A stretch of 64,000 nt of DNA, from positions 186,001 to 250,000 of the forward strand of contig CACXKA010000001.1 in assembly GCA_902768125.1 (NCBI GenBank), in the 5' to 3' direction. The position numbers were made by a program, and so were the translations under genes. Below, one piece after another: positions 1 to 64,000 of the stretch. The notes under the pieces are model-generated. The model was given only the letters and a program-made list of their open reading frames with translations, was not told where the DNA came from and did not search any database. Each line of letters opens with the position of its first letter. Within the stretch, counting starts at the first letter, position 1. This DNA comes from an uncultured Bacteroidales bacterium. Its GTDB lineage: Bacteria > Bacteroidota > Bacteroidia > Bacteroidales > Bacteroidaceae.

Positions 1-1356
1 TTGAACGAAGACGTGGTTCGCCTCATCTCTGAGAAGAAGGGCGAGCCCGATTGGCTGTTGCAGTTCCGTCTGGAGGCCTACCGCTATTGGCTCACGCAGG
101 AGCAGCCCACTTGGGGACATGTGCATCTACCGGAGATTGACTATCAGGCCATCTCCTACTATGCTGATCCGACTGCCAACAGTAAGAAAGGTCCTCAGAG
201 CGTGGAGGAGATTGACCCAGAACTGATGAAGACTTTCGACAAACTCGGCATTCCCCTCGAAGAACGTTTGGCACTTTCGGGCACAGCAGTCGATGCGGTG
301 ATGGACTCCGTATCGGTCAAGACCACTTTCAAAGAGAAGCTCTCGGAGAAGGGCATCATCTTCTGCTCCATCAGCGAGGCGGTGAAGAACCATCCCGACC
401 TCGTCCGCCAGTATTTGGGTAGCGTGGTACCACCTAAGGACAATTACTTTGCAGCCCTTAACAGTGCCGTGTTCTCCGACGGTTCTTTCGTATATATTCC
501 GAAGAATACGCGTTGCCCTATGGAACTCTCCACTTACTTCCGCATCAATGCCCGCAACACGGGACAGTTTGAGCGCACACTCATCGTCTGCGACGAGGGT
601 TCCTACGTTTCCTATCTCGAGGGATGTACGGCGCCGATGCGCGACGAGAACCAACTCCATGCCGCTATCGTCGAGATTGTGGTGATGGACAATGCCGAGG
701 TGAAATACTCGACCGTGCAGAACTGGTATCCAGGCGATGCAGAGGGCCGAGGCGGTGTGCTCAATCTCGTCACCAAACGTGGCGACTTAAGAGGCGTGAA
801 CAGCAAGCTTTCGTGGACACAAGTCGAGACGGGTTCTGCCATCACGTGGAAATATCCATCGTGTGTTTTAAGAGGCGACAACAGCCAAGCTGAGTTCTAC
901 AGCGTGGCGGTCACCAACAATCATCAGGAGGCTGACACCGGCACAAAGATGATTCACATCGGCAAGAACACGCGTTCCACCATCATCTCCAAGGGCATTT
1001 CAGCAGGCAAGTCGCAGAACTCCTACCGAGGGCTTGTCCGAGTGGGCAAGCAGGCCGACGGTGCCCGCAACTATTCTTCCTGCGACTCCCTCCTGTTGGG
1101 CAGTCAGTGCGGTGCACACACCTTCCCCTACATGGACATCCACAACAACACCGCTACCGTCGAGCACGAAGCCACCACCTCGAAAATCAACGAGGACCAA
1201 CTCTTCTACTGCAACCAGCGTGGCATCTCCACCGAGGAAGCCGTCGGCCTCATCGTCAACGGCTATGCCAAAGACGTGCTCAATAAGCTTCCCATGGAAT
1301 TTGCCGTAGAGGCCCAGAAGCTCCTGAGCGTCTCGCTTGAAGGAACGGTGGGATAG
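1..1356 (+). CDS. sufB: SufB, Fe-S cluster assembly scaffold subunit (5'-truncated by window)
   Basis: SufB is the scaffold subunit of the cytosolic SufBC2D complex, on which Fe-S clusters are built from sulfur delivered by SufS. The 451 residues visible begin at [10 protein letters not shown], a segment that normally lies some 30 residues inside SufB, so the true start is left of the window and the TTG at position 1 is not a start codon. The C-terminal beta-helix core is intact, including the [10 protein letters not shown] motif whose Cys is the likely conserved scaffold residue and the downstream HEATTSKI motif. sufC follows after 36 nt and sufD overlaps sufC, so the three form one operon. 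Identification is by family-typical motifs and gene order. Confidence 0.97.
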
Positions 1357-1392
1357 CCATTGTATCGTAACTTGTAAATCGTACATATCATT

Positions 1393-2142
1393 ATGCTGAA
1401 AATAGAGAATCTGCACGCCAAGGTTGGCGAGAAGGAAATATTGAAGGGAATCGACCTGACGATTCGCGACGGGGAGATTCATGCGCTGATGGGCACGAAC
1501 GGTGCGGGCAAGTCGACGCTGAGCAATGTGATTGTGGGCAATCCGAACTATGAGGTGACGGAGGGCAGCATCACGTTCAACGGACAGGATTTGCTGGCGA
1601 TGAACACGGAGGAGCGGGCGCATGCCGGCATCTTCATGTCGTTCCAGGCGCCCATCGAGATTCCGGGTGTGAGCATGACAAATTTCATGCGGGCAGCGGT
1701 GAATGCCCGTCGTGAGGCTTTGGGGAAAGAGCCGCTGAAGTCGACGGACTTCCTGAAGGTGATGCGCGAGAAACGGAAGCTGGTGGAGATTGACCAGAAG
1801 CTGATGAACCGCTCGGTGAACGAGGGTTTCTCAGGTGGTGAGCGGAAGCGCAACGAGATCTTCCAGATGGCGATGCTCGAGCCGACGTTCTGCATCTTGG
1901 ACGAGACGGACTCGGGTCTGGATGTGGATGCACTGCGCATTGTGGCGGAGGGTTTCAACAAGCTCCGCACGGAGGAGACGAGTGCCATCGTCATCACCCA
2001 CTATCAGCGTTTGCTTGACTACATCCGTCCGGACTTCGTGCATGTGCTCATCGGCGGAAAGATTGTCAAGACAGGTACAGCGGAACTGGCGCAGCAGATT
2101 GAGGAACAGGGCTTCGACTGGATTAAAGAGGAACTGGCATGA
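1393..2142 (+). CDS. sufC: SufC, Fe-S assembly ABC-type ATPase
   Basis: Cytosolic ATPase of the SufBCD complex; ATP binding by the SufC dimer drives the conformational change that exposes the SufB-SufD interface. The 249-residue protein has a Walker A motif (GTNGAGKST, about residues 35-43), the SufC-type signature FSGGERKRNE (about 144-153), Walker B ending in ILDETDSGLD and the switch His in ITHY. Length is normal for the family. Its last 4 nt (ATGA) overlap the start of sufD, which indicates translational coupling. Confidence 0.97.
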   Translation: MLKIENLHAKVGEKEILKGIDLTIRDGEIHALMGTNGAGKSTLSNVIVGNPNYEVTEGSITFNGQDLLAMNTEERAHAGIFMSFQAPIEIPGVSMTNFMRAAVNARREALGKEPLKSTDFLKVMREKRKLVEIDQKLMNRSVNEGFSGGERKRNEIFQMAMLEPTFCILDETDSGLDVDALRIVAEGFNKLRTEETSAIVITHYQRLLDYIRPDFVHVLIGGKIVKTGTAELAQQIEEQGFDWIKEELA

Positions 2143-3356
2143 AGAGCGAGTTGCAGTACATAGAACTATACCGCGAGGCGGGCGACCTGATTAAGGGCAA
2201 GAGTAGTGCGGTGATGAACGCCGTGCGCGACGAGGCTTTTGAGGCATTCCAGCGTGTGAGCTTCCCTACAAAGAAGGTGGAACGCTACAAATACACGGAT
2301 GTGGATGCCGCTTTCGCTCCCAACTATGGCATCTCGCTGTCGCCACTGACCGTCAATCCTTCCGCGTACATATATAATATAAAGGACGCGCCCATTGATG
2401 TGACCCCCTACTACCATCAGGTGGCTGACACCAACGATGCCATCACAGCACTGAACACGGCACTGGTGCACGACGCTCTGCTGGTCTATGTGCCCAAGAA
2501 CATGAAGGTGGACGCCCCCATCGTGGTGGACAACTGGCTCCGTGGCAATGCCGCCACGATGATGAACCGCCGCGTGCTCATTATCATGGAGCAAGGGAGC
2601 GATGCCACTATCATCATCAACGACCATGCTGCCGACAAGCAGCGCTTCCTCACCACCCAGGTCATCGAGGTCTATTGCCACGACAATGCTCGTCTTGACC
2701 TCTATGAGATTGAGGAGACCACGCCGCTCTGCTCGCGCTTCTCAAATGTCTATATTCGTGAAGGTCGCGACTGCTCGGTGAAGCACAACAGCATCACGCT
2801 CTTCAACGGACAGACCCGCAACCTCTGCGACGTCTATCTGCAAGGCGAGAACTCAGAGGTGACGCTGAACGGTTGTGCCATCGGCGGCGGCAACCAGCGC
2901 ATCGACAACAACACGCTGATTCATCATCAGGTGCCGAACTGCACCTCGAACGAACTCTATAAGTACGTGGTGGATGACCAATCGGTCGGTGCATTCGCTG
3001 GCAAGATTCTGGTGGATAAGGACGCTCAGAAGACTGCTTCGCAGGAGACGAACGCCAATCTCTGTGCATCGACCGACGCAAGGATGTACACCCAGCCGAT
3101 GCTGGAAATCTATGCCGACGATGTGAAGTGCGCTCACGGCTCGACAGTGGGCGTGATGGACGAAGCCGCTCTCTTCTATATGCGTCAGCGTGGCATCCCA
3201 GAAGCCGAGGCGCGCACCCTGCTCAAAAACGCTTTCATGGGACAGGTCATCGACCAGATCAAGTTCGAGCCTCTGCGCCAGAAGCTCTATGTGAAAGTGG
3301 AGAAACGCTTCCGCGGCGAACTCGACAAATGCGAGGACTGTCGCCTCTGTAAATAA
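2139..3356 (+). CDS. sufD: SufD, Fe-S assembly scaffold partner subunit
   Basis: Paralogue of SufB and third subunit of the SufBC2D scaffold. The 405-residue protein has the family C-terminal core with KCAHGSTVG (about residues 328-336), containing the His conserved in SufD and implicated in cluster formation. The protein ends in a cysteine-rich tail, CEDCRLCK. It starts inside the sufC stop codon (ATGA overlap), and ribF starts 8 nt after its end, so ribF is probably co-transcribed. sufS, normally the fourth gene of such operons, is not here but about 5 kb downstream. Confidence 0.95.
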   Translation: MKSELQYIELYREAGDLIKGKSSAVMNAVRDEAFEAFQRVSFPTKKVERYKYTDVDAAFAPNYGISLSPLTVNPSAYIYNIKDAPIDVTPYYHQVADTNDAITALNTALVHDALLVYVPKNMKVDAPIVVDNWLRGNAATMMNRRVLIIMEQGSDATIIINDHAADKQRFLTTQVIEVYCHDNARLDLYEIEETTPLCSRFSNVYIREGRDCSVKHNSITLFNGQTRNLCDVYLQGENSEVTLNGCAIGGGNQRIDNNTLIHHQVPNCTSNELYKYVVDDQSVGAFAGKILVDKDAQKTASQETNANLCASTDARMYTQPMLEIYADDVKCAHGSTVGVMDEAALFYMRQRGIPEAEARTLLKNAFMGQVIDQIKFEPLRQKLYVKVEKRFRGELDKCEDCRLCK

Positions 3357-3364
3357 ATATAGAA

Positions 3365-4291
3365 GTGGTGGGTAAGGACAATACGATAAGACCTTGTGTG
3401 GCGACGATTGGCACCTTCGATGGCGTGCATCGGGGGCATCAGTTCGTGGTGCAGCAAGTGGTGCAGCAAGCCCGCGAACGAGGACTTGACGCCGTTGTGC
3501 TCACCTTCCCCAATCACCCCCTGCAAGTGCTCCGAGAAAACTTCCACCCCCAGATGCTCACTTTGTCGGACGAGAAGGAAAGACTCCTCCAGCAGACAGG
3601 CGTGGACAGGGTGGTGCTCATGGACTTCACGAAGGAAGTGGCAAATATGACTGCCTGCGACTTCATGCAAACCATCCTCAAGGAACAGCTGAACGCACAA
3701 GTGTTGCTCATGGGCTATGACAACCACTTCGGACAAGACCACAAAAGTTTTGACGATTGCCAACGTGATGGTCAGAAACTGGGCATAGAAGTGCTAGGAT
3801 GCGAAGAATTAGCTTCCGAACAGAAAATCTCTTCCACCGCCATTCGGCAGGCATTGCTTCATGGCGACGTCGAAACCGCCAACACTCTACTAGGCTATCA
3901 TTACTCCTTACAGGGCGAAGTGGTGCAGGGTTTCCAGAATGGTCGCAAACTCGGCTACCCTACCGCCAACCTGCAAGTGAACTCCTCCAAACTTATGCCC
4001 GAAAACGGTGCGTATCTGGTGAAGTGTCGAATGTCAAATGTCAAATGTCAAATGTCAAATGTCTTCGGTATGCTCAATGTGGGCACCCGCCCTACTCTTC
4101 ACAATGGACAGCAACGAAGCATCGAAGTACACATCTTTGATTTTGATGGCGACCTCTATGGACAGACTTTGACCCTCGAACTCCTGCATCATTTGCGCAA
4201 GGAACAAGAGTTTGACACCCTCGAAGCACTCCAGCAGCAACTAGTTGCAGACGAGGCTCAATGCCGTCTATTCCTCAATTCTTCCATATAA
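3365..4291 (+). CDS. ribF: Bifunctional riboflavin kinase / FMN adenylyltransferase with an internal heptad array
   Basis: RibF converts riboflavin to FMN and then FAD. The N-terminal half is the nucleotidyltransferase domain, with GTFDGVHRGH near residues 17-26; the C-terminal half is the riboflavin kinase domain, with GYPTANL near residue 197 and NVGTRPT near 238-244. The start is GTG, 8 nt after sufD. Between YLVKC and the NVGTRPT strand the protein has an extra segment with a repeating S-N-V-K-C-Q-M pattern, encoded by a 7-bp tandem array (4027-4061). It stays in frame and both flanking domain motifs are intact, so the enzyme is probably active with an enlarged loop. No FMN riboswitch is apparent upstream. 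Confidence 0.95.
   Translation: MVGKDNTIRPCVATIGTFDGVHRGHQFVVQQVVQQARERGLDAVVLTFPNHPLQVLRENFHPQMLTLSDEKERLLQQTGVDRVVLMDFTKEVANMTACDFMQTILKEQLNAQVLLMGYDNHFGQDHKSFDDCQRDGQKLGIEVLGCEELASEQKISSTAIRQALLHGDVETANTLLGYHYSLQGEVVQGFQNGRKLGYPTANLQVNSSKLMPENGAYLVKCRMSNVKCQMSNVFGMLNVGTRPTLHNGQQRSIEVHIFDFDGDLYGQTLTLELLHHLRKEQEFDTLEALQQQLVADEAQCRLFLNSSI
4027..4061 (+). repeat. Heptad array inside ribF (5 units, TCAAATG)
   Basis: Five consecutive 7-bp units, the last four exactly TCAAATG and the first TCGAATG. It is in the coding sense of ribF. Because 7 is not divisible by 3, successive units are read in all three frames and encode a cyclic seven-residue peptide without stops. It belongs to the dispersed array family described in the findings. 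Confidence 0.9.
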
Positions 4292-4303
4292 AACCCCGTT
4301 CTC

Positions 4304-4885
4304 ATGCTCGAAATTCTCGACACACTCGTTTCCCTCGATCTCTTCAAAGTCTTCTTCTGCTGCGACCTGGAGAAATGCCACGGTGCCTGTTGCGTTGAAG
4401 GCGATGCTGGTGCTCCAGTCACCATGGAAGAAGTGGGTCTTCTCGAAGAAGCTTATGAGGTAATCCATGACGACCTCACTCCCGATGCCCAACAACAAAT
4501 TGAGGAAGAAGGGGTTGTCTATCCCGACAAGGATGGTGAACTTGTTACTCAGATTGTTCGTGGCAAGGACTGCGTCTTTGTCAAGAATGAAGGAGGATGT
4601 GCCTTTTGTGCCATTGATTCCGCTTATCGCTGTGGTCGTTTCCATTGGCAAAAGCCTATTTCTTGTGCCCTCTATCCAGTACGACTCTCCAAAGTGGGAG
4701 GTGTGACAGCCGTCAATGTACACAAATGGGATATCTGCCAACCCGCCCGTGAATTTGGTAAGAAACTCCAGTTGCCCGTCTATCAGTTTCTTAAAGAACC
4801 CCTCATCCGACGATTTGGACAAACGTGGTGGGATGAATGCGATTTGGCGGCCAAAGAACTCAAGAAAGCGGGATATTTGGACTAA
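4304..4885 (+). CDS. DUF3109 family cysteine-rich protein
   Basis: A 193-residue protein of the DUF3109 family, common in Bacteroidetes; function unknown. The visible hallmarks are an N-terminal cluster CCDLEKCHGACC (about residues 18-29) and a second group, GGCAFC and YRCGRFHW followed by SCALYP (about 97-128). This cysteine pattern suggests metal or Fe-S cluster binding, which is inference. No signal peptide or membrane segment is seen, so it is probably cytosolic. It lies 12 nt downstream of ribF in the same direction and probably ends the suf-ribF transcription unit. Confidence 0.8.
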   Translation: MLEILDTLVSLDLFKVFFCCDLEKCHGACCVEGDAGAPVTMEEVGLLEEAYEVIHDDLTPDAQQQIEEEGVVYPDKDGELVTQIVRGKDCVFVKNEGGCAFCAIDSAYRCGRFHWQKPISCALYPVRLSKVGGVTAVNVHKWDICQPAREFGKKLQLPVYQFLKEPLIRRFGQTWWDECDLAAKELKKAGYLD

Positions 4886-4974
4886 ACATCCCTCATAAAG
4901 TGCTGAAAAACGATAAAAAACAACATTTTTCAAAAAAAAAAGTGCCGAAACTCTTTTTTTAGAAAAATTTATTA

Positions 4975-4982
4975 TAAATTTG
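4975..4982 (+). promoter_or_regulatory. Bacteroidales-type -7 box (TAAATTTG)
   Basis: Matches TAnnTTTG, 84 nt upstream of the zinc-ribbon gene at 5067, in an AT-rich stretch. No clear TTTG -33 element. The predicted transcript would begin just before a 7-bp perfect stem (TGCACCC at 4995-5001 with GGGTGCA at 5017-5023). Confidence 0.55.
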
Positions 4983-5066
4983 CAACTTGACTGATGCACC
5001 CTATGCGAAACAGAGTGGGTGCAACGTGCGGAAGACTAACAATAACAATCAAGTCGTACTAAGCGT

Positions 5067-6548
5067 ATGATAACTATCCAAAATAATGACGGTGACAGAC
5101 GGGTGCTCGTGCTGGACAACCCCTTTGCCCTTGATGAAAGCCCTGACTTCCCTGAATACCTCTTCGATGTTGTGTTCATTGCTAATGATTCTGTGGAGGA
5201 AACCAAGACCATCCTCAACAGCATCAATCCTGTCACTTCCACCAAATGTTGCTACAAGCCACTGTTTGTATCTGCCTCTCTTCAGGGAAAGATGGGTAGT
5301 TATGATGAAATCATTGATGGCTATTCCGACAACTGGAATGACATGGAGGTGCTCACCACCGTTGAAAATATCATCAATTACAACACTTTGATTGGCCTTG
5401 CGGCGACAGAAGACCCCATCATGTCTTCCAACCAGTTCTTCATTCGTCTGACTCGTTATTTGATTTCACGCAAGAAGACGATTTTGGAGCCCAAACTCGA
5501 CGTCACCGCATCCACAGGTTATGTCATTCCTGTGTTCGACCTCTTCTATAGACTCGGACAGTACGAACTTTCTGACTACTTCGTGTTCCTTCAGTCTATG
5601 GCTGAAAAGGGACTCTTCCGCGCTTCCAAGTTCGTCAACAAGGTGTACCTCTGTCCCAATTGTCTCCATTCTCATTTGCTTTACATCAAGACTTGTCCCA
5701 AGTGCGGACAGTCTTCTGTGCATACAGAGGAGGTGATTCACCATTTCCGTTGCGCCAACGTGTCACCCGAACACACCTACAACTTCGGTGGACAGTTGCG
5801 TTGCCCCAAGTGCCACAAGATTCTTCGCCACATTGGTATGGACTATGACCGTCCAGCAGTTGTTTACACTTGCAACACCTGTGGTAACACATTCATTGAG
5901 CCTCAGACACAAAGTCTTTGCACCAGCTGTCACAAGCTCAACGATGTAGAGGAACTTATACCACAGGACATCAACGTCTATGAGATTACGTCCGAAGGTA
6001 AGCAAAGCATTATCTCGCCCAACATTGGATTCACGATATACACAGAGTTTTACGACAACTACATCGAATTCAACCGTTTCGTCAGTCGTATTCGCCTCTT
6101 GGCAGAGCAGAAATTCTCTGGCAACATCGAAGGCGACCTGCTCGTCGGAAAAATCTGGATTCTCAACGAAGAAGGCGAGACAATGGCCATACGACCCGAA
6201 GCCATCGAACTCGTCTGCCTCTACTTCCCCAACAACAAGGTATCGGCAGCCAATAACATCATCTACGTCGGCTCTGTCATCCGTGAGCACAAGGGTATTG
6301 ACACAGAAGAGGAAATCATCAATTTCCAAGTCATGATGTCAGAGACACTTCGTGCAGCTGTTTCCATCCTCAAACCTGGCGAGACCATTTGCTACAACTA
6401 CATGAAGTTGCAAGGCAATCAGTCCACCATCGACGACTTCATCAAGGAGATGGAATATATCTCACCTACTCCTGACGACACAGCCAGCCAAGAGACTGAA
6501 CATACTCAGGCAGCACCATCCGTCGCTGATGAGATTGAAGACATGTAA
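5067..6548 (+). CDS. Multi-zinc-ribbon signalling protein (TackOD1-like)
   Basis: A 493-residue protein I identify only by architecture. The first ~110 residues look like a degenerate receiver-type domain without an obvious phospho-acceptor Asp. Residues ~195-305 hold a series of zinc-ribbon knuckles (CPNC, CPKC, CPKC, CNTC, CTSC), resembling the TackOD1 output domain found in signalling proteins. A further ~170 residues follow, ending in an acidic, Gln/Thr-rich tail. No signal peptide or membrane segment is visible. It is followed after 44 nt by a stand-alone receiver, so the two probably form one signalling pair; the signal and output are unknown. A promoter lies at 4975 with a structured leader. 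The TackOD1 assignment is from memory of the family and needs a profile search. Confidence 0.6.
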   Translation: MITIQNNDGDRRVLVLDNPFALDESPDFPEYLFDVVFIANDSVEETKTILNSINPVTSTKCCYKPLFVSASLQGKMGSYDEIIDGYSDNWNDMEVLTTVENIINYNTLIGLAATEDPIMSSNQFFIRLTRYLISRKKTILEPKLDVTASTGYVIPVFDLFYRLGQYELSDYFVFLQSMAEKGLFRASKFVNKVYLCPNCLHSHLLYIKTCPKCGQSSVHTEEVIHHFRCANVSPEHTYNFGGQLRCPKCHKILRHIGMDYDRPAVVYTCNTCGNTFIEPQTQSLCTSCHKLNDVEELIPQDINVYEITSEGKQSIISPNIGFTIYTEFYDNYIEFNRFVSRIRLLAEQKFSGNIEGDLLVGKIWILNEEGETMAIRPEAIELVCLYFPNNKVSAANNIIYVGSVIREHKGIDTEEEIINFQVMMSETLRAAVSILKPGETICYNYMKLQGNQSTIDDFIKEMEYISPTPDDTASQETEHTQAAPSVADEIEDM

Positions 6549-6592
6549 GAATACACTAAACGAATCAATAAAAACTTAAAAAACATACCGAT

Positions 6593-7018
6593 ATGAACAA
6601 CTACATCACACCAGGAATCGACGTTGAAAGTCTATCCGTCCTCGTAGTCGATGACGTTCCATTGAACATCCTTCTAATCAAGAAGATGCTCTCTCAGTAC
6701 ACGTTTGAACTCCGTACAGCTAATGGTGGTCAGGCTGCGCTTGACGCTATTGCACAGAAAAAACCAAACCTCGTGCTGCTTGACCTGATGATGCCAGGTA
6801 TCGATGGTTTTGAGGTGATTCGCCGTCTCCGTGCAGACGAAGCCACGAAAGATCTGCCTATCATCATCCTTTCAGCATTGAATTCAGAGCAAGACATCTC
6901 TAAGGGCTTCCAGCTTGGAGCTAATGACTTCATCAACAAGCCTATCATTATGGAGAAACTGCTTAGCAGTGTCACAACCCAAATCAACCTTCAAGCTGCT
7001 AAAGCACAGGCAGGATAA
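6593..7018 (+). CDS. Single-domain response regulator (CheY-like receiver)
   Basis: A 141-residue protein made only of a receiver domain. It shows VVDDVP (acidic pocket), the phospho-acceptor Asp in LVLLDLMMPG (about residue 61), the conserved Ser in ILSAL and Lys in INKP. No DNA-binding or enzymatic output domain is attached, so it must act through a partner, possibly the zinc-ribbon protein encoded just upstream. A strong hairpin terminator shared with hisS follows. No histidine kinase is adjacent. Confidence 0.9.
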   Translation: MNNYITPGIDVESLSVLVVDDVPLNILLIKKMLSQYTFELRTANGGQAALDAIAQKKPNLVLLDLMMPGIDGFEVIRRLRADEATKDLPIIILSALNSEQDISKGFQLGANDFINKPIIMEKLLSSVTTQINLQAAKAQAG

Positions 7019-7040
7019 AAGCCGGATTTAGGGTTAGTAA

Positions 7041-7108
7041 AAAAAGAAGAGTGAAAATCTAAGTTGCCAATTACATGGACAGGTAACTTAGATTCTCACT
7101 CTTTTCTA
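7041..7108. terminator. Bidirectional intrinsic terminator between the receiver gene and hisS
   Basis: Arms 7047-7068 and 7082-7103 pair over about 21 bp with two imperfect positions, with an A-run before the first arm and a T-run after the second, so it can terminate both converging transcripts. Confidence 0.85.
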
Positions 7109-7123
7109 TTCACGATGAGCTAT

Positions 7124-8476
7124 TTAACTCAATTCTTCCACCAGTTCTTCAGCTGTTACCAATTTCTGCTCGCCTGTGGTCATGTTCTTTAGGTTAATTT
7201 TACCCTCGTTCATTTCACTCTCACCTGCAAGTGCCACAAAAGGAATCGTCTTGGCATTGGCATAACTCATCTGCTTCTTCATCTTGACCGCATCAGGGAA
7301 AATTTCACCACTGATACCAGCGGCACGCACCTTCGCCAACACTGGCAAACAATAGGCAGCCTCTGCCTCACCGAAGTTGACAAACAACACCTTTGTACCA
7401 CCTACTGCCTCTTTCGGATAAAGATCCAACTGATTCAGCACATCGAAAATTCTGTCGGCACCAAACGAGATGCCCACACCACTCAATCCCGGCATACCAA
7501 AGATACCCGTCAAGTTGTCGTAGCGTCCGCCACCCGTGATAGAACCAATTTCTACATCCAATGCCTTCACCTCAAAGATGGCACCCGTATAGTAATTCAA
7601 GCCACGAGCCAGCGTCAGATCCAATTCCACCTCATTCTTCGTCTCCAATTTACTCAAGATGTACTCCATTTCCTCCACACCTTTCAGTCCTGTTTCCGAA
7701 TCTTTCAACACTTCCTTCATCGTCGCCAACTTCTCCTCATTCGAACCACTCAACTGAATGATAGGTTGCAACTTCGCAATGGCTTCTGCAGGGACACCAT
7801 CTTCTGCCAATTCAGCGTTGACAGCATCAAGTCCAATCTTGTCCAACTTGTCCATCGCCACAGTGATGTCCACAATCTTGTCTGCCTGACCTATCATCTC
7901 TGCAATACCTGTCAGGATCTTGCGGTTATTCATCTTGATGCACACTCTCACACCGAAACGTGTGAACACCGTATCGACAATCTGCATCAACTCCACCTCA
8001 TTCAACAGGGAATCGCTGCCTACCACATCAGCATCACACTGATAGAACTCTCTGTATCTACCCTTCTGTGGACGGTCAGCACGCCACACAGGCTGAATCT
8101 GGTAACGCTTGAACGGCAAAGCTAATTCCTCTCTGTGTTGCACCACATAACGAGCAAACGGCACTGTCAGGTCATAGCGCAAGCCCTTCTCACAGAACTT
8201 CGCAGCCAACTTTCCCGTACTTGTCGTCGCCACCTCCTCTGCAGTCATTCCATGCAGAAAATCGCCTGAGTTCAGAATCTTGAAGAGCAACTTGTCACCC
8301 TCCTCACCATACTTACCCATCAGTGTTGAGAGGTTCTCCATCGCAGGGGTTTCAATCTGCTGAAAACCATACAACGCATACACCTCTTTGATGGTGTTGA
8401 AAATATAATTGCGCTTCGCCATTTCCACTGGCGAAAAGTCACGTGTACCCTTTGGAATGCTCGGTTTTTGTGCCAT
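7124..8476 (-). CDS. hisS: Histidyl-tRNA synthetase
   Basis: Class II aminoacyl-tRNA synthetase that charges tRNA-His in the cytosol. The start is set at the ATG at 8474-8476 ([14 protein letters not shown]), the usual HisRS N-terminus; an upstream in-frame ATG would add 17 residues that do not look like the family and would overlap the promoter region. Motif 2 region [11 protein letters not shown] and the HisA motif region [14 protein letters not shown] are present, with a C-terminal anticodon-binding domain. Length 450 residues is normal. Divergent from sufS, with a -7 box at 8505-8512. Confidence 0.97.
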
Positions 8477-8504
8477 AATTTTGTATCGAATTACAATTTG
8501 GATG

Positions 8505-8512
8505 CAAAGGTA
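8505..8512 (-). promoter_or_regulatory. -7 box of hisS (TACCTTTG on minus strand)
   Basis: Exact TAnnTTTG match 28 nt upstream of the chosen hisS start. It is divergent from the sufS box at 8535-8542. Confidence 0.7.
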
Positions 8513-8534
8513 CGGATTTTTCTTCAATTTTTCT

Positions 8535-8542
8535 TACCTTTG
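8535..8542 (+). promoter_or_regulatory. -7 box of sufS (TACCTTTG)
   Basis: Exact TAnnTTTG match, 36 nt before the sufS ATG. The leader between it and the start codon is almost entirely a heptad array. Confidence 0.75.
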
Positions 8543-8549
8543 CAAAAAC

Positions 8550-8577
8550 TTTCAACACTCAACGCTCAACATTCAAC
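8550..8577 (+). repeat. Heptad array forming the sufS leader (4 units)
   Basis: Units TTTCAAC, ACTCAAC, GCTCAAC, ATTCAAC lie in tandem between the -7 box and the ATG; the 7 nt joining box and array (CAAAAAC) fit the same register. One base separates the last unit from the ATG at 8579. Coding sense. Confidence 0.8.
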
Positions 8578-8578
8578 G

Positions 8579-9793
8579 ATGTACGATATAAACAAAGTGC
8601 GCGAGGACTTCCCCATTCTTACCCGAGAAGTGTATGGAAAGCCCTTGGTGTATTTAGACAATGGAGCCACGACCCAGAAGCCTCGTCAAGTAGTGGAGGC
8701 GATGGTGGACGAGTATTACAATGTGAATGCCAACGTCCACCGTGGGGTGCATTTTCTCTCTCAACAGGCAACCGACCTACATGAGGCAAGTCGTGAAGTG
8801 GTGAGGGCATTCATCAATGCCCACAACACGAGTGAGATTATTTTCACTCGTGGCACCACAGAGAGCATCAATCTGCTCGCCTTTTCGTTGGGCGAAGCGA
8901 TGGTGAAGGAGGGAGATGAAGTGGTGGTGAGTGCGATGGAACACCATTCCAACATCGTACCTTGGCAGATGATGTGTGAACGAAAAGGGGCTTTGTTGCG
9001 GGTGATACCGATGACTGACAAAGGGGAGTTGCAGTTGGACACCCTTGAAGGACTACTCACCGAGCAGACACGTATCGTATGCTGCACACATGTGAGTAAC
9101 GTATTGGGCACAGTGAATCCTGTCAAGGAAGTGGTGAGGATGGCACATGAGAAAGGTATTCCCGTGCTTGTGGATGGTGCTCAGTCTGTGCCTCATATGC
9201 AAGTGGACGTACAAGACTTGGATTGCGACTTCTTCGCCTTTTCAGGACACAAAGTCTATGGTCCTACCGGAGTCGGCGTGCTCTATGGCAAAGAAGCGTG
9301 GTTGGAGAAACTTCCACCCTATCAAGGAGGTGGAGAGATGATTAAGAATGTGACCTTCGAGAAAACCACCTACAACGAGCTGCCCTACAAGTTTGAGGCA
9401 GGCACCCCCGATTATGTTGCCACCCACGCATTGGCAACCGCTCTTGACTATGTAAGCGGCTTGGGGATGGCAAACATCGAGGCACATGAGCAGGAACTGA
9501 CACGTTATGCTTTGGAGCAACTGCAACAGATTAAAGGCATGAGAATACTTGGTGCGGCGAAAGAACGGGATGCAGTCATCAGCTTCCTGGTAGGCGACAT
9601 CCATCATCTGGATATGGGCACCCTACTCGATCGTCTGGGTATTGCCGTGCGTACCGGTCATCATTGTGCAGAACCATTGATGAGGCGGTTAGGCATCGAA
9701 GGCACCGTTCGGGCATCTTTTGCCCTCTACAACACCAAAGAGGAAGTAGATGCGCTCGTGGCAGGAATCGAAAGAATCAGAAAGATGTTCTGA
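8579..9793 (+). CDS. sufS: SufS, cysteine desulfurase
   Basis: PLP enzyme that takes sulfur from cysteine and supplies it to SufBCD. The start MYDINKVREDFP matches the family; upstream in-frame codons translate the promoter and array. PLP-Lys is in FSGHKVYGPTG (about residues 221-231) and the persulfide Cys is in VRTGHHCAEPLM. Length 404 residues is normal. It is separated from sufBCD by ribF, DUF3109, the signalling pair and hisS, which is an unusual arrangement because the four suf genes are commonly contiguous in Bacteroidetes. Confidence 0.95.
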   Translation: MYDINKVREDFPILTREVYGKPLVYLDNGATTQKPRQVVEAMVDEYYNVNANVHRGVHFLSQQATDLHEASREVVRAFINAHNTSEIIFTRGTTESINLLAFSLGEAMVKEGDEVVVSAMEHHSNIVPWQMMCERKGALLRVIPMTDKGELQLDTLEGLLTEQTRIVCCTHVSNVLGTVNPVKEVVRMAHEKGIPVLVDGAQSVPHMQVDVQDLDCDFFAFSGHKVYGPTGVGVLYGKEAWLEKLPPYQGGGEMIKNVTFEKTTYNELPYKFEAGTPDYVATHALATALDYVSGLGMANIEAHEQELTRYALEQLQQIKGMRILGAAKERDAVISFLVGDIHHLDMGTLLDRLGIAVRTGHHCAEPLMRRLGIEGTVRASFALYNTKEEVDALVAGIERIRKMF

Positions 9794-9818
9794 TGCATCT
9801 TTGCAAATAAACACCCTT

Positions 9819-10742
9819 ATGAATTTAGAAACAGAAGTGAGGTGCGGCTACACAGTGCCAAAGGAGATGAAACAAGTGTGGGCTTTACAATTGGAGCTGG
9901 CACAGGTGCTGTTGGACGTGTGTAAGCGGAATGACCTGAAAATCTGGATGGAATGCGGCACGCTCTTGGGGGCTGTGCGCCATCAGGGATTCATTCCTTG
10001 GGATGATGACATCGATTTTGTGATGCTGCGCAAAGATTATGACAAGCTGGTGGAAATTGCAGATCAGGAGTTCCAGCATCCATACTTCTTGCAGACCACC
10101 TATTCAGACAAACGAAACTACTGCGGACACGGCATCTTGCGCCATGTGGAATCAACCGCATTGTGTCCCTACGAACTGGACAGGGAGTACTGCCGAGGTA
10201 TCGATATCGATATTTTTGTTCTGGATGGCTACATCGAGAATCCCGTTTTACGCTTCTTCCATCGTACAGCCACTATGATTGTGAAGAAAACTATCCGTGG
10301 TGAATTGGCTGACCTCAACGAGAAGACGAGCTTCGGGAAACGCATCATTGCAGTGTTGTCAAAAGGACTTTATCATTTCGTCGATTACCGCAAGGGGTTT
10401 GCCCTCTACGAAAAACTGTTCCGTATGGTGGATGCCGACAAGACCAAACGGGTGTCGGTGCTTTCTTACAAGTACAGCACACACCACTTCATCCGCAAAC
10501 GGAGTTCTTATGACGAACAAGTGTGGATTCCATTCGAAGACACGAAATTCCCTGCTCCCACCGATACGCATGATGCCCTCGTCTGCTACTTTGGCGAGGA
10601 TTATATGACTCCCAAGCATTTGCCGACTGACCACGGGCAGCGTTATCTCGACACCACCCGTCCTTACGGAGAGGTTGTGGAGGAGTTGAAACAGCACCCC
10701 GAACGCTTTGCCGAAAGGGTGAAATTGCTTTACACGGATTAA
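9819..10742 (+). CDS. LicD family phosphotransferase
   Basis: LicD proteins transfer phosphocholine or similar phospho-groups onto surface glycans. The 307-residue protein has the diagnostic WMECGTLLGAVRHQGF followed by WDDDIDFVM near residues 46-72, with the acidic cluster expected to bind metal. The start MNLETEV is chosen because the upstream in-frame extension overlaps sufS. An imperfect -7 box (CATCTTTG, 9796-9803) lies just before it. It heads a block of surface-glycan genes. Whether choline is the substrate cannot be told from sequence: I see no choline kinase or cytidylyltransferase gene in the window. Confidence 0.85.
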   Translation: MNLETEVRCGYTVPKEMKQVWALQLELAQVLLDVCKRNDLKIWMECGTLLGAVRHQGFIPWDDDIDFVMLRKDYDKLVEIADQEFQHPYFLQTTYSDKRNYCGHGILRHVESTALCPYELDREYCRGIDIDIFVLDGYIENPVLRFFHRTATMIVKKTIRGELADLNEKTSFGKRIIAVLSKGLYHFVDYRKGFALYEKLFRMVDADKTKRVSVLSYKYSTHHFIRKRSSYDEQVWIPFEDTKFPAPTDTHDALVCYFGEDYMTPKHLPTDHGQRYLDTTRPYGEVVEELKQHPERFAERVKLLYTD

Positions 10743-10761
10743 TCTAATTGTACACAAAGAG

Positions 10762-12189
10762 GTGCGTCGTTATAGCCGATATATATGGATTCTATTGGTA
10801 GTGGCTGTGTGCTGTTGGTGCGCAAGCCGTTGGAGCGTCTGGTTTGACAATCCCGAAGAGGTTGCCTATGAGCCCTCGGAAACCCCAACCAGAGTTCTAC
10901 TAACCTTTGGCGATGAAAACGGAGAGACCAGCCGCAACATCAGTTGGACTTGTGGCAAAGAGGTCCTACCCTCAGAAGTGGAACTCATGGACATCACCTC
11001 AAACCTCAACCTTCAGCTCGGCGAAGCCAAACCTTCAACCTCAAACCTCCAACCTCAAACCCTTCCCGCCATTGGCGAGGTATTTGAATCACGTAGCGGT
11101 AAGGCAACTTACTATGTGGCCCGGTTGAGAGACCTGAAAGCTGGACACACCTATCAATATCGGGTATGCACAGGAGGGAAGAAGTCCGACTGGTATGAGT
11201 TTCAGTTGCCTCAACCCCAAGAACGAGAGACCTCGTTCCTCTATATGGGTGACATTCAAGACTCCATCGGTGGCATTGCCAACCAACTGCTGAAAGCGGC
11301 TTTCAAGCAGAACCCCGATGCAGCGTTTCTTGTTTGTGGCGGTGACCTGACCGAACGCCCCACCGATGCCTATTGGGGAGAGACTTTCGAGAGTCTGGAC
11401 TCCATCGGACAAACGCATCCCGTACTGACCATCACTGGCAATCATGACTATCTAAAGGGCATCATCTGTCAATTGGAACGTCGGTTCTCCCTCATTCACT
11501 CCTACTTCCTCGATTCGATGGTGGGTGAGAACCAAGTATTTACCGTACGATATAAAGACGTACAGCTTTTCTGTCTGGACAGCAACCGCGAGTTCTTCTA
11601 CCTATGGACACAGCGTCAATGGTTGGAGGAGCAACTGGCAAAGAGTACGGCAACATGGAAGATTGTGGTGCTACATCATCCGCTATACTCCATTCGTGGA
11701 AACATGAACAACTTGATTCAACGATGGATGTTCGATGACCTCATCCGTGAACAGGGTGTGGATATCGTGCTGCAAGGTCACGAACACGCCTATGCTCGCA
11801 TGACCAACACTCAAACCTCAACCTTCAGCTCGGCGAAGCCAAACCTCAAACCTCAAACCTCCAACCCCATCTACACCGTCAGCCACTGTTCTCCCAAGAG
11901 TTACCGCATTGAGTTTGACGAGCGGTTTGACAAATTTGGCACGGGTAGCCGATACTACCAGAAAGTGCACACAAAGGGCGACACGCTTTTCCTTACAGCA
12001 TGGGATGCCAACGAAGGAACTCTCTATGACTCACTCTATATCATCAACAGCGAGGGAACGAAAATGCTAAAAGATTGCGGCAGGGACATTCCTGAGAAGA
12101 TTGAATTCACTCCCAACCCCGACAACAAGAAAGACGTTGCCTTTGCGGAACGCATTCAAGAATACAAGCAAAGAAAGCATATCAAATAA
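10762..12189 (+). CDS. Membrane-anchored metallophosphoesterase with two heptad-array inserts
   Basis: A 475-residue calcineurin-like or purple-acid-phosphatase-like enzyme. An N-terminal hydrophobic segment (about residues 8-24) suggests a membrane anchor or signal peptide, followed by a fibronectin-like domain and the metallophosphatase domain. Metal-binding motifs are GDIQD, GGDLTE, GNHDY, LHHPLYS and GHEHAYAR. The start is GTG. Two low-complexity segments (residues ~78-100 and ~350-368) are encoded by heptad arrays that share an identical 36-nt stretch read in different frames. Both fall between conserved blocks and do not break the ORF. It lies between the LicD and LtaS-like genes, so a role in surface phospho-glycan turnover is plausible but unproven. 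Confidence 0.8.
   Translation: MRRYSRYIWILLVVAVCCWCASRWSVWFDNPEEVAYEPSETPTRVLLTFGDENGETSRNISWTCGKEVLPSEVELMDITSNLNLQLGEAKPSTSNLQPQTLPAIGEVFESRSGKATYYVARLRDLKAGHTYQYRVCTGGKKSDWYEFQLPQPQERETSFLYMGDIQDSIGGIANQLLKAAFKQNPDAAFLVCGGDLTERPTDAYWGETFESLDSIGQTHPVLTITGNHDYLKGIICQLERRFSLIHSYFLDSMVGENQVFTVRYKDVQLFCLDSNREFFYLWTQRQWLEEQLAKSTATWKIVVLHHPLYSIRGNMNNLIQRWMFDDLIREQGVDIVLQGHEHAYARMTNTQTSTFSSAKPNLKPQTSNPIYTVSHCSPKSYRIEFDERFDKFGTGSRYYQKVHTKGDTLFLTAWDANEGTLYDSLYIINSEGTKMLKDCGRDIPEKIEFTPNPDNKKDVAFAERIQEYKQRKHIK
10999..11061 (+). repeat. Compound heptad array 1 in the metallophosphatase gene (9 units)
   Basis: Nine 7-bp steps, mostly TCAAACC or TCCAACC, with two diverged units (TCAGCTC and GGCGAAG) in the middle. 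Bases 10999-11034 are identical to 11811-11846. Coding sense, in frame overall. Confidence 0.85.
11811..11866 (+). repeat. Compound heptad array 2 in the metallophosphatase gene (8 units)
   Basis: Eight 7-bp steps with the same diverged centre as array 1. The 812-bp offset between copies is not a multiple of 3, so the shared 36 nt is translated in a different frame and gives a different peptide. Confidence 0.85.
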
Positions 12190-12200
12190 TCACTGAAAGA

Positions 12201-14201
12201 ATGAGAAGGAAACACTTAAAGAAATCATTTTTCTCCAGCCCCATTGCCTTCATCTACAACTTGGCATTGGTATATATCACCTATGGCTTGTGCCGTTTGG
12301 CTTACCTTTTTGAGAACTGGTCAGTCATTTCGGAAGGATTCGACTCGCTCTCGTTCTGGGAGGCTTTCAAGGGATGCTGGATGTTCGACACCTCCGCCAT
12401 TCTCTACACGAATGTACTGTATGCTATCCTGATGCTGATTCCCCTGCATTGGAAAGAAAAGAACTGGTGGCAGACGATGGCGGAATGGATATACCTCATC
12501 GTCAATTCCCTGTGTATCATCGCCAATCTGGCAGATGCCGTGTATTTCCAATATACAGGTCGCCGCACCAATTGGTCAGTGTTCAAGGAGTTCAGCAATG
12601 AAGGCAATATCGGCAATGTGATTGGCGTGGAATTGCTCAACCACTGGTATCTTTTGTTGGTGGGCATCGTACTCATTGTCGGACTTGCGCTGCTCTATGC
12701 CCAGCCGAAAGGAAAATTCCGTTTGCGGTTATTGAAGGACTACCTTCTCTACTATGTCATCCACCTCATCTGCTTCGGACTTTACATCCCCATCACCGTT
12801 GCGGGTATGCGTGGAGGCGCCACCACCGCTGTGCGTCCTATCACGTTGAGCAATGCCAACCAGTATGTGAATCGTTCCCCCGAAGTGGCACTGATTCTCA
12901 ACACGCCTTTCTCCATGATACGTTCCATCAACAAAGACGTGTTTGTTGATCCTAAGTACTACGAACGAGAGGAACTGGATCAGATTTATCAGCCCATCTA
13001 CACTCCAGCTGACAGCATCGTGATGAAGAAAAAGAATGTGGTGGTACTGATTATGGAAAGCTATGGTAGAGAGTACATCGGTGGCTACAATCCCATCCCT
13101 TTCAATGCTCAACCCTCAACCGTCAATTACAAGACTTACACACCATTCACGGATTCCCTCGTCCAGCGTTCCCTTACCTTCGACTACACCTTTGCCAATG
13201 GTCGCAAGAGCATTGACGGCATGCCCTCCATCCTCTCTAGCATTCCACGTTTCATCGAGCCTTTCTTCCTCACGCCAGCATCCCTGAACACCGTGAGCGG
13301 ATTGGCAGGAGAACTTGGAAAGGCGGGCTACTATTCAGCCTTCTTCCACGGAGCAGAAAATGGTTCGATGGGCTTTGAGGCATTTGCTAAAGCCACGGGA
13401 TACAAAGCTTATTTCGGTCGCACGGAATATGAGCAAGACAAACGCTTCAACGGTGACAAGGATTTCGACGGTATGTGGGCGATTTGGGACGAGGAGTTCC
13501 TGCAGTTCTATGCTTTGCAGATGAGCCAGATGGAGGAGCCTTTCATCACCTCAGTCTTCACTGCTAGTTCTCACCATCCTTATGCAGTGCCTGAACGATA
13601 CAAGGACATCTACAAGGACGAGCCAGATGACCCCAATGTGCTGTGTAAATGCATCCGCTATGTGGATAATGCCCTCCGGCTCTTCTTCGAAACGGCTGAG
13701 CAGCAACCTTGGTACAAGAACACTATCTTCGTGCTCACTGCCGACCACACCAACCTGACAGCACGTCCCGAATATCAGACCGACCTTGGCGTGTTTGGAG
13801 TGCCCATCATCATCTTCGACCCTTCAGGCGAGATTAAACCTGAACGCCGCCACTGCATCGCACAGCAGATTGACATTATGCCAACGGTGCTCAACCACCT
13901 CGGTTACAAGAACCCCTACGTGGCATTCGGCAACGACTTGCTCAACACCCCCGACAGCCTCACATGGGCAGTCAACAACACCGAGGGCATCTACCAATAT
14001 GTGAAGGGTGACTATGTGTTGCAATTTACCGACGACGGCCACACCAAAGCCCTCTACAACTACAAGAAAGACTGGTTCCTCAAGCAAAACCTGTTGGGTA
14101 AAGGAGAAAAGACCGAACAACAAATGGAGCGTGAACTGAAAGCCATCATCCAGTCGTATATGGAACGAATGGTGGAAGACAGATTGGTGTATGGGAAATA
14201 G
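12201..14201 (+). CDS. LtaS-like sulfatase-fold phosphotransferase (LTA synthase family)
   Basis: A 666-residue inner-membrane enzyme with about five N-terminal transmembrane helices (to about residue 205) and a C-terminal extracytoplasmic sulfatase-fold domain. Motifs include VVLIMESYGREYI (metal site), ANGRKSIDGMPSI (position of the nucleophile, here Ser where Thr is typical) and TADHTNLT. Family members transfer phosphoglycerol or phosphoethanolamine from lipids onto glycans. A heptad array (13102-13129) adds a loop between the first metal motif and the YTPFTDSL block. It starts 11 nt after the metallophosphatase and precedes two acyltransferases by 16 nt. Substrate unknown; the gene could also be named a phosphoglycerol transferase. 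Confidence 0.82.
   Translation: MRRKHLKKSFFSSPIAFIYNLALVYITYGLCRLAYLFENWSVISEGFDSLSFWEAFKGCWMFDTSAILYTNVLYAILMLIPLHWKEKNWWQTMAEWIYLIVNSLCIIANLADAVYFQYTGRRTNWSVFKEFSNEGNIGNVIGVELLNHWYLLLVGIVLIVGLALLYAQPKGKFRLRLLKDYLLYYVIHLICFGLYIPITVAGMRGGATTAVRPITLSNANQYVNRSPEVALILNTPFSMIRSINKDVFVDPKYYEREELDQIYQPIYTPADSIVMKKKNVVVLIMESYGREYIGGYNPIPFNAQPSTVNYKTYTPFTDSLVQRSLTFDYTFANGRKSIDGMPSILSSIPRFIEPFFLTPASLNTVSGLAGELGKAGYYSAFFHGAENGSMGFEAFAKATGYKAYFGRTEYEQDKRFNGDKDFDGMWAIWDEEFLQFYALQMSQMEEPFITSVFTASSHHPYAVPERYKDIYKDEPDDPNVLCKCIRYVDNALRLFFETAEQQPWYKNTIFVLTADHTNLTARPEYQTDLGVFGVPIIIFDPSGEIKPERRHCIAQQIDIMPTVLNHLGYKNPYVAFGNDLLNTPDSLTWAVNNTEGIYQYVKGDYVLQFTDDGHTKALYNYKKDWFLKQNLLGKGEKTEQQMERELKAIIQSYMERMVEDRLVYGK
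13102..13129 (+). repeat. Heptad array inside the LtaS-like gene (4 units)
   Basis: Units TCAATGC, TCAACCC, TCAACCG, TCAATTA in tandem, coding sense, within the linker before the conserved YTPF segment. Confidence 0.75.
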
Positions 14202-14217
14202 TTGATAGTTTAGAGAT

Positions 14218-15243
14218 ATGAAACAGCGTAATCATGCTTTTGACCTCCTGTGCGGACTCTGCATCCTCCGCATGATCCTACTGCACGTGATGGGCATGTG
14301 TGGCTATAGGGGCGAGTTCTGGTTCACAAAGGTGATGGCGTGGTCGTTCTTCTTCATGTCCTTCTTCTTCTTCAAGGCGGGTTACTTCAACAAAGGCATC
14401 TCCACCCCCACGTGGCCCTACCTGAAAGACCGTGTCAAGCGGTTGCTGGTACCTTATGTCACTTGGGGCATCATTGGCAGCATTATTTTCTTCGGATTTC
14501 TGCTGATATTCCCCGACAACTTCCAGAAATACTACAAGATTCTGCGTTGGTCACACCTGTGGGAAGACAGCCACGTATGGGGCAATCCTCCCTTGTGGTT
14601 CCTCTTCTCCTTCTTCATGTCGTATGTGCTGGTGCATTTCCTCAATAAAGTGAAATACCTGCGCTGGGTGGCTGTTGTTTTCCCTTTCATCAGTTATTAC
14701 TTGTGGACACAGCACAATCCCTTGTGGATGAGCCTCGACAACGTGTTTGCAGGTGTGTTCTTCTTCTATCTGGGCAGGGGATGGCGCTGGTTGCAGACTC
14801 GTGTGCCAAAAGGCTGGCTTATCTTCCTGAGCCTGTTGCTCATAGCCGAGTTCGTCGTAGGCAACCGCTTATGGCATGGGGAATATGACATGAGTCTCAA
14901 CAAATTCGTACAAAACCCTTGGGGAGCAGGCATCAATACCCTCTGTGCTTTGGTGGGCATTTCAGGACTGCTGTTGGCTTTACCACTGAAACGAGTGCCC
15001 GTTATAGGTTTCATCGGAGAACATTCGATGGTCTATTTTGTGGCGCACTACCCTCTTCTCTTCCTCTATGCCTTCACCCATCTGGTGTTCCATCATTCCG
15101 TCGCCCACCATTGGGAAGACGTCATTCTCATGATGCTCTTTGTGCTTATCACCTGTGCTTGGCTCACCCCTTATGTGGAGAAAGTTCCGTGGTTGTCAGG
15201 TCGATATCAAAAAAAACTTTCAACTCCCAACTCTAAACTCTAA
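14218..15243 (+). CDS. Acyltransferase-3 family membrane protein (copy 1 of a tandem pair)
   Basis: A 341-residue polytopic membrane protein of the acyltransferase-3 (OatA/NodX-type) family, which O-acetylates or O-acylates glycans. It has about ten hydrophobic segments, the N-terminal catalytic-type His in MILLHVMG (about residue 23) and an R in the KDRVKRLLVPY block. It is closely similar along its length to the next gene, so the two are a tandem duplication. The conserved part ends at VEKVPWLSGR; the remaining tail (KLSTPNSKL) is array-encoded. Confidence 0.85.
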   Translation: MKQRNHAFDLLCGLCILRMILLHVMGMCGYRGEFWFTKVMAWSFFFMSFFFFKAGYFNKGISTPTWPYLKDRVKRLLVPYVTWGIIGSIIFFGFLLIFPDNFQKYYKILRWSHLWEDSHVWGNPPLWFLFSFFMSYVLVHFLNKVKYLRWVAVVFPFISYYLWTQHNPLWMSLDNVFAGVFFFYLGRGWRWLQTRVPKGWLIFLSLLLIAEFVVGNRLWHGEYDMSLNKFVQNPWGAGINTLCALVGISGLLLALPLKRVPVIGFIGEHSMVYFVAHYPLLFLYAFTHLVFHHSVAHHWEDVILMMLFVLITCAWLTPYVEKVPWLSGRYQKKLSTPNSKL

Positions 15244-15245
15244 AC
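15218..15245 (+). repeat. Heptad array at the junction of the acyltransferase pair (4 units)
   Basis: Units TTTCAAC, TCCCAAC, TCTAAAC, TCTAAAC. The array encodes the C-terminus and stop of copy 1. It is followed by a 7-nt spacer (TTTTCAC) and then the -7 box of copy 2. Confidence 0.8.
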
Positions 15246-15252
15246 TTTTCAC

Positions 15253-15260
15253 TACCTTTG
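15253..15260 (+). promoter_or_regulatory. -7 box for the second acyltransferase (TACCTTTG)
   Basis: Exact TAnnTTTG match ending only 5 nt before the ATG at 15266, so transcription would be expected to begin at or next to the start codon (leaderless mRNA). Confidence 0.65.
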
Positions 15261-15265
15261 CAGCG

Positions 15266-16318
15266 ATGAAGGAACGTAACCATACTTTTGATTTTTTGTG
15301 TGGCATCTGTATCATCCGCATGATACTGCTTCACATCATCACTTTCTGTGGTCACAAAGACGACGACTGGTGGGCAGAGGTGATGGGATGGTCCTTCTTC
15401 TTCATGTGCTTCTTTTTCTTTAAGGCAGGTTACTTCAACAAGACGGTGTCGGGCGACACGGGAGCATACATCAAGGACAAAGCAAAACGGTTGCTCATCC
15501 CTTATGTGGCATGGGGTCTCATCGGCTTTGCAGTTTATGCGTTCTATCTCCCTTTCGAAATCAACCGCTACGGACATCCTATTGAACCGATGGAGTGGAG
15601 TCACCTGTGGAAGACCAGTGCCGTATGGGGCAATGAACCGATGTGGTTCCTCTTCTCCTTCTTCTCCTCCTATGTGCTGGTGCATTTCATCAAGAAAATC
15701 CATATTGTCAAGCCTATCTCCGTATTCCAGACGGTCATCATTCTCATCTGTCCCTTCCTCAGCTATTGGATGTGGAAACTGGAGAATCCGTTGCCAATGA
15801 GCCTGAGCAACGTGTTCATGGGCGTGTTCTTCTTCAACATGGGACGCACTTGGCGATGGCTGATTGAGCGGATGGGACGCCACTTCACCCTCGTGGTATC
15901 CTCCTTGATGATTGTGGCATTTATCGTGTTGAACATCGTGTGGCACGGTGAGTATATCATGCATTCCAACTATTTCAAGGGGAATGAGTTGGCAGCCTTT
16001 GTCAACACCGTCATCATCCTTTTGGGACTTTCTGGTTTCTTGCTGAAATTGCCATTGGGTCGGGTGCCTATCATCAACTACATCGGTCAGCACTCTATGG
16101 TCTATTTCGTGGTGCACTACCCCATCCTCCAGTTCTACCGATTCACCCACATCATATTCGGACATAGCATCTACGGCAAGGGACATTGGGATGACATCAT
16201 CGTCCTCATCTTCTTTGTCTTTGCCATCTCCACTTGGCTGGTACCCTACGTAGAGAAAGTCCCCTGGCTCTCAGGACGCTGGAAAAAACCTCAAACCTCA
16301 AACCTCAAACCTCAATGA
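15266..16318 (+). CDS. Acyltransferase-3 family membrane protein (copy 2 of a tandem pair)
   Basis: A 350-residue polytopic membrane protein, paralogue of the preceding gene (shared blocks: ILLHI, FFFFKAGYFNK, KRLLIPYVAWG, MWFLFSFF, VEKVPWLSGR). The start MKERNHTF matches the start of copy 1; the longer upstream frame runs through the array and promoter. The last residues (PQTSNLKPQ) are encoded by a heptad array at the same relative place as in copy 1, but with a different unit. Its TGA overlaps the ATG of the next gene. Predicted role: O-acylation of a surface glycan. Confidence 0.85.
   Translation: MKERNHTFDFLCGICIIRMILLHIITFCGHKDDDWWAEVMGWSFFFMCFFFFKAGYFNKTVSGDTGAYIKDKAKRLLIPYVAWGLIGFAVYAFYLPFEINRYGHPIEPMEWSHLWKTSAVWGNEPMWFLFSFFSSYVLVHFIKKIHIVKPISVFQTVIILICPFLSYWMWKLENPLPMSLSNVFMGVFFFNMGRTWRWLIERMGRHFTLVVSSLMIVAFIVLNIVWHGEYIMHSNYFKGNELAAFVNTVIILLGLSGFLLKLPLGRVPIINYIGQHSMVYFVVHYPILQFYRFTHIIFGHSIYGKGHWDDIIVLIFFVFAISTWLVPYVEKVPWLSGRWKKPQTSNLKPQ
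16284..16311 (+). repeat. Heptad array before the GT14-like gene (TCAAACC)
   Basis: Unit AAAAACC followed by three exact TCAAACC units, then TCA and the ATG at 16315. It encodes the tail of the acyltransferase and supplies the ATGA overlap between the genes. Confidence 0.85.
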
Positions 16319-17223
16319 GCATCGCCTACCTCATATCAGCTCACACCGATCCTCTTCAGCTCAAGAGGCTCATTGATGCCCTGCACCCAGACGCGCAGTT
16401 CTTCGTGCATGTGGACAAGAAGTCTGATATGAGTGCCTTTGCGTCTATCCTCCAGCGAGAGAACGTACATTTCGTGGAGAATCGCATTGACGTGATTTGG
16501 GGCACCATTCGGCAGGTGGAAGACCAGATGTCGCTCATCAAGGCGGTGCTGGATGATCCAACGGAATTCGACCGCATCTTCTTCCTGTCAGGATTGGACT
16601 ACCCGCTGTGGAGCAACGAGCATATCACCACTTGGCTGGAAGAACATCCCGATCAAGAATTCATCGCAGGCTACTGCATGGACACCGACGAACTTCCTGC
16701 TGACCAACAGCTACTATATCAAGTGCCACGACCTTTCTTCCATCTGAATGGTCTCAGCCGTCGATGGAACGAACGACTCCGCGTCTTGTGCCGCAAGATG
16801 AAGAAATGGACGGGAGTTCGAAAACCCCTCTCCTTCATGGTGGACGGGGAACGCTGGCAGCTCTATAAGGGTGCCGATTGGTGGTGCGTGTCGCAAGGAC
16901 TCCTCGCCCACATCTACAACGTCTATACCCAGAAGTCCGAAGTTCGAGACTACTTCGCCGATTCCTTCGCACCCTCTGAAACATTGCCGCAGACTATTGC
17001 CTTCAACAGTCCTCAATGGGCATCGAAGTGCATCCTCCACAAGGGAGAATACCCAGGGCTCACCCGACTCACGCCACTCCATTGCATCGTCTATGATCCC
17101 GTCATCAAGGTGATGGACGAGAACGACTACGACATGCTCCTGACAAGTGGCAAGATGTTTGCCCGAAAATTCGTTAGTGGAAAAAGTGACCAACTCATTC
17201 AATTACTCCATGGAAGAAACTAA
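16315..17223 (+). CDS. GT14-like (core-2/I-branching type) glycosyltransferase
   Basis: A 302-residue protein resembling bacterial members of the core-2/I-branching beta-N-acetylglucosaminyltransferase family (GT14): AYLISAHTDPLQL at the N-terminus, FFVHVDKKSD near residue 30, and FFLSGLDYPLW near residue 88. No membrane segment is seen, so it probably acts on the cytoplasmic side. The start is the ATG in the ATGA overlap with the preceding acyltransferase; the longer frame would begin inside that gene. The next acyltransferase overlaps its end by 14 nt. Acceptor and donor sugars are unknown. Confidence 0.8.
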   Translation: MSIAYLISAHTDPLQLKRLIDALHPDAQFFVHVDKKSDMSAFASILQRENVHFVENRIDVIWGTIRQVEDQMSLIKAVLDDPTEFDRIFFLSGLDYPLWSNEHITTWLEEHPDQEFIAGYCMDTDELPADQQLLYQVPRPFFHLNGLSRRWNERLRVLCRKMKKWTGVRKPLSFMVDGERWQLYKGADWWCVSQGLLAHIYNVYTQKSEVRDYFADSFAPSETLPQTIAFNSPQWASKCILHKGEYPGLTRLTPLHCIVYDPVIKVMDENDYDMLLTSGKMFARKFVSGKSDQLIQLLHGRN

Positions 17224-18274
17224 AACCCAAAGATTACAATGGCTCGATGCCATGCGTGGCTTCACCATGATTCTCGTCGTTGCCTACCACGTTGCGCAGT
17301 CGGGATTTATGGAGTCGGAGAAGATATCCGCCTCCCTTCCCTTCCTCGTACTCTTCCGCATGCCCCTGTTCTTCTTCGTCAGCGGGTTTTTGGCATATAA
17401 GGCAAACTGGCTCTGGACACCCCAAAGCTTTGCCTCCCTCACTTGGAAGAAAATCAAGGTGCAAGTCCTGCCCACACTTGTCTTCCTCTGTGTGTTCATC
17501 GTGTTGCGCACCTCCTACACCTTCGACGTAGGTTTCATGCGTGCCATGAAGACACCCACCAAGGACGGCTACTGGTTCACGTGGGTACTCCTTCAGATGT
17601 TCCTTATCTACTACGTGGTGGCTGCCCTCTTCCAACGCTTCGGCAAACGCACCGAGCACACCGCCATCATCAGCCTGTGGGTCATCAGTCTGGGTGCCTA
17701 CGTATCCCTCTATCTTCCCCACACCTTGGGCAAATGGTACAAGACCGACTTCATGATGTACAGTTCCTTCTACGAGACCATGAAGTTCATGCATTTCTTC
17801 TTGCTCGGCAACATCGTCCACCGCTTCTGGCCAAGTGTCCAGCGGCTTTTCGATGCCAAGGGCTTCTTCCTCATCACTGTAGTGCTCGCTTACCTCTGCT
17901 GTGCCGACATCTTCAGGTGGCACTTCATCAAGCACGAGTGGACCAACATACCCAAGACCCTCGCCATGTACACCCTCATGCTCATCGTCGTCATGTACTT
18001 CCGCCACCACCAAGACCGCTTCACCCAACAGACGTGGATTGGGCGTGGACTCCAGTACGTCGGCACCCGCACCCTCGATGTCTATCTCCTTCATTTTCTC
18101 CTTCTGCCCAAGCTCCCCGAAGTGGGCAAGTGTCTCAATGACCACCACCCCAACTTCGTCATCGACATCGTCCTCTCCGTCGGCATGGCTCTCATCATCA
18201 TCGCCTTCTGCCTCCTCATCTCCGAAATCCTCCGCATAAGTCCCTTCCTCAAGAAGTACCTATTCGGGCGCTAA
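17210..18274 (+). CDS. Acyltransferase-3 family membrane protein
   Basis: A 354-residue polytopic membrane protein beginning MEETKTQRLQWLDAMRG, the usual acyltransferase-3 opening (LDAMRG, then AYHVAQSG with the conserved His). About ten hydrophobic helices follow. It is distinct from the tandem pair upstream and closer to standard OatA-type proteins. It overlaps the GT14-like gene by 14 nt. Its TAA stop lies inside the first unit of a heptad array. Predicted to modify the same surface glycan as its neighbours. Confidence 0.85.
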   Translation: MEETKTQRLQWLDAMRGFTMILVVAYHVAQSGFMESEKISASLPFLVLFRMPLFFFVSGFLAYKANWLWTPQSFASLTWKKIKVQVLPTLVFLCVFIVLRTSYTFDVGFMRAMKTPTKDGYWFTWVLLQMFLIYYVVAALFQRFGKRTEHTAIISLWVISLGAYVSLYLPHTLGKWYKTDFMMYSSFYETMKFMHFFLLGNIVHRFWPSVQRLFDAKGFFLITVVLAYLCCADIFRWHFIKHEWTNIPKTLAMYTLMLIVVMYFRHHQDRFTQQTWIGRGLQYVGTRTLDVYLLHFLLLPKLPEVGKCLNDHHPNFVIDIVLSVGMALIIIAFCLLISEILRISPFLKKYLFGR

Positions 18275-18298
18275 ACCTCAATTCTCAAACCTCAAACC
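18271..18298 (+). repeat. Heptad array between acyltransferase and GT2-like gene (4 units)
   Basis: Units CTAAACC, TCAATTC, TCAAACC, TCAAACC, then ACC and ATG. The first unit contains the stop codon of the upstream gene. Four units plus 3 nt before ATG is the same geometry as at 16284 and 36095. Confidence 0.85.
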
Positions 18299-18301
18299 AC
18301 C

Positions 18302-19318
18302 ATGCATCCTTCCAACATAGACGTCTCCGTCCTCATCCTCTTCTTCAACCGTCCCGACTTCCTCCAGAAAGTCTTCGACGAAGTCAAGAAAGCACGTCCT
18401 GCCCGCCTCTTCCTCTACCAAGACGGACCGCGCGGACCGCAAGACATGGAACGCATCCTGCAATGCCGTCAGGTCGTAGCCGACATCGACTGGGAATGCG
18501 AGGTGCACCAGCTCTACCAAGAGAAGAACTACGGGTGCGACCCCTCCGAATACCTCTCCCAGAAATGGGCATTCTCCATCACCGACCGTTGCATCGTACT
18601 CGAAGACGATGATGTGCCTTCCCAGTCTTTCTTTCCCTTCTGCAAAGAACTGCTCGACCGTTACGCCGACGATGAGCGCATCGGCATGATTGCAGGCTTC
18701 AACAGCGATGAAGTCACACCCGACGTGCCCGACGACTATTTCTTCACCACCGTCTTCAGCATCTGGGGATGGGCAAGCTGGCGTCGCGTCATCGACCAGT
18801 GGGACAGCCATTACAGCTTCCTCGACGACAAGTACGCCATGCAGCAAGTCAACGACCTGTGGAAACTGCGCCGTTACCGTCCTCACCTGCTCGATATGTG
18901 TCGGCAGCATCGCGACTCAGGCAAGGAATACTACGAGACCATCTTCCTCATGAGTCTCGTGCTCAACCATCAACTCGCCATCATGCCCACACGCAACCTC
19001 GTCAACAACCTTGGTGCCACCCCCGACAGCACCCACTATGCTGCCAACCTCAACACCATCCCTGCCCGTTTGCGTCGTATGTACACCATGAAGCGTCACG
19101 ACCTCCAGTTCCCGTTGCGCCATCCTGCCCACGTCATTGAGCACGTTGCTTTCAAGGAACACGTCTATCGCACCAACGCCTGGGGGCATCCCTGGCTCAA
19201 GATTGGGCGTTCTTTCGAGGAACTCTTCAACAACCTCCGATACGGCAATTTCAAACAAATTGGTCAAGCCATCCGCAATCGCTGGCACATCCTGACAGGA
19301 CAAAACAAATACCATTAA
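18302..19318 (+). CDS. Glycosyltransferase, GT-A fold (GT2-like)
   Basis: A 338-residue cytosolic protein starting VSVLILFFNRPDFLQKVFDEV, with a nucleotide-sugar site QDGPRG and the DxD-like EDDDVPS (about residue 101). The central part contains SIWGWASWRRVI, seen in a family of Bacteroides and Prevotella surface-polysaccharide transferases. It is the last gene of the block that starts with LicD. About 150 nt of noncoding sequence follow. Sugar specificity unknown. Confidence 0.8.
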   Translation: MHPSNIDVSVLILFFNRPDFLQKVFDEVKKARPARLFLYQDGPRGPQDMERILQCRQVVADIDWECEVHQLYQEKNYGCDPSEYLSQKWAFSITDRCIVLEDDDVPSQSFFPFCKELLDRYADDERIGMIAGFNSDEVTPDVPDDYFFTTVFSIWGWASWRRVIDQWDSHYSFLDDKYAMQQVNDLWKLRRYRPHLLDMCRQHRDSGKEYYETIFLMSLVLNHQLAIMPTRNLVNNLGATPDSTHYAANLNTIPARLRRMYTMKRHDLQFPLRHPAHVIEHVAFKEHVYRTNAWGHPWLKIGRSFEELFNNLRYGNFKQIGQAIRNRWHILTGQNKYH

Positions 19319-19404
19319 AGGTTAAAGGGGAGGCTCCAAAACGGGGTCTTTCCTTGTTATATGTAAAAATTGCTGAAAAATTTGGTTGTGTTGTGTTTTT
19401 GATA

Positions 19405-19412
19405 TACCTTTG
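19405..19412 (+). promoter_or_regulatory. Promoter of the PAP2 phosphatase gene
   Basis: -7 box TACCTTTG with TTTG at 19381-19384, 20 bp upstream: a canonical Bacteroidales pair. Confidence 0.8.
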
Positions 19413-19469
19413 CCGTCGACAATCGAAAATGAGAACATGAACATATTATTCACTTAAATCGAAAAAAGT

Positions 19470-20309
19470 ATGAAAAGAATGGCATTTTTGGCTTTAGCCA
19501 TTGCTTCCTTCACAAGCCTTTGGGCTCAGAGTAAATTTCCTGATGGTTTTCTCGCTGAAGAGAATCGTCCTGATGCATATGTTTGGCTTCCAGAACCTCC
19601 CAAACTGACTGGTGCTGACTTCACTTACGACTTCTACTACTACCAGTGGGGACGCCTCAAGCGCGATGAAGGTGGCGTAGGAGAGATGGCACTGAAAGAT
19701 GAGAGTGCCCCGCTGAATGAAGTGTTTGGGGAGACATTGGACGTTCCATTGGACGAGGTTCATATGCCTGAAACCTTGTTGTTGCTTCAGCGTGCCGTCA
19801 CCGACGCTAACGACGTCAACAAGAAAGTGAAAGATAGATACGAGCGAAAAAGACCTTTCGCCCAGTTTAATGAACCATCGCTGAAGCCAGAGGAGGATGA
19901 CGTGGAAGCCAATACATTCAGTTATCCTTCTGGTCACAGTTCCAGGGGGTGGATGAGTGCTCTGATACTTGCCACTGTGGATCCTGAAAAAGCCGAAGAA
20001 TTGTTTCTCCGTGCTCGGTTATATGCTTTGAACCGTGTCATCTGCGGCCACCATTGGAAGACTGACATTGATGCCTCAATGATGCTTTCTGCGGGTCTCT
20101 TCGCCACGATCGTATGCACGGAGGAATATCAGGCTCAGCTGGTCAAGGCACGTGCAGAATATAACGCCATCAAGAGCGGAACGGATGCAAAAGCGCCAAA
20201 GGTGGAACACCGCACGTCTGGTCCAGCGTATGCCATTGATGGCACGCAAGCCACGGAAGCCACTCATGGCATCGTGATTCAGAATGGTCAGAAGACCATC
20301 TGGAAATAG
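19470..20309 (+). CDS. Secreted PAP2-family acid phosphatase (class A type)
   Basis: A 279-residue periplasmic phosphatase with a signal peptide (about residues 1-20, ending SLWAQ). The PAP2 signature is complete: KDRYERKRP (about 123-131), PSGHSSRG (about 154-161) and a third motif with GHHWKTDID. The order and spacing are as in bacterial class A non-specific acid phosphatases. It has its own canonical promoter. It may dephosphorylate lipid or organic phosphates in the periplasm; the substrate is not predictable. Confidence 0.88.
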   Translation: MKRMAFLALAIASFTSLWAQSKFPDGFLAEENRPDAYVWLPEPPKLTGADFTYDFYYYQWGRLKRDEGGVGEMALKDESAPLNEVFGETLDVPLDEVHMPETLLLLQRAVTDANDVNKKVKDRYERKRPFAQFNEPSLKPEEDDVEANTFSYPSGHSSRGWMSALILATVDPEKAEELFLRARLYALNRVICGHHWKTDIDASMMLSAGLFATIVCTEEYQAQLVKARAEYNAIKSGTDAKAPKVEHRTSGPAYAIDGTQATEATHGIVIQNGQKTIWK

Positions 20310-20393
20310 AAGGAGAACTTTCCACGAGCGTCCGTTTCGTTGAAAGTTTCCCGCGTTCTGTTGAATCTTTTTTCGTATCTGATTCCAATATCG

Positions 20394-20401
20394 TAATTTT
20401 G
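20394..20401 (+). promoter_or_regulatory. Possible -7 box (TAATTTTG) for the sensor kinase operon
   Basis: Fits TAnnTTTG 69 nt before the kinase start; no -33 element at the right distance. Confidence 0.4.
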
Positions 20402-20470
20402 TAACGAAATCATCCACGACTGCGTGGGAGATGGAAAGGCAATAATACCCTGTTTCTTACGTTATTATCT

Positions 20471-21616
20471 ATGAGAAGAAACTATTGGATGAAGCAGATA
20501 CGACAGGAGAACCTGATTTACTTGGCAGTGTGGGGCTTGCTATTTGTAGCCCCCATGCTAAGTTTGTATATACGAACCCTCAATGATGCGAATCTCCTGT
20601 TCGACTGGACGGAGGTGTTCGTGGTGTGGCGCAAGTTTGCCGTCTTTCTGCTGCTGTTCCTCGTCCACAACTTTTTGTTGGCTCCGTTGTTAGTACATGG
20701 ACACAAACGGATTGCTTATTTCGCTTTAGTGGCAGCGGTGCTGGCGACATTCACGGTGTACCAGTGCACCAATAGACCGAAAGAAGGTGCACACAGAGAC
20801 CACAGACCTCCTATGGAGCAGATGGGCAGACCTGCCCCTCCCCCTTTTGACAGACATGATCCGCATGGGCGACACCGACCCAACATGCCTCCTCCCATCA
20901 TGGGAGAGCACGACATCCTCGCCATCGTGATGCTCATCTTGATGTTTGGCGCCAATCTGGGCATCAAGAGCTATTTCCGCAACCGTGATGACCGCAAGCG
21001 ACTGGCTGCCCTGGAGAAACAGAGCCTGGAACAGCAACTGGAGTATCTGCGCTACCAAATCAATCCGCATTTCTTCATGAACACGCTCAACAACATCCAT
21101 GCCCTCGTGGACATCGACCCTGCGAAGGCACAGGAAACCATCCTGGAGTTGTCGAAGATGATGCGTTTCGTGTTGTATGAGGGAGACAAGCGAGGAGTGT
21201 CCCTGACGAAGGAGATGGAGTTCATCCGCACCTACATCAAGCTGATGCAACTGCGCTATACGGAGAAGGTGAGAATCACCCTCGACCTGCCTCAGGACGT
21301 ACCCAACCGACAGCTTCCTCCGCTGATTCTCATCACTTTCATCGAGAATGCCTTCAAGCATGGTGTGAGTTATCAGCGAGAGTCGTTCATCGAGGTGAAG
21401 ATGAAGGTGGTGGACGAACGCCTACATTTCAGCTGTCGCAACTCGAAGGCTGACATACCCAATCAAGAGAAAGGCGGAGTGGGTCTTGCCAATGTTCGCA
21501 AGCGACTGAACTTGCTCTTCGAACACAAATACACGCTCCACATCGATGATACGCCTGACGTGTATTCGGTGGAGCTGGTGATACCGCTGGAAATGGGTTT
21601 GGAAGTCAGAGATTAG
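20471..21616 (+). CDS. LytS/YehU-type sensor histidine kinase with His/Pro/Met-rich loop
   Basis: A 381-residue membrane kinase with four hydrophobic segments (about 14-35, 53-74, 79-99 and 147-165), then the His_kinase-type domain with phospho-acceptor His in RYQINPHFFMNTLNN (about residue 201), N box ENAFKHG and G box GVGLANVRKRL. Between the third and fourth helices lies a 45-residue loop rich in His, Pro, Met and Arg (six His), which could bind metal or a proton signal; that is inference. The cognate LytTR regulator follows 29 nt later. Confidence 0.9.
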   Translation: MRRNYWMKQIRQENLIYLAVWGLLFVAPMLSLYIRTLNDANLLFDWTEVFVVWRKFAVFLLLFLVHNFLLAPLLVHGHKRIAYFALVAAVLATFTVYQCTNRPKEGAHRDHRPPMEQMGRPAPPPFDRHDPHGRHRPNMPPPIMGEHDILAIVMLILMFGANLGIKSYFRNRDDRKRLAALEKQSLEQQLEYLRYQINPHFFMNTLNNIHALVDIDPAKAQETILELSKMMRFVLYEGDKRGVSLTKEMEFIRTYIKLMQLRYTEKVRITLDLPQDVPNRQLPPLILITFIENAFKHGVSYQRESFIEVKMKVVDERLHFSCRNSKADIPNQEKGGVGLANVRKRLNLLFEHKYTLHIDDTPDVYSVELVIPLEMGLEVRD

Positions 21617-21645
21617 TAGCTTTAGAAGTTAAGAGGTTAATAGAT

Positions 21646-22359
21646 ATGATTCGTTGTCTTGCCATTGATGATGAGCCATTGGCTCTCCAACAACTTGTTG
21701 CTTACATCCATAAGGTTCCGTTTCTGGAACTTGCCGCCCAATGCCAGAGTGCGTTGGAGGCTCGTTCGTTTTTGGAGCACGACACCGTCGATGTCCTCTT
21801 CTGTGACATCAACATGCCCGATCTCAACGGCATGGAGTTCGTAAAGTCGCTCGCCGTTCCCCCACTCGTGGTGTTCACCACCGCCTATTCGGAATATGCC
21901 GTCGAGGGCTTCAAGGTAAATGCCGTCGATTACCTGCTGAAACCTTTTGGACTGCAGGATTTCCAAAAGGCTGCCATGAGGGTGAAGGAGCGATTGAGCG
22001 AACGGATGAGTGAACGAGTTGAAGGAGGTGACGACACCATCTTCCTGAAGACCGACTACCGCATCGTGAAGGTCAAGCTTTCTGACATCCGATATATCGA
22101 GGGGATGAGCGAATACTTGAAGGTTTGGGTGGACAACGAACCTAAACCCATCATCACCCTCCTGTCCATGAAAAAAATGGAGGAACGGCTTCCGGATTGC
22201 TTCATGCGCATCCACCGTTCCTACATCATTCATCTTGATAAAATTCAGGAGGTCAACAAGAATCGAGTCATCATGGACGCCGACACTTACCTGCCCATTG
22301 GCGACCTCTACAAGGAAGCCTTCCAGCATTATCTGGACTCTAAGTTCCTGGGTAAGTGA
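21646..22359 (+). CDS. LytTR-family response regulator
   Basis: A 237-residue DNA-binding regulator. The receiver domain has DDEPLA, phospho-Asp in FCDINMPDLNG (about residue 54) and Lys in LLKPFG; the LytTR domain runs from about residue 130 (KTDYRIVKVKLSDIRYIEG) to the end. It pairs with the upstream kinase. Its TGA is directly followed, with no spacer, by the stop codon of the convergent carbohydrate-binding gene, so any terminator must lie in coding sequence. Confidence 0.93.
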   Translation: MIRCLAIDDEPLALQQLVAYIHKVPFLELAAQCQSALEARSFLEHDTVDVLFCDINMPDLNGMEFVKSLAVPPLVVFTTAYSEYAVEGFKVNAVDYLLKPFGLQDFQKAAMRVKERLSERMSERVEGGDDTIFLKTDYRIVKVKLSDIRYIEGMSEYLKVWVDNEPKPIITLLSMKKMEERLPDCFMRIHRSYIIHLDKIQEVNKNRVIMDADTYLPIGDLYKEAFQHYLDSKFLGK

Positions 22360-23901
22360 TCACCAACGACCACCCGGAAAACCGCCACCGCCGCCTCCAG
22401 GGAAGCCGCCACCACCACCTTGACCGCCACTGGTATAGGTGGAGAGACTGACGGAGGAACCGCCACTGACGGTGGCATTCACATAACCCAATCCATTCCA
22501 GATGGAGGTGCCATCGCTGACAGTAATGCCATTCTTCAGTTCGGTAGTGCCTGCTGTGGACACGATGAGGTTCGACCCCATGGTGCCAGTGCTGGGTATC
22601 TGGAAGGCAAGCACCAACGTGCCTCCGCTATATAATCCGTACCAAGTGCCTTTGGAGTAAGAGGAGGTGTAGGAGCACGTTTGGGTGAGGCTGGCTCCAC
22701 TTTCCACACCACCGATGGCGACCAGATTGCCGCTTTCCAGATAGAGTTTCTTGTTTCTTTCGCTGTTGGCGTCGAAAGCCACATCGGGATTGCCGTGAGA
22801 GATGCCGAAAACGGTTGCCCCTTGGACGTACAGATTACCATTGGCATCAAAGCCGTCGGCTCCAGTGCGTGTGCCTGTGGTGCGACCAAAGACATAGCCA
22901 CCCTTCAGATACATATCGCCCACACTATTGATGCCGTCATCGCCACCAGCCGCATAGACATTGCCGCCTGTAACGGTCAGGACACCCTTTGCTTCAATGC
23001 CTTCTGTAGAAGCCGTGACCACCAGATTGCCACCTTCGATGTAGATGTTGGCTGAGTTCTCGTCTTCATGATCCGTTGTCTCCCCTGTGCTGGCATCATC
23101 CTCTTCAAGTTCCACTTGGATGCCCTCGTCGCTCACACCGCTGATGGTGACATTGCCACTCTTCATCTGGAAATACTTGTTGCAGGAGATGCCGTCCTTC
23201 ACCGCTGACAGGATGTTGAGCGTCAAGTTCTTCACGGTGATATAGTCTCCACTCTTCACCGCATGCGCAGTCTTTCCCTTGACGGTCAGGGTGCCATTGC
23301 CTTGCAACTGAAGTTGTCCCTTGCTGTAGATGCAACCTTTCTGCGTTCCCCCTGCCCCATCGGTCAGTACATTCTCCGTCTCTTTCTTCACGCTGAGCTG
23401 GATGCGCTTCTTGTTGGCGATGTCAATCACGGCTCCGCTGGGGTTGGTCAGGGTCAGTCCTGCCAACTGGAGGGTTGTTTTGTAGCTGCCATCGAGGGAG
23501 AAAGAACCATCAGACGACGAACCACTCAGCACATAGGTAATCTCGTCGTCATCCACATCGCTGGTGTTCGTCTGGTTGATGGTGACGTGTGCCTTGTTGA
23601 CAGAGGCATCCACATACTGTGCCACATTGCCAGCCACCGTGATTTGGGCGTTGGAACCGTCATAGGCGATGTCAACGCTATTGTTCTTCATGCTACTGTC
23701 GTCAATCGTCATCTCATCAATGTCTGCCAAAGTGAAAGTCTTGCCCATGATGGTCAAAGACGAGCCGTCATGGTAGGTCATCTCGCCTGTCTGAGAGGCA
23801 GGGAACTGATAGGTCACACTGCCCACCTTCACGTTCAGCGTCTGCCCTGTGGCTGAAAAGGTCAGCACAAGCGCTGTCAGGAATGCAACTACTTTCTTCA
23901 T
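22360..23901 (-). CDS. Secreted carbohydrate-binding-like beta-helix protein with Gly-rich tail
   Basis: A 513-residue exported protein with a signal peptide (about residues 1-19). The middle is a right-handed beta-helix-like repeat rich in short G-x-V/I strands (for example KGVLTVTGGNVYAAGGDDGIN), resembling the Cthe_2159 / DUF4353 carbohydrate-binding family. The C-terminus is a run of glycines broken by FPGG, which is low complexity. Its start overlaps the stop of the upstream small gene by 4 nt (ATGA on the minus strand), so they form one operon. Function beyond probable polysaccharide or calcium binding is unknown. Confidence 0.75.
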   Translation of the reverse strand: MKKVVAFLTALVLTFSATGQTLNVKVGSVTYQFPASQTGEMTYHDGSSLTIMGKTFTLADIDEMTIDDSSMKNNSVDIAYDGSNAQITVAGNVAQYVDASVNKAHVTINQTNTSDVDDDEITYVLSGSSSDGSFSLDGSYKTTLQLAGLTLTNPSGAVIDIANKKRIQLSVKKETENVLTDGAGGTQKGCIYSKGQLQLQGNGTLTVKGKTAHAVKSGDYITVKNLTLNILSAVKDGISCNKYFQMKSGNVTISGVSDEGIQVELEEDDASTGETTDHEDENSANIYIEGGNLVVTASTEGIEAKGVLTVTGGNVYAAGGDDGINSVGDMYLKGGYVFGRTTGTRTGADGFDANGNLYVQGATVFGISHGNPDVAFDANSERNKKLYLESGNLVAIGGVESGASLTQTCSYTSSYSKGTWYGLYSGGTLVLAFQIPSTGTMGSNLIVSTAGTTELKNGITVSDGTSIWNGLGYVNATVSGGSSVSLSTYTSGGQGGGGGFPGGGGGGFPGGRW

Positions 23902-24278
23902 TTCACCACGATTTTACAGGTTCTTTCCTTCGTTTTCACAATATACACGCCCTTTCGCATCTGCGCCTTGGTGACTTGATGTCCCTGCAGGTCGTAGATT
24001 TCGATGGCGTCGTCGAGTGTGGCGCTGCTCACTTCCTCAATGTCCGAGGTGTTGGATTCGTCGGATGTTGAGAAATACATCTTGCTGAGGTTCGTAAGGG
24101 TGAACGACTGAGCGCCTGCCGTCAATGTGTTGCCATTAACGGACAGTTTCAGCGACTCAGCGTTGACGGACACTTTCTTGCCGTCCGTCATCTCAAAGGT
24201 AAGGTAGGAATACGTTTCTTCGGCATGCATCAGCATTGTTCCCACCAAAGTCAAAATTAGTAAAGCAAATTTCTTCAT
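23898..24278 (-). CDS. Small exported protein with T9SS-like C-terminal tail
   Basis: A 126-residue protein starting MKKFALLILTLVGTM, with a signal peptide ending near residue 18. The C-terminus (IYDLQGHQVTK ... GVYIVKTKERTCKIVVK) resembles the type IX secretion sorting tail. The middle (YSYLTFEMTDGKKVSV) is a short domain that often precedes such tails in Prevotella. The start at 24278 follows a canonical promoter; an upstream in-frame ATG overlaps the promoter and is rejected. Translationally coupled to the carbohydrate-binding gene. Confidence 0.7.
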   Translation of the reverse strand: MKKFALLILTLVGTMLMHAEETYSYLTFEMTDGKKVSVNAESLKLSVNGNTLTAGAQSFTLTNLSKMYFSTSDESNTSDIEEVSSATLDDAIEIYDLQGHQVTKAQMRKGVYIVKTKERTCKIVVK

Positions 24279-24303
24279 GTCATGTCCTGTTTGAAATTTG
24301 TTG

Positions 24304-24311
24304 CAAAGATA
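24304..24311 (-). promoter_or_regulatory. Promoter of the small tailed protein / carbohydrate-binding operon
   Basis: Minus-strand TATCTTTG with TTTG (plus-strand CAAA at 24332-24335) 20 bp upstream. Confidence 0.8.
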
Positions 24312-24525
24312 ATAAGAATAGGAAAAGCTGTCAAATTTATTCAATCAACCTGCCAATTTCTTCAACCAAAGTCGCCTCATCTTTTCCTCGGACGCTTGTC
24401 GCTGACCTTCAAAAAGGGGAACCCCAAGAGTGAAAAGTTGGGAGTTCGGAGGAAGGTGTCGGGGTGATTTTGGGGGATTTAGCAAAAAACAACACTAAAA
24501 AAGTTGAATTTTGGATTTTTTGCCT

Positions 24526-24533
24526 TATCTTTG
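24526..24533 (+). promoter_or_regulatory. Promoter of the fumarase gene
   Basis: -7 box TATCTTTG; a TTG at 24504-24506 sits 19 bp upstream. The interval 24312-24525 between the divergent promoters holds no gene that I can support. Confidence 0.7.
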
Positions 24534-24574
24534 CCCGTTGAAACGTAATAAAAACCAAATAAAATCTAACATTT

Positions 24575-26227
24575 ATGGCTCAAGCACCAGAATTTAAGTA
24601 CGCTCCTATGTTCCAGATGGGCAAGGACGAGACAGAATATCGCCTGCTGACAAAGGAAGGCGTGACAGTGAGCGAGTTTGAGGGCAAGGAAATCGTGAAG
24701 GTTTCCCCAGAGGCACTTACATTGTTGGCTCAACAGGCATTCCACGATGTGGAGTTCATGCTGCGTCGTGAGCACAACCTGCAAGTGGCAAAGATACTGC
24801 GCGACCCCGAGGCAAGTGAGAATGACAAATATGTGGCTCTGCAGTTCCTGCGCAATGCCGAGACGGCTGCCAAGGGCATTCTGCCATTCTGCCAAGACAC
24901 GGGTACAGCCATTATCCACGGTGAAAAAGGTCAGCAGATCTGGACGGGTTTTGAGGATGAAGAGGCACTGTCGAAGGGTGTGTTCAACACCTTCACACAG
25001 GATAATCTCCGCTACTCTCAGAACGCTCCGTTGAATATGTACGACGAGGTGAACACCAAGTGCAACCTCCCTGCACAGATTGACATAGAGGCAACTGAAG
25101 GTGCTGAGTACCGTTTCGTGATGGTGGCAAAGGGTGGCGGTTCTGCCAACAAGACCTACTTCTACCCCATGACCAAGGCAACTATCCAGAACGAGGGCAC
25201 ATTGCTGCCATTCCTCGTGGAGGAGATGAAGCATCTGGGCACAGCGGCTTGTCCTCCTTATCACATTGCTTTCGTCATCGGAGGCACTTCGGCAGAAAAG
25301 AACCTGCTCACCGTGAAGCTGGCAAGCATCAAGTACTACGACTCCCTGCCTACAACAGGTGATGAGACGGGACGTGCATTCCGTGACGTGGATTTGGAGC
25401 AGAAACTCCTGAAGGAAGCCTACAAGATTGGTCTGGGTGCACAGTTCGGAGGCAAGTATCTGGCTCACGACATCCGTGTGATTCGTCTGCCTCGTCATGG
25501 TGCCAGCTGTCCTATCGGTATGGGCGTTTCCTGTTCTGCCGACCGCAACATCAAGGCAAAAATCAACAAGGACGGTATCTGGTTGGAGAAGATGGATGAC
25601 AATCCAGCAGAACTCATCCCAGAAGAACTGCGTCGTCCAGGTGAAGGCGGCAAGGGCATCGAAATCGACCTGAACAAGGGTATCGACGCCGTGCGTGCCG
25701 AACTGACCAAATATCCAGTATCCACCCGTGTGAACCTGAAGGGCACCATCATCGTGGCTCGTGACATCGCTCATGCGAAGCTGAAGGCACGTCTGGACGC
25801 TGGTGAGGGTATGCCACAGTACTTCAAGGACTATCCTGTGCTCTATGCTGGTCCAGCCAAGACACCAGAAGGCTATCCTTGTGGTTCGATGGGTCCAACC
25901 ACTGCCAACCGCATGGATCCATACGTGGATGAGTTCCAGGCAAACGGTGCATCGCTCGTGATGATTGCCAAGGGCAACCGCACCCAGCAGGTGACTGACG
26001 CTTGCAAGAAGCACGGCGGTTTCTACCTCGGCACTATCGGCGGTGTGGCAGCAGTCTTGTCACAGTCGAGCATCAAGAGCATCGAGTGTGTGGAATATCC
26101 AGAACTCGGTATGGAAGCCATCTGGAAGATTGAGGTGGAAGACTTCCCAGCCTTCATCCTCGTGGATGACAAGGGCAACGACTTCTTCAAGCAGTTGAAG
26201 CCTTGCGAGGGTTGCACTATTCTGTAA
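24575..26227 (+). CDS. Fumarate hydratase, class I (Fe-S dependent)
   Basis: A 550-residue class I fumarase, interconverting fumarate and malate; in Bacteroidales this serves the reductive branch that makes succinate. Homodimeric FumA/B type: the N-terminal domain has [10 protein letters not shown] (about 103-112) with a cluster-ligand Cys, [10 protein letters not shown], and a second Cys in [15 protein letters not shown]; the C-terminal domain has [21 protein letters not shown]. It ends CEGCTIL. Full length. It depends on Fe-S clusters of the kind made by the SUF genes in this window. Confidence 0.95.
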
Positions 26228-26247
26228 TAAGAATGAGGAAATGACAG

Positions 26248-26526
26248 ATGCGCTGGTTTGAACCGAATCTACAAAAGCTCTTGATGGAGGCTGGAAAAGG
26301 AGGCCTGCGCATCAGTCATATCGTTCGCAACATCTGCAACATGGAGCCACAGCTCTTTGGCGAGGGGCATTCCTACGAGGAAGCGTGGAAGGAAATCTAT
26401 GCGTACCTCCGTGCGGAAGACAAGAAAGCCGATTCGCCCTATCACTATGTGAAAAACAAGCGTGGCTACTTCTTCCTCGACCCCACCAAGCAAGCGAAAG
26501 ATGCGCAGATGAAAATCATGTTCTAA
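26248..26526 (+). CDS. Small conserved-looking protein of unknown function
   Basis: A 92-residue basic and aromatic protein (MRWFEPNLQKLLMEAGKGGL). I do not recognise a family. It has no signal peptide or membrane segment. It lies 20 nt after fumarase and 48 nt before frr in the same direction, and codon use is like its neighbours, so I consider it real. It may be co-transcribed with fumarase. Confidence 0.65.
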   Translation: MRWFEPNLQKLLMEAGKGGLRISHIVRNICNMEPQLFGEGHSYEEAWKEIYAYLRAEDKKADSPYHYVKNKRGYFFLDPTKQAKDAQMKIMF

Positions 26527-26539
26527 CGAAACAACCAAC

Positions 26540-26571
26540 CCATTAAACAACTAATCCACTAAATAACTACA
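26540..26571 (+). repeat. Degenerate octad array before frr (4 units)
   Basis: Units CCATTAAA, CAACTAAT, CCACTAAA, TAACTACA, then 3 nt and the frr ATG. This repeats the four-units-plus-3-nt geometry of the clear arrays, but the units are poorly conserved and could be chance in AT-rich leader sequence. Confidence 0.4.
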
Positions 26572-26574
26572 TAT

Positions 26575-27135
26575 ATGGAAGACGTAAAGAAGTATTTGGA
26601 AGACGCTGAGGAGAAGATGGAATTTGCATCCATGCACCTCGAAGAAGCCCTCAGCCGCATCCGTGCAGGACGTGCCAACGTACACATCCTCGATGAAATT
26701 CGTGTTGACTCCTACGGCAGCATGGTGCCACTGAGCAATGTGGCATCACTCACCACACCCGATGCCCGCAGCATCGCCATCAAACCATGGGAGAAATCCA
26801 TGCTCAAGGTCATCGAGAAGGCAATCATCGACTCATCTGTCGGCATCATGCCTGAGAACAACGGCGAGATTATCCGTCTCGGCATCCCAGCCCTGACTGA
26901 GGAACGCCGTAAGGAACTCACCAAGCAGTGCTCCAAGGAGGCTGAGACTGCTAAGGTCAGCGTGCGCAATGCTCGTCGCGATGCTATCGACAAGCTGAAG
27001 AAGTCTATCAAGACCGGTACTCCAGAAGATATGGAGAAGGACTACGAGGACAAGGTTCAGAAGGTGCACGACAAGTACATCAAGAAGATTGATGACATGC
27101 TCGACGCCAAGAGCAAAGAGATCATGACTGTGTAA
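26575..27135 (+). CDS. frr: Ribosome recycling factor
   Basis: RRF splits post-termination ribosomes together with EF-G. The 186-residue protein shows the family core: ALSRIRAGRAN (about residues 24-34), VDSYGSMVPLSNVA (about 43-56) and GIPALTEERRKEL (about 102-114). Full length. Its TAA overlaps the rsgA ATG by one base (TAATG), so the two are translationally coupled, a sensible pairing of ribosome recycling and assembly factors. Confidence 0.97.
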   Translation: MEDVKKYLEDAEEKMEFASMHLEEALSRIRAGRANVHILDEIRVDSYGSMVPLSNVASLTTPDARSIAIKPWEKSMLKVIEKAIIDSSVGIMPENNGEIIRLGIPALTEERRKELTKQCSKEAETAKVSVRNARRDAIDKLKKSIKTGTPEDMEKDYEDKVQKVHDKYIKKIDDMLDAKSKEIMTV

Positions 27136-28088
27136 TGCACGGATTGGTCATTAGAAACACGGGGTACAGCTACACCATCAAGTCAGATGCGGGAGAGGTC
27201 TTTGAATGCAAAGTCAAAGGCAACTTCCGCATTCGTGGCATTCGCACGACCAATCCCGTGGCGATAGGAGACAAGGTGACCTTCGTTCCCCAGGAAGTGG
27301 AGGGCGACATAGAGCAGGCAAAGCAAGGTCTCATCACAGAGTTGGACGATCGCAAGAACTACATCATCCGCAAATCCACCAACCTCTCCAAACAGTCACA
27401 CATCATCGCCGCCAACGTCGATATGTGTTTCCTCATTGTCACTATCCAGCAACCCGAAACGCCCCTCCAGTTCATCGACCGCTTCTTGGCAAGTGCTGAG
27501 GCATACAGTGTGCCCGTCACCCTCATCTTCAACAAGATTGACATCATTGACGAAGAGTGGAAGGACTACCTCGATGGCGTGGTCAATCTCTACGAAACGG
27601 TCGGCTATCCCTGCCGATGCATCTCCGCCGCCACAGGAGAAGGCGTGGAAACCCTACGGGAAGAACTGAAAGGAAAAATCACCCTTCTCTCAGGCAACAG
27701 CGGTGTGGGCAAATCTACCCTCATCAACGCCCTCCTTCCCCACCTCAACCTCCGCACCAGCGAAATCAGCGATGCCTACAGTACAGGCAAGCACACCACC
27801 ACCTTCTCCGAGATGTACGAAACCGAAGAAGGCGGTTACATCATCGACACTCCTGGCATCAAGGGCTTTGGCACTTTCGACATGAAGAAGGAGGAAGTGA
27901 GCCACTACTTCAAGGAAATCTTCCGCATCTCTGCCGACTGCCGTTTCAACAACTGCACCCATACCCACGAACCCCATTGTGCTGTGCGTGAGGCTGTAGA
28001 ACGCCACGACATCGCCGAAAGCCGTTACAACTCCTATCTCTCCATGCTCGAAGATGAAAAAGAAGACAAATACCGCCCTGCTTATTAG
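27135..28088 (+). CDS. rsgA: RsgA, ribosome small-subunit biogenesis GTPase
   Basis: Circularly permuted GTPase involved in late 30S maturation. The N-terminal OB fold is followed by the permuted G domain: the NKxD motif FNKIDI precedes the P-loop GNSGVGKST (about residues 189-197) and DTPG. The C-terminal zinc motif has CRFNNCTHTHEPHC. Length 317 residues is normal. The following TPR gene starts 35 nt inside its 3' end in another frame. Confidence 0.97.
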   Translation: MHGLVIRNTGYSYTIKSDAGEVFECKVKGNFRIRGIRTTNPVAIGDKVTFVPQEVEGDIEQAKQGLITELDDRKNYIIRKSTNLSKQSHIIAANVDMCFLIVTIQQPETPLQFIDRFLASAEAYSVPVTLIFNKIDIIDEEWKDYLDGVVNLYETVGYPCRCISAATGEGVETLREELKGKITLLSGNSGVGKSTLINALLPHLNLRTSEISDAYSTGKHTTTFSEMYETEEGGYIIDTPGIKGFGTFDMKKEEVSHYFKEIFRISADCRFNNCTHTHEPHCAVREAVERHDIAESRYNSYLSMLEDEKEDKYRPAY

Positions 28089-28890
28089 TTTCGTCTTGTG
28101 GTTGACGACCTTGTCAGCAACGGCACAGACCTACGAATCCTTCATCGAGAAAGGACTTGCCGCTGCCCAGGCACAACAATACGACGAAGCCATCGAGCAA
28201 TTCCGTCAGGCACTCCGACTCTCCCCCGACGATATCCGCAATGCCCTCACCTACGCCAACATCGCCCATATACAAGAACTCAAGGGTGAACAGATGAAGG
28301 CACTCGACAGTTATGACCTGGCGCTCGGCATCGCTCCCCTCAACGTGCCCATCCTCAAGTCACAGGCAGACCTCTTCCTGACTCTGGGTAACCAAAGCAA
28401 GGCACTCCTCAACTACACCAAGATACTGGATGTGGCACCCAATAACATCGAGGCACTCCTCGCCCGTGCTTACATCTACCAACAACAACGCAACTACCAA
28501 GGAGCCAAGACCGACTACGAACGGCTCCTCACCCTCGAACCCAATAACTACGCCGCCCTGCTCGGCGTCGTCCTCCTTTTCCAAAACGCCAACAAACCGC
28601 AGGAAGCCCTCAGCCGACTCACTCTCCTCATTGACCAATACCCTGACAAGGCTGAACTCTACTCCGTCCGTGCCGAAATCGAGGCTGAAGCCCACCAGTC
28701 CGAACTCGCCCTCATGGATCTTGACAAAGCCATCACCCTCGAACCCGAAAACAAGAACATTCTCCTCACCCGTGCCTACCTCCACCTGAAAGAAGGGCAC
28801 AAGCACCTTGCCAAGCAAGACTTCGAACGTGCCATCCAACTCGGTGTTCCACAGGGACAACTGAAGGAAGAACTCAAACAATGCAAATAA
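28054..28890 (+). CDS. Exported tetratricopeptide-repeat protein
   Basis: A 278-residue protein with a signal peptide (about residues 1-24, ending SATAQ) followed by about six or seven TPR units (for example AQQYDEAIEQFRQALRLSPDD and NNYAALLGVVLLFQNANKPQEAL). No catalytic domain. Probably a periplasmic or outer-membrane-associated scaffold. The start is the ATG overlapping rsgA by 35 nt, which gives a proper signal peptide; the overlap suggests coupled translation. Confidence 0.85.
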   Translation: MKKKTNTALLISFVLWLTTLSATAQTYESFIEKGLAAAQAQQYDEAIEQFRQALRLSPDDIRNALTYANIAHIQELKGEQMKALDSYDLALGIAPLNVPILKSQADLFLTLGNQSKALLNYTKILDVAPNNIEALLARAYIYQQQRNYQGAKTDYERLLTLEPNNYAALLGVVLLFQNANKPQEALSRLTLLIDQYPDKAELYSVRAEIEAEAHQSELALMDLDKAITLEPENKNILLTRAYLHLKEGHKHLAKQDFERAIQLGVPQGQLKEELKQCK

Positions 28891-28951
28891 CCCCACCAAG
28901 GACATCACACATTATACATAACAAACACAATCTTTACAATCAATTTACCTT

Positions 28952-31261
28952 ATGAAGAAAACAATTCTTACAACCCTTGCCATGCTTCTGGGAAGCATCA
29001 GCACCCTCACGGCGCAAGTTCAACTGCAACCCAACAACATTGACCAAGTGCTCAAAGCCATGACGCTGGAAGAGAAAGCCATGCTCGTCGTGGGCGGCAA
29101 TCGCCAGATTGGAGAGAGCAACAATGGTATGATTGGAGGACACGCTCAACGTGTACCAGGCGCTGCTGGCACCACACAGGCGATTCCGCGACTCGGCATT
29201 CCCTCCACCGTCCTCACGGACGGACCTGCAGGTGTCAGAATCAATCCTCGCCGCGACAACGACACCAACACCTATTTCTGCACGGGTTTCCCTGTGGGAA
29301 CAGCTCTCGCCTGTACGTGGAACGTGCCACTCGTGGAGGAAGTGGGCAAGTGTATCGGTAATGAAGTGCTGGAATATGGCTGCGACGTGTTGCTTGCCCC
29401 AGGTATGAATATCCACCGTTCCCCTCTTTGCGGTCGTAATTTCGAATATTATTCCGAAGACCCCTTCGTGACAGGCAAGATTGCCGCTGCCTACGTGCGA
29501 GGCATCCAGAGTCAAGGAGTGGGCACTTCTATCAAGCATTTTGCAGCCAACTCACAAGAGACTAATCGTATGGGGGTGGATGAAGTCATGTCGCAACGTG
29601 CCCTCCGCGAGATTTACCTCAAGGGATTCGAAATTGCTGTTCGCGAAGCAGCCCCTTGGACCATCATGTCCTCCTACAACCGCATCAATGGTCCTTTCAC
29701 CCAAGAGAACCGTGAACTCCTCACCACCATCCTGCGTGACGAATGGGGTTTCGACGGTATCGTTATGACTGACTGGACAGGTCTGCGTAACACTGCCGCT
29801 CAAATTCAGGCAGGCAATGACCTTATGGAACCTGGAGCCGACGCTCAAATCAAAGACATCATTGATAAGGTGAAAAGCGGAGTCTTGGCAGAATCCGACC
29901 TCGACATCTGTGTGAAGCGCATTCTCCAATATCTCGTCAAGACTCCAGCTTTCCGAGCCTATAAATACTCCAACAAGCCCGATTTACAGGCACACGCTGC
30001 TGTCACCCGCCGAAGTGCCACAGAGGGAATGGTGCTGCTCAAGAACGAGGGGAATACCCTCCCGATGAAGAACACCAAGACCGTCTCTGTCTTTGGCGTC
30101 ACCTCCTACGATTTCATCGCTGGTGGTAGTGGCTCTGGCGATGTCAACAAGGCATATACCATTGACTTGATGCAAGGACTCAATGAAGCAGGACTGACTG
30201 TGAACAAGAAACTGGCAGACCTCTACAAGAGTTATCAGAACTATCAAAACAGCATCACGGCTGCTTCGCCCGCACGCGGTGGATGGTTCTGGGGCAAGGC
30301 TGTCCTTCCCGAAATGCCCGTCAGTCGTCCTGTTGTCAACGTACAGGCACAAGAATCCGACCTTGCCATCATTACCCTCGGCAGACAAGCAGGTGAAGGT
30401 TCTGACCGTCAGGAAGAAGGAGACTTCACCCTCACGGAAGTAGAGCGACAGCTCATCGCTGATGTATGTAACGCTTTCCATCTTGCTAAGAAACCCGTGG
30501 TGGTGGTACTCAATATGGGCAACGTCATCGAAACTGCTTCGTGGAAGGGTATGCCCGACGCCATCCTCCTCGCTTGGCAACCCGGACAGGAGGGTGGCTA
30601 TTCCGTCGCCGATGTGCTGACTGGAAAGGCATACCCATCAGGCAAACTCACCATGACGTGGCCCAATAGCCTCATCGACCTTCCATCCAGTGCCAATTTC
30701 CCTAATGTGCGTCCTACGACAGCAAACCGCATGCGAGGCAACAACAAGGTGGAATTCCAAGACTACACCAAACATATGGAGGGCATCAATGTAGGCTATC
30801 GCTACTTCACCTCCTCCGACAAGTCTGTGTCATACCCCTTTGGCTTTGGTCTCAGCTATACGACTTTCTCTTATAGCAAACCCGTCATCAAAGCCACGAA
30901 GGACGGACTCACAGCCTCCATCACCGTCACGAACACGGGCACAATGGCAGGCAAGGAAGTCGTGCAACTCTACGTCAGTGCCCCATCGGGAGGTCTTGAG
31001 AAGCCTGCCCGCGAGCTGAAGTCCTTTGCCAAGACCCAAGAACTTCAACCCAAGCAGAGCCAGACGCTCACCATGAAGCTCTCCCACTATGACCTCGCTT
31101 CATACAACGAAGCCACACAAAGTTGGGAAACAGCCGCTGGCAAATACACCATCAGCTTCGGAGCCAGTGTGGAGGACATCCGTGCCACTGCCCCCTATAG
31201 CCTCCCCAAGCAGCAAACGGTGAAATGTCATGACGTGATGAAACCCAACATGGAACTCTAA
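28952..31261 (+). CDS. Glycoside hydrolase family 3 beta-glycosidase
   Basis: A 769-residue secreted GH3 enzyme (beta-glucosidase or beta-xylosidase type). Signal peptide 1-22 (TLTAQ). The (beta/alpha)8 domain has SIKHFAANSQETNR and the nucleophile Asp in GIVMTDWTG (about residue 271). The second domain contains GRQAGEGSDRQEEGDF, where the acid/base Glu is expected, and a fibronectin-III-like C-terminal domain (from about residue 640) includes VTNTGTMAGKEVVQLY. The gene is alone on this strand and ends in a strong terminator. No SusC/SusD pair is nearby. Confidence 0.93.
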   Translation: MKKTILTTLAMLLGSISTLTAQVQLQPNNIDQVLKAMTLEEKAMLVVGGNRQIGESNNGMIGGHAQRVPGAAGTTQAIPRLGIPSTVLTDGPAGVRINPRRDNDTNTYFCTGFPVGTALACTWNVPLVEEVGKCIGNEVLEYGCDVLLAPGMNIHRSPLCGRNFEYYSEDPFVTGKIAAAYVRGIQSQGVGTSIKHFAANSQETNRMGVDEVMSQRALREIYLKGFEIAVREAAPWTIMSSYNRINGPFTQENRELLTTILRDEWGFDGIVMTDWTGLRNTAAQIQAGNDLMEPGADAQIKDIIDKVKSGVLAESDLDICVKRILQYLVKTPAFRAYKYSNKPDLQAHAAVTRRSATEGMVLLKNEGNTLPMKNTKTVSVFGVTSYDFIAGGSGSGDVNKAYTIDLMQGLNEAGLTVNKKLADLYKSYQNYQNSITAASPARGGWFWGKAVLPEMPVSRPVVNVQAQESDLAIITLGRQAGEGSDRQEEGDFTLTEVERQLIADVCNAFHLAKKPVVVVLNMGNVIETASWKGMPDAILLAWQPGQEGGYSVADVLTGKAYPSGKLTMTWPNSLIDLPSSANFPNVRPTTANRMRGNNKVEFQDYTKHMEGINVGYRYFTSSDKSVSYPFGFGLSYTTFSYSKPVIKATKDGLTASITVTNTGTMAGKEVVQLYVSAPSGGLEKPARELKSFAKTQELQPKQSQTLTMKLSHYDLASYNEATQSWETAAGKYTISFGASVEDIRATAPYSLPKQQTVKCHDVMKPNMEL

Positions 31262-31283
31262 TCAAGAACCATCTTTTCGAGAC

Positions 31284-31330
31284 AGAGAAAGTTTTTTCAC
31301 ACGAAAAAGAAAAAACTTTCTCTTTTTATT
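31284..31330 (+). terminator. Intrinsic terminator after the GH3 gene
   Basis: Perfect 15-bp stem (31284-31298 with 31309-31323) followed by a T-rich tract. Confidence 0.85.
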
Positions 31331-31352
31331 TTGTTCTTCGCTCGATTTGTAC

Positions 31353-31360
31353 TACCTTTG
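31353..31360 (+). promoter_or_regulatory. Promoter of tRNA-Asn
   Basis: -7 box TACCTTTG with TTTG at 31330-31333, 19 bp upstream; tRNA begins 20 nt after the box. Confidence 0.75.
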
Positions 31361-31380
31361 CAACAGATTTAGAAATCACT

Positions 31381-31454
31381 GCTTCAGTAGCTCAGTTGGT
31401 TAGAGCACATGACTGTTAATCATGGGGTCGTTGGTTCAAGCCCATCCTGAAGCG
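31381..31454 (+). tRNA. tRNA-Asn (GTT)
   Basis: 74 nt fold as a cloverleaf: acceptor arms 31381-31387 and 31447-31453 pair perfectly, D arm GCTC/GAGC, anticodon stem CATGA/TCATG with loop holding GTT at 31415-31417, and a T arm with one U-U mismatch. The 3' CCA is not encoded. It has its own promoter and terminator. No integrase or attachment-site duplication is seen beside it. Confidence 0.95.
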
Positions 31455-31461
31455 CACGAAA

Positions 31462-31506
31462 AAGAGCCCTGTAGATCACGATTTACAGGACTCTTCTTTT
31501 TTATCA
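31462..31506 (+). terminator. Intrinsic terminator after tRNA-Asn
   Basis: 12-bp stem with one mismatch (31462-31473 with 31484-31495) followed by a T-run. It may also serve the converging GH43 gene. Confidence 0.8.
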
Positions 31507-31517
31507 TTATACGATTT

Positions 31518-33047
31518 CTATCTCAAGAGCACTTTCCTGCCTCCCTTGAGGTAAATGCCCTTGCACGGGTTGGTGACGGGTACTCCCTGAAGGGTGTAGA
31601 AGACAGCCGAGGAATCATCTGCAGAATCACTCACCGCCTCAATCTCGGAAGTAAACTCGTTGAACTTCCACCAGTCCCAGTTAAACAGGGTTGGAGAGGA
31701 TGTGCCTGTGAAACCGAAATGCACTGCATGGACGCCTATGGGGGTGCTGGTCAAGTCAACAGTCCTTTCTTCCCACACATCATCTCCTCCAGTCGCAGCA
31801 ACAGGAATCTTTGCCAGTATCTTTCCTCTGGCATGGTCTTGACGGATGACGAGCGTACCTTTGCCACTAGCTGATGCCACACGAAGCGTGATAGACTTGG
31901 CACCTTCCGAACCGAAATCAAGATTCGCCACTCGCATGGAATCACTGGCGTTTATGTCTGTCACATACACTCCATCGGATTCATTGCCCACCACACTGAT
32001 GCCCAATCCTGCGTTCAGCGTCTCTGCCTGCTGCTGTAGATAAGGACTCATGGTACACAGTGCTTTCACGCCTTTACGGGTGGCTGTGATGGGTTGGATG
32101 GTACCATCGGCATTGAAATGCATCTCCTCTACTGCCATACTTCGGTTGTATCCACCACCTCCTTTCGCCCATCCTGTATGGTAGAAGAAGTAGTCTTTGC
32201 CTTTATAATGCACCATGCCGCTGTGATTGGTGAAAGAACCTGTGTCTTGTTGCTTCATCACCACCCCTTTATATTCCCAAGGTCCCATGGGACTCTTGCT
32301 CATGCTGTAAGAAATGTGCTCAGGCACACCACCTGCCGCATACATCAGATAGTAGTTGTCGCCACGCTTGTCGAGCCAAGGTCCCTCTTCGTAGCAATCC
32401 TTGCCCGTCAGTTTATTGTCCACCTTCACACCACCGAAAGCTTCCTTGGTCAACGGCACCTCAACAATGCCGTTCTTACCGATGTTGGTGTTGATGTAAA
32501 TCATGGCACTTCCCAACTTGGCATAGCGCAACTTGTTGTTACCCCAATAGAGATAAGCCTGTCCATCGTCGTCGATGAACACCGTGGGATCAATGTCGCC
32601 CCCTTCACCAGTGTCAAAAAGGGGCTTTCTAAGTACATCCTTAAAGGGACCAGAAGGTTTCTTGCTGCGTCCCACACCAATATAATGGCGCCAATCGTTG
32701 GGTTTCGACAGACACATATACCAATAATAATAGTCACCTCGCTTGACACACTGACTCGCCCAACAAGTTCCCTCACGCCCCCATTGGAAGGCGGTGCGAG
32801 GCATCGCAATGCCGTGATCTGTCCAGTTCACCATATCCACTGTGGAATAAACACGCCAACGCTCCATGTAGTAGAAGTCATTGACTCCTGGCACATTCAT
32901 ATCCTCGTCGCAATAGACATAGAGACTGTCATTGCCCTCATACACGACAGGAGCTGGATCGGCAGTGTAACAATGGGAAACAATAGGATTTTGTGCTCCT
33001 ACCACAGACGCCATCATAAGGAGTCCACACAATGCTGTCTTTCTCAT
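31518..33047 (-). CDS. Glycoside hydrolase family 43 enzyme with C-terminal CBM6-like domain
   Basis: A 509-residue exported enzyme with a signal peptide (1-18). The five-bladed propeller has the three GH43 carboxylates in plausible places: ADPAPVVY (about 29-36), [19 protein letters not shown] and CYEEGPWL. The C-terminal part (about 340-480) resembles CBM6, followed by a short tail ([22 protein letters not shown]) like a degenerate sorting tail. Likely an arabinofuranosidase or xylosidase. Its start overlaps the stop of the GH95 gene by 4 nt, so both are expressed together. Confidence 0.9.
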
Positions 33048-35677
33048 CTTCTCAGTATTTTTCGATGGGTTTCCTTTCCGTTCTTAATCTCTTTTTCCAC
33101 ATAGATGCCCTTCCCCTCCGATGTAGCGGGACGTCCGCTCAAATCGTAAGAGGAAATGGGATAGGAGGACTGAACAGACTGAATTTCCTTGATGTCAGAA
33201 CCCACTGGTGCCACTTGATAGTCTTTGCCCGCCTCGGTCGGCAAGTCATACTCATACACCTTCTTAACAGTGAGTTGAGGGGCTATGCTCAACGATTTTG
33301 CCAACTTAGGAGTTTTGATGTCGGCTGGAGCATAGAGCGGATTAGGGCACTCTCCACTGGCTTCCGTCAGTCCTTCCCCTTCAAGTGGTACATAGGAACG
33401 CAGTCGCAACACGCCACCAATGGTGGAATGGATGTTTGCCACTTGCAGACTTCCTTCATCCCAAACCATGCCGACTTCGAAGCCACCGCGGGCGCGCAAA
33501 CCAGACACCGAACCTTTTGTCCACTTGGCAGGCAGAGAAGGCAAGAGATGGATGGCACCGTCGTGACTCTGCAAGAGCATCTCGGCAATACCAGCCGTAG
33601 CGCCGAAGTTTCCATCAATCTGGAAAGGAGGATGCGCATCAAACAGGTTGGGGAAAGTGCGTCCATTCGGATACTTCTTCGTGTCCTCACTATCTTCAGA
33701 AGGTAACAGTTTGAGCATGTTACTCAGGATGGTGAGTGCGTGGTCACCATCCAGCATGCGTGCCCAGAAACAAATCTTCCATCCCAAACTCCAACCAGTC
33801 GCCTCGTCTCCACGATCCTTGAGCGTCTGTTTAGCTGCTGCAAACAGCTCGTTATGAGAATAAGGACTGATTTGGTTGGAAGGGAACAAACCATAGAGGT
33901 GAGAGATGTGACGATGCTGGAACTCACTGCCATCGGCATCGACCAACCATTCCAACAACTGCTTACGACTGCCAATCTGCATAGGAGGCAACTGGGCAAG
34001 TGCATCTTTCAAAGTCTGTTGATAGGTGGCATCCTCGCCCAGTATCTCAGCCGCCTTCAAGGTGCTGGAAAGAGCATCAAACGCAATCTGAGTGTCCATG
34101 GTGCAACCCGCCGTGATGGGAGTTGACTTGCCAGAAGGACCTTGTTCTGGACTCACAGAAGGGACAACCACCAACCAATTGTTGTAACCCGGATGGGGTT
34201 GCATATAGTCAAGGTAGAAATCGGCTGTACCCTTGATGACAGGATACCACTCCCGAAGCCACTCTTTGTCACCGATGTAGAGATAGTGTTGCCAAAGATG
34301 AGTGGCAAGCCAAGCACCACCATTGGGATACATTCCCCAGAAAGCACCATCGACAGGACCGGCTATGCGCCAGATGTCGGTGTTGTGATGCGCCATCCAA
34401 CCATCACATCCATACATCTGCTTGGCGGTGATGGCTCCTGTCTCGCTCAGATCCTTTATCATCGAGAACAAAGGCTCTGAGGTTTCCGACAAATTGCAAA
34501 CCTCTGCGGGCCAGTAATTCATCTCGGCATTGATATTGATAGTGTATTTCGAATCCCATGGGGCATCACGCTTGTCATTCCAAACACCTTGCAGATTGGC
34601 AGGCTGTCCTCCAGGCTGTGAGGAAGAGATGAGCAAGTATCTTCCATAATTGAAGAGCAATGCCACCATGCCCCAGTCCTTACTACCCGTGAAGGCATTC
34701 AGGCGCTGGTCGGTGGGAAGGTCGCTATTGGAGGTGGAAGGTAGGGAGAGATGTACACGATTGTATTGCTTCTGATAGGCTTCCACATGACGAGCAAGCA
34801 GTGTCTCATAATCGTACTGAGAAGCATCCTCCAAATACTTCTTATTCTTGGCGGATGCATCGCCCGAGACATCATTGTAATTGACGAAGTTCGTAGCTGC
34901 TGAAATGTAAAGGGTTGCCTTCTTGGCCTCCCTGACCATGGTGATTCCTGAAGAACCATTGTTCGTCACCTTGCCATCACACTCCACCTTGAAAACACAC
35001 TGCGCTTTCAGTTTGCTGTCCACTCCTTCATGACCCACACCCTGAATCGTGGCAACAATACCACCCATATCCTTCTTGTAGGTAGTGTTGAATGTACATG
35101 AATGCTGAATCATGAAACTCATGTCCCGATCCGATTCCAGATGCATGACAATCACGCCATCCGCCATCGAGGCAAAAGTGGTTCGCGAACAATTGTAAGA
35201 GTCATCCCCATCTTTCACCTTAAACGTGACTTTCGACAAGGCTGTCTTCAGATCCAACTCACGACGATAATCCGTTACATTCTTCTCCGAAAAACCCATG
35301 TTGGTAATCTTCAAACTACCCAATGTCAGATAACGCATACCATGAGGACCTTTCACGAACTGGTTGTTAATGAGGGTTTCGGCTTCTGACTCCTTTCCAC
35401 TGAAGATAAGCTCTCTGACCTTATCCAGATAATTCAATGAGGTCTTACTGTTGTTGTTGTGGGGACCACCCGACCAGAAGGTCTCTTCATTCAGTTGGAT
35501 TTCATCTGCCTGAATACCCCCATACACCATCGCACCCAGATGGGAGTTTCCAATTGGGAGTGCCTCTAACCATATCTTGGCAGGAGTGTCGTACCATAGT
35601 TTCTCTGTGTTGTCATCTTGTGCCATGACAATGCCTATTGGCATCATCATCGCCAGGAAAAAGATTAGTTTCTTCAT
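33044..35677 (-). CDS. GH95 family alpha-L-fucosidase-like glycosidase
   Basis: An 877-residue exported enzyme. The start [15 protein letters not shown] at 35677 gives a normal signal peptide; the longer frame runs through the promoter. The N-terminal beta domain begins [24 protein letters not shown]; the (alpha/alpha)6 domain has [35 protein letters not shown] and [17 protein letters not shown], all GH95 hallmarks. GH95 enzymes release alpha-1,2-L-fucose or alpha-L-galactose. First gene of a two-gene operon with GH43, which together suggest attack on a fucosylated or galactosylated arabinoxylan or xyloglucan; the polymer is inference. Confidence 0.9.
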
Positions 35678-35719
35678 GCTAAAGAGGTTTTGAGTGTTTC
35701 TGTTTCTTTTTTGATGGGA

Positions 35720-35727
35720 CAAAGGTA
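35720..35727 (-). promoter_or_regulatory. -7 box of the GH95-GH43 operon (TACCTTTG)
   Basis: Exact match on the minus strand, 42 nt before the GH95 start. Confidence 0.7.
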
Positions 35728-35844
35728 CGACATTCTTTGATTTCTGGTTTTCATTCATGTAACATATCCTTTTCCCTTCTCCATTTTCTTTCTTGCAAGG
35801 AAACATTTTCTTTAGGAAAAGAAACATCAAAGGGAAAAAAGTCG

Positions 35845-35852
35845 TACCTTCG
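35845..35852 (+). promoter_or_regulatory. Imperfect -7 box (TACCTTCG) for the split acyltransferase
   Basis: One mismatch from TAnnTTTG, 19 nt before the ATG at 35872. Confidence 0.45.
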
Positions 35853-35871
35853 CAGCCGAAACGGGAAAAAT

Positions 35872-36129
35872 ATGACGAAAGAGGAGACGCAACAACTGAA
35901 AGGCATCGCCATTCTGATGATGGTGTGGCTGCATCTGTTTGGAACGAACCTGGAGATTCTGGACGGATGCGAGAAGTACATCTATCTGTGGAATGGTGAC
36001 CCGCTGATCTATGTCATGCGGAAATTCGCCCGCATGTGCGTGGTGTTCTACACATTCCTTGGGGGCTACGGACTTTGCAAGGTGTGGCAAAGGGATAACT
36101 GTCAACTTTCAACTTTCAACTCTCCATGA
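35872..36129 (+). CDS. Acyltransferase-3 family protein, N-terminal fragment (frame broken at heptad array)
   Basis: An 85-residue ORF holding the first part of an acyltransferase-3 protein: [18 protein letters not shown] (first helix with the conserved His) and [14 protein letters not shown] (second helix). It then enters a heptad array, which encodes CQLSTFNSP and the stop. The remainder of the domain continues in another frame from the ATG at 36126, which overlaps the TGA by 4 nt. Together the two ORFs give about 350 residues, normal for the family. Addition of one 7-bp unit would restore a single continuous frame. Alternatively the two halves may be made as separate coupled polypeptides. 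Confidence 0.75.
36095..36122 (+). repeat. Heptad array splitting an acyltransferase gene (4 units)
   Basis: Units ATAACTG, TCAACTT, TCAACTT, TCAACTC, then TCC and the ATG at 36126. Coding sense. Confidence 0.85.
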
Positions 36130-36929
36130 ACCTCCGTCGGGTGTGGCGGTTGATGATGAACTACTGGCTGGTGTTGCTGCTGTTTGTAGGCGTTGCCACA
36201 TGGTTGCATCCTGAGACCTATCCTGGGGGATGGCGGGTGCTGATGGAGAATGTGACAGCGCTGAACTGCTCCTACAACAACACCTTGTGGTTCCTCTTGC
36301 CTTACGCCTTGCTGACCTTGTTGGCGGCTCCCATCATGCGGTTGGTGATGGGATTGCGAGGCAAGTGGCTTTGGCTCTTTCTGGCAGCAGCTTTCGCCGT
36401 GAAGGCGGTCATCTATGTGAACGAGACAACTTACACCAGTTGGCTGGGACTGATCTGGCAGAACCTACTGGCAGCGATGGGGCTGTTCTTCATGTTTGTC
36501 ATGGGTGCACTCTTTGCAAGGGATGGGCTGATGGAACAGGTGGTGGCTGCCATCCAGGGATGGGTGGAGCGTTCGTTCGTGGTGCGTCGAATGAAAGTAA
36601 GCCCTTCGGTCGTTTGCCTCATGCTGTTGCTGTTGCTTTTCTTCGGCAGGATTTGTGTGGGAGCCTCCACATTGATCGACCCGCTGTTCCTGCTGCCCAT
36701 GATTCCCGTGTATCTCTGCATCCAGCGTCCCCAATGGCTATCAAGCACATTGGCTTTTATCGGCAAGCATTCCACCAACATCTGGTTCATTCACCGATAC
36801 ATCTTAGTCCTCACGGGCACACTCATCACAGCGCTCCACTACCCCGTCGTCATGTGGGCGGCATTGGTGGGTGTCTGCATCGTGTGCTCGTATGGAGTGA
36901 AAGGACTGATGAAACTGTTGAGAATGTAG
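36126..36929 (+). CDS. Acyltransferase-3 family protein, C-terminal fragment
   Basis: A 267-residue ORF beginning [18 protein letters not shown], which corresponds to the third helix of acyltransferase-3 proteins (the segment after a short cytoplasmic loop), and continuing through eight or so hydrophobic helices with NNTLWFLLPY and IGKHSTNIWFIHRYI. It lacks the N-terminal catalytic-type His, which is in the preceding ORF. The ATGA overlap would allow coupled translation. Its stop abuts the stop of the convergent DUF4954 gene with no spacer. Confidence 0.75.
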   Translation: MNLRRVWRLMMNYWLVLLLFVGVATWLHPETYPGGWRVLMENVTALNCSYNNTLWFLLPYALLTLLAAPIMRLVMGLRGKWLWLFLAAAFAVKAVIYVNETTYTSWLGLIWQNLLAAMGLFFMFVMGALFARDGLMEQVVAAIQGWVERSFVVRRMKVSPSVVCLMLLLLLFFGRICVGASTLIDPLFLLPMIPVYLCIQRPQWLSSTLAFIGKHSTNIWFIHRYILVLTGTLITALHYPVVMWAALVGVCIVCSYGVKGLMKLLRM

Positions 36930-38711
36930 CTACTTGATGCTCTCCAAGAAATCGCGGAGCTGGTCGGATTCGACATCACCCATCTGATACTCCTTCTCAG
37001 CATCGTCCTTGACCATCTTGAGCCACAGGGCATAGGCTTCCTCGGCCTCCTGCATCCAATGGTCGCGGTCGATGAAGAGGCTGTCGCCACAGTTCTGCAT
37101 GATGAAGTTGGCGTATGCCTGTTCGTATTGCTGGTAGCTGCGATGGATCTGCTGGAGAATCTCTTTCAGTTCCTCAGGACTGCTGATGGCATTGCTCTCG
37201 ATGTCACGCACTACGCTGTCGAGCTCGCTCTTGGGTGCCAGCAAGCCCATCATGTCCACCCAACGACCGCCATTGCTCTCGGTGGTGTCGCTGGTGTTGT
37301 TCTGGAAACAGCGGTAGAGGAAGAGCTTGAGCACCAAGTCATAATACTGTATGCCCTTCAGCAAGGCAGTCCGCTTGATCTTGCAACCATGATAGGTAAA
37401 CGTTTCCGTACCCTCTGGATTCTTCTTGAGGAGGTCTTCGAGGATGCTCTTGCCATCGAGGACTGACTGCACGATGTAGGGGTTGGGGAAAGCGAAATTG
37501 ATGATATCGTTACGAGAACTGAGTGGACGCTTGTCGCGTTTCGGCCACTTGCCCACATCACGCCATGTACCGACGGTGCGAATGTTGATGCCTGGCACGA
37601 GGTTTGTCTCACGTCCTTCGGCAATGACGTAGCTGAAGGGGAGTTTCTGCACCTGTGGATGGTTCTGCACCTTACCCATCACCATAGAGAAGCTGCCGAC
37701 ATGAGCTGGCCAGAGGATGTGGCTGCCTGACGCTGTCTTGCTGCCCCGATCGAGTGTGCCCCAATGAATAGGCCCCATCTTGTAGGCGTGGTTGCTCTGG
37801 TTGGTACCCGAACCGGCATTATAGAATGAGAAGGCACCACCGATGAGAAGGGTGCTCTTGTGGTGGCTCGTTGCGAAAGGACCACAGAAAGCTGCACAAG
37901 ACTCTCCATTATCCATGTAACTATTGGCAAAGAAAACACTTGCCTCGGAAGAAAAGCCTTTTCCGATATGGACGGATTCGCCCACAAAACTACAATACAC
38001 CTTTGCACCGTCAATGACACTCGCACCAGCTGCCACGACGCTATCCTCGATGATGACATCGGAACCGATGAGCGTGCTGGCATCGTCGGTGCTGAGAATG
38101 GTGCAGTTGTTCAACTTGCAACTGCCTTGCACCTCACATCCTTCACCGATGCGCACATTGTTCATCTCCTTGACATCCACCACACGAGAACCAGCGCCGA
38201 TGTGAGGAATGGAATTCTGAGCGTTGAAAGCGGAGAGCTGAGCGTTTGCCAGCTTCCTGGCACTGCTGAAGTTCACCATCAGCCAAGCCAACTGGGCAGT
38301 CAACCCTTCGAAGATGACAATGTTGGCATCGCCTCCCTCGTTCAGCACAGAAATCTCCGTGCCATTGCCGAAAGTGCTGTCCTCCTGGTTGGTGATAATG
38401 CCGACGTTCGCCACATAGCTGCGGGCACCAATCTGTGTATTGGAAATGTAGCCACGCACATTCTCCACAAGACAATCATCGCCAATGGTCACATTCCGCA
38501 GGGTGGCATTGCGTACGCAGCAACGGCGACGGAATCCCTCTTCCACTTCGACGGAACCACTGAGACCACCGATTTCCACGTGACCATAGAGCAGCACGTT
38601 TGACATTTGTGAAGGCACAAAAGCCTCATCCACCAAGATGTCCGACCAATCTTCAGCCCAACATCCACGCTCTTCCAACTGAGCGATTTCCTGTACAGTT
38701 AGTTCTCTCAT
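36930..38711 (-). CDS. DUF4954 family left-handed beta-helix protein
   Basis: A 593-residue protein of the DUF4954 family, typical of Bacteroidetes. The N-terminal two-thirds show hexapeptide-type repeats (for example IGDDCLVENV, IGEGCEVQGS, IGSDVIIEDS) that form a left-handed beta-helix related to sugar nucleotidyl- or acyltransferases. The C-terminal third is helical. No signal peptide. Residues ~150-166 (ANAQLSAFNAQNS) are encoded by a degenerate heptad array. Its start overlaps the hflX stop by 4 nt. Activity unknown. Confidence 0.8.
   Translation of the reverse strand: MRELTVQEIAQLEERGCWAEDWSDILVDEAFVPSQMSNVLLYGHVEIGGLSGSVEVEEGFRRRCCVRNATLRNVTIGDDCLVENVRGYISNTQIGARSYVANVGIITNQEDSTFGNGTEISVLNEGGDANIVIFEGLTAQLAWLMVNFSSARKLANAQLSAFNAQNSIPHIGAGSRVVDVKEMNNVRIGEGCEVQGSCKLNNCTILSTDDASTLIGSDVIIEDSVVAAGASVIDGAKVYCSFVGESVHIGKGFSSEASVFFANSYMDNGESCAAFCGPFATSHHKSTLLIGGAFSFYNAGSGTNQSNHAYKMGPIHWGTLDRGSKTASGSHILWPAHVGSFSMVMGKVQNHPQVQKLPFSYVIAEGRETNLVPGINIRTVGTWRDVGKWPKRDKRPLSSRNDIINFAFPNPYIVQSVLDGKSILEDLLKKNPEGTETFTYHGCKIKRTALLKGIQYYDLVLKLFLYRCFQNNTSDTTESNGGRWVDMMGLLAPKSELDSVVRDIESNAISSPEELKEILQQIHRSYQQYEQAYANFIMQNCGDSLFIDRDHWMQEAEEAYALWLKMVKDDAEKEYQMGDVESDQLRDFLESIK
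38214..38248 (-). repeat. Degenerate heptad array inside the DUF4954 gene (5 units)
   Basis: Minus-strand units CAAACGC, TCAGCTC, TCCGCTT, TCAACGC, TCAGAAT, in the coding sense. Units differ more than elsewhere. Confidence 0.55.
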
Positions 38712-39949
38712 TCTATTTCTCCGTTTGTGTTATAATTATCATACAAAAAGTCATTGTAAGGGTATTTCTGCACATGTAGCTCACGCACTCGCTTGTAAAG
38801 CAGTTCCCTCAATTCATCAATGTGCTCACGCTCCTTGGCAGAGATGAAGAAGCAGTTGTCGTTCAGTTTTGCCATCCACGTCTTCATCAACTCATCCAAA
38901 GGAATGTTCTCCTTGGTGCGTGGGGTCAGGTCGTCAGCCTCTTTCTCCACCCATGTGTAGGCATCAATCTTGTTGAAGAGAATCATCTGGGGCTTGTCAG
39001 CACAACCGAGATCGCCCAAGGTCTTGTCCACCACTTGTATCTGTTCTTCGAAATCGGGGTGGCTGATATCCACCACATGTAAGAGGAGATCAGCTTCCCT
39101 CACCTCATCAAGGGTGCTCTTGAACGATTCCACCAAATCAGTCGGCAACTTGCGGATAAAACCCACCGTGTCAGAAAGGAGGAAAGGCAGATTTTCAATA
39201 ATGACCTTCCGAACCGTCGTGTCGAGTGTGGCAAACAGCTTGTTCTCGGCAAAAATCTCACTCTTCGAGAGCAGGTTCATCAAGGTGGATTTGCCCACAT
39301 TCGTATAGCCCACCAATGCCACACGAATGAGTCTTCCACGATTCTTTCGCTGGGTGGTCTTCTGCTGGTCAATCTCCACCAGCCGCTGTTTCAACAAGGA
39401 GATGCGATGACGGATGATACGTTGGTCCATCTCCAGCTGCGTCTCACCAGGACCACGAAGTCCCACACTACCACCTCGCTGACGTTCCAAGTGTGTCCAC
39501 AGTCGAGTCAGTCGTGGCAACATATAACGATATTGTGCCAGCTCCACCTGTGTCTTTGCCGCTGCTGTCTGGGCACGCATCGCAAAGATGTCAAGAATGA
39601 GGCTCGTTCGGTCGAGAATCTTCACCTGCAAAGCCTTCTCGATGTTGCGTATCTGCTTTGCTGACAATTCATCATCAAAGATGACCATACCCACAGGATC
39701 CTCTTCATCCTCTTTCTGTTTGATGAACGCCGCAATCTCCTCCAACTTTCCGCTACCGATATAGGTGATGCTACTCGGTCCATTCACCCGTTGTGTGAAT
39801 CGCCGAATCACCTTTGCACCAGCCGTCTCTGCCAGAAACTCCAGCTCATTCAGGTATTCCGTCGTCTTCCGCTCGTCCTGCTGAGGTGTGATGAGACCCA
39901 CAATGGCAGCGGTCTCCACTTTTGTCTCAGATATGATAAATTCTTTCAT
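38708..39949 (-). CDS. hflX: HflX, ribosome-associated GTPase
   Basis: HflX binds the 50S subunit and rescues or splits stalled ribosomes under stress. The 413-residue protein has the N-terminal HflX domain (VGLITPQQDERKTTEYLNEL), the Gly-rich GGSVGLRGPGETQLE linker, and the G domain with GYTNVGKST (about 208-216), DTVGFIRKLP and FNKID. Full length. First gene of an operon with DUF4954 (ATGA overlap). Its promoter carries an octad array directly upstream of the -7 box. Confidence 0.96.
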   Translation of the reverse strand: MKEFIISETKVETAAIVGLITPQQDERKTTEYLNELEFLAETAGAKVIRRFTQRVNGPSSITYIGSGKLEEIAAFIKQKEDEEDPVGMVIFDDELSAKQIRNIEKALQVKILDRTSLILDIFAMRAQTAAAKTQVELAQYRYMLPRLTRLWTHLERQRGGSVGLRGPGETQLEMDQRIIRHRISLLKQRLVEIDQQKTTQRKNRGRLIRVALVGYTNVGKSTLMNLLSKSEIFAENKLFATLDTTVRKVIIENLPFLLSDTVGFIRKLPTDLVESFKSTLDEVREADLLLHVVDISHPDFEEQIQVVDKTLGDLGCADKPQMILFNKIDAYTWVEKEADDLTPRTKENIPLDELMKTWMAKLNDNCFFISAKEREHIDELRELLYKRVRELHVQKYPYNDFLYDNYNTNGEIE

Positions 39950-39968
39950 GCATGTTTGTATTTGGTTG

Positions 39969-39976
39969 CAAAGATA
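39969..39976 (-). promoter_or_regulatory. -7 box of hflX (TATCTTTG)
   Basis: Exact minus-strand match 19 nt before the hflX ATG, preceded by an 8-nt spacer and four octad units. Confidence 0.75.
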
Positions 39977-39984
39977 GAAAAAAG

Positions 39985-40016
39985 AATTGAAGAATTGAAG
40001 AATTGAAGGATTGAAG
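39985..40016 (-). repeat. Octad array upstream of the hflX -7 box (4 units)
   Basis: On the minus strand three CTTCAATT units and one CTTCAATC, then an 8-nt spacer (CTTTTTTC) and the -7 box. No recognisable -33 element. Confidence 0.85.
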
Positions 40017-40044
40017 TTATTATATAACCTGTTTTTTCATCCCA

Positions 40045-40084
40045 TATTTCAATTTTTCAATCTTTCAATTCTCCAATTCTCCAA
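40045..40084 (+). repeat. Octad array upstream of the GT4 gene -7 box (5 units)
   Basis: Units TATTTCAA, TTTTTCAA, TCTTTCAA, TTCTCCAA, TTCTCCAA, then a 7-nt spacer and the -7 box. Mirrors the hflX array on the other side of the divergent intergenic region. Confidence 0.8.
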
Positions 40085-40091
40085 TTTTCCG

Positions 40092-40099
40092 TACCTTTG
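40092..40099 (+). promoter_or_regulatory. -7 box of the GT4 gene (TACCTTTG)
   Basis: Exact match 15 nt before the ATG at 40115. Confidence 0.75.
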
Positions 40100-40114
40100 C
40101 ACCCGATTTTAAGA

Positions 40115-41356
40115 ATGAGAGTCCTAATCATTAATACATCTGAGCGTGTCGGTGGTGCAGCGATTGCTGCCAATCGTCTGATGGAAGCCTTGAAAAAAAA
40201 TGGTGTCAAGGTCAAGATGCTTGTGCGCGACAAGCAAACTGACCACCTCACAGTGATTCCTGTAGGAAACAACTGGATGCAGCCATTCAAGTTCCTCTGG
40301 GAACGCCTGTGCATCTTCATCGCCAACAAATTCAGTCGCAAGAACCTTTTTCAGGTGGACATTGCCAATACAGGGACAAACGTCACACACCTTTCCGAGT
40401 TTCAGAGGGCAGATGTCATCCACTTACATTGGGTCAACCAAGGATTTCTCTCCCTCACCGACATCGACAAAATCTTCCATTCTGGGAAACGAGTGGTCAT
40501 CACTATGCATGACCAATGGTATTTCACTGGCATCTGCCACTATTCAGGCGATTGTCAGAAATACACGAACCAATGCCACGATTGCCCACTGATAAAGGGT
40601 AATTTGTGTGGTGACCTCGCCAAAAGCGTGTTCTTGAAGAAAGAGAAGATGTACAGCGACGCATCTTTGACATTTGTGGGATGTAGTCAATGGATGGCAG
40701 ATTTGGCAAAAACTTCGAAACTAACGCAAGGACAAAAAGTGGTCAGCATCCCCAATGCTATCAACACTGAACGGTTCCGTCCGTTAGATAAGATGGAGGC
40801 ACGCGACGCTTTCCACTTACCCAAAGACAAGCAGTTGTTGCTTTTCGGATGTCAACGTATCACTGATGAACGCAAGGGATTCAAACTATTGGTGGAGGCA
40901 TTGCAACTCATCAAGAAAACCCATCCCAATGTTGCTAAAGCCACAGAAGTGGTCGTGGTAGGTGGCGAAGTGGAAAGTGTACGCAGTCAGGTTCCTTTCG
41001 ATATCATTCCAGTCAAATACGTCAGCGACCCTCAACGCATGGTTCAGCTGTACAATGCTGTGGATGTGTATGTAACCCCTTCTCTCCAAGACAACCTGCC
41101 TAACACCATCATGGAGGCAATGGCATGTGGCACCCCTTGTGTAGGTTTCAAAGTGGGTGGAATCTCAGAAATGATTGATCACAAGGAAACGGGCTATGTG
41201 GCAATCTACAAGGATGCACAGGATTTTGCCGATGGCATCTTGTGGACACTCGCTGCTGACCATGCAATCCTAAGCCGACAGGCTCGCAACAAGGTTATGA
41301 TCACCTATAGTGAAAATGCTGTGACACGCAAATATATCGAGATTTATGAGGATTAG
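40115..41356 (+). CDS. GT4-type glycosyltransferase
   Basis: A 413-residue GT-B fold transferase. The N-terminal Rossmann domain begins MRVLIINTSERVGGAAIAANRL; a cysteine-rich segment (CHYSGDCQKYTNQCHDC) is typical of one GT4 subgroup; the C-terminal nucleotide-sugar domain has PNAINTERFRP, ERKGF and EAMACGTPCVGFKVGGISEMI (E-x7-E motif). The start ATG follows the promoter closely; a longer frame begins within the -7 box. It overlaps the next GT2 gene by 11 nt. Likely involved in a surface polysaccharide; specificity unknown. Confidence 0.88.
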   Translation: MRVLIINTSERVGGAAIAANRLMEALKKNGVKVKMLVRDKQTDHLTVIPVGNNWMQPFKFLWERLCIFIANKFSRKNLFQVDIANTGTNVTHLSEFQRADVIHLHWVNQGFLSLTDIDKIFHSGKRVVITMHDQWYFTGICHYSGDCQKYTNQCHDCPLIKGNLCGDLAKSVFLKKEKMYSDASLTFVGCSQWMADLAKTSKLTQGQKVVSIPNAINTERFRPLDKMEARDAFHLPKDKQLLLFGCQRITDERKGFKLLVEALQLIKKTHPNVAKATEVVVVGGEVESVRSQVPFDIIPVKYVSDPQRMVQLYNAVDVYVTPSLQDNLPNTIMEAMACGTPCVGFKVGGISEMIDHKETGYVAIYKDAQDFADGILWTLAADHAILSRQARNKVMITYSENAVTRKYIEIYED

Positions 41357-42086
41357 CATCATCACTGTCACATACAATGCGGAAGCCACTATCGAACGCA
41401 CGTTGGAAAGTGTGGCACAACAGACTTATCCAGACGTTGAGCATCTCATCATTGATGGAGCCTCCAAGGATAGGACGTTGGAAATAGCGAACCGCTATCC
41501 CCATGCCATCGTGTATAGCGAACCCGATCATGGTCTCTACGATGCAATGAACAAAGGACTGAAGAGGGCTACTGGCGACTATCTCTGCTTCCTCAATGCT
41601 GGTGACAAACTCCACAGCAAAGAGACATTGGCACACATTGCACAGGCTCAGGAGAATACGACAAAGCCTACCATTGCTGTCCTCTATGGTGACACACACA
41701 TAGTAGATAACAAAGGAACTTTCATCCGTAATCGTCGTCTCACCCCTCCAGAGCATCTTACATGGAAGAGTTTCAAGCAAGGCATGCTCGTCTGTCATCA
41801 AGCCTTTTACATCAACCGCCAGATTGCCCTCCCTTACGACACTACATATCGGTTCTCTGCCGATTTCGATTGGTGCATCCGTTGTATGAAGGAGGGGGAA
41901 AAGCTGGGCATGCAGAACCTCTATATTCAGGAGCCAATAGCTGACTATCTGTCAGAGGGAATGACGACAGCCAACCAAAAGGCTTCCCTCAAGGAACGAT
42001 TCAGGATAATGACAAAGCACTATGGGCTTTTGTCTACTATTATACAACACATTTGGTTTATATTCAGAGTATTAGTTAAAAAGTAA
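41346..42086 (+). CDS. GT2-type glycosyltransferase (WcaA-like)
   Basis: A 246-residue GT-A protein: ISIITVTYNAEATIERTLESV, LIIDGASKDRT, and the QxxRW-like region ADFDWCIRCMKEG. The DxD position is LNAGDKL. No membrane segments. Overlaps the preceding GT4 gene, so the two act in the same pathway. The SulP gene follows 7 nt later and is probably in the same transcript. Confidence 0.87.
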   Translation: MRISIITVTYNAEATIERTLESVAQQTYPDVEHLIIDGASKDRTLEIANRYPHAIVYSEPDHGLYDAMNKGLKRATGDYLCFLNAGDKLHSKETLAHIAQAQENTTKPTIAVLYGDTHIVDNKGTFIRNRRLTPPEHLTWKSFKQGMLVCHQAFYINRQIALPYDTTYRFSADFDWCIRCMKEGEKLGMQNLYIQEPIADYLSEGMTTANQKASLKERFRIMTKHYGLLSTIIQHIWFIFRVLVKK

Positions 42087-42093
42087 AGTAAGC

Positions 42094-43776
42094 ATGAAGA
42101 GATTTCGTCCTTCTAAGCCTGAGCTGTTCAACACGCTCAAAAATTACAACAAGCAGAAATTCACAGCCGATCTCATGGCAGGTATCATCGTAGGTATTGT
42201 CGCCCTACCACTTGCTATCGCATTCGGCATCGCATCAGGGGTATCACCAGAAAAGGGCATCCTCACCGCCATTATTGCAGGCTTTGCCATCAGCGCCTTT
42301 GGTGGTAGCCGTGTACAGATTGGTGGACCTACGGGTGCCTTCATCATCATTATCTATGGCATCATCCAGCAATATGGACTTACAGGACTCGCTATCGCCA
42401 CAGTGATGGCTGGTCTTTTCCTCATTTTGTTGGGCGTCTTGCGACTCGGAACCATCATCCGCTACATTCCCTACCCCATTGTCGTGGGTTTCACAAGCGG
42501 TATCGCACTCACCATCTTCTCCACCCAAGTGAAGGACCTGTTAGGACTCCACATCGAAGGTGCCGTTTCTGCTGATTTCATCGAAAAATGGATCTGTTAC
42601 TTCCAGAATTTCAGCACAGTAGACCTTGCCACAGCCATCGTCGGCATCCTCTCTGTGGTGATTATTGCCTGCACACCTTTCCTCAGCAAGAAAGTGCCTG
42701 GTTCACTCGTTGCCATCATCGTCATGACGGTGGCTGGTATCATCATGACGAACTACTTTGGCATTCATGTTGACACCATCGGTGACCGTTTCGAAATCAA
42801 TCCGTCACTGCCAGAAGCAGATGTGCCTTCACTCGATTGGGACAACATCAAGGGGTTGATTTCACCAGCCATCACCATTGCTGTGTTGGGCGCCATTGAA
42901 AGCCTCCTTTCTGCCACAGTTGCAGATGGTATCATTGGTCATAAGCACGATTCCAACCAAGAGCTCATTGGTCAGGGTGTTGCCAATGTGCTGAGTCCTA
43001 TCTTTGGCGGTATTCCTGCCACAGGAGCGATTGCACGTACGATGACCAACATCAACAATGGAGGAAAAACTCCTATCGCTGGCATCATTCATGCGGTCGT
43101 GTTGCTGTTGATATACTTCTTCCTGATGCCATATGCCAAATACATCCCTATGGCTTGCTTGGCTGGTGTGCTCGTGGTGGTCAGCTACAACATGAGTGGT
43201 TGGCGCACCATACGAGAGATGATGCACAACCCCAAGAGCGACACCTTCGTGCTTTGGCTCACCTTCATTCTCACAGTCATCTTCGACCTCACGATTGCGA
43301 TTGAGGTGGGACTTATGCTTGCCTGTCTGCTCTGCATGCGCCGTATGGCTGAAACCACCCAAGTCAGCGTACTTACTGATGATGACGAGATTGACCCAAC
43401 GGCAGAGACCGACTTGGCTGAGAATCCAAATATTGAGCACTTGACCATTCCTGAACAAGTGGAGGTTTATGAAATCAACGGCCCTTACTTCTTCGGCATC
43501 GCCAACAAGTTCGAGGAAGTGATGGTACGCATGAAAGACCGTCCCAAAGTGCGTATCATCCGTATGCGCAAAGTGCCTTTCATCGACTCCACAGGTATGC
43601 ACAACCTCACCAACCTCATTGAGATGTCGAAGAAAGAGGGTATCAAGATCATTCTCTCTGGCGTGAACGACTACGTGCGTAGTGTGCTCGTCAAGAATGG
43701 ATTCAACGAACTCATTGGTGAAGAGAACATTTGTCCGAACATCAATGTTGCTTTGGAAAAGGCAAAAGCAGTATAA
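42094..43776 (+). CDS. SulP family anion transporter with STAS domain
   Basis: A 560-residue inner-membrane transporter. About twelve hydrophobic segments from residue 25 to 415 include GIIVGIVALPLAIAFGIASG (signature region) and GGSRVQIGGPTGAF; a STAS domain occupies about 445-555 with IRMRKVPFIDSTGMHNL. SulP proteins move sulfate, bicarbonate or other anions; sequence alone does not choose. A long inverted-repeat terminator follows directly. Confidence 0.92.
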   Translation: MKRFRPSKPELFNTLKNYNKQKFTADLMAGIIVGIVALPLAIAFGIASGVSPEKGILTAIIAGFAISAFGGSRVQIGGPTGAFIIIIYGIIQQYGLTGLAIATVMAGLFLILLGVLRLGTIIRYIPYPIVVGFTSGIALTIFSTQVKDLLGLHIEGAVSADFIEKWICYFQNFSTVDLATAIVGILSVVIIACTPFLSKKVPGSLVAIIVMTVAGIIMTNYFGIHVDTIGDRFEINPSLPEADVPSLDWDNIKGLISPAITIAVLGAIESLLSATVADGIIGHKHDSNQELIGQGVANVLSPIFGGIPATGAIARTMTNINNGGKTPIAGIIHAVVLLLIYFFLMPYAKYIPMACLAGVLVVVSYNMSGWRTIREMMHNPKSDTFVLWLTFILTVIFDLTIAIEVGLMLACLLCMRRMAETTQVSVLTDDDEIDPTAETDLAENPNIEHLTIPEQVEVYEINGPYFFGIANKFEEVMVRMKDRPKVRIIRMRKVPFIDSTGMHNLTNLIEMSKKEGIKIILSGVNDYVRSVLVKNGFNELIGEENICPNINVALEKAKAV

Positions 43777-43782
43777 GAGATC

Positions 43783-43885
43783 TTGTAGCAGCACGCAGCG
43801 GAAATTATTTCCCTAGTTAGGAAAAAATATTTTCCCAGTTAAGCAGTAAAAATTCCTACGTGCTGCTACAATTTTACTTTTTTTT
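43783..43885 (+). terminator. Long nested inverted-repeat element / terminator after the SulP gene
   Basis: Outer arms of 13 bp (43783-43795 and 43859-43871) pair perfectly; the inside holds palindromes GGAAATTATTTCC (43800-43812) and a second A/T-rich one, plus two similar TTTCCC-AGTTA direct repeats. A T-run follows. It is the first half of the 323-nt gap 43777-44099; the rest is promoter and leader. Confidence 0.7.
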
Positions 43886-43938
43886 CGCCTTTGGTGCATT
43901 TTTTCAAATAAATATTTGTACTTGTTGCAAATCTTTCT

Positions 43939-43946
43939 TACCTTTG
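43939..43946 (+). promoter_or_regulatory. Promoter of the large secreted protein gene
   Basis: -7 box TACCTTTG with TTTG at 43915-43918, 20 bp upstream. About 150 nt of leader follow, including a short hairpin (near 43962-43986) and an AT-rich stretch, before the ATG at 44100. Confidence 0.8.
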
Positions 43947-44099
43947 CCACCTAAAATAACGCCTTCTCTCTTGCGTGAGGGAGGCAACAGAGACTAACTA
44001 AAAGCGACTTCAACCTATTTTATACATATTATATAATAATAAGGGAACGAGTCAGAAGTTTAACTAATCTTTATATTATTAATTAATTACTAACTCATT

Positions 44100-47000
44100 A
44101 TGAAGAAATCATTACTTATGTTAGTAAGCTTAACGCTTACAACAATGAGTGCTTTGGCACAATGGGTGGAACCTATTCCAGAGAGTTCTGCTCCGTCATT
44201 TGATGGCACTCCACAGTTCCTTTACAACGTAGGAGCTAAGGGCTTCTTCTGTGGTGGAAATGATTACAACACTCGTGCTTCCATTTCCCGTACATTTGGA
44301 GACTCTATTTATTTTCAGCCTGTAGAAGGAGCTGATGGTAGTTACTATTTCCGTTGTTATCCCTCGGTAGCAAAGAAGGGTAATTTCTTCTTCGTTTCTG
44401 CCAATAATTGGGATGCTTCTTGGGTAGATGCTCCAAACGATGGAAAGTTTCATGAAACTTTAGCGGAAACTGGTGCTTATCCAGGTACGGATAAGTGGGG
44501 GCTTACGTCTATAGGCAATAACATTTACAAGATTTACAACACAACTACAGAGGTTGATGTTCCAGAGGTTAATCCAGAAACAGGTCAGGGCTATTATGGT
44601 ATAGCTCAGATTTTCAATGGTGGTGAGCCAGACTCTAATACCCGTACCTATTTTTACGACCCATCTCGTACTCGTACTGTAAAAAACGAAGCACAAGAGG
44701 AAATTACCTTGCCTGTATATGAAGGCAAATTCTATGATGAATGGTACTTTGTAAGCAAGGAAACGTATGAAGAATGGTTGCCAAAGAAGGAAATCTATAA
44801 TGCAGCGGTAGTTCTTGGTAAAGATCTTGATGAAGCAGCTGTTAATTGCCCAGGGCTTGATGTGTCTGTTATCCAGGCTGTTTACGACAACCCTGCTTCT
44901 ACTGCGGAAGAACTGAAGAAAGCCAGCGAAGATTTAATGGAGCTCATTGTAAATTACAAACTTAAAGACGCATCCGCAGAGACCCCTGTAGACTTTTCTG
45001 AGAAGATTGTAAACAGCACTTTCGATGTAGTAGGTGACTTCACAGGTTGGTCTAAAGGTTTCGGTGCTGGTGGTGATACATCCACTTGTGCAGAGGTATG
45101 GCGCAGTGCATTTGATGTATATCAGGATATAAAAGGATTGCCAGAAGGTGTCTATATGGTTGCTTGTAATGGCTATTCTCGTCATAACGACAATCATGAT
45201 CAAGATTATGCTCAGTGGAAGAGTGGTGCTGTTTCAGAAACAAAGATCTATATGAAGTCTGAAACACATGGACAATTCTTTACTCCAGTAATGTTTGTAT
45301 CACAAGGTGGTAGTATTGATCAACAGATTGGAACAAAAGGTCAGACAGCTCACGCATATGAAGAGAACGGAGAAAAGCACACATTGTATTGTCCTAACTC
45401 TATGGCTGCTGCTAATGACTACTTCCATGATGGAACAAATCGTTATCGCAACGAGGCTTATGGTCCATTGGCTGCTGGAGAGACTCTGAGAATTGGAGTT
45501 AGCAATACAAATTCAATGTATTGGTCTATCTTCGACGACTTCCAGCTCTTCTATCTTGGTAATGGTGCTGACGCTTACAAGAAGTGGGCTGAAAGCGTGA
45601 AGGCTAACTACAATGTTAGCTTCGACGGTGAAGTTTACTATGGTGCTCCTGACAAGAAGAACTATGAGGAGATTCTTGCCACGCTGTCAGATGCTAGCGA
45701 TAAGGAAGCTGTTTCTGCAGCTATCCTGAACGTAGACGCTGCTGTTGAAGCTGTTACAACAAGCAAAAACAACTATGCTACATACGTAAAGGCTCTTGCT
45801 AATGCACAGAAGTGGCTCGATGAGAACGTAGGCGACGATGACAGTTTCTACAAGCTTTCTGACTACTTGGAGGCAGAAAACGCTGAAGATGTTGCTGCTT
45901 GGGAATTCCCGAATGGTCCTGCAAAGGTGATTATCCCAGATTATCTGGTCGGTGGATATGAAGGAATCCTTTCAGGCAAGGACATTGAAACTGAAACCAC
46001 ATACTTGCAGGGCTTGTTAGCGGAAGCAACAAAGAATGCACTCGCCGATGGTTCTGACCTGACCAGTATGATTGTCAACCCTGGCTTCGAAGAGGCTGGC
46101 GGAAAAGGTTGGAAACTTGACACCTCAAAGGGTGGCACCAACGCTTTGACAAACTGGCATGGTGGTAATGATAATAATTATTGTGCAGAGGCATTCCAGC
46201 AGAACTTCGATATCTATCAGGTAATTGAAGGTGTGAAGGATGGTCTCTATGAGGTTTCTGTACAGGCATTCTATCGTACAGGTGCGAACCAAGCTGCTTA
46301 TGAGGCTTATAAGAACGACCCAGAGATGAAGGGTGACGCAAAGGTTTATCCTGAAGTGTACATCAACGAATTCTCTTCTAAGATTCGCAATGTGATGGAA
46401 ATTCAGTTTAAAGACAAGGAACTTGATGAGAACAACACCAATACCTACCATCCAGATGGTACGGAGATTTACACCCTTGATGGTATGACTTCTGCATCCA
46501 ATGCATTTAGCCTTGAGGATCCAGCACGTAACTTCACCATGTCTGCTTATGGTGTTGTACAAGATGGAAAGATTCGTATTGGTCTGCGCAAGTTGGAAGG
46601 TCCAACTAATGCAGCACAATGGACACTCTGGGACAACTTTAAGTTGACTTACCGTGCAAAGAATCCTGAAGTGGCTGCTAAGGTACTTGCAAGCAAGTCT
46701 GAAGAATTGGCTGAACTTCTTGAAGCAAGTGCTGACTTCATGACTGATCCAGTCCTCAAGAACACACAAGATGCTTACAATGAGTCAAAGAAGACAGATC
46801 TCAACGATGCTGCTAAGTACGACGTGCTGATTGAAACAAATGACGCACTCTTGGCTGCTCAGGAAAACATCAAGAATGTGGAAAAATACAAGGAAGTAAT
46901 GGTTGCATTTGATCAGGCTTACACAGATTTAGAGACTGAAGATCCAGACAATGCACTTTGGACTGAAATCGACAAACTCAGTGATGAGCTTGAAGGCGAC

Positions 47001-47789
47001 GCTTACCTGTCTCTCACAAATGAAGAACTGGCAGCAATAATTGAAGAGATTGAGGAGATGACCAAAGACATGCAGACTGCTATTGTAGAGAGCAAGGCTG
47101 CTTCCGCTACTGACGATGATCCATTCGATGCAACAGACTTCATCGTGAACCCAGACATGGGTACAGGTAACGCTGACGGTTGGACTGTTATGCCTCTGGG
47201 TCAGAACAATGGCTATCAGAACAACCAAACTTACACGAACGGTGATATTTCTCTCAACCAGTTCATTGAGTGCTGGAGAAATGGCGCAGTATTGACTGAT
47301 GGTACTATCGAGCAGACTACTGCCGCAACTCTCCCAGCTGGTACTTACACTCTTAGCGCAGACATCAATGCTAAGTGGCAGCCAGATGCTACTGTAGCCA
47401 TCAAGGGACTCTTCCTCTTTGTCAGCGATGCTGCAAACAACACCAACTCTGTGCTGCTTGACACTCAGGATGCTTCTCCAAAGCACTTCGAGGTAACATT
47501 CAAGTTGGAGGAAGCATCTCCAATTACTCTTGGTGTGATGGCTAAGGAGACTAACGCTAACTGGTTGGCAGCAGACAACTTCAAACTCATGTACTATGGT
47601 ACAGCCAGCACGAAGGAAGCTTCTGGTGATGCTGGTGACGCCTCTGGCATTGAGAATGTAACAGAACAGAGTGCTAAGGTTGTCGTAGCTATCTACAACG
47701 CTGCTGGCGCTCAGATCAACGCTCTCCAGCCAGGTATCAACATCGTGAAGTACGCTGATGGTTCTACGAGGAAGATCTTCAAGAACTAA
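44100..47789 (+). CDS. Large exported modular protein with T9SS-like tail
   Basis: A 1229-residue secreted protein of unknown function. Signal peptide 1-20 (SALAQ). It contains at least three related beta-sandwich modules, each opening with an I-V-N-x-x-F/M motif followed by a Trp (near residues 302 NSTFDVVGDFTGW, 660 NPGFEEAGGKGW, and 1018 NPDMGTGNADGW) and ending in DNFKL/DDFQL; these look like galactose-binding-type jelly rolls. Helical FIVAR-like segments rich in Ala, Glu and Lys lie between them. The end (VAIYNAAGAQINALQPGINIV) is a sorting-tail-like domain. Codon use favours T- and A-ending codons compared with neighbours, perhaps reflecting high expression. Strong promoter and terminator flank it. 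Confidence 0.75.
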   Translation: MKKSLLMLVSLTLTTMSALAQWVEPIPESSAPSFDGTPQFLYNVGAKGFFCGGNDYNTRASISRTFGDSIYFQPVEGADGSYYFRCYPSVAKKGNFFFVSANNWDASWVDAPNDGKFHETLAETGAYPGTDKWGLTSIGNNIYKIYNTTTEVDVPEVNPETGQGYYGIAQIFNGGEPDSNTRTYFYDPSRTRTVKNEAQEEITLPVYEGKFYDEWYFVSKETYEEWLPKKEIYNAAVVLGKDLDEAAVNCPGLDVSVIQAVYDNPASTAEELKKASEDLMELIVNYKLKDASAETPVDFSEKIVNSTFDVVGDFTGWSKGFGAGGDTSTCAEVWRSAFDVYQDIKGLPEGVYMVACNGYSRHNDNHDQDYAQWKSGAVSETKIYMKSETHGQFFTPVMFVSQGGSIDQQIGTKGQTAHAYEENGEKHTLYCPNSMAAANDYFHDGTNRYRNEAYGPLAAGETLRIGVSNTNSMYWSIFDDFQLFYLGNGADAYKKWAESVKANYNVSFDGEVYYGAPDKKNYEEILATLSDASDKEAVSAAILNVDAAVEAVTTSKNNYATYVKALANAQKWLDENVGDDDSFYKLSDYLEAENAEDVAAWEFPNGPAKVIIPDYLVGGYEGILSGKDIETETTYLQGLLAEATKNALADGSDLTSMIVNPGFEEAGGKGWKLDTSKGGTNALTNWHGGNDNNYCAEAFQQNFDIYQVIEGVKDGLYEVSVQAFYRTGANQAAYEAYKNDPEMKGDAKVYPEVYINEFSSKIRNVMEIQFKDKELDENNTNTYHPDGTEIYTLDGMTSASNAFSLEDPARNFTMSAYGVVQDGKIRIGLRKLEGPTNAAQWTLWDNFKLTYRAKNPEVAAKVLASKSEELAELLEASADFMTDPVLKNTQDAYNESKKTDLNDAAKYDVLIETNDALLAAQENIKNVEKYKEVMVAFDQAYTDLETEDPDNALWTEIDKLSDELEGDAYLSLTNEELAAIIEEIEEMTKDMQTAIVESKAASATDDDPFDATDFIVNPDMGTGNADGWTVMPLGQNNGYQNNQTYTNGDISLNQFIECWRNGAVLTDGTIEQTTAATLPAGTYTLSADINAKWQPDATVAIKGLFLFVSDAANNTNSVLLDTQDASPKHFEVTFKLEEASPITLGVMAKETNANWLAADNFKLMYYGTASTKEASGDAGDASGIENVTEQSAKVVVAIYNAAGAQINALQPGINIVKYADGSTRKIFKN

Positions 47790-47825
47790 ACCAACAGATC
47801 GTTAATCACTAACACTCGATAAGAA

Positions 47826-47860
47826 GGTGGCGGGTTCCATACAGGAGCCCGCCACTTTTG
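47826..47860 (+). terminator. Intrinsic terminator after the large secreted protein
   Basis: GC-rich 12-bp stem (47827-47838 with 47844-47855) with a 5-nt loop, followed by TTTT. Confidence 0.85.
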
Positions 47861-47894
47861 CCCTCTTTATTTTGGTGGAACAAAAGAAAAGATG

Positions 47895-47902
47895 TACTTT
47901 TG
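47895..47902 (+). promoter_or_regulatory. Promoter of prmC (TACTTTTG)
   Basis: -7 box with TTTG at 47871-47874, 20 bp upstream. It ends 4 nt before the prmC ATG at 47907, so the transcript is predicted to be leaderless. Confidence 0.75.
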
Positions 47903-47906
47903 CAGC

Positions 47907-48785
47907 ATGAATAATATCTACAGGGAAATCAAGAAGATTCTGACAGATGGCAACCTTTCAGAAGGGGAAGCAAAAGCAATTGCTCTACTGCTCCTAGAGA
48001 GGGTTGCAGGATTGCCGACGGCAAAAGCATTGATTGCCGACGGCAAAGACCTGCTTTGCCGTCGGCAAACCTTGCTTGAGCTGGCGGCTCGTGTTGCAAA
48101 GGGTGAGCCCGTCCAATATGTGTTGGGCGAAGCCGACTTCTGCGGCTTAACACTGAAAGTGGAACCAGGCGTGTTGATTCCTCGTCCTGAAACAGAGGAA
48201 TTAGTGAACTGGATTGTCGAAACGCTTCACACCAAACAACCAACTCTAAACTGTCAACTGTCAACTGTCAACTGTCAACTCTTAGACATTGGCACAGGCA
48301 GCGGATGTATCTCCGTCGCTTTGTCCAAGAAGTTAAAAAATGCAGAAGTGGAAGCGTGGGATGTGAGCGATGTAGCATTAAGAGTGACAAAAGATAATGC
48401 AACCAAGAATCATGTGAAGGTGAAAGTGAAGAAGGTGGATATATTGTCTGACGACATCTTTGGCTTTGGCAATTATGATGTCATCGTGAGTAATCCTCCC
48501 TATATCTGTAAGGAAGAAAAGGAGGAAATGGAAAAGAATGTGTTAGAACATGAACCCAGTTTGGCACTGTTCGTGCCCAATGAAGACCCATTACTTTTCT
48601 ACAGAAAGATAGGACTCCTAGCTTTGCAATTACTGAATAATGGAGGACTCTTGTTTTTTGAGATCAACAGAAGGTTTGGCAAGGAAGTCGTAACAATGTT
48701 GCAAAAATTGGGATATGAGGCGGTGGAACTGAGGCAAGACCTATTTGGCAACGACCGTATGGTGAAAGCAATAAAGCCACAATAA
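47907..48785 (+). CDS. prmC: PrmC, release-factor glutamine methyltransferase, carrying two repeat inserts
   Basis: SAM-dependent enzyme that methylates the Gln of the GGQ motif in peptide-chain release factors. The 292-residue protein has the helical N-terminal domain with VQYVLGEADFCGL and VLIPRPETEELV, the SAM motif LDIGTGSGCISVAL, and the catalytic NPPY in VSNPPYI. Two unusual segments: residues ~36-55 are encoded by three 13-bp palindromes at 22-bp spacing, and residues ~113-125 (TLNCQLSTVNCQL) by a heptad array in the linker between domains. Neither breaks the frame. The start MNNIYREIKK is chosen over an in-frame ATG overlapping the -7 box. Confidence 0.93.
   Translation: MNNIYREIKKILTDGNLSEGEAKAIALLLLERVAGLPTAKALIADGKDLLCRRQTLLELAARVAKGEPVQYVLGEADFCGLTLKVEPGVLIPRPETEELVNWIVETLHTKQPTLNCQLSTVNCQLLDIGTGSGCISVALSKKLKNAEVEAWDVSDVALRVTKDNATKNHVKVKVKKVDILSDDIFGFGNYDVIVSNPPYICKEEKEEMEKNVLEHEPSLALFVPNEDPLLFYRKIGLLALQLLNNGGLLFFEINRRFGKEVVTMLQKLGYEAVELRQDLFGNDRMVKAIKPQ
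48012..48068. repeat. Three 13-bp palindromes at 22-bp spacing inside prmC
   Basis: TTGCCGACGGCAA at 48012-48024 and 48034-48046, and TTGCCGTCGGCAA at 48056-48068. Each is palindromic around the central base; starts are exactly 22 bp apart. They are translated in different frames. Confidence 0.9.
48245..48279 (+). repeat. Heptad array inside prmC (5 units)
   Basis: TCTAAAC followed by four exact TGTCAAC units (TCAACTG in the common phase), coding sense, in the linker before the SAM motif. Confidence 0.9.
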
Positions 48786-48801
48786 ATTCGTTATAGATAG
48801 T

Positions 48802-50838
48802 ATGAAAAAGTTCCTATTCTATATATTATTTTGTCTTTTAAGCATCGGCAGCATCTATGCTGACGATTGGGAAATCTATGCGTCCTATCACAATGCCACC
48901 CAAGCCGTGAAGACGGATTCGCGCATCTTCGTGCTTGCCAATGGCGACCTTTACAGTTACGACGCGGAAGACCAAACGGTAGAACTGTACGACAAGACAA
49001 ATGTGTTGAGCGACTTTGGCATTGCCCATATTGCCTATTCAGCTGCCACGAAGAAATTGGTTGCTATCTATGAAAATGGCAACATTGACTTGATTGGGAT
49101 GGACAACACCCGTTGGAATATTCCCGACTTGAAGATGAAGAACCTGGATGACAAGACCATCAACGAACTGAAGGTGGTGGGAAAAGAGGCATTCATTAGC
49201 CTCAACTCGGGCCTGGCATTGTTGAATCTGACAGAAGGCTATTTCGTGGACTTCTACACATTCGATGGTAAAGTGACCAACGCAACCGCCTCTGGTAATA
49301 AAATCTATGCAAAGACCACTACAGACGTCTTAGAGGGTAATCGTACCCTCAACCTCTTGGATGCAAGCAGTTGGAAAAAGGTAGCTGACAACACGGTCAC
49401 GTTTGGAAAGACCGAAGCAGAGAAAAAAGAAGAGGCGACCTTATTAGAGAAAGTGAAGAACATAGTACCCGACTCCCCTATCAGGAATTGGTCCTATAAA
49501 CTAAACATGGTGGGGCATCGCCTCTTAGTGGCAGGTGGTAACTTCTACTATCCAGAGATGGATTATGAAGGTACAGCGATGAAGTATGAGAAAGGCAAAT
49601 GGAGTGCCTTCGATGAAACAGCCGCCATTGCCTTGGTGGGCGAAAAAGCCTATCGCAATGTGACAGACATCGTACAAGATCCCAATGACTCAGAGCACCA
49701 TTGGTTGGGTACCAAACGAAGCGGCATCTACGAATTCAAGAACTACAAAATGGTGAATCACTATACTTTCGACAATTCACCCTTGGAAAGCATCCTGCCC
49801 AACGACAAAAATGCCGGCCGATATGTGCGTGTCACAGCACTTAATTATGACAGAGAGGGAAACTTGTGGATGTGCAATGACGAATGCGACACCATCGTAC
49901 GCATTCTGAAAAAAGATGGTAGCTGGAGAAGCTACTACTATAGCGAGGCAGTCAAGAAACCCACATGGGACCACACCTATTTTGACAAACGCGGGTGGGC
50001 ATGGATCAATTCTCGAAGAACTTCCAACAATGGAGAATCAGGCATACTCATCATCAATACCAACGGCACCATCGACAAGCAATCCGATGACCAGCACCGC
50101 TACCTCTCCACTTTCTACAATCAAAATGGAGAAAGCTATACACCCGACCTGTATTACTGTACAATAGAGGATCTGAATGGAGACATGTGGATAGGTTGCA
50201 CAAAGGGCGTCTTCATGACTACTACACCAGAAGATATCTTCAAAAGCAGTTTCACTTTCACACAACCTATCGTACCCAGAAACGATGGCTCAGGATTAGG
50301 TGATTATCTGCTGAATGGCATACCTGTCAAGTGCATTGCTATCGATGGTGGCAACCGCAAGTGGGTTGGGACACTCAATAATGGTGTCTATCTGCTCAGT
50401 GCAAATGGAATGGAAACCATTGAGCATTTTACCACAGGGAACAGTCCACTCATCAGTGACGAGATCAACGACATCGCTATTGATGGGGAGACGGGAGAAG
50501 TGTTCATTGCCACCAGTTTAGGACTTTGTTCCTATCATGGAGATGCCACCGACCCAGCTACTTCTATGAGTTCGAATAACCTGAAAGTATATCCAAACCC
50601 CGTTCGTCCTGAATATCAGGGAAAGGTGCACATTACAGGACTGATGTACAACTCAAACGTAAAGATTGTGAGCGCTGCAGGCAAACTGGTTGCAGAAGGA
50701 ACGAGTGTGGGAGGTGAATTCTCTTGGGACTGCTGCACACAAAGCGGCAGACGAGTAGGTTCTGGCATCTACTACGCACTCTGCACAGACGAAGATGGCA
50801 AGAAAGGAGCTGTTGCCAAAATCCTCATTATTCATTAA
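48802..50838 (+). CDS. porZ: PorZ-like T9SS beta-propeller protein
   Basis: A 678-residue exported protein with a signal peptide (1-20), then two seven-bladed-propeller-like regions built of two-component-regulator-propeller repeats (for example DREGNLWMCND, LNGDMWIGCTKGVF, GGNRKWVGTLNNGVYLL). It ends with a Por-type sorting domain (LKVYPNPVRPEYQGKVHI ... GSGIYYALC). The opening DWEIYASYHNATQAVKTDSR resembles PorZ of the type IX secretion system, an outer-surface component of the attachment complex. The symbol rests on architecture and opening sequence; a different propeller protein with a sorting tail is possible. It lies 16 nt after prmC. Confidence 0.7.
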   Translation: MKKFLFYILFCLLSIGSIYADDWEIYASYHNATQAVKTDSRIFVLANGDLYSYDAEDQTVELYDKTNVLSDFGIAHIAYSAATKKLVAIYENGNIDLIGMDNTRWNIPDLKMKNLDDKTINELKVVGKEAFISLNSGLALLNLTEGYFVDFYTFDGKVTNATASGNKIYAKTTTDVLEGNRTLNLLDASSWKKVADNTVTFGKTEAEKKEEATLLEKVKNIVPDSPIRNWSYKLNMVGHRLLVAGGNFYYPEMDYEGTAMKYEKGKWSAFDETAAIALVGEKAYRNVTDIVQDPNDSEHHWLGTKRSGIYEFKNYKMVNHYTFDNSPLESILPNDKNAGRYVRVTALNYDREGNLWMCNDECDTIVRILKKDGSWRSYYYSEAVKKPTWDHTYFDKRGWAWINSRRTSNNGESGILIINTNGTIDKQSDDQHRYLSTFYNQNGESYTPDLYYCTIEDLNGDMWIGCTKGVFMTTTPEDIFKSSFTFTQPIVPRNDGSGLGDYLLNGIPVKCIAIDGGNRKWVGTLNNGVYLLSANGMETIEHFTTGNSPLISDEINDIAIDGETGEVFIATSLGLCSYHGDATDPATSMSSNNLKVYPNPVRPEYQGKVHITGLMYNSNVKIVSAAGKLVAEGTSVGGEFSWDCCTQSGRRVGSGIYYALCTDEDGKKGAVAKILIIH

Positions 50839-50862
50839 CGATAACCATAACTGTCAACCATC

Positions 50863-51756
50863 ATGAAGCTCTCCGTCATCATCCCTGTCTATTGTGTGGA
50901 AGACACCCTTGACCGATGCGTGAAGAGCATTATTGGTCAGTCATATCATGATTTGGAGGTCATTCTGGTAGACGACGGTTCACCCGACCATTGTCCTGAA
51001 CTTTGTGACGATTGGGCAAAGCGAGATACAAGAATTCGAGTCATCCACAAGGAGCATGGAGGACTGAGTGACGCTCGAAATGTGGGCATTGATGCAGCAG
51101 CAGGTGAATGGTTGGCATTTATAGATTCAGATGACGAATTGGATGAGGGCACGCTAGAGAAGGTAATGCCAATGATTGACAACTATGACATCATCGAATT
51201 TCCATACTATCGAGCATACGGCAGTAAGCAACAGCAACTTTTCACCTTTGAGCCGAAAGTCTATGACAACATGGAAGAGTATTGGTTGAAAGGTCGTGCT
51301 TATGACCACACTTATGCATGGAACAAAATCTATCGAAAAAGCCTATTCGACCATATACGTTTCCCACAAGGGGAAGTGTTCGAAGACATCCATACCTTGC
51401 CTTCACTGCTGAAACAAGCCCGCTGCATTGCTACAACAGACCAGGGGCTCTACTACTATCATTGGAATAACAAGGGAATCACAGCCACCGCTGATGGGCA
51501 AGCATTAGAAAGCTTGCTGAAAGCCAATTTGAAGGTGAAATGGATGGATGACCTTTACTATATGCGTATATTAAACATACAAATCAGTGTGTACCAACGA
51601 TTGCGAAAAGAGATACTACTTCCCTACCGACCTGTTCAAATTAAGACAAAAGGCTTAACGGTCACAGAAAGAATAAAGGCTGTTATGTTAAGGGTGTTAG
51701 GAGTGAAAGGTGTTTGTCAACTTTTCTACACATTCCACAAAATCGCTCTTGTATAA
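50863..51756 (+). CDS. GT2-type glycosyltransferase
   Basis: A 297-residue GT-A transferase: LSVIIPVYCVEDTLDRCVKSI, LVDDGSPDHCPELCDDWA, SDARNVGIDAA and DxD-like FIDSDDELDEG (about residues 88-98). The C-terminal half has a FEDIHTLP segment as in CPS-type transferases. The leader before the ATG contains a weak heptad-like stretch. Its last 31 nt overlap the 3' end of the convergent GT2 gene, with both stops inside the other gene. Confidence 0.88.
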   Translation: MKLSVIIPVYCVEDTLDRCVKSIIGQSYHDLEVILVDDGSPDHCPELCDDWAKRDTRIRVIHKEHGGLSDARNVGIDAAAGEWLAFIDSDDELDEGTLEKVMPMIDNYDIIEFPYYRAYGSKQQQLFTFEPKVYDNMEEYWLKGRAYDHTYAWNKIYRKSLFDHIRFPQGEVFEDIHTLPSLLKQARCIATTDQGLYYYHWNNKGITATADGQALESLLKANLKVKWMDDLYYMRILNIQISVYQRLRKEILLPYRPVQIKTKGLTVTERIKAVMLRVLGVKGVCQLFYTFHKIALV

Positions 51757-52667
51757 ATATTGAATAGGATGTATTTCCATTCATTGTGCCAACGAAGAGG
51801 GAAATAGCCAAGCTTACGCATAGCACCCACTATCTCACCCACGAATTTCTTGGAATGGTGCTGACGAAGCATCACACGAAGCATGTCAACAGCCAAATAA
51901 TCCAACTTATACTGCATACATTCACGTAGTTCCGGATCCGATTGTGCCAACTCCTCCAACGAGCAAAGAATCTGTACCAAATCGCGAAGTTTTCTTTGCT
52001 GCTTCTCCGCATTCACAGTTGTCGTGATACTCTCTTTCCTTCGAATACGTTCATACCAATCCACTTGATACGCCAAGAAAGAATCAGCCTGTATGAATGC
52101 TCTTGGCGTAAAGTCTTCATCCTCATGATAGAGCCCCTTGGTAAAAAAAAGATTCTTACTCTCCAGAAACTCCCTTCTGAACAGATAAGCAACCACACAA
52201 GGCATCAAATTACGCCCTTTCATAAAAGTGCGAGCTGGCTGATATATTTTATTATAAATAGGTGTGTAGCGTCGGAATGGTACGCGCTTCCCTGCATTAT
52301 CCATTTGCAAGACATTCACTCCCACGATATCTATATCTTGCTTCTCCAACACATCCAGAGGGGGGCGAGCCGCAAATAAATGGTCATCAGCATCCACAAA
52401 ACAAATGTATTTCCCTTTGGCTTGACACATTCCTGCATTACGTGCCGCACTTAATCCTTGATTCTCTTGAGTGAATACCAACAAATCTGCATGAAACTTT
52501 CTATAAGCCTCTAGCAACTCCGCCGTACCATCCGTGGAGCCATCGTTGACAACGATGACTTCAAAACCTCGCCCACGCATATCAAGACGATAGATGCTGT
52601 CCAAACATTCTTTCAAGTAAGGACCAGCATTGTAGGCAGGAATGATGAAGGACAAGAGAATACTCAT
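51726..52667 (-). CDS. GT2-type glycosyltransferase
   Basis: A 313-residue GT-A transferase: LLSFIIPAYNAGPYLKECLDSI, IVVNDGSTDGTAELLEAY, SAARNAGMCQAKG and the DxD in FVDADDHLF. It starts at the ATG at 52667; the longer frame would translate the promoter and array. The C-terminus ends in a helical segment. Divergent from the GT2 gene at 52824, with matching array-plus-promoter layout. Acceptor unknown; likely the same surface polysaccharide as its neighbours. Confidence 0.88.
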   Translation of the reverse strand: MSILLSFIIPAYNAGPYLKECLDSIYRLDMRGRGFEVIVVNDGSTDGTAELLEAYRKFHADLLVFTQENQGLSAARNAGMCQAKGKYICFVDADDHLFAARPPLDVLEKQDIDIVGVNVLQMDNAGKRVPFRRYTPIYNKIYQPARTFMKGRNLMPCVVAYLFRREFLESKNLFFTKGLYHEDEDFTPRAFIQADSFLAYQVDWYERIRRKESITTTVNAEKQQRKLRDLVQILCSLEELAQSDPELRECMQYKLDYLAVDMLRVMLRQHHSKKFVGEIVGAMRKLGYFPLRWHNEWKYILFNIYTRAILWNV

Positions 52668-52691
52668 AGATGTTCTTAAATAATGTCTTGG

Positions 52692-52699
52692 CAAAGGTA
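52692..52699 (-). promoter_or_regulatory. -7 box of the minus-strand GT2 gene (TACCTTTG)
   Basis: Exact match 24 nt before the start, preceded by a 7-nt spacer and four heptads. Confidence 0.75.
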
Positions 52700-52706
52700 G
52701 TACTTT

Positions 52707-52734
52707 TAATTGATAATTGGCAATTGACGATTGA
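52707..52734 (-). repeat. Heptad array upstream of the minus-strand GT2 promoter (4 units)
   Basis: Minus-strand units TCAATCG, TCAATTG, CCAATTA, TCAATTA, then AAAGTAC and the -7 box. A TTG lies exactly 21 bp (three units) from the box and could act as the -33 element. Confidence 0.85.
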
Positions 52735-52761
52735 TATTTCATCATGAGAACCACAAAATTG

Positions 52762-52789
52762 TCAATTGTCAATTGTCAATTGTCAATTA
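52762..52789 (+). repeat. Heptad array upstream of the plus-strand GT2 promoter (4 units)
   Basis: Three exact TCAATTG units and one TCAATTA, then TTTCTCG and the -7 box; same geometry as the minus-strand array across the intergenic region, including a TTG 21 bp from the box. Confidence 0.9.
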
Positions 52790-52796
52790 TTTCTCG

Positions 52797-52804
52797 TATC
52801 TTTG
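52797..52804 (+). promoter_or_regulatory. -7 box of the plus-strand GT2 gene (TATCTTTG)
   Basis: Exact match 19 nt before the ATG at 52824. Confidence 0.75.
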
Positions 52805-52823
52805 CACTACAAAAAACAATAGT

Positions 52824-53717
52824 ATGCTTTCCATCCTCATTCCCACACGAGACTACACTTGCTACCAGCTAGTGGCTGACCTTCACCAGCAGGCAGAAGA
52901 CTTGGGTGTTCCCTATGAGATTCTTGTGGCAGAGGATGGAAGTCGTTCTCAAGTGAACATTATCGCTAATCATAAAATCACAGAACTAAGTCATTGTCGA
53001 CATCTCGTTAACAAAGAAAACATCGGACCTGCCAACATCCGCAACATGTTGGCACGAGAGGCTACATACGAATGGATTCTTTTCATCGACAGTGACGCAA
53101 AAGTGGGAAAGGCAGATTTTCTTTCCACCTATCATCAGCATATTGGTCAAGCAGACGTGGTGGTAGGCGGCTTGCAGCACCAACAGGAGAACCATGATCC
53201 TCACCGTTCCCTGCGTTTTAAATATGAGAAACAAGCTGATGCTCATCGCAGCGCGGCAGAACGAAGTCAACAACCTTATGATAAGTTCACCACCTTCAAC
53301 TTCATGATGCGCCGTTCCACTTTCCTCTGTATTCTTTTCGACAAAGCGTGTAAAGATTATGGATATGAAGACGCCCTCTTTGGTGTTGAACTGAAAAAAC
53401 GGGGCATCAGCATCCTGCATATCGATAATCCACTTATCCATATGGGACTGGACACCAACGAACGATTTCTTGAGAAGAGTGAACAAGCCTTACGTACATT
53501 GAATGCACTTGGTGGACGGATGGAACAGCACAGCTATGTGGGAAGAGCGTACCAACGGCTATGTAAATACCATTTATGTGGTGCCGTTAGAGCCTTTCAC
53601 GCTTTGTTTGGTGGTCTCATCAAACGCAATTTGCTCTCAGCATACCCCGTTCTTCTCTTCTTCTCCCTCTATAAATTAGGCTATTATGCCACGCTAAAAA
53701 AGCATGAACTATCTTGA
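52824..53717 (+). CDS. GT2-type glycosyltransferase
   Basis: A 297-residue GT-A transferase: LSILIPTRDYTCYQLVADLHQQA, VAEDGSRSQVN, NIGPANIRNMLA and DxD in FIDSDAKVG (about residues 83-91). The last ~40 residues are hydrophobic and basic (AVRAFHALFGGLIKRNLLSAYPV in two parts), perhaps membrane-associated. The start is the ATG after the promoter; the upstream frame translates the array. Its 3' end overlaps the convergent C10 protease gene by 9 nt. Confidence 0.85.
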   Translation: MLSILIPTRDYTCYQLVADLHQQAEDLGVPYEILVAEDGSRSQVNIIANHKITELSHCRHLVNKENIGPANIRNMLAREATYEWILFIDSDAKVGKADFLSTYHQHIGQADVVVGGLQHQQENHDPHRSLRFKYEKQADAHRSAAERSQQPYDKFTTFNFMMRRSTFLCILFDKACKDYGYEDALFGVELKKRGISILHIDNPLIHMGLDTNERFLEKSEQALRTLNALGGRMEQHSYVGRAYQRLCKYHLCGAVRAFHALFGGLIKRNLLSAYPVLLFFSLYKLGYYATLKKHELS

Positions 53718-55364
53718 AGCGATTTCCCATTCATCACCTGATAGGATGGTGATGATGATGTCTTCAGGTAGTTTGAATTCATACATAACATCGGAGAAAA
53801 GATTGGACTCGTAACGGATATGCAGACGGTAAGTCCCAAGTTTAGGCAAATACACCGTGCTTTTATGAAAACTTCTGGTGCTGACCTCATCTTTTGCCAA
53901 GGTGAGTCCTTGACGTTGGAGATAATGTGTTTTTGAAGGATCATCCAAACTTTCCAGCACCAGATAGAGGCGTCCAGCCATCTCTGCCTGATGGTTTTTC
54001 AACGTAAGACTATATTCAGGATTGGTATTGTGTATCATGAAATCCGGAAAAGAGTAATCCTCCAGCGTCAAATAAGCATAAGAAGCGGTATCGCTACTAA
54101 GGGTGACCTCCTTTCCCTCCACATGAGCAAGCAGATAGTTGGGCGTCCCTGTTGAGGTACGTGCTTCTCGCCACTCTTTTCCTCCATCAAGCGCATTGTC
54201 ACGATACATCGGCACCATTGTATAAACTCCGTCTTTCACCTTTTCAGGGAAAGAAAGGAACAACGTGTCAGTATAAGTAGTATCCTCTACTTCCTCCAAT
54301 AAAAAATCACGTTGATAGACATAAAGCGGACAGACCATCTCCTCATCCTTTTTCAACATGATGGCAACAGAATCTTCTAACAGATTCCATCCCACGTTGG
54401 AGAGGTTATGCACAGTGACAGCCACTTTGTTTCGAGGATAAACAGAAGGAGAATCCTCTTCTTCCCTCACTGCACCGATATATTGAAACGCGAAGTTGTG
54501 GCGTTCAATGCCTGTAGCTTGTCCATGATTCGAAGGCATCACACCAATCGTGAACATCTGAAACACATTCAAACCGTTTTCAGGACTATCTTTATCATAC
54601 CACTTAGGTTGGTCAGGCACCATGTAAGGCAGATATGTCCATCCGTCCCCATCGTTTTCAGGATTGCCCAAATGTAGGTGAAAACAATCGTTTTCATCAT
54701 ACCCGTCAATCACAAAAGCGTGTCCTCCACCATTGTTATATCCTGAAACCAGCACGGGACGACCTGCCGCCAACTCTTTCTTCAGCATCAGAGTGATTTC
54801 TTCCAAGGAATAGAAATCACGGAACAAGAGCTGAGTACCCTTGTCATAACCAAAATAATTCACCAATGCCATCGGCTGATAGATGGAACGTGCCCCACTC
54901 GATTCTGCTCCGTAACTCATATTAACAGCAATGCCACAATCACTACTGAGCAGTGCGACTGCGTCAGCTTGTACTAAAGAGTAATCCCCCTCTTTGTAGG
55001 AGTCTAACATGTAAGGCCACATATAGAGATGTTCCGCAAAATTGGTGGAGAGTTTCTGTCCACATCCTTTGACGTCCACATATTCATGAGACCCCGTTCC
55101 TCTGATTGGCCACTCCCAATAATGCATCACCTGCGTCATCGCTGTTGCCACACAACCCACCATGCAACGCTTCCCTTCTTGGTCAAGCGGACACATATTA
55201 TTATTAGGTGCATATTGGTCCCAATCATCTTTGAGTAATGGATTCACACGCTCCGGCAACGCCTGTTCTTCCACGTAATATCGGCTGGAACGACGAATCA
55301 ATCGCTGAGCAACTACTGACTGCACGACCAGCAACAATAGTAATATGTGGAGGACTCTCTTCAT
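53709..55364 (-). CDS. C10-family (streptopain-like) cysteine protease
   Basis: A 551-residue exported protease. Signal peptide 1-19 (VVAQ). The catalytic Cys lies in RCMVGCVATAMTQVMHYWEWP (in two parts, about residues 66-86) and the His in GGGHAFVIDGYDEND (about 222-236), as in SpeB-type enzymes. Only about 25 residues separate the signal peptide from the mature-type sequence, so the long inhibitory propeptide usual in the family is missing. The C-terminal 250 residues are beta-rich, probably Ig-like. Its ATG shares one base with the stop of murF-alr upstream, so it is coupled to peptidoglycan-precursor synthesis genes. Confidence 0.85.
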   Translation of the reverse strand: MKRVLHILLLLLVVQSVVAQRLIRRSSRYYVEEQALPERVNPLLKDDWDQYAPNNNMCPLDQEGKRCMVGCVATAMTQVMHYWEWPIRGTGSHEYVDVKGCGQKLSTNFAEHLYMWPYMLDSYKEGDYSLVQADAVALLSSDCGIAVNMSYGAESSGARSIYQPMALVNYFGYDKGTQLLFRDFYSLEEITLMLKKELAAGRPVLVSGYNNGGGHAFVIDGYDENDCFHLHLGNPENDGDGWTYLPYMVPDQPKWYDKDSPENGLNVFQMFTIGVMPSNHGQATGIERHNFAFQYIGAVREEEDSPSVYPRNKVAVTVHNLSNVGWNLLEDSVAIMLKKDEEMVCPLYVYQRDFLLEEVEDTTYTDTLFLSFPEKVKDGVYTMVPMYRDNALDGGKEWREARTSTGTPNYLLAHVEGKEVTLSSDTASYAYLTLEDYSFPDFMIHNTNPEYSLTLKNHQAEMAGRLYLVLESLDDPSKTHYLQRQGLTLAKDEVSTRSFHKSTVYLPKLGTYRLHIRYESNLFSDVMYEFKLPEDIIITILSGDEWEIASR

Positions 55365-57799
55365 TATTCTTGGATATAAATCCGTTGCACACGATTGCTA
55401 ATTCCTGTGAGCACTTCGTATGGGATGGTGCCAAGAGCATCGCTAAGGACAGTGACAGGCAAGTGGTCACCAAAGATTTCCACCTGATCACCCTCTTTGC
55501 AATCAATGTCCGTCACATCCAACATGCAGACATCCATACAGATATTGCCTACGTAATCAGCTTTTTGACCATTCACCAAGCAGTAACACCCGCGATTGCC
55601 AAGGTGACGGTTGAGACCATCTGCATAACCAATAGGAATAGCGGCAATACGACTGTCGCGTTCGAGGATGGTACGACGTGAATAACCAATGCTGTCACCC
55701 TTAGGCACCTCACGAATCTGCAAGATGGTGGTCTTGAGCGTTGCCACATTATTCAATATATGGTTGTTGCGCGCATTGATGCCGTAAAGACCCAAACCGA
55801 GTCGCACCATATCAAGATGGTACTGAGGGAAATGTTCTATACCAGCAGAATTGCAGATGTGGCGGATAATCTTATGAGAATAAGCCGCTTGCAATTGACG
55901 ACTGGCTCGGTCGAAGAGTTCAAACTGACGATGAGAGAATGTATCAAACTCATCGCCATCACTACCCACGAAATGACTAAATACAGAACAAGGTACCAAT
56001 GCGGTCTGACGGCTCAAACGTTCAATGAGGCGTGGCATGTCCTTCTCTGGATTGAAACCCAAGCGATGCATACCCGTGTCAAGTTTGATGTGAATGGGGA
56101 AATTAGTAATTCCCTCCTTCTCGGCAGCGTAAATCAGTTGTTCCAGCAAATCGAAACTGAACACTTCTGGCTCAAGACTGTAGTCAAAAAGCATTTTGAA
56201 CGAAGTCGTTTCTGGATTCATAATCATAATGTTGGCTGTGATGCCTGCCTCACGAAGATCCACTCCTTCATCGGCTACTGCCACCGCCAGATAATCCACT
56301 CCATTGTCCTGCAAGGTCTTGCTCGTCTCCAACGAACCCACACCATAGCCGCTTGCCTTCACCATGCATACCATCTTCGTCTCTGGTTTCATGAAACGGC
56401 GATAGTAGCGTACGTTGTTAATCAGTGCATTGAGATTGACCTCAAGAATCGTTTGATGCACTTTCAACGTCAGAAGATCGCTCACCTTGTCAAAACGGAA
56501 CTGTCGGGCTCCCTTGATAAGGACGAATTCATTACGTAGCTGCTCGAACACATCACTATGAATCAAAGCTTCCGTCGTACGGAACATATAATGCTCCATA
56601 GGGAAATAGCCCTCACAAGCCGTCAATTCTTCGCCTACACCAATCACCTTTTCGATACCACGCGAAGCTGCCATTTGTGCCACTCGAGAATAAAGGCTTC
56701 GAGGACTCTCACCACTCTGAAGGATGTCACTGAGAATCAAGGTGCGATGTTGTTTCTTCATCTCAGGACGACGACTCATGAAGTCAAGAGCAATGTCAAG
56801 TGACTGCACATCCGAGTTGTAGGAGTCATTAATCAATGTACATCCATTCTTGCCGTCCTTCACCTCCAGACGCATCGCCACCTGCTCCAAACGACCCATG
56901 CGCTCGCAAAGCACTTGGACATCGCCAGGAAAGACCAACAATGCCGTTGAGAAACATGTGATGGAATTCTCAATGGAGGCATCATCAATGAAGGGGATCA
57001 TATATTGTCCGATTTGTCCCTGATATTCAAAACGTATCGTAGCGTGGTCATTGTCCTTCTCCACTTGGCGTACCTGCAACTTGATACGCTGCACAGATTC
57101 AGGCAAGGTTTCGATACATTTTTGAATGGTAGGATCTTCCGAGTTGATGACCACCGTCTGGCAATTCTTGAAAAGCTGCATTTTTTCAGCGCACTTGATG
57201 TCGTAACTCATAAAGTTCTCTTGATGCGCTGCTCCCAAATTGGTCATCACACCAATCGTCGGCTTAACGATACGTTCCAGTTTTACCATCTCACCAGATT
57301 GAGAGATACCCGCCTCGATGATGGCAAGGTCGTTATGGGGATTGATGAGCCACACACTAAGTGGAACACCTACCTGGCTATTGTAGCTACGGGGTGAACG
57401 GCATATATTAAAATCGGGTGAAAGCAACTGATACAGCCATTCCTTCACCGTCGTCTTACCATTCGAGCCCGTAATGCCAATCACAGGAATATCCAAGTTA
57501 GCACGATGATAAGCCGCCAATTCCTGCAAAGCTTGTAGAGGCGATTTCACCACGAGGAAGTTGCAATCCTCAAAATCTCGAGCAAGAAGGCTCTCCACCA
57601 CGAAGTTGCGCACTCCTCTCCTATACAACTCCTCTATATACTTGTGTCCGTCGTTCTTCTCTGTCTTCAAGGCAAAAAAGAGCGTCTCCTCTGGAAAACA
57701 CAGGCTGCGACTGTCAATTAACAGCCAATTAATTTTCGCCTCTGTCATTCCTTTTCTCTCTGCGCCAATGACTTGCGCAATCTCATCAATCGTATACAT
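55364..57799 (-). CDS. murF-alr: MurF-alanine racemase fusion protein
   Basis: An 811-residue bifunctional enzyme characteristic of Bacteroidetes. The N-terminal half (about 1-430) is MurF, the UDP-MurNAc-tripeptide:D-Ala-D-Ala ligase, with GITGSNGKTTVKEW (about 108-121) and NDSYNSDVQSL. The C-terminal half (about 450-811) is alanine racemase, with the PLP-Lys in MVCMVKASGYGVGS, the NSAGIEHFPQYHLDMVRLG block and the catalytic-type Tyr in IPIGYADG. The fusion makes D-Ala and uses its dipeptide product in the cytosol. Between it and the upstream GSCFA gene are only 20 nt. Confidence 0.95.
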   Translation of the reverse strand: MYTIDEIAQVIGAERKGMTEAKINWLLIDSRSLCFPEETLFFALKTEKNDGHKYIEELYRRGVRNFVVESLLARDFEDCNFLVVKSPLQALQELAAYHRANLDIPVIGITGSNGKTTVKEWLYQLLSPDFNICRSPRSYNSQVGVPLSVWLINPHNDLAIIEAGISQSGEMVKLERIVKPTIGVMTNLGAAHQENFMSYDIKCAEKMQLFKNCQTVVINSEDPTIQKCIETLPESVQRIKLQVRQVEKDNDHATIRFEYQGQIGQYMIPFIDDASIENSITCFSTALLVFPGDVQVLCERMGRLEQVAMRLEVKDGKNGCTLINDSYNSDVQSLDIALDFMSRRPEMKKQHRTLILSDILQSGESPRSLYSRVAQMAASRGIEKVIGVGEELTACEGYFPMEHYMFRTTEALIHSDVFEQLRNEFVLIKGARQFRFDKVSDLLTLKVHQTILEVNLNALINNVRYYRRFMKPETKMVCMVKASGYGVGSLETSKTLQDNGVDYLAVAVADEGVDLREAGITANIMIMNPETTSFKMLFDYSLEPEVFSFDLLEQLIYAAEKEGITNFPIHIKLDTGMHRLGFNPEKDMPRLIERLSRQTALVPCSVFSHFVGSDGDEFDTFSHRQFELFDRASRQLQAAYSHKIIRHICNSAGIEHFPQYHLDMVRLGLGLYGINARNNHILNNVATLKTTILQIREVPKGDSIGYSRRTILERDSRIAAIPIGYADGLNRHLGNRGCYCLVNGQKADYVGNICMDVCMLDVTDIDCKEGDQVEIFGDHLPVTVLSDALGTIPYEVLTGISNRVQRIYIQE

Positions 57800-57819
57800 A
57801 TTATTATAACTCTAAACTC

Positions 57820-58707
57820 TCAATCTTTCACAATCTGTCGATGCTGCTGACGTGTCCACTTTTTCGTGGCTTTCGCTACGGCATCCTTGGTTTTATTATC
57901 AAAATAAGTGTCTTGGAATCGTTGCCAAATATATTCCACTGCCTTTTCCGAGGGATGAATCATATCGTCCGCATAGAAACGATAATCACGCAGTTCGTCC
58001 ATCATGATTTCATAGGAAGGGAAATAATAGCATTTACCATTTGACGATTTACAATTTACGATTTCGTCAAGCGATTGCAACAAAATACCCTTCGAGATTT
58101 GGTTTACATGAAAACCATCACGCTTGTGACGAATTGGGCTGACGGTGAAAATCACCTTCAACTTCGGATTCACACTCTCCAGCAGTTGCAAAAGCATCTG
58201 CCACTGATCGGCTATATCGTAAGCACTCAGCCGTTCTCTTACAAATAGACTGTCAGGCTGTTTGTGGCAGTTGGCGACCAACATACCTGTTTCCTTGATC
58301 CGATAGATGATGGCTGTACCCAACGTGACAATCAACACATCGGCCTCACGGAGGAACGTCCCCACCTCATGCATCGTACGATTCATCTTCTCGATCAGCA
58401 CTTCCTGTTCAGTAGAAGAGAAACGACTATGGTGCATCCACGAGTGCCACATTCCATCAAGCTCATCGTGAATGAGTTCAACTGAATCCTTCACATATTC
58501 CCTTTCGCTGATGGTTCTCAACAAACTGGCAGCGATACTTGCCGGATTGTAGAGAGTGCCAAAGGGATTCACCATTGCCTCAAAGCCACCTCTCAGCATC
58601 TTCTCTCCTATCTCATCGGCAAAGCACGAACCCACCAGCAGCACCTTTGCATCAGCAACAATCTTCCATTCCGACTCAGGAATGTCTATGTGCGTCATCA
58701 ACTCCAT
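57820..58707 (-). CDS. GSCFA domain protein (SGNH-hydrolase-like)
   Basis: A 295-residue protein with the name-giving GSCFADEIGEKM motif (about residues 26-37), NPFGTLYNPASI and LIVTLGTAIIYR. The family is related to SGNH hydrolases and may be a peptidoglycan or glycan esterase; the true reaction is unknown. No signal peptide. MELMTHIDI is used as start, but the second Met (MTHIDIPESE) is equally possible. Residues ~214-224 (IVNCKSSNGKC) are array-encoded. Same-strand neighbour of murF-alr, fitting a cell-wall role. Confidence 0.82.
   Translation of the reverse strand: MELMTHIDIPESEWKIVADAKVLLVGSCFADEIGEKMLRGGFEAMVNPFGTLYNPASIAASLLRTISEREYVKDSVELIHDELDGMWHSWMHHSRFSSTEQEVLIEKMNRTMHEVGTFLREADVLIVTLGTAIIYRIKETGMLVANCHKQPDSLFVRERLSAYDIADQWQMLLQLLESVNPKLKVIFTVSPIRHKRDGFHVNQISKGILLQSLDEIVNCKSSNGKCYYFPSYEIMMDELRDYRFYADDMIHPSEKAVEYIWQRFQDTYFDNKTKDAVAKATKKWTRQQHRQIVKD
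58038..58065 (-). repeat. Heptad array inside the GSCFA gene (4 units)
   Basis: Minus-strand units GAAATCG, TAAATTG, TAAATCG, TCAAATG in the coding sense; divergent but in strict 7-bp register. Confidence 0.65.
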
Positions 58708-58729
58708 CAGCGTCGGTTATGCACCACAA

Positions 58730-59323
58730 TTAATCACCAAAATATGAGAACTCCTCTTTCTTACCATCAACTTTCGTGAAAGTACCCGAATAAGATTCAC
58801 CACCATGCAGGATTTCATCATTTTCGTCATATTCAGCCCCACTGGAGTATTCACCTTCGTAGCGACCCACAAAAGCCTTTGTGGCAGGATCATAGGCATC
58901 CACCACAAGATCTCCCTCAATATCCTCGAAAGTGCCACCATTCTCTAACTTCTCTTTCTCATCCTTTGTCTGTTTGTAGCTAACCAGGCGGAGAATATAG
59001 ATAGTGTCCGTACTTCCGATATTGTCTTGAATGAATCGGCTTTCATCACCCTCGAGAATGAACATCTTATATCCACCATCTTCCAGAAAGCCTGCGGGGA
59101 GCCACGTGGTGAGTTTTCCCTTGGGGGCTGGCGCATCAGCCAACGTGCGTGGAAGAGCTGAGGGTTCTTGAGCCACCGAATCGGAAGCCACCGCTACAGA
59201 ATCGCTGTCAGACACAGCGTCAATGACAGACTTTGCCACCTCTTTGCATGAAACCATGCCGCTGATGGTGAAAATGGCAACAGCCACAACAACTAACATC
59301 AAAAAGGTCTTTTTCATATTCAT
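58730..59323 (-). CDS. Lipoprotein of unknown function
   Basis: A 197-residue predicted lipoprotein: MNMKKTFLMLVVVAVAIFTI followed by the lipobox SGMVSC (Cys about residue 26). A Ser/Asp/Val-rich linker follows, then a beta-rich domain with YKMFILEGDESRFIQDN and repeated YEGEYSSGAEYDEND-type strands, and an acidic C-terminus. Two adjacent ATGs (59321-59323 and 59315-59317) are possible starts. I do not recognise the family. Its own promoter is at 59354. The GSCFA gene follows after 22 nt. Confidence 0.7.
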   Translation of the reverse strand: MNMKKTFLMLVVVAVAIFTISGMVSCKEVAKSVIDAVSDSDSVAVASDSVAQEPSALPRTLADAPAPKGKLTTWLPAGFLEDGGYKMFILEGDESRFIQDNIGSTDTIYILRLVSYKQTKDEKEKLENGGTFEDIEGDLVVDAYDPATKAFVGRYEGEYSSGAEYDENDEILHGGESYSGTFTKVDGKKEEFSYFGD

Positions 59324-59353
59324 ATTTAGTTTTTTAAGTATACAATATGGGTA

Positions 59354-59361
59354 CAAAGGTA
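59354..59361 (-). promoter_or_regulatory. -7 box of the lipoprotein gene (TACCTTTG)
   Basis: Exact minus-strand match 30 nt before the start; divergent from the gpmI box. Confidence 0.7.
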
Positions 59362-59404
59362 CGTTTTTTTTCTCATTCAGTCTTATCTTTTCGTTCAAAA
59401 GTCG

Positions 59405-59412
59405 TAACTTTG
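59405..59412 (+). promoter_or_regulatory. -7 box of gpmI (TAACTTTG)
   Basis: Exact TAnnTTTG match 64 nt before the ATG at 59477; no clear -33 element. Confidence 0.65.
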
Positions 59413-59476
59413 CAGCCGCAAAGTGTTCAAACACACTGACTTTTCGATTTCAACAAATAAAAACAATAGAATAATT

Positions 59477-61012
59477 ATGGCTAAGAAAGCACTTTTGATG
59501 ATTCTCGACGGTTGGGGAATCGGTGACAAGAGTAAGGGGGATGTTATCTATCAGACACCAACACCTTACATGGACTATCTGAACGCAAACTATCCACACT
59601 CTGAATTGCAAGCATCAGGTGAGAATGTTGGTCTTCCTGACGGACAAATGGGTAACTCAGAGGTGGGACACCTCAATATCGGCGCAGGACGCATCGTTTA
59701 TCAGGATTTGGTAAAGATTAACCGTGCCTGTGCAGACAATTCTATCTTGGAGAATCCTGAAATCAAATCAGCATACAGCTATGCCAAAGAGAATGGCAAG
59801 AGCGTTCACCTGATGGGCTTGACCTCTACAGGTGGCGTTCACTCAGCATTCAACCACATTCTGAAACTCATCGACATCGCAAAGGTGTATGGCATCGAGA
59901 ATTGCTATGTACACTGTTTCATGGATGGTCGTGACACTGACCCCAAGTCTGGTAAGGGTTTCATTGCAGACTTGCAGAAGCACATTGACGAGGTGGGTGT
60001 AGGTGCCATTGCTTCCATCATCGGTCGTTTCTATGCGATGGATCGTGACAAGCGTTGGGATCGTATCAAGGTGGCTTATGACCAACTCGTGCATGGTAAG
60101 GGTCGCGAGGTGGCTGATATGGTGGAAGGCGTTCAGTCTTGCTATGACAGCCATACTGAGGAGCACAAGAACACGGACGAGTTCATGGAGCCACTCATCA
60201 ACTGCAACGTGGATGGTCGCATCAAGGAAGGCGATGTGGTGATTTTCTATAACTACCGCAACGACCGTGCGAAGGAACTCACTATCGTGCTCACCCAGAA
60301 GGATATGGAAGAACAGGGTATGAAGACCATCCCAGGACTTCAGTACTACTGCATGACACCTTACGATGCTTCTTTCACAGGCGTTCATATCCTCTTCCCT
60401 AAGGAAAACGTGGAGAACACTCTCGGTGAATATATTTCCAGCAAGGGTTTGAAGCAGCTCCATACTGCTGAGACAGAGAAATATGCACATGTGACCTTCT
60501 TCTTCAATGGTGGTCGTGAGGAGCCTTTCGCAGGCGAAGACCGCATCTTGGTGAACTCTCCAAAGGTAGCTACTTACGACTTGAAGCCTGAGATGTCAGC
60601 ATACGAGGTGAAGGATAAGCTGGTGGAGGCTATCAAGACCAACAAATACGATTGGATTGTGGTGAACTTCGCCAATGGCGATATGGTAGGTCACACAGGC
60701 GTTTATCCTGCTATCGAGGCTGCTGTGAAGGCCATCGACCAGTGTGTGAACGAGGTGGTGGAAACAGCCAAGAGTATGGATTACGAGACCATCATCATTG
60801 CCGATCACGGAAATGCAGACAATGCACTCAATGCTGACGGAACCCCCAACACAGCACACTCACTCAATGCCGTTCCATTCATCTATGTGACGGAGAACAA
60901 GAATGCGAAGGTAGAGAACGGCGTACTTGCAGACGTGGCTCCTTCCATCCTACACATTATGGGCTTGGAGCAGCCTAAGGAAATGACAGGCAAGTGCCTC
61001 ATTACTGACTAA
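59477..61012 (+). CDS. gpmI: 2,3-bisphosphoglycerate-independent phosphoglycerate mutase
   Basis: Glycolytic enzyme interconverting 3- and 2-phosphoglycerate, two-Mn type. The 511-residue protein begins [17 protein letters not shown] and has the catalytic Ser in [15 protein letters not shown] (about residues 57-71), [27 protein letters not shown], and the metal motifs [12 protein letters not shown] and IADHGNADN. The start excludes an upstream in-frame stretch that overlaps the leader. The DUF5686 gene follows 4 nt later. Confidence 0.97.
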
Positions 61013-61016
61013 ATTT

Positions 61017-63563
61017 ATGAAACGTATTCTACTTTTCATCACGACGCTTCTGATCACCATAGGATTGCATGCGCAGTTCTATGGTCAGGTGCTCGATGCG
61101 GCAACGGGCGAACCCATCCCCTTTGCTACCGTGAAATATATTGGCACATCGGAGGGACGTTCCACCGACTTGGACGGTAATTTCGTCCTGCCCATCCTTG
61201 ATAACTACGACAAGTTCGAGATTACCTTTTTGGGGTACAAAAACGTCACTGTCACTGTGCCACGTGGAAGACAGGAGGTTCGTGGACAGATCATCAAGAT
61301 GTACTCAAATGACATCCTGCTGGGCGAAGTGGTGGTGAAGAAGTCGAAGATCAAGTATTCCCGTAAGAACAACCCTGCCGTTGACTTGATGCGCAAGGTG
61401 ATTGCCAACAAGAAACTCAGCGACATCAAGGAGAAGGACTTCTATCGTTTCGATAAATACGAGAAGAAGACATTCTCCTACAACGACATCAAGGGAACAA
61501 AAGACACGCTGCTGTCTGAGATTTGTCCTGAGACCGGTAAACTGATTATTCCCATCATGGTGGAAGAGACAGCTTCAGAAGAGAACTACCGCAAGGATCC
61601 CAAGACGGTGAAGACCACCATCAAAGCACAACGCAGCGATGGTTTCCAGTCAATGCTATCCTCTGGCGACATGCTCACCACTTATGTGAAGGACATCTTC
61701 ACCGATGTGGATATCTACAAGGACAATGTGCGTCTGCTCCAGCACCCGTTCATCAGTCCTATCTCCACCAACGAGGCAATCGGCTTCTATCATTATTATA
61801 TACAAGACACCATTATGGTGGACGATGAGCGTTGCATCGATGTGGCATTCCTGCCCAACAACACGCAAGACTTCGGATTTGCAGGACACCTCTACATCAC
61901 AGACGACAATCTCAACCAGGTGAAGCGTGCTGTCATCAATGTGCCCACCAACTCTGGCGTGAACTTCGTCGATAACCTCATGGTCATCCAAGACTTCATG
62001 ACCTTGCCCACAGGCGAACGTGTGATAAAAGTGGACAACATGATTGTGGAGTTGAGCGGACTCTACGGAGCCATTAAGTTCCAGTGCCAACGCTACTCAC
62101 AGTACAGCAACTACGATTTTTCGCCTATCACCGACAAGAAGGCTTTCAAGTCGCCTCAGATTGCCCGTGTACTGACCGATGCAACACTCAAAGACTCCAC
62201 TTACTGGGCTTCCATCCGTCCCGTCCAACTCTCCAACGCAGAGAATCACCTCAGCAATGGTGTGGATAAGATCAACGAAGACTTAGGCGGTTTCTGGAAG
62301 TTCCTCCTCACCGCTGTGGTTGAGAACTCAGTGGAATTGACCCCTAAGCCCAACAAGATTGACCTCATTCCACTCAACTCCATCATCTCCCACAACGATA
62401 TCGACGGCATGCGCTACCAAATCCCACTCCAGACAACCGCAAACCTCTTGCCGAACCTCTTCGTGCGTGGTTATGGTGCATACGGCGCCAAAGACAAGAA
62501 GTGGAAGTACAAGGCAGAAGTGGAGTACTCCTTCAACAAGAAGAAGTATATGGCACATGAGTTTCCTCGCAGAAGCATCATAGCCTCCTACATGTACGAT
62601 GACATGTCGCCTGTGGATAAATTTGCAGGAACCACCAAGGACAACATGTATAGTTCCTTCAAGACCAGCAAGGTCGATCAGATGATGTACGTGAACGACT
62701 TCAAACTGAAGTATCAGTATGAGACCAACAACTTCATCACTTGGTCAGCCACTATTGACCACTCGAAACTCACGCCGACTGGCAAGCTCATCTACATGCG
62801 CAATGTGGATAAGACCCTGTTGTCCCATATCAAGACGTCCGACATCAAGTTCGGTTTCCGCTATGCCCCTGGCGAAACCTTCATCAACAGCAAGCAGCAA
62901 CGTCAACATATCAACAAGGATGCTCCAATCTTCACACTGGATCACACGATGGGCGTTGATGGTTTCCTGGGTGGACAGTACAACTATAACATGACCGAAG
63001 CAACCATCTTCAAGAAATTCTGGTTGCCTGGTGCATGCGGTAGCATTGAAACTTACTTGAAAGGTGGTGTGCAGTGGAACAAGGTGCCTTTCCCAATGCT
63101 CTTCACGCCTCAGTCAAACCTCTCCTACTTCGTGCAGTTCGACAGCTGGTCATTCAACATGCTCCGCAATATGGAGTTCCTCAACGACCGCTACGTGTCC
63201 CTGCTCGTCAACTGGAGTTTCGACGGAAAGATTCTCAACCGCATCCCATTGCTGAAGAAGATGAAGCTGCGTGAGTACGTTGGCTTCAAGATGCTCTATG
63301 GACACTTGACGGACAAGAACAATCCGTTTGTCAGCACCAACGACAACGACCTGTTCCGCTTCCCCACACGTGATGGCAACTACACTTCCTTCGTGATGGG
63401 AAACAAGCCATACATGGAACTCTCCGTCGGTATCAGTAACATCTTCAAGATATTCACCGTGCAGTATGTGCGCCGACTCAACTACACCGACCTTCCTGCT
63501 GTTCCAGGAGGCGACAAACTGAAAAAGAACGGAATCCGCTTCGCAGTGGACTTCAAGTTCTAA
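61017..63563 (+). CDS. DUF5686 / carboxypeptidase-regulatory-like domain outer-membrane protein
   Basis: An 848-residue exported protein: signal peptide 1-19, a CarboxypepD_reg-like domain (about 20-105: FYGQVLDAATGEPIPFATVKY in parts), then the DUF5686 region, beta-strand-rich to the end and finishing in an aromatic residue (IRFAVDFKF), as outer-membrane barrels do. Not a TonB-dependent receptor: no plug domain. Function unknown. It begins 4 nt after gpmI and is probably co-transcribed with it. Confidence 0.82.
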   Translation: MKRILLFITTLLITIGLHAQFYGQVLDAATGEPIPFATVKYIGTSEGRSTDLDGNFVLPILDNYDKFEITFLGYKNVTVTVPRGRQEVRGQIIKMYSNDILLGEVVVKKSKIKYSRKNNPAVDLMRKVIANKKLSDIKEKDFYRFDKYEKKTFSYNDIKGTKDTLLSEICPETGKLIIPIMVEETASEENYRKDPKTVKTTIKAQRSDGFQSMLSSGDMLTTYVKDIFTDVDIYKDNVRLLQHPFISPISTNEAIGFYHYYIQDTIMVDDERCIDVAFLPNNTQDFGFAGHLYITDDNLNQVKRAVINVPTNSGVNFVDNLMVIQDFMTLPTGERVIKVDNMIVELSGLYGAIKFQCQRYSQYSNYDFSPITDKKAFKSPQIARVLTDATLKDSTYWASIRPVQLSNAENHLSNGVDKINEDLGGFWKFLLTAVVENSVELTPKPNKIDLIPLNSIISHNDIDGMRYQIPLQTTANLLPNLFVRGYGAYGAKDKKWKYKAEVEYSFNKKKYMAHEFPRRSIIASYMYDDMSPVDKFAGTTKDNMYSSFKTSKVDQMMYVNDFKLKYQYETNNFITWSATIDHSKLTPTGKLIYMRNVDKTLLSHIKTSDIKFGFRYAPGETFINSKQQRQHINKDAPIFTLDHTMGVDGFLGGQYNYNMTEATIFKKFWLPGACGSIETYLKGGVQWNKVPFPMLFTPQSNLSYFVQFDSWSFNMLRNMEFLNDRYVSLLVNWSFDGKILNRIPLLKKMKLREYVGFKMLYGHLTDKNNPFVSTNDNDLFRFPTRDGNYTSFVMGNKPYMELSVGISNIFKIFTVQYVRRLNYTDLPAVPGGDKLKKNGIRFAVDFKF

Positions 63564-63593
63564 TTTGCAACATAACTACACACGGTAGGAAAC

Positions 63594-63630
63594 AAAAGCG
63601 GAGAGGTTACACGTACCTCCCCGCTTTTTT
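63594..63630 (+). terminator. Intrinsic terminator after the DUF5686 gene
   Basis: Stem of about 15 bp with one mismatch (63594-63609 with 63614-63629) ending in a T-run. The rest of the gap to 63846 is AT-rich; an imperfect -7 box (GAACTTTG, 63697-63704) is the only signal I see. Confidence 0.8.
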
Positions 63631-63846
63631 AAAGCTTTTGTTACAAAATCTAAAATCTATGTTACATCAGTTATAATTCTTTAACAAGAATATACCGAAC
63701 TTTGCCACGATTACTAAACTGTCGTCAAAGCCCCTTCAAAAGAGGGTCAGCCGACAAGCACCAAAACTAAACCAACAAAGTAGAGAACAGATTACCAAAC
63801 AATAATAATCTTTTATCAACTTTTTTACTAATTAAAACTATTTGTT

Positions 63847-64000
63847 ATGAGAAAAATCTACACTTTGCTGTTAGCTCTCGTTGCCTCTGCGGCAGCTTGG
63901 GCACAGAATCCTTCCTCTTGGGAGAAAGGACAAAATGTGATTGCTGATCTCGGCATGAAGGACGTTGATCCTACTCAGGCTTGGACCACAAAGAGCAACG
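63847..64000 (+). CDS. Start of an exported protein (3'-truncated by window)
   Basis: The first 51 residues of an open frame: MRKIYTLLLALVASAAAWAQ is a clear signal peptide, followed by NPSSWEKGQNVIADLGMKDV. The start codon is preceded by an AT-rich leader like that of the large secreted protein at 44100. Too little is present to name it. Confidence 0.75.
   Translation, partial: MRKIYTLLLALVASAAAWAQNPSSWEKGQNVIADLGMKDVDPTQAWTTKSN

Follow-up and report, generated by a model that had tools for sequence, protein, structure and literature searches.

Docked repeat arrays in the window

The window, a stretch of 64,000 nt analysed over its full length, belongs to the genome of an uncultured Bacteroidales bacterium, a rumen Prevotellaceae/Bacteroidaceae MAG. 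Short tandem arrays lie directly upstream of the -7 boxes of five predicted promoters in it, those of an acyltransferase-like gene and of the divergent gene pairs hflX/GT4 and GT2/GT2. The features were located as follows.

15221..15246, plus strand: heptad array of CAACTCC/CAACTCT/AAACTCT units, overlapping the stop codon of the upstream gene
15253..15260, plus strand: -7 box TACCTTTG of the acyltransferase-like gene (start 15266)
39967..40101: divergent cassette between hflX (minus) and GT4 (plus), in the order TGCAAAGATA, array, core, inverted array, TACCTTTGCA, with 115 nt between the boxes
39969..39976, minus strand: -7 box TATCTTTG of hflX
39982..40016, minus strand: octad array CTTCAATT, docked to the hflX box
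40017..40046: core separating the hflX and GT4 arrays
40047..40090, plus strand: octad array TTTCAATT/CTCCAATT, docked to the GT4 box
40092..40099, plus strand: -7 box TACCTTTG of the GT4 glycosyltransferase gene
52692..52699, minus strand: -7 box TACCTTTG of a GT2 glycosyltransferase gene
52707..52736, minus strand: degenerate heptad array TATCAAT, CGTCAAT, TGCCAAT, TATCAAT
52757..52788, plus strand: heptad array GTCAATT, 4.6 units
52797..52804, plus strand: -7 box TATCTTTG of the second divergent GT2 gene, with 97 nt between the two GT2 boxes

All five boxes of the original prediction were present, each with a 7- or 8-nt array just upstream, and the docking of arrays to the -7 box was thereby confirmed. 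The sequence TAnnTTTG was found at all five sites, which are among the 17 TANCTTTGC boxes counted in the window, where 1.5 were expected. The spacer had been thought to equal one unit, but gaps of 6, 5, 1 and 8 nt were measured at the four scored sites; the array of the minus-strand box at 52692 fell below the scoring cut-off as the array nearest to its own box, its CAAT units being evident by eye. What held was the fixed placement, since TC occupies positions -14/-13 from the box start at each of the five sites. Because the array ends are ill defined, this description by register was preferred and the one by spacer length was dropped. In both TCAATTG arrays the TTG starts at -24 and therefore stands 21 nt from the box, as had been claimed, and no TTG was found between -45 and -3 at the other three promoters. 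At least six undocked arrays were also observed in the window (for example at 4025, 11028, 11840, 16286, 36097 and 48242), the majority within predicted reading frames.

Placement, register and composition of the arrays

A sample of 861 kb of the host genome (31% of the assembly), made up of the window and 40 stretches picked without regard to their content, contained 19 arrays of 7- or 8-nt units ending 1–15 nt upstream of TA[ACT]CTTTG. Spacer lengths in this sample were not evenly spread: all gaps fell between 1 and 15 nt, none between 16 and 55 nt, and the peak was at exactly 6 nt (9 of the 19 array-box pairs, against 0.04 expected per position). In the same sample, the nearest array in the reverse arrangement, downstream of the box, lay at 20 nt, and five permuted boxes gave one match at 0–12 nt where 0.8 were expected. 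Only 16 of the 134 strong boxes in the sample were docked, and 118 had no array, so that the mean lag-7 autocorrelation over all strong boxes was barely raised (0.333 versus 0.28–0.31 at neighbouring lags).

Docking also exceeded chance by far in loci from named genomes, 11 of them close and 69 more distant. In 45 genomes of the genus, 49 of 54 boxes had their nearest perfect AAACTCT unit at a distance of 6 nt. Across the genus, the gap was 7, 14 or 21 nt at 78 of 92 boxes for TTCCTAAT, and 7–8 nt at 97 of 106 sites for TTTTCAC, for which the allowed range was 6–10; these counts were made by eye, on all sites for TTTTCAC and on the nearest perfect unit per distinct box for the other two words. 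Genus-wide searches for a unit with a box gave no match with the reversed patterns. At the sites of all three words, the sequence of the gap varied and its length was constant.

The primary-sigma promoter of Bacteroidetes consists of a -33 TTTG and a -7 TAnnTTTG (PMC7366714), and variants of the -7 element have been described (PMC9723704). The docked promoters carry the identical -7 box, but the heptad or octad array occupies the -33 region, at the position of the TTG that the ordinary promoters of the host genome show there. This TTG was mostly missing at array promoters, being found at -24 to -22 in 4 of 33 compared with 128 of 343 others (p = 0.004; pooled over the four genomes with docked boxes and thus excluding G008, which had none and showed TTG at 4 of 28); in the window, only the two TCAATTG arrays had it.

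The register was common to different unit words. Among 27 heptad families, its maximum statistic was reached in none of 3000 permutations (L001, L005 and L007 were excluded from this and the cassette analyses as overlapping copies). When similar units were merged into eight clusters the signal weakened, with T at -14 in six of them (p = 0.012) and p = 0.054 for TC, and at a looser threshold of two mismatches all units chained into one cluster; therefore, copying from one ancestor could explain the register. No TC register was detected in the octad families alone (p = 0.79). The proposal of an alternative upstream element fits these sequence data, namely arrays in the -33 region, a TTG mostly missing and one register across words. 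The accompanying proposal of a tunable spacer does not, since the array, placed upstream of the -7 box, does not separate two fixed elements.

The majority of arrays lie away from promoters. In five genomes of the genus, 150 of 181 were undocked and their modal length was similar to that of the docked ones, so the arrays are a general feature of these genomes. There were 57 tandem arrays with period 7 and 11 with period 8, compared with 0 and 0 in one dinucleotide shuffle. They resemble the long simple sequence repeats with heptanucleotide units of Mrazek 2007 (as cited in PMC4679880), tandem units of 5–11 nt with heptads commonest, scattered in and between genes; tandem units in this size range beyond chance were likewise found here. 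The difference is that a subset here keeps a fixed distance and register relative to the -7 box, and nothing alike appears in the introduction of PMC4679880. The TAACTGA direct repeats of Beggiatoaceae, Cyanobacteria and some Bacteroidetes (PMC4679880) are also intergenic heptad arrays with a preferred position, but they consist of one word just before start codons, with a proposed role in translation. The arrays described here have many words and end before the -7 box, and TAACTGA was absent from the 31 docked arrays and from the 40 commonest unit types of the 150 undocked ones. Docked arrays measured 32 ± 4.6 nt. Array length was considered as proof of a promoter constraint and rejected, because undocked arrays share a similar modal length, with a wider spread.

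These observations bear on the possibility that the arrays are neutral filler, produced anywhere by polymerase slippage and, once one lay beside a -7 box, copied with it to other genes by recombination between boxes, in which case docking would reflect common descent and a weak -33 element would be expendable. Slippage with 7 nt as the preferred length has been proposed (Mrazek 2007, as cited in PMC4679880), and the excess of arrays away from promoters, the chaining of all units and the copying of box and array together, demonstrated by the cassette copies described below, all agree with it. Nevertheless, gap lengths are constant although gap sequences differ, different words share one register, and it is specifically the -33 TTG that is missing. 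Docked arrays are also richer in A/T (26% GC versus 34% in undocked arrays), and the commonest undocked words, AAACCTC and AAAGGTT, account for 39 of the 150 undocked arrays and none of the 31 docked ones. We therefore regard this explanation as unlikely, while giving it serious weight.

Less probable still is that the units are operator repeats for regulators or nucleoid proteins, the word perhaps marking a regulon and a change of word rewiring the gene. The repetition of one word at a set distance from the box could be read in this way, as could the genome-specific word sets (TCCTAAT, for instance, is common in G017 and G003 but missing from G000). Against it, the words are many and change at housekeeping genes between close species, and single-letter variants occur inside one array.

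Orthologous promoters and divergent cassettes

Among the matches listed, the repeat word differed between orthologues of hflX, fba, metG and mutY, and its place persisted. Docked arrays were missing at 36 of 49 hflX loci with a box, 9 of 16 fba, 10 of 16 metG and 8 of 16 mutY loci, figures in which some loci showing coding sequence and no promoter, where the match does not begin at the start codon (L185, L196, L197, L232, L241 and L252, among others), are counted as lacking an array. As many orthologous promoters have none, the array is dispensable at a given gene. At the D-2-hydroxyacid dehydrogenase gene, only the host's locus of 20 had both a docked array and, within 250 nt, a TA[ACT]CTTTG box; the others had mostly TAnTTTTG-type or no visible boxes, and this gene therefore tells little about exchange.

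At fba, the distance from a conserved motif to the box was 63–64 nt in five genomes and 56 nt in a sixth, an exact one-unit difference and the only one observed. Tandem repeats upstream of promoters tune expression by unit number in other systems, and together with the fba difference this would favour phase-variable contingency promoters, in which slippage alters the number of units. Such tuning, also part of the original prediction, is very improbable here: docked lengths are narrow, the targets include housekeeping genes (hflX, fba, metG, mutY and rnr), and orthologues, with one assembly per species, differ mainly in the word and less in unit number.

Divergent promoters shared the layout box, array, core, inverted array, box. 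The boxes were 115–119 nt apart in 18 of 22 two-array cassettes, and both arms carried the same word in 18 of them as well (shuffling gave 6.3 on average and 15 at most); roughly ten of these 22 cassettes are hflX orthologues. Moreover, the hflX/GT4 cassette at 39967..40101 has a 94% copy elsewhere in the genome, between other genes. In one case, rnr, a cassette had been gained exactly between the two boxes, which are separated by 115 nt in the host and by 21 nt in the relatives G006 and G016; comparison of these filled and empty sites showed no target-site duplication. In another, mutY, 170 upstream nucleotides are identical to those of a species in which the DNA around them has 77% identity.

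A MITE with an internal minisatellite is known from Porphyromonas gingivalis, where tandem repeats likewise lie within a small inverted-repeat element of a Bacteroidales species (PMC4596501); here the ends are promoter boxes and the units 7–8 nt. A MITE-like element with outward promoters, the boxes being its terminal and the arrays its subterminal repeats, would agree with the near-constant length, the copies between different genes, the hairpin potential of the cassette as single strand (z = -4.25) and the inverted boxes and arrays (present in all 22 two-array cassettes by construction of the search), but it is highly implausible, given that the ends are ordinary promoter boxes, most of the strong ones lacking an array, that one-sided arrays are common, and that at rnr a 21-nt spacer present in two relatives was replaced between the boxes with no duplication seen.

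A proposed promoter class

Taken together, the results argue, with a probability of roughly 55% in our estimate, that this lineage has a distinct promoter class with the arrays as its modular upstream half, a half in which geometry would count for more than sequence and which would have spread by recombination at the boxes. The sigma factor would read the -7 box TAYCTTTGCA as usual, and between about -7 and -40 some 4.5 A/T-rich heptads or octads would stand in place of the -33 TTG, preferably with T at -14 and often C at -13, and probably take over the contacts of that element. Position, register and composition would matter and the unit word much less, so that words would be replaceable. Divergent pairs would form cassettes of nearly constant length, usually with one word on both arms. 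Recombination with its anchors in the -7 boxes and start regions would copy them from one gene pair or species to another and would spread arrays already docked. We infer that such recombination, and not a transposase, moves the cassettes, and hairpin template switching may keep both arms alike. A bolder formulation, which we hold only tentatively, is that the promoter element consists of periodicity, register and composition and not of sequence: an A/T-rich array in register would replace the -33 element, whole words would be replaced, and the exchangeable cassette (about 116 nt between boxes, or about 11 helical turns) would be jointed at the -7 boxes.

Many promoters in this group of gut bacteria appear to have a short repeat array, always at one position, where the second recognition signal usually sits, its word varying by gene and between close relatives. 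If the arrays do replace the -33 element, a bacterial sigma factor can work with upstream DNA that is defined by geometry and composition rather than by one particular word, and one lineage has come to use such DNA at many promoters. The arrays would then also offer a clear natural example of promoter evolution by module swapping between genes and species, the core box serving as the joint. Because variants with other words and equal geometry are naturally abundant at orthologous genes, reporters could test both points directly.

No publication on arrays docked to Bacteroidetes -7 boxes was found in a literature search with thin coverage of subscription journals. Additionally, in promoter propagation, or horizontal promoter transfer or switching, regulatory segments move between genes and strains without coding sequence. 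The arrays share the movement of a regulatory segment and differ in that the cassette is bounded by the -7 boxes themselves. Such segments were found upstream of different genes, as with the 94% copy, and across species, as at mutY.

Array docking in the window and the host genome

The five array-box sites of the original prediction were confirmed by direct reading, each with a 7- or 8-nt tandem array, a short A/T-rich gap and then TAYCTTTG, the -7 box:

15253 (+), docked array and -7 box
39969 (-), docked array and -7 box
40092 (+), docked array and -7 box
52692 (-), docked array and -7 box
52797 (+), docked array and -7 box

The best family matches of the downstream genes were hflX, one GT4, two GT2 glycosyltransferases and one acyltransferase-like gene, and 17 TANCTTTGC boxes were found in the window (1.5 expected). 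Counting from the box start, TC was present at -14/-13 in 5/5 window promoters, and the TTG previously described in both TCAATTG arrays lies at -24; the other three carry no TTG. TAnnTTTG is placed at -12 to -5 relative to the start in a passage of PMC9723704. The start codon at 15266 is 13 nt after the box start (window 15253-15268), and a relative's mutY locus (L198) is alike; were transcription to start about 12 nt past the box start, both transcripts would be nearly leaderless. Passages of PMC4679880 locate TAACTGA heptads before start codons; the paper also cites work on long simple repeats in which heptanucleotide units are the most frequent and slippage of the polymerase is the proposed cause. 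Among the papers listed by literature searches, none on arrays docked at -7 boxes was seen.

To compare docking with chance, 861 kb of host sequence was examined, made up of the window and 40 stretches picked by position. Arrays of period 7, 8 and 14 numbered 57, 11 and 21 there; a single dinucleotide shuffle yielded 0, 0 and 1. In the spacer-length test asked for in the original prediction, the gaps from array end to TA[ACT]CTTTG were uneven: one case at 1 nt, one at 4, three at 5, nine at 6, one at 8, two at 10 and one each at 13 and 15, the next occurring only at 56 nt, with 0.04 expected per position. In this sample no pair in the reverse arrangement was closer than 20 nt, and five permuted boxes yielded a single match at 0-12 nt (0.8 expected). 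Most of the 80 relatives kept from the HflX search are Bacteroidaceae/Prevotellaceae MAGs of rumen and gut; the nearest is isolate RGIG9696 from yak omasum (99%). Docking was also observed in the regions around hflX of 11 close named genomes (13 pairs, gaps 1-13) and of 69 more distant ones (9 pairs, gaps 2-10).

Spread, register and the -33 element

Pattern scans extended this to 45 genomes of the genus, with boxes counted by eye. AAACTCTAAACT-N{0,30}-TAYCTTTG matched 54 distinct boxes, with a gap of 6 at 49, 7 at two and 5, 14 and 27 at one each. TTCCTAATTCCTAAT-N{0,30} before the box gave 92, with gaps of 7 (59), 14 (13), 21 (6), 9 (9), 8 (2) and 16, 17 and 23 (one each); gaps 14 and 21 keep the register of gap 7, the last units having diverged. 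The TTTTCAC pattern, with gaps of 6-10 allowed, was found in 39/399 genomes and 5/30 genera of the family, and 97 of its 106 sites, counted by eye, had a 7- or 8-nt gap. Reversed control patterns gave 0 matches in all three scans. In 100-kb samples, four further genus genomes contained 4-24 period-7 arrays per 100 kb, and four genomes from other families of the order had none of period 7 or 8. Docked boxes in such samples numbered 2/32 (G006), 10/25 (G017), 2/24 (G002) and 0/28 (G008).

Of the 82 distinct docked promoters collected, 84% have T at -14 and 66% have C at -13; T at -14 was also favoured by boxes without an array in the host sample (58%). TC at -14/-13 occurred in 12/27 heptad families, against 3.0 for randomly drawn phases, and none of 3000 permutations reached the maximum statistic of the heptad families, taken across every position and dinucleotide. 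Octad families alone did not show TC at this position. When units one mismatch apart were merged, the signal in the resulting 8 clusters was weaker (T at -14 in 6, p=0.012; TC in 2, p=0.054). At two mismatches all units chained into a single cluster, and therefore all array units may share a common origin.

A TTG starting at -24 to -22 was found in 57/118 strong boxes without an array but in 2/16 docked ones in the host sample (Fisher p=0.007). With the wider box TA[ACT]CTTTG, pooled over the four genomes having docked boxes, the counts were 128/343 and 4/33, respectively (p=0.0036).

Word turnover and cassette movement

As read from orthologous loci, array position is kept while the unit word varies. 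The docked unit of hflX was CTTCAATT in the host and three relatives' loci (L079, L086, L087), TCCTAAT in L081 and L082, TCCTCAT in L080, TTTTCAC in L083 and L123, TATCAAT in L103 and CATTTGA in L112. That of fba was AAACTCT (G000, G006), TCCTAAT (G013), TCCTAAC (G002), of CTCATAA type (G009) or of CTCTCATCTCTAA type (G003, G017), and fba had no docked array in, for example, G005 and G007. Between the fba box and a conserved motif upstream of it lie 63-64 nt in each of five genomes; in G013 the distance is 56 nt, one heptad shorter. metG and mutY behaved likewise. Where a TA[ACT]CTTTG box precedes the gene, a docked array was present at hflX in 13/49 loci, fba 7/16, metG 6/16, mutY 8/16, rnr 3/9 and a dehydrogenase gene 1/1.

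Between diverging genes the arrays were often paired and inverted around a core. From box pairs 31-160 nt apart, 22 distinct two-array cassettes were collected, about ten at hflX orthologues and the rest at rnr, metG, the dehydrogenase gene, mutY and three unannotated places. In 18/22 the boxes were 115-119 nt apart, whether heptads or octads, and in 18/22 both arms had the same word with at most one mismatch; shuffling gave 6.3 such cassettes on average and 15 at most. The other divergent pair of the window (52692/52797) has 97 nt between boxes and a degenerate left array. By eye, core motifs like ATTCAnnGTGTTTTTT were common to TCCTAAT, TCCTCAT, TCCTAAC and AAACTCT cassettes, other cores differing, and they also occur in a hybrid cassette (L262) with one octad and one heptad arm. 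As single-stranded DNA the window cassette folded better than 200/200 shuffles (z = -4.25), although good folding would likely be expected of any inverted arrays.

Elsewhere in the genome, a 94% copy of the hflX/GT4 window cassette lies between an epimerase-like gene and rnr (RNase R, a name taken from the gene's own sequence rather than a family search). Similarity stops at the right box and, on the left, at a short leader. The pair of boxes at rnr is separated by 21 nt in G006 and G016 (RNase R 99% and 90% identical to the host's) but by 115 in the host, and the host and G006 flanks are 90-100% identical in 60-nt windows. The most probable explanation is that the host lineage acquired the cassette precisely between pre-existing boxes. 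The rnr promoters of L160 and L162 are very compact, with outward-facing -7 boxes 21 nt apart; the host sample has five divergent box pairs spaced 20-29 nt. At mutY, host and G016 have the same 170 nt before the start codon, within 1.9 kb of 77% identity, while G006 has a 29-nt single-array arrangement, though its MutY is 98% identical to the host's. This suggests that the regulatory segment was exchanged by itself.

The evidence best supports a reading of the arrays as a modular upstream half of putative promoters, strict in geometry and free in wording, that would have moved in cassette form through recombination at the boxes. What is mainly in doubt is the source of this geometry, function or copying. 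Function is favoured by different words sharing one register, the constant length but variable sequence of the gap, the depletion of TTG in docked promoters and the docked arrays' own word set: AAACCTC and AAAGGTT made up 39/150 undocked but 0/31 docked arrays, and GC was 34% in undocked and 26% in docked arrays. Caution is called for because 150/181 arrays are undocked, modal lengths of both classes are similar, many orthologues have no array and copying is demonstrated.

Arrays away from promoters

Three TTTTCAC arrays (L043:11783-11872, L046:16014-16103 and L040:17657-17752 (+)) code for the hydrophobic core of what look like signal peptides (FFTFHFSL...), and a lipobox-like ASC accompanies two of these. 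This word would thus double as promoter DNA and protein code. The CAAACCT/GAGGTTT word, never docked among the 31 docked arrays, lies within long reading frames at L029:17014-17109, L013:16734-16777 and window 11028-11061 and 11840-11866, the latter two in one ORF with identical 24 nt before each. Arrays of the TAACCTT/TAACGGT type start at or beside a predicted gene's stop codon (L010:12921, L015:10818, L013:18284, L020:12470, L035:7763), and a (CTAAACC)n array is at the 3' end of another (L031:15849-15899). CTAAACC is the word of plant telomere repeats, a match that is presumably coincidental. Finally, octad arrays CGTACCAG / TGGTACGC form undocked inverted pairs at L009:3751-3773 and L028:16715-17053.
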